A stretch of 22,829 nt of DNA. Source: a virus. The first letter of the stretch is position 1. Every line of letters begins with the position of its first letter. The stretch is from positions 1 to 22,829 of the IMG/VR virus record IMGVR_UViG_3300020185_000274. One strand, given 5' to 3'. Of the stretch, positions 1-22,829 are shown piece after piece. The translations under genes and the position numbers were made by a program. The notes below the pieces were generated by a model. The model was not told the origin of the DNA and searched no databases. It saw only the letters and a program-made list of their open reading frames with translations.

Positions 1-843
1 TTCATGAGCAATTTTAGTATAATCCCCATTAGCGAGATTATCATCAGTATTTGATGCTTCTATAGTTGGTGGGTTAACTGAAATATCATATTTAATTATA
101 CCAACACCTCCTGGCCCCCCCTGAACGAAAAGGAAATCATCAACATCATCTAATGCCATAAATCCAGAGCTAATGTAATTACCCCCAGGTTTTTGTTGGG
201 CCGGTAACCATTGAGTAGAAAATGAAGAACCTGAATAATGTTTAGTAGTATTAGAGCTTCCAGTAATATTTGCTATTTCAGTAGTCCAATTAGGTATATT
301 AAAGTTTCCATAAGTTTCATTGTTTGAGTTATGGTTATTTTCTGTATTGAAAAATAATTTATTATTAGAAGGTGAATATAATACTCCAAGTGCTTTAGGG
401 GTAGATTGAACAGGAGATTGGTATATAAATAAAGTAGCTAATTCTGAAAATACTGGGGGATAATTTGTATAATACCCATTAGCAACTAACCAACCATAAG
501 CAATAGAAGGATCAGATACTTCACCTAACCCACTTCTCCCTGGGATTTTATTAAACCAAAATAAAAACTCTAAATCACTTTCACTATCAGTACCCCAAAA
601 CCTTACACTACCAATATCACCTTCTGGTGTTGATGTAGGGTGATTCATTGCAGGGACATCTTTCCCAATAATATATCTATTATCTTCATCGGGTCCCATC
701 CACCACTTAACCCCTCCAGGGTTATCTGAGTAGTTAGGGCCACCATTAACATCATTTAAATCTCCATAAGCTAAGTCCCCACTTTGACTAGTATTTGGTA
801 TTAAAGAACCAGGGTTATAAGCGAAAGGTCTAGTATTTGCCAT
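1..843 (-). CDS. Fibre/collar-type virion protein, N-terminal part (runs off left edge)
   Basis: The minus strand is open from an ATG at 843-841 through 281 codons to the window edge; no stop occurs in this frame, so the gene is cut by the window and is not broken. The product starts MANTRPFAYNPGSLIPNTSQ and continues with a G/N/P/W-rich stretch (KWWMGPDEDNRYIIG near residues 45-60). This type of N-terminus is familiar from phage tail-fibre or structural proteins whose first ~80 residues anchor the protein in the virion. The remainder is low-charge, S/T/N/G-rich and predicted beta. It is the only leftward gene in the window and is transcribed divergently from 954. A TATTTATA element lies 18 nt upstream of the start. 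A run of seven G (coding strand) occurs at 121-115. The virion role is inferred from composition, N-terminal style and the late-type promoter element; the exact structure it belongs to is unknown. Confidence 0.7.
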   Translation of the reverse strand, partial: MANTRPFAYNPGSLIPNTSQSGDLAYGDLNDVNGGPNYSDNPGGVKWWMGPDEDNRYIIGKDVPAMNHPTSTPEGDIGSVRFWGTDSESDLEFLFWFNKIPGRSGLGEVSDPSIAYGWLVANGYYTNYPPVFSELATLFIYQSPVQSTPKALGVLYSPSNNKLFFNTENNHNSNNETYGNFNIPNWTTEIANITGSSNTTKHYSGSSFSTQWLPAQQKPGGNYISSGFMALDDVDDFLFVQGGPGGVGIIKYDISVNPPTIEASNTDDNLANGDYTKIAHE

Positions 844-861
844 CTTAAAGTATTATTTGTT

Positions 862-869
862 TATAAATA
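862..869 (-). promoter_or_regulatory. Candidate late promoter element (TATTTATA) for the leftward fibre gene
   Basis: On the minus strand the sequence reads GATATTTATAAA, with core TATTTATA and 18 nt to the ATG at 843. The same core, in the same orientation relative to the gene, precedes five plus-strand genes in this window. The T4 late promoter core is TATAAATA, the reverse complement of this one. The assignment rests on recurrence and position only. Confidence 0.5.
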
Positions 870-881
870 TCGAAAGATAAC

Positions 882-910
882 TTGATTTACCAAAGAATAT
901 TATGTATACT
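882..910 (+). promoter_or_regulatory. Possible sigma70-like promoter (TTGATT-17-TATACT)
   Basis: TTGATT at 882-887 and TATACT at 905-910 are separated by 17 bp and would start RNA near 917, upstream of the gene at 954. This gene has no TATTTATA element, so an early or host-type promoter is expected here. A Bacteroidota host sigma factor would prefer a different motif (TTTG and TAnnTTTG), which is not seen, so the call is weak. Confidence 0.25.
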
Positions 911-920
911 ACTCAATAAA

Positions 921-1284
921 GGGGAGTTCTTTGACATTAATAACTAAAAAACTATGGAAATTACATCATTTATTTTGGGTGTACTTGCAGTCATTGCTAT
1001 TATGATGGTTGCGATTACGTCTGTGAATTATATGGCATTCAAAACTCTAAAAAGAGATTTTGATAATTATGTAAGCAGTACTGAAAGAGTACTTGCTGAT
1101 ATCTACAGAGATAATGAAACAGCTCGACAAGAGCTACATTCTCGAATTACAGAAACAGAACAAAACGTTGTTCGACATACCGACTCTAGAGTCGATAAAC
1201 TAGAAAGCAAAATCTATTCGGATTTTGATATTAAGAGAACCCAATCTCACCAATACTAATTAAATAACCCGTCGAGAACTCCCC
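921..1284. repeat. 10-bp perfect inverted repeat flanking a small membrane-protein gene
   Basis: GGGGAGTTCT at 921-930 and its exact reverse complement AGAACTCCCC at 1275-1284 lie just outside the gene 954-1259. Past the arms the similarity continues with one base missing (TTGAC against CGAC on the same strand). The two arms are G/C-rich in an A/T-rich genome. They could pair in a long-range RNA stem, be binding sites, or be chance: several 10-bp inverted pairs at this spacing are expected at random in a window this long. Confidence 0.35.
954..1259 (+). CDS. Small membrane-anchored protein with coiled-coil tail (unknown function)
   Basis: This 101-residue protein begins with one strongly hydrophobic segment (about residues 5-25, rich in I, L, V, A and M), followed by a charged helical region (about 45-92) with heptad-like spacing. 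That suggests a single-pass membrane anchor with a cytoplasmic or periplasmic coiled coil. There are no cysteines and no catalytic motif. The ATG follows an A-rich leader (TAACTAAAAAACT) with no Shine-Dalgarno sequence. It is the first rightward gene after the divergent region and is flanked by the inverted repeat at 921/1275. The family was not recognised. A phage membrane protein of this shape could act at the host inner membrane, for example in exclusion or lysis control, but nothing in the sequence decides this. Confidence 0.7.
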   Translation: MEITSFILGVLAVIAIMMVAITSVNYMAFKTLKRDFDNYVSSTERVLADIYRDNETARQELHSRITETEQNVVRHTDSRVDKLESKIYSDFDIKRTQSHQY

Positions 1285-1329
1285 ATTTATTTCCATATTT
1301 AACGCGATATTATGCAACATTATTACACA

Positions 1330-1344
1330 ACCACGACGCGTGGT
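1330..1344. other. Short hairpin upstream of a promoter-like element
   Basis: ACCACG (1330-1335) and CGTGGT (1339-1344) form a perfect 6-bp stem around a 3-nt loop (ACG). It sits 17 bp before the TATTTATA core at 1362. There is no following T-tract, so it does not look like an intrinsic terminator. It may be an operator-like site or chance. Confidence 0.3.
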
Positions 1345-1361
1345 GATATAACAATTACATA

Positions 1362-1369
1362 TATTTATA
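1362..1369 (+). promoter_or_regulatory. Candidate late promoter element (TATTTATA), 3 nt before a start codon
   Basis: The sequence ATATATTTATAC contains the core TATTTATA at 1362-1369, followed by CAC and then the GTG start at 1373. The 3-nt gap matches the element before the gene at 7406. If it works as a -10 element, transcription would begin at or next to the start codon, giving a leaderless mRNA. Confidence 0.5.
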
Positions 1370-1372
1370 CAC

Positions 1373-1597
1373 GTGAAAACACAACAACAAATTAAAGAAT
1401 ACGCTGCGATTGCACATTTATACTATTCAGAAGGAACCTTTACTAAAGATGAGGTTTATACCTGGATGGATGAATATGGGCTTGATGTTGTGAAATTGTT
1501 AAAAGGTAGAATCGAATTTACCTACTCAGATGATTGGTATTTAACTAAAATGATTATCTGGAAGAATGGTAAAGTTGAAGTAGAAACAGGTATATAA
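1373..1597 (+). CDS. Small protein of unknown function (74 aa, GTG start)
   Basis: The product is a small soluble protein of 74 residues. An N-terminal helical half (QQQIKEYAAIAHLYYSEG) is followed by TKDEVYTWMDEYGLDVVKLL and a short basic/beta C-terminal part ending in KVEVETGI. No family was recognised. GTG at 1373 is the only sensible start: no other start codon occurs until ATG at codon 32, which would remove the helical half. The start lies 3 nt after the TATTTATA element. The stop codon overlaps the next start by one base (TAATG at 1595-1599), which implies translational coupling to the 141-residue protein downstream. The coupled pair may act together; their role is unknown. Confidence 0.65.
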   Translation: MKTQQQIKEYAAIAHLYYSEGTFTKDEVYTWMDEYGLDVVKLLKGRIEFTYSDDWYLTKMIIWKNGKVEVETGI

Positions 1598-2022
1598 TGA
1601 TAGACCCCGAAAGACTTTTTAGTGCTTTTGAACTTCCTGAAGCTGAAGAAGGGGATATCTTTGTTGAACTTCAAAAAACCCAAACATTTAAATTGGGTAT
1701 GTTCAAAAAAATTATTTGGAATCAAAAAAGCATAGAAGATAAGATGGGTAAATTTTTAGAAATGATGCCCGACTTAGCCGAAAAAATAGATTTTGATGGT
1801 GATGCAGGTGAGTTTGTAACTCATACTAGAGCTTGGACATATCTCAAAGATTATGATCCTACTTCAGAACAAGGCAAAGATGCTGCTAGAATTTTCGCAG
1901 ATCAATACACTATTACAGCATGTGATTTGGCTATCTCATTTTGGGAAGAAAGAGAATCATATGAAAAGTGTGCCCATATCAAAAAAGTTCAAGATTTCTT
2001 AAAATTAAACGTGATTCCCTAA
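1597..2022 (+). CDS. Protein of unknown function (141 aa), coupled to upstream gene
   Basis: The product is 141 residues, acidic and mostly helical, with no signal peptide or membrane segment. Recognisable stretches are a central DFDGDAGEFVTHTRAW (about residues 64-79) and a C-terminal helix with EERESYEKCAHIKKVQDFL. No catalytic motif was identified and the family was not recognised. Its ATG overlaps the preceding stop (TAATG), with no Shine-Dalgarno sequence, so translation probably depends on re-initiation after the 74-residue protein. It is followed by the 102-bp gap with the GA-rich tract. It lies in the block of small non-structural genes upstream of the HD hydrolase and sigma factor. 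Confidence 0.7.
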   Translation: MIDPERLFSAFELPEAEEGDIFVELQKTQTFKLGMFKKIIWNQKSIEDKMGKFLEMMPDLAEKIDFDGDAGEFVTHTRAWTYLKDYDPTSEQGKDAARIFADQYTITACDLAISFWEERESYEKCAHIKKVQDFLKLNVIP

Positions 2023-2047
2023 CCTTTCTCCATTATTTTTAGGGTAC

Positions 2048-2086
2048 AGAGGAAAAAATGAGAGAGAGAGGGAGAGGGGATGAGAT
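2048..2086 (+). repeat. GA-rich purine tract
   Basis: Almost all bases from 2048 to 2086 are A or G. There is a 21-nt uninterrupted purine run at 2060-2080 that contains a (GA)n microsatellite, and only two T residues break the tract. Nothing comparable was seen elsewhere in the window. It lies in the gap between 2022 and 2125, overlapping the start of the possible micro-ORF. Confidence 0.6.
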
Positions 2087-2135
2087 GTCTCGCGACGTCT
2101 CCCGAGACGTAACAAAACAATATTATGAGAAATAA
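2058..2135 (+). CDS. Possible 25-residue leader peptide / micro-ORF
   Basis: An ATG at 2058 opens 25 codons ending in TAA at 2133-2135. Unlike almost every other gene here it has a Shine-Dalgarno-like AGAGG (2048-2052), 5 nt before the ATG. The peptide is very charged: an Arg/Glu/Gly-rich start (MRERGRGDE), then a tandem repeat SRDV-SRDV, then TKQYYEK. The repeat is encoded by the same bases that form the hairpin at 2095-2110. Its end overlaps the start of the next gene (ATG at 2125) by 11 nt in another frame, so ribosome passage could affect initiation there. It may equally be a chance reading of a structured leader. Confidence 0.25.
   Translation: MRERGRGDEMSRDVSRDVTKQYYEK
2095..2110. other. 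Hairpin in the leader of the 55-residue gene
   Basis: ACGTCT (2095-2100), loop CCCG and AGACGT (2105-2110) form a perfect 6-bp, G/C-containing stem, 14 nt before the ATG at 2125. A second copy of the half-site (GATGTCT, 2084-2090) lies just upstream. There is no T-tract after it, so termination is unlikely. A role in translation control or protein binding is possible. Confidence 0.35.
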
Positions 2136-2292
2136 ACAATTATTTGAACAGAAAATGGATCGCCTTGAAGGTAAGCTCCAACAGATTAGAGTAATGTCTA
2201 GTCGTAACATTTCACTCCAAGATCTATATAAGATGCTTGATGAGGGTGAAGAATTGATTGAAGACATGCGTAACATGCTTGAACGAGAATAA
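2125..2292 (+). CDS. Small helical protein (55 aa, unknown function)
   Basis: A 55-codon ORF runs from ATG 2125 to TAA 2290-2292. The product is highly charged and predicted to be entirely helical, with heptad-like spacing of Leu/Ile/Met (LFEQKMDRLEGKLQQIRVM, then LQDLYKMLDEGEELIEDM). That suggests a short coiled-coil or two-helix hairpin protein. There is no Shine-Dalgarno sequence; the leader is A-rich (AACAAAACAATATT). It lies 15 nt before the HD-hydrolase gene, in the same direction, so the two are probably co-transcribed. Codon use is like its neighbours. The family was not recognised; small helical proteins of this type are often adaptor or regulator proteins, but that is a guess. Confidence 0.6.
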   Translation: MRNKQLFEQKMDRLEGKLQQIRVMSSRNISLQDLYKMLDEGEELIEDMRNMLERE

Positions 2293-2307
2293 ACTAAAAT
2301 AAAAGTT

Positions 2308-3084
2308 ATGAAACTAACAGCAGAACAAATCCAACAAAATTGGATCGAATTCCTTACAAACATCGAAACCCACATCACGGGAGAACGTAAACAGAAACTT
2401 CTTGATTTTTACAATCAATATCAAGAACGTGTTATGTTAATGCCCGCTGCCCACAAGAAAGAATATCACAACGCCTTTCCTGGTGGGTATGTTGAGCACG
2501 TTAACCGTGTTGTAAAAGCTGCCCTTTCTATCTCTGCCGTTTGGGAGGGATTTGGTGCCGACATGACTACTTTCACAACTGAGGAATTAGTATTTTCTGC
2601 TATTAATCACGACCTGGGTAAGATGGGAGATGAAAACCATGAATCATACATACCCCAGGATGATAAGTGGAGAAGAGAGAAACTAGGTGAAGATTATAAA
2701 TTCAACACCAAAGTCCCATTCTCATCTGTCCCAGATCGTGGTTTATTTATGCTCCAGTCACATGGTGTGGTATATACTTTCAACGAAATGCTCGCGATTC
2801 AAACGCATGATGGTTTATACGACGCGGCTAATGAAAAGTATTTGAAAGCGTATATGCCCGAACAAAAACCACGTACTTCCCTACCATTCATACTACACCA
2901 GGCTGACTTGATGGCTGCACGTATTGAATTTGAGAGAGAATGGTTACCTAAGTTAAACGGTAGTTTGGAGAAGCAAAAAGAAAATTTTACCTTAAATGAC
3001 AAGCCGAAAGGTGCTACCAAGCAGCAAAAAGCACTTGGTTCAATTAAAAGTGAAGGTTTAAAAAATCTACTAGATAACTTATGA
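2308..3084 (+). CDS. HD-domain metal-dependent phosphohydrolase
   Basis: This 258-residue protein has the layout of the HD superfamily: His64 in GGYVEHVNRVV, the HD doublet His101-Asp102 in INHDLGKMG, a further HD pair His167-Asp168 in IQTHDG, and His197/Asp200 in LHQADLMAARIE. These would bind one or two divalent metals and hydrolyse a phosphoester bond. HD enzymes act on (d)NTPs, cyclic nucleotides or RNA 3' ends. The GGYVEHVNRV...HDLGK spacing resembles the YhaM-type 3'-5' exoribonuclease HD domain, but no N-terminal OB fold is present, so the substrate is open. The C-terminal 50 residues are basic and probably helical. ATG 2308 follows an A-rich leader without Shine-Dalgarno. The stop overlaps the next start (ATGA, 3081-3084). 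Arg is mostly CGT, unlike the virion genes, which use AGA. Confidence 0.8.
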   Translation: MKLTAEQIQQNWIEFLTNIETHITGERKQKLLDFYNQYQERVMLMPAAHKKEYHNAFPGGYVEHVNRVVKAALSISAVWEGFGADMTTFTTEELVFSAINHDLGKMGDENHESYIPQDDKWRREKLGEDYKFNTKVPFSSVPDRGLFMLQSHGVVYTFNEMLAIQTHDGLYDAANEKYLKAYMPEQKPRTSLPFILHQADLMAARIEFEREWLPKLNGSLEKQKENFTLNDKPKGATKQQKALGSIKSEGLKNLLDNL

Positions 3085-3356
3085 TCATAGCAATCATCTT
3101 ACTATCCGTTTTGGTTCTTACTCTAGGGTATACGACCATAAACCTTCTTCGTAAAAATGAACAACAAGAAGATATCCTCGCAGGCTACCTAGAATACCTA
3201 GATAGACTATCGCGAGTAATAGAGGTTTCGGATACAAAGATGAAAGAAGTTGATTCAAGAGGTACGTTTAGTAGCGATGACGAAGTTGGTTTTTTCTTTC
3301 AACAAATAAAAGGGTTACAAGATATCTTAAGCGAGTTTAAACTCGATAAAGAATAA
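3081..3356 (+). CDS. Small membrane-anchored protein (91 aa, unknown function)
   Basis: The first ~22 residues form one hydrophobic segment (MIIAIILLSVLVLTLGYTTI), followed by a charged helical domain. The C-terminal part contains SSDDEVGFFFQQIKGLQDIL (residues 64-83), a motif I associate from memory with small proteins of marine T4-like phages, although I cannot name a function. It is a probable single-pass inner-membrane protein with a cytoplasmic tail. Its ATG overlaps the stop of the HD hydrolase (ATGA), so the two are translationally coupled. It is followed after 6 nt by the sigma-factor gene. Nothing catalytic was seen. Confidence 0.7.
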   Translation: MIIAIILLSVLVLTLGYTTINLLRKNEQQEDILAGYLEYLDRLSRVIEVSDTKMKEVDSRGTFSSDDEVGFFFQQIKGLQDILSEFKLDKE

Positions 3357-3362
3357 GATATT

Positions 3363-4076
3363 ATGGCCATAAAAAAGACCCGAAGACCTAAGAGTAAAAA
3401 CTACTTTACTCAAGATACAGAAGATGCTATTGTATTATACAATGGCACTTCTGATACTGATGTAAAGAGTAGAATTTACCAAGATCACATCCATTACCCA
3501 TTTTTTAAGTTAACAGAGAACATCATCCACACCTTTAAGTTTTATTATACTGAAGTAGATGAGATTGAACATTTACAACACGAGGTAATTTGTTTTTTAC
3601 TTTCTAAAATTCATTTATTTGATCCTACTAGAGGGGCCAAAGCATATTCTTATTTTGGTACTATAGCTAAACGTTATCTCATTCTTCAAAATCAAAAGAA
3701 TTATAAAAAACGTGTACACAAGGCCCCAGTAGACGAGCTATTTAAAGACGACACTTACACTTATAGTATGGATGATCCAGGGGTACACAATGATCCCTTA
3801 AATCTTTACATTAATCTATTTGTAGACCACTGTACAGAAAATATCTATAAATTATTCCCTAAACAAAAGGATGCTGAGATTGCTGATGCTATCTTAGAAT
3901 TATTCCGTAAGCGTGAGGAAATAGATGTTTTCAATAAAAAAGCACTTTACATCTATATTAGAGAGATGGTAGATGTTAAAACACCTAAGATTACTAAAAT
4001 AGCAAACCAACTATACTCAGTATTTAAAGGTAATTATATTTTCTATCTCGAAAACGGATATGTAGAATTCGAATAA
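3363..4076 (+). CDS. gp55: Late-transcription sigma factor, gp55-like
   Basis: This 237-residue protein resembles the T4 gp55 family, the phage-encoded sigma factor that directs host RNA polymerase to late promoters. The sigma region-2-like core is visible at residues 46-107: FFKLTENIIHTFKFYY, then a helix with HEVICFLLSKIHLFDP, then TRGAKAYSYFGTIAKRYLI, which parallels the FDPxRG...SYF...A+RYL pattern of sigma70 region 2. There is no region 4, as expected for gp55. The N-terminus is basic (KKTRRPKSK). The C-terminus is short and hydrophobic/acidic (YIFYLENGYVEFE); in T4 the gp55 C-terminus contacts the sliding clamp, and this tail could do the same, though the motif is not clearly conserved. 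It lies directly upstream of virion genes carrying a shared promoter-like element, which fits its role. Confidence 0.85.
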   Translation: MAIKKTRRPKSKNYFTQDTEDAIVLYNGTSDTDVKSRIYQDHIHYPFFKLTENIIHTFKFYYTEVDEIEHLQHEVICFLLSKIHLFDPTRGAKAYSYFGTIAKRYLILQNQKNYKKRVHKAPVDELFKDDTYTYSMDDPGVHNDPLNLYINLFVDHCTENIYKLFPKQKDAEIADAILELFRKREEIDVFNKKALYIYIREMVDVKTPKITKIANQLYSVFKGNYIFYLENGYVEFE

Positions 4077-4081
4077 GGTTA

Positions 4082-4089
4082 TATTTATA
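4082..4089 (+). promoter_or_regulatory. Candidate late promoter element (TATTTATA) ahead of the baseplate block
   Basis: TTATATTTATAC contains the core at 4082-4089, 20 nt before the ATG at 4110, in the short gap after the sigma-factor gene. A TATAAATA sequence also overlaps the start codon itself (4103-4110), so this gap has the core in both orientations. Confidence 0.5.
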
Positions 4090-4109
4090 CATGAATAAAC
4101 ACTATAAAT

Positions 4110-4445
4110 ATGAGTCAACAATTCGAAAAAACAATATTTGGTACTAAGAAATTCTCGGATTTACTTGAGGAGATCTATAATAACCAAAAGCGCCGCGAAG
4201 CGCAAGTAACCGCGCTTATATCCGAATTAAAACCGATGGTTTCCGACATTGGTGACGCTACACTTATTGTACCCCTCATTAAAGAATACATGGAAATTGG
4301 TGTTAAAAACGATGATGCACTAATTAAAATGGCTACGTTAGTACAACGTGCTCTAAATTCATCTAATGAAGATGGTAGTTTAGGTATTTCGGATGAAGAA
4401 AAAGCTCAATTACTTGAGGAAATGGAAAAATTACAAAGTAAATAG
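4110..4445 (+). CDS. Small acidic helical protein (111 aa, unknown function)
   Basis: The product is 111 residues, predicted helical and acidic. The N-terminus is MSQQFEKTIFGTKKFSDLLEEIYNNQKRREAQ, written here in two parts as MSQQFEKTIFGTKKF and SDLLEEIYNNQKRREAQ. A central region (KPMVSDIGDATLIVPLIKEYMEIGVKN in pieces) follows, with a charged C-terminal helix (DEEKAQLLEEMEKLQSK). Its size and position next to gp55 recall gp33, the T4 late-transcription co-activator (112 residues), but the clamp-binding C-terminal motif of gp33 is not seen, so I do not assign it. It is preceded by the promoter element at 4082 and followed after 2 nt by the spike gene, which makes a virion or assembly role equally possible. 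Confidence 0.7.
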   Translation: MSQQFEKTIFGTKKFSDLLEEIYNNQKRREAQVTALISELKPMVSDIGDATLIVPLIKEYMEIGVKNDDALIKMATLVQRALNSSNEDGSLGISDEEKAQLLEEMEKLQSK

Positions 4446-4447
4446 TA

Positions 4448-6070
4448 ATGAGTTGGTTTGGTAATGATAATAAAGATAGAAGTAATTCTGTTCCTTCTTC
4501 TCAACTTATACCTGGAAGGGTTCTTAGTATAGATCAAACTTCAACCTTATCTAATGGAGATATTATGGTTGAGCCTATGAAAGTTACTAATAACTTACCT
4601 GGGAGTTTAGGTATTAAGGCTTCTCCTTTATTTCCTAATATTAAAAATTACCCCCTAAAAAATGAAACAGTATACCTCCTATCATTCCCAGGAGGTAATT
4701 TCTCTAGCAATCCAGGTGATGTAAAGTATTACTACCTTAGCCCAGTAAAAATTTGGCCTAATGCTACAAATACAAACCCAACACCAAATACTGCTGAAAA
4801 CATTCAAGGTAGCAACCAAAATAAAAGTCTTCAAGAAATTGAATTAGGTTCCCCTAATGTTTCTACAAAACAACAAACCAGTAATTTTAAACCTGGGACT
4901 TACTTTACAGAAAAATCTAATATTTTCCCCTTATTCCCTTTCGAGGGAGATGTTATAGTTGAAGGTAGATTTGGTAATAGTATTAGATTTGGTAGTACTG
5001 ATATTCAGTATGGTTCAAATACAACTCAAAATATAATCACCAAACAATTTGAAGAATCTTATACATATTCTTCAGGTGAGACTGACTTACCTTTAAGTTT
5101 TAACTCTAAATTAGTAGCAGTTAATAATAAAGTTGGAGCGTTTTTTCAAAAGTACGATGATGATAAGATATCTATCTTTATTGAATCTGTTGAATCTCAA
5201 GTCTCTAACCCTAACAATATAGTAGCAGGTGAACTTGCTAAACTTAGAGCACAAAAGGCACAAGATTTAGTACTAAGTCTTTCAAACTTTAAATATAATA
5301 TAAGTGTTAACTCTAGAATAGGGGATACACCTTATATTCCGGGAAGAGACAAACCAGATGATCCTAAATATCTTAAAGATCAATACACTAGTATTAAAAT
5401 TTTGGTTCAAGGTACTGAGGTAATTAACCAACCATCTCAACCACAGTCTTTAAATAACTGGTCTATATCGGGTTCAAATGGTGATCCTATTACTATTTTA
5501 AGAAATGGTCAAAACCCTGAGTTAACAGGATCTGCTCTTTCGTTAACAGTAGAGGATATAAATAAGGATTTATCTTCTGCTTATTTTACTTCAACCCAAA
5601 ATATTCCTATTGAAGTATCATCTAAAAATGATTACCTTTCATATGGTGAAAACCAACCCACAGATCCAAAAGATTATAATAAAGCCCAAATAATCCTAAA
5701 TTCAGGTAGATTAGCATTCAATACTACCCAGGATCATATAATGTTATCATCAAAAAAGAGCATTAACCTTAATTCAATTGAAGGTGTAAATGTTGATACT
5801 ATAGGTCCTGTAGTAATAGAAGCACCTGAAATTAAGTTAGGTTCAAATGATGCTGAAGAATCTGTCTTATTAGGGGATTCAACTGTAGATTTATTACAAA
5901 GTTTAATTAGTGATTTGTCATCATTAACTAAAATAATGGGAAGTCAAATAGGTAATAATGGTATATTATTAGAACCTATGGGTACTACAGCACGTACTAT
6001 TAGTAATAACTTAGATACTTATCAAACACAACTTGATAGTTTAAAATCTAATATTGTAAAAGTAGAATAA
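4448..6070 (+). CDS. gp5: Baseplate hub/spike protein, gp5-like, with possible OmpA-like insert
   Basis: This 540-residue protein has a three-part layout like T4 gp5. Residues ~18-105 form an OB-fold-like domain (LIPGRVLSIDQTS...GDIMVEPMKV). Residues 165-184 hold a conserved FEGDVIVEGRFGNSIRFG stretch. Residues 340-480 lead into a repetitive beta region (QIILNSGRLAFN, HIMLSSKKSINLNS, IEAPEIKLGS, ESVLLGDSTVDLL), as expected for the trimeric beta-helix needle. T4 gp5 carries a lysozyme between these parts; no lysozyme motif is seen here. Residues ~215-322 instead look like an OmpA/MotB-type peptidoglycan-associated fold: KISIFIESVESQVSN, GELAKLRAQKAQDLVLSL, then YTSIKILVQG. The gene starts 2 nt after the previous stop and ends in a TAATG overlap with the next. 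The spike identity is fairly sure; the insert is inference. Confidence 0.7.
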   Translation: MSWFGNDNKDRSNSVPSSQLIPGRVLSIDQTSTLSNGDIMVEPMKVTNNLPGSLGIKASPLFPNIKNYPLKNETVYLLSFPGGNFSSNPGDVKYYYLSPVKIWPNATNTNPTPNTAENIQGSNQNKSLQEIELGSPNVSTKQQTSNFKPGTYFTEKSNIFPLFPFEGDVIVEGRFGNSIRFGSTDIQYGSNTTQNIITKQFEESYTYSSGETDLPLSFNSKLVAVNNKVGAFFQKYDDDKISIFIESVESQVSNPNNIVAGELAKLRAQKAQDLVLSLSNFKYNISVNSRIGDTPYIPGRDKPDDPKYLKDQYTSIKILVQGTEVINQPSQPQSLNNWSISGSNGDPITILRNGQNPELTGSALSLTVEDINKDLSSAYFTSTQNIPIEVSSKNDYLSYGENQPTDPKDYNKAQIILNSGRLAFNTTQDHIMLSSKKSINLNSIEGVNVDTIGPVVIEAPEIKLGSNDAEESVLLGDSTVDLLQSLISDLSSLTKIMGSQIGNNGILLEPMGTTARTISNNLDTYQTQLDSLKSNIVKVE

Positions 6071-7389
6071 TGGGAATATTACAAAAATTAAAAGATACTA
6101 AAGCCTTTTTTGAAGATTTAGAATCAGTAGAAGATAAATCCTTTGCTGAAGTAGTTTTAGAAGCTGCTGGAGTGAATGTCCCATTACCTACAGAAGATGA
6201 GGTTATAGAATTTTATACTGAGGTAGGAGAACCTACTAATCCTCTTACTAAAATTGATCCTAAAGAATGGACAACTTCTCAATTTTTAGCATACCAAAGT
6301 GATGTAAGAAAATTCCAAGCTAAAAACCGCTTTAAAGGTATTAAAGATGCTAGAAAATTAAAACGAGAAAAAAATAAAGAAAAACAAGAAAAAGAACGTA
6401 AAAAATTTAAATTAGACTTTATTACAGGTATTTTCAAATCTGTACAAGATGACCTAGATAAAAATATCCCTGAAGATCAAAAACCTAAAGGTGTTCAAAA
6501 ATTAGGACAGTTAGCAGGTAATATAACTAAAGTATTAGCTAAAACTTGTTTACCTTCTATCCTTAATATGATAGAACAAACAGCATTAGATACATTTGAA
6601 GCTAAAAAAGCAGAAGTTAGGGAAGAATTAGGTATAGACGAATCCCTAGAGCAATTATCATCATTAACAGATCCTGCTAAATTACAAGAAGTAAAAGATA
6701 GACTATGTCCTACTCCTGATGTATTAGATAATATAATTAGACAAAGAGATGGTATAGTTGATTTTTTAAATAACCAACAAGTAAAAGTTAACAATTTAAA
6801 AATTACAGCTGGTGGTACTGGGGATGCTGTAAATATTTTATCTGATATCTTATTAGGAACAGATATATCAATTTTTATCCTTAATGAAGCTGCACAATTT
6901 TTTGCGGTTGATTCCCCATTTAGAACCCAAATAGAAAGATTAAGTAGATTTAGTACTACTATTAAAGAAGATAGAGACGGTAACCCTCGTATTCCCCCAT
7001 TAAAAGGTGCAGTTAGTAATTTTTCAGTCCCATTAAATGGAGTTAATACTATGATTACCAAAATAGTACAAGCACTTGCTCCAATAGATGAAATTATAAC
7101 ATTATGTTCTCCTAATTCTACTTTAAACGAATTATCAGATGATGTTTTAATAACAGTAGCAGTTCAATTATCTGCTGGAGAAACTGAGGATGGGTCCTTA
7201 TATAAAGGATTTAGATTAGAGATTGAAACTAAAAAATATACTGATACTGTAAACCAAAATAGAGCAGTAGGAAAAAATAACTCCGGAATTATATTAATTG
7301 CAACTGAATATTCATTTGCATCAGACCCTAATGTATTATTAAACGAACTTAAATTTATTATTGATAGAGACGATTTAAAAGCGTATTAA
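6070..7389 (+). CDS. Conserved virion/baseplate-associated protein (439 aa)
   Basis: This 439-residue protein is very Lys/Glu-rich in its first third, with a highly basic linker at about residues 93-115 (KLKREKNKEKQEKERKKFK). The middle is helical (about 120-230). The C-terminal half includes ILLGTDISIFILNEAAQFF, an NPRIPPLKGAVSNF stretch, NTMITKIVQALAPIDEII and a final beta region with IILIATEYSFASDP. No enzyme motif was seen. It sits between the spike gene (TAATG overlap) and the gp25/gp6 genes, which strongly suggests a baseplate hub or tail-assembly component. Its order beside gp5 would suit a hub protein, but I cannot align it to T4 gp27, gp28 or gp29. It is 16 nt from the next gene. Confidence 0.7.
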   Translation: MGILQKLKDTKAFFEDLESVEDKSFAEVVLEAAGVNVPLPTEDEVIEFYTEVGEPTNPLTKIDPKEWTTSQFLAYQSDVRKFQAKNRFKGIKDARKLKREKNKEKQEKERKKFKLDFITGIFKSVQDDLDKNIPEDQKPKGVQKLGQLAGNITKVLAKTCLPSILNMIEQTALDTFEAKKAEVREELGIDESLEQLSSLTDPAKLQEVKDRLCPTPDVLDNIIRQRDGIVDFLNNQQVKVNNLKITAGGTGDAVNILSDILLGTDISIFILNEAAQFFAVDSPFRTQIERLSRFSTTIKEDRDGNPRIPPLKGAVSNFSVPLNGVNTMITKIVQALAPIDEIITLCSPNSTLNELSDDVLITVAVQLSAGETEDGSLYKGFRLEIETKKYTDTVNQNRAVGKNNSGIILIATEYSFASDPNVLLNELKFIIDRDDLKAY

Positions 7390-7394
7390 ACCAA

Positions 7395-7402
7395 TATTTA
7401 TA
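7395..7402 (+). promoter_or_regulatory. Candidate late promoter element (TATTTATA), 3 nt before a start codon
   Basis: AATATTTATAAT contains the core at 7395-7402, then ATC and the ATG at 7406. The 3-nt spacing is identical to the element before 1373. It lies in the 16-nt gap after the 439-residue protein and would head the gp25-gp6 unit. Confidence 0.5.
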
Positions 7403-7405
7403 ATC

Positions 7406-7744
7406 ATGAAATTAAACGAATTAAGAAAAGTAATTAGAGAAGAAGTGAAAGCTGCTATCCAAGAAGAATTAAAAGACATTCTTCTAGAGGCTGTTCGCTC
7501 ACCTAAACCCGCAATTACCGAAAATCTTTCAGTTGCGGCATCAGTAAAACCAGACCCAGAAGCACAAAAAGCATTTAGACAACAAATGTTATCTCAAATG
7601 GCTGCAGGTAATGGAAATATGAATTTAACAACCGCAGATTCTAACACATTTAGACCTGCAGGACCAGCAACTGCTGAAGGCTCAGCCCTACCTGAAGGTA
7701 ATGTAGGTTTAGACCAAATTATGGGGTTAATGACAGGTAAATAA
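7406..7744 (+). CDS. Small virion-associated protein with N-terminal amphipathic helix (112 aa)
   Basis: The first ~30 residues form a highly charged amphipathic helix (MKLNELRKVIREEVK, then AAIQEELKDILLEAV). The rest is low in charge and rich in Ala, Gly, Met and Pro, ending DQIMGLMTGK. Helical LRKxIREEV-type N-termini recur in marine T4-like phage proteins, perhaps as an assembly tag, but I cannot assign a function. No other start codon is available in the helix, so the ATG 3 nt after the promoter-like core must be the start. The stop overlaps the gp25 start (TAATG at 7742-7746), so the two are translationally coupled. A chaperone or minor baseplate role is possible. Confidence 0.65.
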   Translation: MKLNELRKVIREEVKAAIQEELKDILLEAVRSPKPAITENLSVAASVKPDPEAQKAFRQQMLSQMAAGNGNMNLTTADSNTFRPAGPATAEGSALPEGNVGLDQIMGLMTGK

Positions 7745-8151
7745 TGGCTTATAACGCTCAACAGATATCACCAATTGACTTTAGACCTAGTGTAGGTGTA
7801 GGGGTATCTCTACCCTTTAATGGTAATTCTTGTTTTAACACAACATTTACTACACAAGAGTCCATTAAAAGTAACTTAGTTAATTGGTTTTTAACGAACC
7901 AAGGAGAGCGTCCTCTAAATCCTAATTTTGGAGGTAATTTAAGACAATTTTTATTCCAACAAATCTCAGAAGATACTCTAGAATTCCTAGAAGAAGATAT
8001 CCAGTCTCAATTGAGTACTGCTTTTCCTAGTGTAATTGTAGATAGCCTAGAAGTTACAACCAACCCCGATTATAACTCAATAACTGTAGTACTTAAATAC
8101 AGTGTAGAGAGTACAAACATAAGTGATGAATTAAATATAACATTTGACTAA
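7744..8151 (+). CDS. gp25: Baseplate wedge protein gp25
   Basis: This 135-residue protein matches the GPW/gp25 family: the signature LTNQGERPLNPNFGGNLRQ lies at residues 50-68, preceded by the helix ESIKSNLVNWF and followed by a helix and three beta strands (SITVVLKYSVES). The length fits T4 gp25 (132 residues). The family is structurally like the tail lysozyme-like sheath-initiator proteins of contractile systems: gp25 sits at the base of the sheath and joins the wedge (gp6-gp53) and the first sheath ring. The gene overlaps both neighbours by one base (TAATG at 7742-7746 and 8149-8153), and gp6, its binding partner in the wedge, follows directly. Confidence 0.9.
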   Translation: MAYNAQQISPIDFRPSVGVGVSLPFNGNSCFNTTFTTQESIKSNLVNWFLTNQGERPLNPNFGGNLRQFLFQQISEDTLEFLEEDIQSQLSTAFPSVIVDSLEVTTNPDYNSITVVLKYSVESTNISDELNITFD

Positions 8152-9992
8152 TGGCTATAAATAGAGACATAAAATATATTAATAGGGATTTCGGGAACCT
8201 TAGACAGAATTTAATTAATTATTCTAAGACTTATTTCCCAACCACCTATAATGATTTTACAGAATCATCACCAGGTATGATGTTTATGGAATTATCCGCT
8301 TACGTGGGTGATGTTTTATCTTTTTACCAAGATAACCAATTCCAAGAAACTTTCCTTCAATACGCCCGTGAAGCTAAAAATTTATACGATTTAGCTTACA
8401 TGATGGGATATAAACCTAAAACAACAGGTGTAGCTTTAGTTGATATTGATTTTTATCAAACTGTCCCTTCTTTATCTAATGAGCCTGATTACAATTACGC
8501 TTTATTAATAAGTGAAAATTCTCAAGTAACAACCCCTTCTGGAGTTAAATTTTTAGTAGAAGACCCAGTTGATTTTGATACATCATCTTCATCAGACCCA
8601 ACAACAGTCTCTATATACGAGCAAGATGGAACTAACATTAATTCATTCCTATTAAAGAAGACTAGAAAAGCAATCTCAGCTGCTATTAATGAAACAACAT
8701 TTTCATTCTCTTCCCCACAAGAATTTGCTACTCGTAGTATTACAGCTAATAATATCATTGGTATTTTAGATATTGTAGATTCTGATGGTAATGTTTGGTA
8801 TGAAGTACCTTACTTAGGTCAAGAAATGGTGTATAATTCTATTAAGAATACAAACACAAATGATCCCAACTTCTCATCTCAAGAAGGAGATTCACCTTAT
8901 TTATTGAAATTAAAACAAGTCTCTAGAAGATTTGCTACAAGATTCCAATCACCTACTACCTTACAAATCCAATTTGGAGCTGGTACATCAAGTGATACGA
9001 ATGAAGAAGTAACACCTAATGCTGATAATGTTGGTTTAGGTTTACCATTTGAAAAAGATAAACTAACAGCTGCTTACTCTCCTCAAAACTTTATCTTTAC
9101 AGATACTTATGGAATTGCCCCTTCAAATACAACTCTAACAGTTAGATATTTGACAGGAGGTGGCGCTACAGCTAATGTATCTGCTGGAAGTTTAACAACA
9201 TTAACTGACAGTACAGTAGAATTTCAAGTAGCGGGTTTAGTAAGTAATTTAGCAGATGATACATTTAATTCACTTCAAGTTACAAACCCATTAGCTGCCT
9301 CTGGAGGTAGTGATGGTGATACTAATGAAGAAATTAGACAAAATGCTATTTCAAACTTCTCAACACAGTTACGTAGTGTAACTCAAGATGATTATTTAGT
9401 TAGATCTTTAGCAATGCCCCCTAAATATGGTGTAGTATCTAAAGCTTATATTGAACAAACTAAATTAAACACACTACTCCCAGGTGAAATCCCATCAACA
9501 TTATCCTTATATGTTTTAAGTGCTAATGCTGAAAATAATTTAACTTTAGCGGGTAGTGCCTTAAAACAAAACCTACAAACTTATTTATCTCAATATAGAG
9601 TAATAGGTGATTCCATTAACATTAAAGATGCCTTTATAGTTAATATTGGTGTTGATTTTGAAATTACAGTTAGACCTAATTTTAATAGTAATGAGGTATT
9701 AAGAAAATGTTTAACAGAATTAAAAGCCTATTTTAACATAGATAAATGGCAAATCAATGAACCTATCCAAGTAAGTGAATTATTTTTACTATTAGATAAA
9801 GTTCAAGGTGTTCAAACTGTTAAAAATGTATTCATTACTAATAAAGTAGGAGAATCTTTAGGTTATTCTAAATACGCTTACGACATACCAGGAGCAACAT
9901 TGAATGGTGTAATTTACCCATCAATTGATCCTATGATATTTGAAGTGAAATACCCTAATAGTGATATTAAAGGTAAAACAGTAAACATGTAA
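8151..9992 (+). CDS. gp6: Baseplate wedge protein gp6 (baseplate J family)
   Basis: This 613-residue protein is close to T4 gp6 (660). The N-terminal region carries the family pattern: NRDFGNLRQNLINYSKTYFP, then ESSPGMMFMELSAYVGDVLS and YDLAYMMGYKPK (residues 13-85). The baseplate-J core follows, with NPLAASGGSDGDTNEEIRQN near residues 380-400 and TQDDYLVRSL soon after. The C-terminal part (KDAFIVNIGVDFEITV, then VSELFLLLDKVQGVQTVKNV) resembles the gp6 dimerisation region. Two gp6 chains in each wedge form the iris-like ring around the hub that opens when the sheath contracts. It overlaps gp25 by one base and is followed 2 nt later by the next gene. Assignment is confident. Confidence 0.92.
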   Translation: MAINRDIKYINRDFGNLRQNLINYSKTYFPTTYNDFTESSPGMMFMELSAYVGDVLSFYQDNQFQETFLQYAREAKNLYDLAYMMGYKPKTTGVALVDIDFYQTVPSLSNEPDYNYALLISENSQVTTPSGVKFLVEDPVDFDTSSSSDPTTVSIYEQDGTNINSFLLKKTRKAISAAINETTFSFSSPQEFATRSITANNIIGILDIVDSDGNVWYEVPYLGQEMVYNSIKNTNTNDPNFSSQEGDSPYLLKLKQVSRRFATRFQSPTTLQIQFGAGTSSDTNEEVTPNADNVGLGLPFEKDKLTAAYSPQNFIFTDTYGIAPSNTTLTVRYLTGGGATANVSAGSLTTLTDSTVEFQVAGLVSNLADDTFNSLQVTNPLAASGGSDGDTNEEIRQNAISNFSTQLRSVTQDDYLVRSLAMPPKYGVVSKAYIEQTKLNTLLPGEIPSTLSLYVLSANAENNLTLAGSALKQNLQTYLSQYRVIGDSINIKDAFIVNIGVDFEITVRPNFNSNEVLRKCLTELKAYFNIDKWQINEPIQVSELFLLLDKVQGVQTVKNVFITNKVGESLGYSKYAYDIPGATLNGVIYPSIDPMIFEVKYPNSDIKGKTVNM

Positions 9993-9994
9993 TT

Positions 9995-10312
9995 ATGGGA
10001 CTTTTAGATAGATATAATAAAATAGTAGGAGTAGGAAACCCGCTTCAAGGTAATACAAGTACAGGTCTTATATTTGACCCATCATCACCACAACAAATAA
10101 CTCAAGATAAAGTAACTGATTTTAATAAAACTAGTTTAGATTTAGAAGACCCAAATCCCTTAGGAGGTCCCATTAATGTATCTTATACTACCCAAGTAGG
10201 TGAAGACATAGTAACTTCTCCTACTACCCAACCATACACACCTAAAAACACTTACTCAGATAGCTTTACTAGCCCAGAATTAAAAGCACGAACCATAGAT
10301 CCTTACAAATAA
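9995..10312 (+). CDS. Small proline-rich virion-type protein (105 aa)
   Basis: The product is 105 residues and rich in Pro, Thr, Ser, Asp and Asn. The N-terminus is a short helix (MGLLDRYNKIVGV); the remainder looks extended or disordered (NPLGGPINVSY, VTSPTTQPYTPKNTY). There are no cysteines and no motif of known function. Extended Pro/Thr-rich proteins between wedge genes could be linker peptides that thread through the baseplate, but that is inference from position alone. It sits 2 nt after gp6 and 1 nt before the next gene, so it belongs to the same operon. Confidence 0.65.
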   Translation: MGLLDRYNKIVGVGNPLQGNTSTGLIFDPSSPQQITQDKVTDFNKTSLDLEDPNPLGGPINVSYTTQVGEDIVTSPTTQPYTPKNTYSDSFTSPELKARTIDPYK

Positions 10313-10313
10313 G

Positions 10314-11465
10314 ATGGCAGTATATAAAATTTTCCCATATCAAGATACTACTTTGTATTCAATGTATCCACAAATGAATACTGGTATAGATCCTATTAGT
10401 CAAGTTTCTAACTTAAATTTTGCTATTGATAGTTCTCCATCTGTTGCTAGAACATTAATTCAATTTGATAACGATGAAATTAATAGTACCATTGAAAATG
10501 TTATTGGTAGTACGAATTTCCAAACTCGATTAAGATCATATATTGCTACAGCTCAAGGTATTGTCGAATCTTCTATTTTAGAGGTTTGGCCTATAGCTGT
10601 CTCCTCAGATTCAAATATTGGTTGGAATCAAGGTACGGGTACTTATTTAGACCAACCTCTAACTACAGATGGAGCTTGTTGGGAATCACCTTATTTTGCA
10701 GGCGATAATCAATGGCCTATAGGGATAGCTGATGTCTATGGAACCCCTTCAGGTTCATATAACGCTGCTTATGCTACTATAGGTGGTGGTGCTTGGTACA
10801 CAGGTTCAGGAGGTAACGATTTTAATGTTACTGCTTCATTTGGTCCTAAAAGTGATAAAGATTTAAATATTATTGTAGATGATATTGTCCAAGCTTGGAC
10901 AAGTTCAGCTTTACCAAATCACGGATTTTTAGTTAAATGGGAAGGTAGTGCCGAATTTAATACAAGTAAGTTAGTACAACCTGTAATGCAGTATTACAGT
11001 GTAGATACTAATACAATTTACCCACCAGAACTAGAATTTAGATGGGATGATTCATCTTGGATTACATCATCAGATATACCAGTATTAGATCAACAAAATA
11101 TTTTCATTTCACTAGCAGAAAACCCAGGTATATTTTATGCTGAAAGTGTTAATAAATTTAGATTAAACGTAAGAGAAAAATATCCTAAACGTGAGTATGT
11201 AACCGGTTCTTTGTATACTAAACAACATTACCTCCCATCTGCTTCTGCATGGTACGCTGTAAAAGATTTAGATACAAATGAATTTGTTGTAGATTTTGAT
11301 ACTGATTATACTAGAATTAGTGCTGATACTACATCAAGTTACTTTGATTTATATATGAATGGTTTAGAACCTGAAAGATATTATCAAGTCTTAGTTAAAG
11401 TAGATGCTGGAGGTAGTACTACAATTTATAATGATGAATATTACTTTAAAGTAATTAACGGATAA
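10314..11465 (+). CDS. Baseplate/tail structural protein with DNRLRE-like beta domain
   Basis: This 383-residue protein is beta-rich. The first ~215 residues resemble the DNRLRE/CBM96-type jelly roll: ARTLIQFDNDEINSTI (about 45-60), TTDGACWESPYF (about 118-130) and IIVDDIVQAWTSSALPNHGF (about 185-205), which parallels the usual pattern D(V/I)...VQxW...NxG(F/L). The second part (RLNVREKYPKREYVTGSLYT, then MNGLEPERYYQVLVKV) looks like an Ig-like or fibronectin-like beta sandwich. In T4, gp7 and gp8 complete the wedge after gp6; this gene could fill the gp8 place, but no alignment to gp8 can be claimed. Its stop overlaps the following start (TAATG at 11463-11467). Confidence 0.7.
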   Translation: MAVYKIFPYQDTTLYSMYPQMNTGIDPISQVSNLNFAIDSSPSVARTLIQFDNDEINSTIENVIGSTNFQTRLRSYIATAQGIVESSILEVWPIAVSSDSNIGWNQGTGTYLDQPLTTDGACWESPYFAGDNQWPIGIADVYGTPSGSYNAAYATIGGGAWYTGSGGNDFNVTASFGPKSDKDLNIIVDDIVQAWTSSALPNHGFLVKWEGSAEFNTSKLVQPVMQYYSVDTNTIYPPELEFRWDDSSWITSSDIPVLDQQNIFISLAENPGIFYAESVNKFRLNVREKYPKREYVTGSLYTKQHYLPSASAWYAVKDLDTNEFVVDFDTDYTRISADTTSSYFDLYMNGLEPERYYQVLVKVDAGGSTTIYNDEYYFKVING

Positions 11466-11812
11466 TGGAAACTAAGGTTAACTTAAATAAGGAAGTTTTT
11501 GCTAAATTGCAATATGAACAGGTAATTGACACTTCTTTTAGTCAATTGATTCCCCCTACATCTTCAATCCCAGTAGAGATACTACCTACAGTAGATGGTT
11601 TCTTCCAAGATTACGATAGTTTGTTTTTTCAAATTCCAAAAACCGGAGAAAATTCTCATGAAGAATTGATTATTAGAAGTACCGATTATATAGGTTATCA
11701 ACCTTTAAATGATGAGATACAAGCTTTAACTGAAGAAATTACTTCTTTAAGAACTCAACTCTTGGAAACAAGACAACAATTAGCAGACTTAGCAAATGGC
11801 GGATCAAACTAA
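11465..11812 (+). CDS. Small virion-type protein with C-terminal coiled coil (115 aa)
   Basis: The N-terminal part (VNLNKEVFAKLQYEQVIDTS, then TVDGFFQDYDSLFFQIP) is mixed alpha/beta; residues ~80-111 form a clear coiled coil (LNDEIQALTEEITSLRTQL, then LETRQQLADL). The family was not recognised. Its last 17 nt overlap the start of the 2004-residue gene in another frame, a longer overlap than any other gene pair here. That suggests tight coupling and perhaps co-assembly of the two proteins. The coiled coil may trimerise or bind the long partner. A structural role is inferred from position in the baseplate operon. Confidence 0.7.
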   Translation: METKVNLNKEVFAKLQYEQVIDTSFSQLIPPTSSIPVEILPTVDGFFQDYDSLFFQIPKTGENSHEELIIRSTDYIGYQPLNDEIQALTEEITSLRTQLLETRQQLADLANGGSN

Positions 11813-14800
11813 TATAATACCACTTAATCCAAATAGTTTTTCATCTGAGGTATATTCACCACAGGATGAAAGTCTAATTACTTCTTTAACTGAAGATAAT
11901 TCTTATGACTTAACTACGGATTATGTAGAATTTTTCGTATACAGTCTCAATAATTCTATAGCAGCCCCCTCAGGAAATGATGGGACTTTTAGCAATTATA
12001 GAGTTATAGATAACGAATTATATGTTGATCCTGAAGTCGATACTAATAGATTAGGAATATCTACAGGTACTGTAAATACACTTTACAATTTCTTTAGAAA
12101 GAGATTATCCTCATCCCCACAATCTACTTACTACATTTCAGAAATTTCATCAAATAGGACTGAAATTAGATTAGATTCTAATATTATAAGTAGAGCAAAT
12201 ATAATAGCATCTACAAATGAATTCATTTCATATAGAGAACAGGATGAAACATTCCCTGATTTTTATATTAATTTAGGTTCAAATAAACTGTACATAGCTA
12301 ACAACATATTATTAGATACAGACAATACTGTCCTAATCAAATTATATGAACCATTACCACCAGAAGTACAAACTAAAACCTCACTATGGGTTGTAGAAAA
12401 AATATCTGAAGGTTTAGCATATAGAGTTGAATTCCCAACAACGGTTCAACTACCAACAGCCCAACAATTTACAATACAGGGTCCTAATTTTAATTTAGCT
12501 AGTAAAGGTGAATTAAATAATTCTACTGATAATATTACATTAGATGGTTTTACATCACCTAATAGTCAATCTGAAAATCAAGTAAATTCATTCTTTAATG
12601 ATCCTAGTGTTAGTATTAGTGTTAATTATAGTAATTTTGGGGAATTTGTTAATTTCTCTTCTGCTAAATCAAGAATTGAAAACTTCTGGTATAAAGTAAG
12701 CTTAATAGAGTCTTCAAGTGCTTTATTATCTGTTATAGAAAATACAACAACTGGGACATATAATGGTATTAGTACAACATCTTTGAATGCTGTTATTTCT
12801 GATACTATTACTAATTTCGATAATTACGAGTACTACTTATATTTTGAATCTAGTTCAGATACTTACCCTAAATCTAATACAGAACCTCCTTACGAGAATG
12901 TTTCAACAGGAAGTGCTGCAGCCATAGCATGGTATGATAATAAAATTACTGAGGCCGAAAATTACGATGATTTAAATCAAGATTGGATTTATTATTCTAC
13001 CCCAGAATATATAAGAGACGATTCAGATAATAGTCAATATTTAAACTTTACCAATATGGTAGGGCAATTTGTTGATGATAATATTTGGGTATATTTAAAA
13101 GATACAACAAACAAATGGGATGCCGATAACCGTATCAATGCTGGTGTTTCTAAAGATTTAGTAGCTCAAGTACTGAGAGATATGGGTGTTAAATTGTATC
13201 AAAACAACTTTAGCTCAACTGATTTATACTCAGCATTCTTAGGATTTACAGACTCTGGTAGCTTGTTCCCATTCCCTAATATGACTGGGTCACTTCCAAC
13301 TCCTAGTGGGTATGAGTATATTTCAAATTTTATATCTTCAAGTGACGAGGCTATACCATTAGACGACATAAATAAGCGCATTTACAAGCGTATCTATCAT
13401 AACTTGCCATACCTATTGAAGTCAAAAGGTACCGTCGCTGGTCTGCGTACTTTAATTACATCATATGGTATTCCTGATACAATTTTACGTACCAGTGAAT
13501 TTGGAGGTAAAGATAGAAATAATGTAAACGATTGGGATCTTTGGAAACACCAATTTAATTATCAATATAATACTTTAGAAACGGGTTTTGTAACATCTTC
13601 TTGGAATCAAAACACAGATTGGTCTAATCCTTCACCACAAACTCTACAATTTAGATTTAAACTCCCAAAATCTGGAAGTAATGCTGTAGATAATGCTGAA
13701 AATCTATCTCAACAAGTACTTTGGAGTTTAGATACATCTCCTCAAATTGCAATAGGTTTAGATTATTATGGAGACGGATTTACTTCAGGCTCCTATTCGG
13801 GTTCAGTACCTTCCCAATCATTTGAATATGCTAATTTAGCATTTACAACTGATGGTTTTGCTACTACTTCTAGTATCTATTTACCTTTCTTCAATGGAGA
13901 ATGGTGGTCAGTAATGCTAACTAAAGAAGGATCTGGTTTATTTACTCTATATGCAGGGGATAAAATCTATAATGGAAATGATGGTTCCCAAATAGGATTT
14001 TTCGAATCTACTTCAGTTGCTATTAATCCTAATGATTGGGATAGAGCTAACAATTCATATTTCCCAACTGATAGAAGAGGAGCAATAGGCCCCTATGAAG
14101 CATTTTCAGGTTCATACCAAGAAATTAGATATTTTGATCAAGCTATTTCTGAAAGTGTATTTAAGGATTATGTAATGAATCCCCAATCAAGTGAGGGTAA
14201 TAGAATAAATGGCTCAGCTAATCAACTATCATTTAGGGCCTCTCTAGGAGGGGAATTGTATACTGGATCTGAATCAATACATCCTAAAGTTTCTTATCAA
14301 ACACCTCAACCCTCATTTACTGGTGACGTTTCTAATTTCACGGTAGTAAACCCCGAAGATAGAACATTTACAGTAAATAGAGAATGGGTGTTCTACGATT
14401 CACCAGCAGTTGGTATAAAAAATAGAAATACAGATAAAATTAAACGTCAAGATTTAGTTTTACCTTCTGGTGATACCTTATCTAACCAAAAATCTATTCA
14501 ACAAAAATCATATACTACTGACGATTATACTAATAATCTTAATTTATTAGAGGTAGCATTTTCACCACAAAACCAAATTAATGACGATATTATATCTCAA
14601 ATCGGTCATTTTAATATTGGTGATTATATAGGTGATCCAAGATTGGTATCTTCAAGTGCTGATACTTATCCTTCACTAGTAGGTTTATCTAAAGAATACT
14701 TTGAAAAATATACATCAAGTTATGATGTCTACGATTACATTAGATTAATCAAATTCTTTGATAACTCATTATTTAAGATGGTTAAAGATTTTGTTCCCTC

Positions 14801-17800
14801 AAGAACTGGTCTTGCTTCTGGTATTGTAGTTAAACAACATATCTTAGAAAGACAAAAATATCCTACACCACAAGCAGAATGGACTAGACCTGAATATACA
14901 GGCTCTATTGGTTCTACTCCTGCTTTACTCGATGGTGCTAGATATTACGAAGCATCTACAGATTTTGAATCAAACCCTATAGTAACAGTAGAAGGTGGTG
15001 CTGGTGGTTCTGTAAACGAATTTAATGTGCCTGTAGGATTTTTAAGAGCTGTAGATACATCGATGCCCTCAACATCACTTAGTACTACCCCTACTACTTT
15101 ATTTAAAAACGGTACTATAGTTAATGGAACTATTTCTAATAATGGGGTAGCTATATCTCCTAAAGGTATAATAGAAAATACAGGTAAGTTTACAATAGAT
15201 TCAAACTATACATTTAAAGGAGATATCAATGTAGAAGTTAAAAACTCAACCACCCAAAGAACAATGGTGTTAGAGTTAGTAGAAGATAATAATGGTATTG
15301 TAAGTTCAATACAAAAATTAGTCCCTATTACTACAGGTGCTACTTACACTTCACTTACTCTTACTAATTGTATTTTTGAAGCTGGGAAAACTTATTATTT
15401 TCAACTTAAAACTACTACAGGTACTACTAATATTACAGGTGTTACAAGAGTTAATTTTGTTCAACAAGACGCACCTTTAACATTTAGATCAGGTCAAATG
15501 TATAGTGAGGTAATTAAAACCCCATTAGGAGATGTTACTGAAACTGTATCTAATAGTCATGAGTTTTATGATGGTGAGTTTAGTGGTTCCGCAGTATTAA
15601 TTACAAACGGTGAATTAAATCCCGAGTGTGATACATTTAAAGAAGCACCTACCACAGAAGTCATCTACAACCTTTCAGGCTCATTTGAAACTACTACTTG
15701 GAATTTCCTAAATAAAATAGGGGGAGCTGACTACCAGTTAACTAATGCGGCTTCGGGTTTAGGTAAAATATATGCCAACTGGCAACTAGTTAAAACTGAA
15801 TCAGCTACACGACAATTAGCTCAAGGTACAAACTATTACTTTAAAATAGTAGGATTTGGTATCAAAATTCCTAATTCTTTAAATGGAGTAAATATAGAAG
15901 ACTATATAGTTCCTTCTAAAAAAATTAAAATTTTAGATGCTAACTTTACTCCTTCTAATTTTACAACAACAGGTTGGTCTGTAGCTGGTAAACAAGTAAC
16001 AGGACAAACATCTGGTGATTTTACTCTTATCCCAACCTCAGTACAAAAACGTCAAGCATATCCTAGTGTTGCGGTAGGTGGTGAATATTTTTATGTTGAA
16101 ACTGAACCCTCAGATCTAACATTTAAATTTTTCGTAGATGTATTCGATCCTGCAGGTGATGTAGATGATATAACAGTAGCGGCTAAAGGAGCATTAAACA
16201 CTATATTTGAACCATTTGTTCCTCAAACATTCCAAAATAGTGATTGTAACCCATTGGTTAATAATGCTACAGATATTACTCCATCATTAGTATACTATGA
16301 TGTTGACTATGCTAATAATCCTAATGTAGCAGTTAATTTTGGGGTTATTATGTCGGGTTCTGCTCCTAAAGCAAAAATTCAAGATTTCAATTACCATTCT
16401 AACAGAAGTATTATCCCACGTTATCAAGGCTCTAAAAATACATCTAATGATTATAATGTTTTAGATGGTGCTATTGATGCTACTCAAGCCCTATTTGGTT
16501 ATTTCAATTGGGTAGGAGGTACTTCACCTGAATGGGGTAATGGTTTAGAAGATCGTAGTGTAGCTAATTTAAGGTTCCTTTTAGATGTTAATGGTAAAAT
16601 AATCAAACCAATAGCAGATTCTAAAGGTATAAATCAAGGTATAGTTGAAAATAACTTTACAGAAGGTAAAATTGCTACCTTAGCATTCGATGATGAAACC
16701 GGATCATCAGCGGCATTCTCTAATCTATTAGGAGACCATACAATTTTCAAAAGTGGAAAAGATGTTGTTCCTATTATATACTCACAAACAGAAAGTATTT
16801 CAAATGTTAGTCCTGGTGGTTACACAGGTTCTCTAACATTTGGTCAAGGTGATCAAAATGAAGATACATCAATAGATGATTATAGATTAAGAGCCTTCTC
16901 AGATGCCAGCCAACTTTTAAGTAATGATAACACAGATGTAGAATTTGGATACGAACAATATTTAGGAGACTCAGGTTCTTTTACTTCAGATACAACATAT
17001 TCAAACACATCTACAGGTGCTGGGGACCAACCTAATGAATTAGGGATTACATTAGAATTTAAAGCCTATCTACAACCCCAATTTGCAACTGGGACTTGGG
17101 CTAATACCGAAGTTGTTTTCCAATTTAAGAAAAATTCAACTTTAGTAGGAAATTCTGTTACATTAAGGTTTGATAGTTACGATGGTGTATTTTTATCATA
17201 CTTTGATAGTAATGTAGATTCAAATGATGATATTAAATTAGTAGCAACAGCAGTTGATTATGATCAAGGGGGTACCCCAGTACTTCAAAACACTTCCTTC
17301 TTTAAAGTATTCCAAACCCCTCCACCAGGAACTGGTGCTGTGGGACCTGGGCTATCAGGTACTCCTAATTATTGGATAAAAGGGGGAAACCTAAACCAAC
17401 CAGGATCAGAAAGGATACAACCTAATGCTTTAGGTCCTGTATACGGTCAAAAACAAGAAGATATAACTGGTAGTGGGTTCTTTGGTATTACAAATGATTT
17501 TTTACTTCAAGTAGGAGATGAATTCAGATTCCAAGGTACAGAAACCCAAACTTATAGAATTATAGAAGTAGATGAATCAACAACTCCTCCTACTTTTATA
17601 GTAGATAGATACGTTAATCTTACTAATACTGAAATGGACTGGTTCTTAGTTAGAAGATATATAGATAATCCTGCTAATATTATATTAGAGGTAGACAAAC
17701 CAGCTGGAGGCACTTCACCAGGTATTTTAAAACCACAATACTTATCTAGAAATGCTGAAGATAATATTGACACTATTTTAGAACAATTAAGAAGGGACTC

Positions 17801-17810
17801 GCTAATTTAA
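11796..17810 (+). CDS. Giant virion structural protein (2004 aa) with LamG-like domain
   Basis: This is the largest gene in the window. Approximate layout: residues 1-440 beta-rich (DYVEFFVYSLNN, YYISEISSNRTEIRLDS); 445-575 helical, containing GVSKDLVAQVLRDMGVKLYQ and RIYHNLPYLLKSKGTVAGLR with TSYGIPDTILRTSEFGGKD; 585-805 a concanavalin/LamG-like sandwich (QTLQFRFKLP, QIAIGLDYYG, WWSVMLTKEGSGLFTLYAG, GSYQEIRYFDQAISESVF); 930-1025 a conserved helical module (IGHFNIGDYIGDP, YIRLIKFFDNSLFKMVKDFV, LASGIVVKQHILERQKYP); 1100-1800 beta modules, one with HEFYDGEFSGSAV; then a Gly/Pro-rich stretch and a C-terminal domain. The size and position after gp6 suit a large wedge protein (gp7 in T4 is about half as long) fused to tail-fibre-like modules. 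No enzyme motif was seen. The LamG-like part may bind host glycans. Confidence 0.75.
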   Translation: MADQTNIIPLNPNSFSSEVYSPQDESLITSLTEDNSYDLTTDYVEFFVYSLNNSIAAPSGNDGTFSNYRVIDNELYVDPEVDTNRLGISTGTVNTLYNFFRKRLSSSPQSTYYISEISSNRTEIRLDSNIISRANIIASTNEFISYREQDETFPDFYINLGSNKLYIANNILLDTDNTVLIKLYEPLPPEVQTKTSLWVVEKISEGLAYRVEFPTTVQLPTAQQFTIQGPNFNLASKGELNNSTDNITLDGFTSPNSQSENQVNSFFNDPSVSISVNYSNFGEFVNFSSAKSRIENFWYKVSLIESSSALLSVIENTTTGTYNGISTTSLNAVISDTITNFDNYEYYLYFESSSDTYPKSNTEPPYENVSTGSAAAIAWYDNKITEAENYDDLNQDWIYYSTPEYIRDDSDNSQYLNFTNMVGQFVDDNIWVYLKDTTNKWDADNRINAGVSKDLVAQVLRDMGVKLYQNNFSSTDLYSAFLGFTDSGSLFPFPNMTGSLPTPSGYEYISNFISSSDEAIPLDDINKRIYKRIYHNLPYLLKSKGTVAGLRTLITSYGIPDTILRTSEFGGKDRNNVNDWDLWKHQFNYQYNTLETGFVTSSWNQNTDWSNPSPQTLQFRFKLPKSGSNAVDNAENLSQQVLWSLDTSPQIAIGLDYYGDGFTSGSYSGSVPSQSFEYANLAFTTDGFATTSSIYLPFFNGEWWSVMLTKEGSGLFTLYAGDKIYNGNDGSQIGFFESTSVAINPNDWDRANNSYFPTDRRGAIGPYEAFSGSYQEIRYFDQAISESVFKDYVMNPQSSEGNRINGSANQLSFRASLGGELYTGSESIHPKVSYQTPQPSFTGDVSNFTVVNPEDRTFTVNREWVFYDSPAVGIKNRNTDKIKRQDLVLPSGDTLSNQKSIQQKSYTTDDYTNNLNLLEVAFSPQNQINDDIISQIGHFNIGDYIGDPRLVSSSADTYPSLVGLSKEYFEKYTSSYDVYDYIRLIKFFDNSLFKMVKDFVPSRTGLASGIVVKQHILERQKYPTPQAEWTRPEYTGSIGSTPALLDGARYYEASTDFESNPIVTVEGGAGGSVNEFNVPVGFLRAVDTSMPSTSLSTTPTTLFKNGTIVNGTISNNGVAISPKGIIENTGKFTIDSNYTFKGDINVEVKNSTTQRTMVLELVEDNNGIVSSIQKLVPITTGATYTSLTLTNCIFEAGKTYYFQLKTTTGTTNITGVTRVNFVQQDAPLTFRSGQMYSEVIKTPLGDVTETVSNSHEFYDGEFSGSAVLITNGELNPECDTFKEAPTTEVIYNLSGSFETTTWNFLNKIGGADYQLTNAASGLGKIYANWQLVKTESATRQLAQGTNYYFKIVGFGIKIPNSLNGVNIEDYIVPSKKIKILDANFTPSNFTTTGWSVAGKQVTGQTSGDFTLIPTSVQKRQAYPSVAVGGEYFYVETEPSDLTFKFFVDVFDPAGDVDDITVAAKGALNTIFEPFVPQTFQNSDCNPLVNNATDITPSLVYYDVDYANNPNVAVNFGVIMSGSAPKAKIQDFNYHSNRSIIPRYQGSKNTSNDYNVLDGAIDATQALFGYFNWVGGTSPEWGNGLEDRSVANLRFLLDVNGKIIKPIADSKGINQGIVENNFTEGKIATLAFDDETGSSAAFSNLLGDHTIFKSGKDVVPIIYSQTESISNVSPGGYTGSLTFGQGDQNEDTSIDDYRLRAFSDASQLLSNDNTDVEFGYEQYLGDSGSFTSDTTYSNTSTGAGDQPNELGITLEFKAYLQPQFATGTWANTEVVFQFKKNSTLVGNSVTLRFDSYDGVFLSYFDSNVDSNDDIKLVATAVDYDQGGTPVLQNTSFFKVFQTPPPGTGAVGPGLSGTPNYWIKGGNLNQPGSERIQPNALGPVYGQKQEDITGSGFFGITNDFLLQVGDEFRFQGTETQTYRIIEVDESTTPPTFIVDRYVNLTNTEMDWFLVRRYIDNPANIILEVDKPAGGTSPGILKPQYLSRNAEDNIDTILEQLRRDSLI

Positions 17811-17843
17811 ACTATAATTTGGCGTAAAATTAAAACTAACATA

Positions 17844-17851
17844 TATTTATA
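17844..17851 (+). promoter_or_regulatory. Candidate late promoter element (TATTTATA) before the 218-residue virion gene
   Basis: ATATATTTATAA contains the core at 17844-17851, 17 nt before the ATG at 17869, within the 58-bp gap that follows the giant gene. No hairpin terminator is visible in this gap. Confidence 0.55.
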
Positions 17852-17868
17852 ATAAACAACATTAGAAA

Positions 17869-18525
17869 ATGGGATATTTAAATAATTCAGTAGTAACAGT
17901 AGATGCTATCCTTACAACAAGAGGTAGACAACTGTTAGCTCAAAATGACGGTTCATTCGTAATCACTCAATTTGCACTAGCAGATGATGAGATTGATTAT
18001 ACATTGTATAACCCAACTCACCCCTCAGGCTCAGCTTACTACGGTCAAGCAATCGAAGGTATGCCTTTATTAGAAGCATTCCCGAACGAGACACAAATCA
18101 TGAAGTACAAGTTAACTACTTTACCTCGTGGTACTGCTAAAATGCCTATCCTAGATGTTGGTTACACTAATATTGTAATTAAACAAGGTGCTTCATTAGC
18201 AATTACTCCTCAAACATTAAATTACCTAGGTGGTAACCAATCTGAGACCTCAGGTTATACTGCTACAATTTCTGATGTTAGATTATTTAATACGTTTGAG
18301 GGAGTAGGTATTAATACAGCAGATGCAACTGCTCTAAATGCTTCAACTACTACACTAGGTACTAATGTATCTAAAACTGTAGTAGGTACTACTATTAACT
18401 TAACTGCAACTACTGTAAATACATTGTTTGGTTCAAATACTCAACTTCAAGCTACTTTGGTGATTGAAGGTAGAGACTCAGGAGCAAGAATCCAGGTACC
18501 AGTAACAGTAACTAAAGTATCCTAA
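17869..18525 (+). CDS. Virion structural protein (218 aa), probably abundant
   Basis: The product begins MGYLNNSVVTVDAILTTRGR and continues with QLLAQNDGSFVITQFALADD, a compact pattern that I associate with structural proteins of marine T4-like phages. The C-terminal ~100 residues are Thr/Ala/Asn-rich and beta (TVVGTTINLTATTVNTLFG...LVIEGRDSGARIQVPVTV), like an immunoglobulin-type domain. It has no cysteines. It is the first gene after its own TATTTATA element and an untranslated leader (AATAAACAACATTAGAAA) without Shine-Dalgarno, an arrangement that suits a strongly expressed late gene. Codons are rather uniform. It lies 10 nt before the next virion gene. Its place in the particle (tail, neck or fibre) is not decided by the sequence. 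Confidence 0.7.
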   Translation: MGYLNNSVVTVDAILTTRGRQLLAQNDGSFVITQFALADDEIDYTLYNPTHPSGSAYYGQAIEGMPLLEAFPNETQIMKYKLTTLPRGTAKMPILDVGYTNIVIKQGASLAITPQTLNYLGGNQSETSGYTATISDVRLFNTFEGVGINTADATALNASTTTLGTNVSKTVVGTTINLTATTVNTLFGSNTQLQATLVIEGRDSGARIQVPVTVTKVS

Positions 18526-18535
18526 AACCTAGATT

Positions 18536-19555
18536 ATGTCATTTAAAGCATTCGAACAAGACGATTTTGTAGTATCAGCTGATAGTATTACCGCTGGCTT
18601 ATGGACAGGTAACTCACCTGAACTTATTACATTCTTTACTTCATCTACCCAAGTAGCATCTTCTAATGGTGATTACTACATTAATGTATTTAATTCTGCT
18701 TCATTAACAGATATCCAATTTGCAATTGCTTATGGTGATGTTGATGGTAGTGGTTCTATAGAATACGATAGTGCAGTACCAGGGAAATCTCCTTCTTCTA
18801 CAACTTATGGTCAATACCGTACTTTAGTACTAGGAGATGAATTAGCAGAATTTACTTTTGGTGGTGTAACCGCTCCAAACTTCTATGCAATCTCAGTAGA
18901 TAGAAATAGATATAAAGGAGGTTTATTCCCGGGTTCAACAACCCTAGATTTAACTGTAGGTGCTAATACAATTTCTCTTACAGATAATTCTCAAGTTGCA
19001 ACAACAGTAGAATTTAATGATGCTGGTAGAGTATACCAATTAGTATCGGGTTCAGCAGGTACAGTATTTGATACTACTTCAACAGGTGGTGGTATTAATG
19101 GCTACTCAGCCTCAGGCTCATACGGTTTATTCTTACCAGATATCGCTACTTATATTCTAAACCCATCAGCATTAGATGCGGCAGTAGCAGACGGTGGTAT
19201 TTTATTAGGTACAACTAGAGGAGATAATGTTGATAGTGAAAATGCTGGTAGATTATACGATGCAATTGTAGACGGTGCTTCATTTACAGCAAATTCAGAA
19301 GAAACAATTACTTCCGATTTTATATTTGTAAGACCAAGAAGTTCAGAATTTAACTACTCAGAAAACCCATCATTTATCTCAGGTTCAACTGGTGAAGTAT
19401 TATACAGCTCATTTATTAATAATCCTACAACTTATGTAACAACAGTAGGTTTATATAATAATGCTAGTGAATTGTTAGCAGTAGCTAAATTATCCACTCC
19501 ATTAGAGAAAGATTTTACAAAAGAAGCTCTTATTAGAGTTAAGCTAGACTTCTAA
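18536..19555 (+). CDS. Virion structural protein, paralogue A (339 aa)
   Basis: This beta-rich protein shares its overall plan with the next gene product. Shared blocks are: N-terminus F+xFxxxDxxV; a central FYAISVDRNRYKGGLFPGS (about 116-134), matching AAFSIPSRLFGDYIQPNS in the neighbour; and a C-terminal block SEFNYSENPSFISGS...YVTTVGLYNNASELLAVAKL (about 268-325), closely matched in the neighbour. A DVDGSGSIE stretch (68-76) looks like a calcium-loop pattern, though it may be only a turn in a Gly/Ser-rich protein. YGLFLPDIATYILNPSALDA (about 196-215) is a further recognisable stretch. Proteins with these blocks are known to me from marine T4-like phages as virion proteins. Its function is unnamed. 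Confidence 0.75.
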   Translation: MSFKAFEQDDFVVSADSITAGLWTGNSPELITFFTSSTQVASSNGDYYINVFNSASLTDIQFAIAYGDVDGSGSIEYDSAVPGKSPSSTTYGQYRTLVLGDELAEFTFGGVTAPNFYAISVDRNRYKGGLFPGSTTLDLTVGANTISLTDNSQVATTVEFNDAGRVYQLVSGSAGTVFDTTSTGGGINGYSASGSYGLFLPDIATYILNPSALDAAVADGGILLGTTRGDNVDSENAGRLYDAIVDGASFTANSEETITSDFIFVRPRSSEFNYSENPSFISGSTGEVLYSSFINNPTTYVTTVGLYNNASELLAVAKLSTPLEKDFTKEALIRVKLDF

Positions 19556-19560
19556 AATGA

Positions 19561-20460
19561 ATGGCAGCCTACAAACAATTTTTATCATCTGATGTAATTG
19601 TTACCCCATTTGAGGTTAACAAAGGGTTTACTTTTCCTTCATCTGAATTTACAGATAGCGATGTAAATATAGATCGTTTTGAAGGAGTAAATAATACTCT
19701 TATAAACAACTTTTCTAAAACTGGTAACAATAATGCCCAGTATAAAGTATTAATATATAGTTCTATTAAAGAATTATATTATTCTAACTTTACAACCTCT
19801 AGTTACGGCTCAGAACCAGTCTCAGCATCATTACTTCCAGGAGAAACACCTGAAGGTAATGTACTTAGAGGTCCCTCTAACTCTGTAGGTAGATATGAAA
19901 ATTATCTCCAATCTACTTTAACCCAATCTAGATTTATCCCTACAGGCTCTGGAAATAAAATTGCTGCATTTTCAATTCCATCACGCCTATTTGGGGATTA
20001 TATTCAACCTAACTCATTTATTTGGGAAGATAATACTAATAATGTTACTTTTACTGATGATGGTGAAGGTAATCTCATCTCAGGTAGTACAGTAGTAGGT
20101 AACATTATTTATCCTCATGGGATGGCAGTTATTACTAACCAAGATTTTACAATGGCTAACTTAGTTAGTGCTACAAATGTAACTTGTTCATTCTCTAGTT
20201 CATTAAAAATATTTGAGACTCAATACAAAGCAACAATAAGCGAGTTCGAATATAATTTCTCACAAAACCCATCTATTATTTCAGGCTCAACAGATGGTTC
20301 AGTATACGATTTTACAACAGGTAGTTTCTTTCAACCTTATGTTACTACAGTAGGATTATATAATGAGGCTCAAGAGTTATTAGCGGTAGGAAAATTATCA
20401 CAACCCTACCCATTATCTCGTACAACAGATACGACATTCTACATTAATATAGATAGATAA
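19561..20460 (+). CDS. Virion structural protein, paralogue B (299 aa)
   Basis: This 299-residue protein starts 5 nt after paralogue A. It has AYKQFLSSDVIVTPFEVNKG at the N-terminus, VGRYENYLQSTLTQSRFI (about 108-125), AAFSIPSRLFGDYIQPNSFI (about 135-155) and IIYPHGMAVITNQDF (about 182-196). It ends with SEFEYNFSQNPSIISGSTDG and YVTTVGLYNEAQELLAVGKL (about 226-285), nearly the same block as the end of paralogue A. It is beta-rich, without cysteine-pair or enzyme motifs. The shared ends suggest a common attachment surface or mixed oligomer in the virion. The exact position in the particle is unknown. Confidence 0.75.
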   Translation: MAAYKQFLSSDVIVTPFEVNKGFTFPSSEFTDSDVNIDRFEGVNNTLINNFSKTGNNNAQYKVLIYSSIKELYYSNFTTSSYGSEPVSASLLPGETPEGNVLRGPSNSVGRYENYLQSTLTQSRFIPTGSGNKIAAFSIPSRLFGDYIQPNSFIWEDNTNNVTFTDDGEGNLISGSTVVGNIIYPHGMAVITNQDFTMANLVSATNVTCSFSSSLKIFETQYKATISEFEYNFSQNPSIISGSTDGSVYDFTTGSFFQPYVTTVGLYNEAQELLAVGKLSQPYPLSRTTDTTFYINIDR

Positions 20461-20464
20461 AATT

Positions 20465-20920
20465 ATGAATTGGTTATACAAAGGCGAGGAAATGTCCTCA
20501 ATAGAGGATTTCCCTACCTCAACTTTCGGTTTTACTTATAGAATAGTCCATACCCCAAGTGATAAGGCTTATATAGGTAAAAAAGTCCTACAATTTACTC
20601 GTAAAGCTAAATTAACTAAAAAAGATTTAGCATTATATGAAGGTACTAAAGGACGTAAACCCTCATTTAAAAAGATAACTAAAGAATCTGATTGGAAAGA
20701 ATATTGGGGTTCAAATAAATATCTTTTAGAACTATTAAAGACTGAACCTAGAGAAAACTTCAAACGTGAAATTTTAGCTTTGGCTCCTAATAAAAAGTTA
20801 TTAACTTACGAAGAGACAAAAGCGTTATTCGTATATCAAGTGTTAGAAAAACCCGAAGAGTTCTTCAACGATAATATTTTAGGTAAGTTTTACACAAAAG
20901 ACTTTGATTTCCAAGAATAG
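20465..20920 (+). CDS. SegE-like GIY-YIG domain protein (putative endonuclease)
   Basis: This 151-residue protein has a GIY-YIG-type core near the N-terminus: FGFTYRIVHT (21-30) supplies the first strand with FTY in place of GIY, and KAYIGKK (34-40) supplies YIG. In classical GIY-YIG nucleases an Arg follows the second motif; here Lys39/Lys40 occupy that place. The later WKEYWGSNKYLLE, NFKREIL, a Glu near 116/117 and NDNI (135-138) fit the pattern of the SegE-like phage family. Members include homing endonucleases of T4-like phages, but many are single-domain proteins of unproven activity. It lies between virion and replication genes without its own promoter element. Nuclease activity is plausible, not certain. 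Confidence 0.7.
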   Translation: MNWLYKGEEMSSIEDFPTSTFGFTYRIVHTPSDKAYIGKKVLQFTRKAKLTKKDLALYEGTKGRKPSFKKITKESDWKEYWGSNKYLLELLKTEPRENFKREILALAPNKKLLTYEETKALFVYQVLEKPEEFFNDNILGKFYTKDFDFQE

Positions 20921-20940
20921 GGTTGTATATTCACCCTTAT

Positions 20941-21867
20941 ATGGTAAATCATTTATTAGTAAACATAGTTAACTCCGTTCTAGGAGCGGGTAAAGCTACA
21001 GCTAGAGGTAATCAAGCGTACCACTGTCCGTTTTGCCATCACTCTAAACCTAAATTAGAGGTTAATTTTACTGATGGTCAAAAGAATCCTTGGCATTGTT
21101 GGGTATGTAATAAAAAAGGTACAAATCTAGTTACCTTACTAAAACAAGCTAAAGCCCCAGCTGAAAAAATAGCTGAAATTAAAAAACACGTCTCTTACAA
21201 AGATTACAGAAGTAATACTAAAAAAGTAGAGGCAATCCACCTACCAAAAGAGTTTAAAGCATTTACAGATATATCTAAAGGTGATATGACTGGTAGACAA
21301 GCATTAGCTTATCTAAAACGTCGTAACGTAACTAAAGCGGATATATTGCGCTACAATATTGGTTATTGCGATGGCGGTGTCTATGATAAGATGATTATAA
21401 TACCGTCGTATTCCCACGAAGGTTCCCTAAATTATTTTGTGGCTCGTAATTTCAATGAACACAGCCCTGTCAAATATAAAAACCCACCAATGAGTAAAGA
21501 CACAGTTCCATTTGAACTGTTTATAAATTGGTCATCACCTTTGATTTTGGTTGAAGGTATGTTTGATGCTTTGGCAGTAAAACGAAATGCTATACCATTA
21601 TTAGGTAAGCATATCCAGAGAGAATTAATGAAAAAGATTGTTACCTCACAGGTACAAAAAATATATATAGCTTTAGATAAGGACGCGCAACAGGATGCCG
21701 TTAAGTTTTGTGAACAGTTAATGGATGAAGGTAAGGAAGTATATTTAGTAGATTTAGAAGATAAAGACCCATCGGAAATGGGATTCAAAGCTATTACTAA
21801 TCTTATCCAAAAAACAACCCCACTAGATCAATACGATTTAATGGCTAAAAAATTACAATTTGTATGA
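20941..21867 (+). CDS. gp61: DNA primase, gp61-like (zinc finger plus Toprim)
   Basis: This is a DnaG-type primase, which makes RNA primers for lagging-strand synthesis with the replicative helicase. From the ATG at 20941 it has 308 residues. The N-terminal zinc-binding domain has HCPFCHH (Cys29, Cys32) and WHCWVC (Cys53, Cys56). The Toprim core follows: LILVEGMFDALA with Glu205, then YIALDKDAQQDA with Asp246 and Asp248, and a later acidic LEDKDPSEMG. The length fits T4 gp61 (342). A TTG at 20923 would add six residues (MYIHPY); the ATG is preferred because the conserved fold begins close after it and TTG lacks any ribosome-binding sequence. Its stop overlaps the next start (ATGA). Confidence 0.88.
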   Translation: MVNHLLVNIVNSVLGAGKATARGNQAYHCPFCHHSKPKLEVNFTDGQKNPWHCWVCNKKGTNLVTLLKQAKAPAEKIAEIKKHVSYKDYRSNTKKVEAIHLPKEFKAFTDISKGDMTGRQALAYLKRRNVTKADILRYNIGYCDGGVYDKMIIIPSYSHEGSLNYFVARNFNEHSPVKYKNPPMSKDTVPFELFINWSSPLILVEGMFDALAVKRNAIPLLGKHIQRELMKKIVTSQVQKIYIALDKDAQQDAVKFCEQLMDEGKEVYLVDLEDKDPSEMGFKAITNLIQKTTPLDQYDLMAKKLQFV

Positions 21868-22643
21868 GTAAGAAAGTCCTAAAGAATTCTTACAAGCGTA
21901 TTTTGGAAGTATCATCTGATGCTAAACAAATTACAATGCCTGATTCACGTTACTATCAGCGTAATGGCGACTATTACCCATCTATCACTTATGTTCTAGG
22001 TACTTACCCAAAAGGTAAATACTTTGAAGACTGGTTGAAAAAAGTAGGATATGCCTCGGAGCACATCGTACGTAAAGCAGCTGATCAAGGTACAGAAACA
22101 CATGAGATGATCGAGGATTATCTAAATGGTAAAGAGTTAAACTTCTTATCACCTAAAGGATATCCACAATACGATACATTGGTTTGGCAGATGTTCCTTA
22201 GATTTGTTGATTTTTGGGAAGAATATAAACCTGAATTAATCGAGACCGAAGTACACTTATTCTCAGATGAGCTTAAAGTAGCAGGTACTTGTGATATGGT
22301 TTGTAAAATTGATGGTGAACTTTGGATTATCGATTTTAAAACATCTAACCACCTCCAAACAACATACGACCTTCAAACTGCGGTTTATGGCAAGTGTTAC
22401 GAGGAATGTTTTGGACATACTCCAGATCGTTATGGTGTTTTGTGGTTAAAATCTAACAAGCGTAAAGGAGCAACTGGTAAGATTCAAGGTAAAGGATGGG
22501 AGATGTACGAATCATCTCGTAGCCAAGAGGAAAATCTTGACATCTTTATGACAGTTAAAAAATTATTTGATTTAGAAAACCCAACCCACAAACCAGCATT
22601 TACTAAATTTAGAACATCTGCGCGCCGAATACTTGGAGATTAA
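21864..22643 (+). CDS. PD-(D/E)XK nuclease (RecB/Cas4-like exonuclease family)
   Basis: This 259-residue protein shows the motifs of RecB-like PD-(D/E)XK nucleases: GTETHEMIEDYL with His80, AGTCDMVCKI with Asp144, WIIDFKTS with Asp157 and Lys159, and LQTAVYGKCY with Gln171 and Tyr175 (the QxxxY motif). These residues bind the catalytic metal and DNA. There is no iron-sulphur cysteine set, so it is closer to phage single-domain exonucleases than to Cas4 or AddB. It is translationally coupled to the primase (ATGA overlap, 21864-21867), pointing to replication or recombination work such as processing DNA ends or degrading host DNA. Arg codons are mostly CGT, as in the primase. The substrate cannot be read from the sequence. 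Confidence 0.82.
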   Translation: MSKKVLKNSYKRILEVSSDAKQITMPDSRYYQRNGDYYPSITYVLGTYPKGKYFEDWLKKVGYASEHIVRKAADQGTETHEMIEDYLNGKELNFLSPKGYPQYDTLVWQMFLRFVDFWEEYKPELIETEVHLFSDELKVAGTCDMVCKIDGELWIIDFKTSNHLQTTYDLQTAVYGKCYEECFGHTPDRYGVLWLKSNKRKGATGKIQGKGWEMYESSRSQEENLDIFMTVKKLFDLENPTHKPAFTKFRTSARRILGD

Positions 22644-22657
22644 GGGAATCTTTCGTA

Positions 22658-22665
22658 TATTTATT
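22658..22665 (+). promoter_or_regulatory. Candidate late-type promoter element (TATTTATT, variant)
   Basis: GTATATTTATTG holds a variant core, TATTTATT, at 22658-22665, 14 nt before the ATG at 22680. It differs from the other five cores in the last position. Confidence 0.4.
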
Positions 22666-22679
22666 GTAAATGCGCGTTT

Positions 22680-22829
22680 ATGATATCGTTAGTACAATTA
22701 TTAAATGAAGTGGAAGGTAAACCAAAAGCTATCATATTAGCCGGTGCTCCTGGTGCTGGTAAAGGTACAATCCTTAAGGGATTAGATCTAGGAGGTTTAA
22801 AAATTATGAATATAGATAATGTATTCATT
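22680..22829 (+). CDS. P-loop kinase-like protein, N-terminal part (runs off right edge)
   Basis: ATG 22680 opens a frame that stays open for 50 codons to the window edge. A hydrophobic strand (KAIILA) leads into a Walker A motif, GAPGAGKGT (residues 22-30), followed by a helix and a second strand, IMNIDNVF (42-49), whose Asp46 sits where zeta-toxin and nucleotide-kinase-like P-loop proteins carry a substrate-side acid. It may be a zeta-toxin-like or adenylate/polynucleotide kinase-like protein. A nearer ATG at 22670 gives only 12 codons and is not the gene. The start is 14 nt after the TATTTATT element and has no Shine-Dalgarno sequence. Function cannot be settled from the fragment. Confidence 0.7.
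   Translation, partial: MISLVQLLNEVEGKPKAIILAGAPGAGKGTILKGLDLGGLKIMNIDNVFI

Follow-up and report, generated by a model that had tools for sequence, protein, structure and literature searches.

Late promoters of T4 and a proposed counterpart in the window

Late promoters of the T4 type are activated via the sliding clamp gp45 together with gp33 and start transcription about 5 nt past the box at a late stage of infection, and sigma factors of the gp55 family carry a C-terminal motif that binds the clamp and no further domain. The box is TATAAATA in T4 (Straboviridae) and NATAAATA in cyanophages. The window analysed here, the whole stretch of 22,829 nucleotides of viral DNA and all there is of its record, resembles T4 in having a single -10-like, AT-rich box of 8 bp and no -35 element, in the location of this box ahead of virion genes, and in encoding a phage sigma factor whose sigma-2 region can be aligned with gp55. 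It differs in the box itself, which is neither TATAAATA nor NATAAATA but TATTTATA, with TT in place of the central AA, in the distance of only 3-4 nt that often separates box and ATG, and in a conserved C-terminal helical domain of about 100 aa in the sigma factor. A homologous sigma factor (hhalign E 8.6e-10) is encoded by Rhodothermus phage RM378, in which TATTTAA occurs in sense orientation in 13 of 62 leaders versus 2 in antisense, on both genome strands; these leaders include those of the portal, sheath and tube genes, and the string is often 5 nt from the ATG. The RM378 box continues with AAA, whereas the one described here continues with ATA. The features of the window are as follows.

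424-431, minus strand: TATTTATA in sense orientation within coding region 1-843(-), a string match
862-869, minus strand: TATTTATA, putative late-promoter core for gene 1-843(-), 18 nt 5' of the ATG
1362-1369, plus strand: TATTTATA, 3 nt ahead of the GTG at 1373, class uncertain
3363-4076, plus strand: gp55-type sigma factor of 237 aa, with a sigma-2 domain (about 14-115) followed by a conserved, helical C-terminal domain (140-237)
4082-4089, plus strand: TATTTATA, putative core of the late promoter that serves gene 4110 and the baseplate operon
4103-4110, plus strand: TATAAATA, a T4-type string overlapping the ATG of gene 4110
7395-7402, plus strand: TATTTATA, putative late-promoter core, 3 nt 5' of the ATG at 7406
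7744-9992, plus strand: baseplate genes of gp25-like and gp6/J-like type, which are late and lie 3' of the 7395 element
17844-17851, plus strand: TATTTATA, putative core of a late promoter ahead of gene 17869
22633-22665, plus strand: TTG-N20-TATATTTATT, a putative host-like promoter that contains TATTTATT (22658-22665)

Six of these elements had been listed in an earlier, sequence-only reading (minus strand 869-862; plus strand 1362, 4082, 7395, 17844 and, as TATTTATT, 22658), and all were recovered, as was their absence from the genes at 954, 2125, 2308, 3363 and 20465. That reading had seen no full core inside a coding region, which proved incorrect given the match at 424-431(-), probably a chance occurrence, and it had missed the T4-type core at 4103-4110. 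In the codirectional intergenic DNA of the window (383 bases), sense TATTTATA occurs 4 times against 0.23 expected, with a maximum of 2 copies in 200 shuffles, and sense TATAAATA does not occur; TATAAATA is also found inside genes, at 5557 and 8156. Counts of the exact TATTTATA core over the whole window and both strands (9 against 6.4 expected, no significant excess) are uninformative because the signal resides in strand and placement.

In phylogenetic footprinting, TATTTAT[AT] was kept ahead of gene 843(-) in 9 of 10 orthologous upstream regions and ahead of gene 17869 in 20 of 20, and the box was kept in 49 of 51 distinct regions upstream of gene 4110 (protein identity down to 36%) and in all 69 regions upstream of the 7406 gene. 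What had been taken as one set of six is of mixed class, with one or two members of a host-like type: 22658 is host-like, 17844 bears both signatures, and 1362 finds no backing among its few orthologues (TATTTAT[AT] in none of three distant ones, TTG-N20-TATATTT in two of them). The T4-type string at 4103 is present in 20 of the 51 upstream regions, those of close relatives, and in none of 24 orthologues below 75% identity, 22 of which still carry TATTTAT[AT]; it is probably incidental.

The base 5' of the core is A or C in 94% of sites, and across 152 late sites each of the 10 farthest-upstream tabulated columns holds at most 0.11 bits, as for a single -10-like element. The late promoter would be a lone box, [A/C]TATTTAT(A), with no fixed -33 box. 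The distance from motif to start codon varies from some 3 nt to over 50 nt, and in 27 of the 152 sites, ahead of many unrelated genes, it is 3-4 nt. The box would probably occupy about -12 to -5, like TAnnTTTG of flavobacterial hosts, so genes with an ATG 3-4 nt downstream would give leaderless mRNAs. Such late messages are predicted for the 7406 gene among others, 46 of whose 69 orthologous regions have the box 3-4 nt from the ATG.

Spread among relatives and a host-like promoter class

The same placement was recovered in related phages. In Flavobacterium phage immuto, a complete relative, codirectional gaps hold 24 sense copies of TATTTATA against 2.2 expected, and 24 of the 30 plus-strand copies fall in the 4.8% of the DNA that is non-coding; the boxes precede terminase, portal, sheath, tube, hub and tape-measure genes, among others. 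The tested part of Mel-JY01 gave 7 against 0.74, and IMG/VR relatives gave 30 against 3.4 (G001), 17 against 1.8 (G002), 9 against 0.23 (G005), 8 against 0.28 (G007) and 6 against 0.28 (G008), an excess being found in all eight large IMG/VR relatives and in the tested part of Mel-JY01. Sense TATAAATA was near expectation in codirectional gaps of the window, immuto, Mel-JY01 and the IMG/VR relatives, and the T4 control was reversed (TATAAATA 4 against 0.23, TATTTATA 0). When the frequency of the core inside genes and in both orientations was compared in nine relatives, the late-promoter reading held. Furthermore, a motif containing TATTTA (ATATTTAT or similar) ranked top in de novo searches of immuto and the large relatives tested. 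In the 50 kb examined of LR756508, neither core was in excess and no clear motif emerged de novo, despite a sigma factor that is 41% identical.

Within immuto, the box marks 17 of 39 genes of the late region versus 7 of 86 elsewhere (Fisher p = 1e-5). The major capsid gene and 18 other leader-bearing genes of that region have no box; some of them may sit within operons. Upstream regions of genes internal to operons almost never carry the box among orthologues (0/58, 0/78, 0/49 etc.).

Early genes would be served by a separate promoter, TTG-N20-TATATTTA, closely alike to the sigma-A promoter of Flavobacterium and Bacteroides (TTTG/TAnnTTTG), which shares with the late boxes an AT-rich box at a predicted -12 to -5. 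In flavobacterial hosts TAnnTTTG sits at -12 to -5 (PMC9723704). We defined the host-like class in the relatives by a TTG exactly 25 bases 5' of TATTTA, an arrangement found at 20 of 24 TATTTAG sites versus 21 of 171 TATTTAT sites. Its gene bias in immuto is opposite to that of the late box (p = 0.01). The 17844 site also fits this class, with TTG at 17819 and TATATTTA at 17842-17849, and TTG-N20-TATATTT recurs in 9 of its 20 orthologues; judged from the sequence, this promoter is possibly dual, both late and host-like.

The likeness to the host promoter raises the alternative that all boxes are promoters of the host primary sigma factor and that late timing comes from another source. If placed at -12 to -5, TAnnTTTG has T-12, A-11, T-8 and T-6 in common with TATTTATA, and a TTG lies 24-25 bases 5' of 17844, of 22658 and perhaps of 862(-), where the distance is 24 bases. 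We nevertheless consider this unlikely, since the class with TTG is distinct within the same genomes and the two classes precede different gene sets. Most late boxes have no TTG, and they deviate from the host box by an A at position 6 and an A or T at position 8; the same motif occurs in Mel-JY01, which is listed from a cyanobacterium.

The sigma factor gene

The gene at 3363-4076 encodes a diverged sigma factor of the gp55 type, with a sigma-2 fold that can be aligned with T4 gp55, as the sequence-only reading had proposed. Its structure was modelled from an alignment of the window with IMG/VR sequences, and residues 14-115 of the model superimposed on sigma-2 structures with an rmsd of 2.5-2.9 Å over about 93-96 residues. 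T4 gp55 (7D7C) was among the top structure rows with Z 10.8, but with an rmsd of 10.0. These fold matches came from a second structural aligner, Foldseek alone giving no E below 0.001. Profile-profile alignment with the gp55 family gave E 2.2e-5 at a probability of 76%, and 16 of 27 family members weakly matched the late sigma family phrog_234 (best 0.002). In the single-sequence search, Pfam Sigma70_r2 stayed under the cut-off (E 0.0058), and the sigma profile matched no PDB chain sequence at E<=10. The late motif is upstream of this gene in none of 58 orthologues.

The conserved C-terminal helical domain of about 98 residues was modelled at pLDDT 88. Searched alone it resembled no known fold clearly (best Foldseek E 1.9), with weak structural rows that include TFIIB (Z 3.3-4.5). 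Profiles PF02916 and PF00712, for clamps of the gp45 and DnaN types, had no match in immuto, Mel-JY01, RM378, G001 or G002, a search that a diverged clamp could escape; the T4 control matched PF02916 at 2.9e-35.

T4 gp55 flips -12A, -9A and -8A and reads the non-template strand (PMC7892883). Two of these bases, -12A and -8A, which T4 gp55 holds in deep pockets, are retained in TATTTATA. The profile alignment pairs Y97 of the -12A pocket with Y97 of T4 gp55, and aligns residues N13/H95 of the shallow -9 pocket with T16/Y95. The pocket argument is incomplete because T99 of T4 gp55, which hydrogen-bonds -8A, is aligned with G99.

Polarity of the box and its meaning

The earlier proposal, a late promoter that the gp55-like sigma encoded here probably targets, is well supported by the placement of the box across genomes, its bias to late genes, the footprinting and the sigma-2 fold. 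We infer that late transcription in this T4-like myovirus, a relative of immuto, starts from the elements at 862(-), 4082, 7395 and 17844. It is likely, in our judgement, that such boxes are recognised on the non-template strand, with the same polarity as in T4, by host RNA polymerase carrying the gp55-type sigma factor from 3363-4076. The T4 box would have been altered at two central positions, TAT-AA-ATA becoming TAT-TT-ATA. The polarity opposite to T4 that had been suggested is correct as a description of the string, TATTTATA being the exact reverse complement of TATAAATA; the simpler account is a change of AA to TT at positions 4-5 with polarity kept. Most likely, TATTTATA is the T4 late promoter with two letters changed and not a promoter turned backwards.

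Our literature searches, limited mostly to openly readable papers, found no description of a TATTTATA phage promoter or of late promoters in flavobacterial phages. The present reading would define a late promoter that is shared across the clade and open to test; the clade is a large group of aquatic T4-like phages infecting flavobacteria and relatives, a cultured Flavobacterium phage included. The reading also names a hitherto 'hypothetical' gene as a probable sigma factor. It further suggests how a gp55-type sigma shifted its -10 specificity. Late transcription in the clade may do without the sliding clamp of T4, and many of the mRNAs may be leaderless. On hundreds of contigs from uncultured phages, the two promoter classes would help to separate early from late genes.

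We regard as rather improbable that the system departs further from T4, either through a sigma factor that reads the template strand or through a clamp-independent, leaderless late programme in which the C-terminal domain replaces gp33/gp45. True reversal on its own, in which the sigma would read TATAAATA on the template strand as the complement of TATTTATA, is very unlikely. The A/C before the core here does roughly complement the base that follows the T4 core (T, G or C in 13 sites), and reading of the template strand has a precedent in the AR9 nvRNAP (PMC9209446). However, AR9 has a different polymerase, a uracil-DNA motif and a specificity subunit specially adapted to such reading (PMC9209446), and the sigma-2 region here aligns, with Y97 in place, with a T4 gp55 that reads the non-template strand. 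Since the T4 core is nearly palindromic, two substitutions of the same polarity suffice, and RM378, with its homologous sigma, uses TATTTAA and not a reversed T4 core.

Promoter function itself would be in question if the motif were a translation or RNA-processing signal of A/U-rich leaders. The hosts do without Shine-Dalgarno sequences, and upstream bases such as A at -3 tune initiation (PMC6847099); the motif is, moreover, usually close to start codons. There is little chance of this, given the wide range of distances noted above, the near absence of the motif from operon-internal genes with equal translation needs, and its coexistence in Mel-JY01 with Shine-Dalgarno-like GGAG leaders. Chance occurrence in an AT-rich genome, with which the whole-window count would agree, is ruled out by the tests of placement, strand and conservation.

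The element and its conservation

The element is real and conserved. It most probably belongs to an established type of late promoter, the gp55-type late -10 box, in a form with an altered sequence. All six copies listed in the sequence-only reading were found (869-862 on the minus strand; 1362, 4082, 7395, 17844 and 22658 on the plus strand). The core, TATTTATA, occurs 9 times in the whole window against 6.4 expected, an unremarkable count, and the codirectional intergenic DNA holds 4 sense-strand copies in 383 bases, where 0.23 are expected. The claim that coding DNA lacks the core failed at 424-431, a sense copy inside coding DNA. That reading also overlooked a string of the T4 type (TATAAATA, the reverse complement) at 4103-4110, overlapping the ATG of gene 4110.

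Orthologue upstream regions kept TATTTAT[AT] at gene 4110 (49/51, with protein identity down to 36%), gene 7406 (69/69), gene 17869 (20/20) and minus-strand gene 843 (9/10). The motif appeared in 11 of 59 at gene 10314. It was absent upstream of the gene for the sigma factor (0/58), of that for the HD hydrolase (0/53) and of most genes lying inside operons (0/78, 0/49, 0/48 and others); the 1362 element received no support from its three orthologues. The TATAAATA string at gene 4110 was confined to close relatives, being present in none of the 24 orthologues below 75% identity, 22 of which retained TATTTAT[AT].

The possibility that the core is equally common within genes or in both orientations was examined in the complete genome of Flavobacterium phage immuto (NC_055915) and eight large IMG/VR relatives. 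In all nine, sense TATTTATA in codirectional gaps exceeded shuffled sequences (5 to 30 copies, 0.2 to 3.4 expected) and TATAAATA remained near expectation; the T4 control (75-125 kb) gave the opposite outcome. On the immuto plus strand, 24 of 30 copies fell outside genes (4.8% of the genome), and extragenic copies precede portal, terminase, sheath, tube, hub, tape-measure and other genes.

Sigma factor and polarity

That the encoded sigma factor recognises the element is our inference, as are the point where transcription starts and the strand that is read. The 237-aa protein matches Sigma70_r2 weakly. In its predicted model (pLDDT 76) residues 14-115 fit sigma-2 structures at 2.5-2.9 A, and T4 gp55 (7D7C) is the second-ranked structural match (Z 10.8, rmsd 10.0). 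Across the sigma-2 region, the profile of its family aligns with the gp55 family (E 2.2e-5); the profile also matches Rm378p020 of Rhodothermus phage RM378 (NC_004735 17032-17826, annotated as hypothetical; hhalign E 8.6e-10), a homology by which Rm378p020 is probably the RM378 late sigma. Since Microcystis phage Mel-JY01 (PP395634, 1-50 kb) shares the box (7 vs 0) and RM378 carries TATTTAA in 13 leaders in the sense direction against 2 in antisense, on both strands of its genome, the TATTTA core appears to follow the sigma lineage.

The sequence-only reading had proposed a polarity opposite to that of T4. Pockets of T4 gp55 take non-template bases -12A, -9A and -8A (PMC7892883). Positions 4 and 5 (-10 and -9) are the only ones at which the two cores diverge, and the deep-pocket bases -12A and -8A are common to both; in the profile alignment with gp55, Y97 of the -12A pocket is conserved, N13 and H95, which form the shallow -9 pocket, are replaced by T16 and Y95, and G99 stands in place of T99. 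Because the deep-pocket bases and Y97 are unchanged and the -9 pocket residues are altered, a same-polarity change is a simpler reading than reversal. A less likely reading, in which the clade sigma would read the promoter on the template strand, has one precedent, the AR9 nvRNAP, and is slightly favoured by a flank comparison comprising only 13 T4 sites.

A gp45-type or DnaN sliding clamp was not detected in immuto, Mel-JY01, RM378 or two large IMG/VR relatives (G001, G002), despite their gp55-type sigma factors, in a search whose T4 positive control scored 2.9e-35; T4-like clamp activation may therefore be missing in the clade. The DNA polymerase annotated in immuto is of family A. The C-terminal helical domain of the sigma factor (residues 140-237, window 3780-4076, FNKKALYIYIRE...KTPKIT) is highly conserved and returned no clear known fold, giving weak structural matches that included TFIIB.

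Probable promoter classes and predicted start sites

Alignment of all TATTTA sites in leaders separated two classes. Class a, [A/C]TATTTAT(A), mostly lacks an upstream box and is enriched in the late region (17/39 vs 7/86 genes, p = 1e-5). Class b, TATATTTA, carries a TTG at precisely 25 bases upstream of TATTTA (20 of 24 TATTTAG sites). This class is biased away from the late region (p = 0.01), lies in immuto mainly within the small-gene region, and resembles the host sigma-A promoter, TTTG/TAnnTTTG (PMC6847099, PMC9723704).

Class features of three window elements
869-862, minus strand: TTG present, one base off class b spacing
17844, plus strand: signatures of both classes
22658, plus strand: class b

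Host-like GTTG-N20-TATATTTAGGTAT promoters recur regularly before many small hypothetical genes at 60-77 kb of immuto, and are probably its early promoters.

Among many unrelated genes, the commonest gap between box and start codon is 3-4 nt (27/152 sites), and the box has this spacing in 46 of 69 gene 7406 orthologues. If the box occupies -12 to -5, like the host box, this gap predicts that transcription would start at the ATG and yield leaderless mRNAs, which make up only 5.5% of mRNAs in F. psychrophilum (PMC9723704).

Source phage and neighbouring features

The window, a 22.8-kb IMG/VR fragment of 33% GC, belongs to a T4-like myovirus, and its genes include those for a primase, a PD-(D/E)XK nuclease, a protein resembling gp25 and a baseplate protein of gp6/J-like type. 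No Shine-Dalgarno sequences were evident in the window leaders inspected. The nearest named relatives are immuto, Mel-JY01 and LR756508, which is uncultured. Relatives are also encoded on hundreds of IMG/VR contigs, the best matches among which are much closer than these three. Mel-JY01 is listed as a Microcystis phage, yet is related to immuto, and its late leaders contain the TATTTATA box as well as a Shine-Dalgarno-like GGAG.

The gene 1373 and gene 2125 leaders contain perfect inverted repeats, CCACGACGCGTGG and ACGTCTCCCGAGACGT (1331-1343 and 2095-2110), which are possible operators or RNA hairpins. The gene at 22680-22829, truncated by the window end, encodes a zeta-toxin/kinase-like P-loop protein and has a host-like promoter upstream (22633-22663). 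Between virion genes and the primase, 20465-20920 encodes a SegE-like GIY-YIG endonuclease (PF19835, 3.1e-26), whose PHROGs name, 'NAD synthetase', is also present in the immuto annotation.
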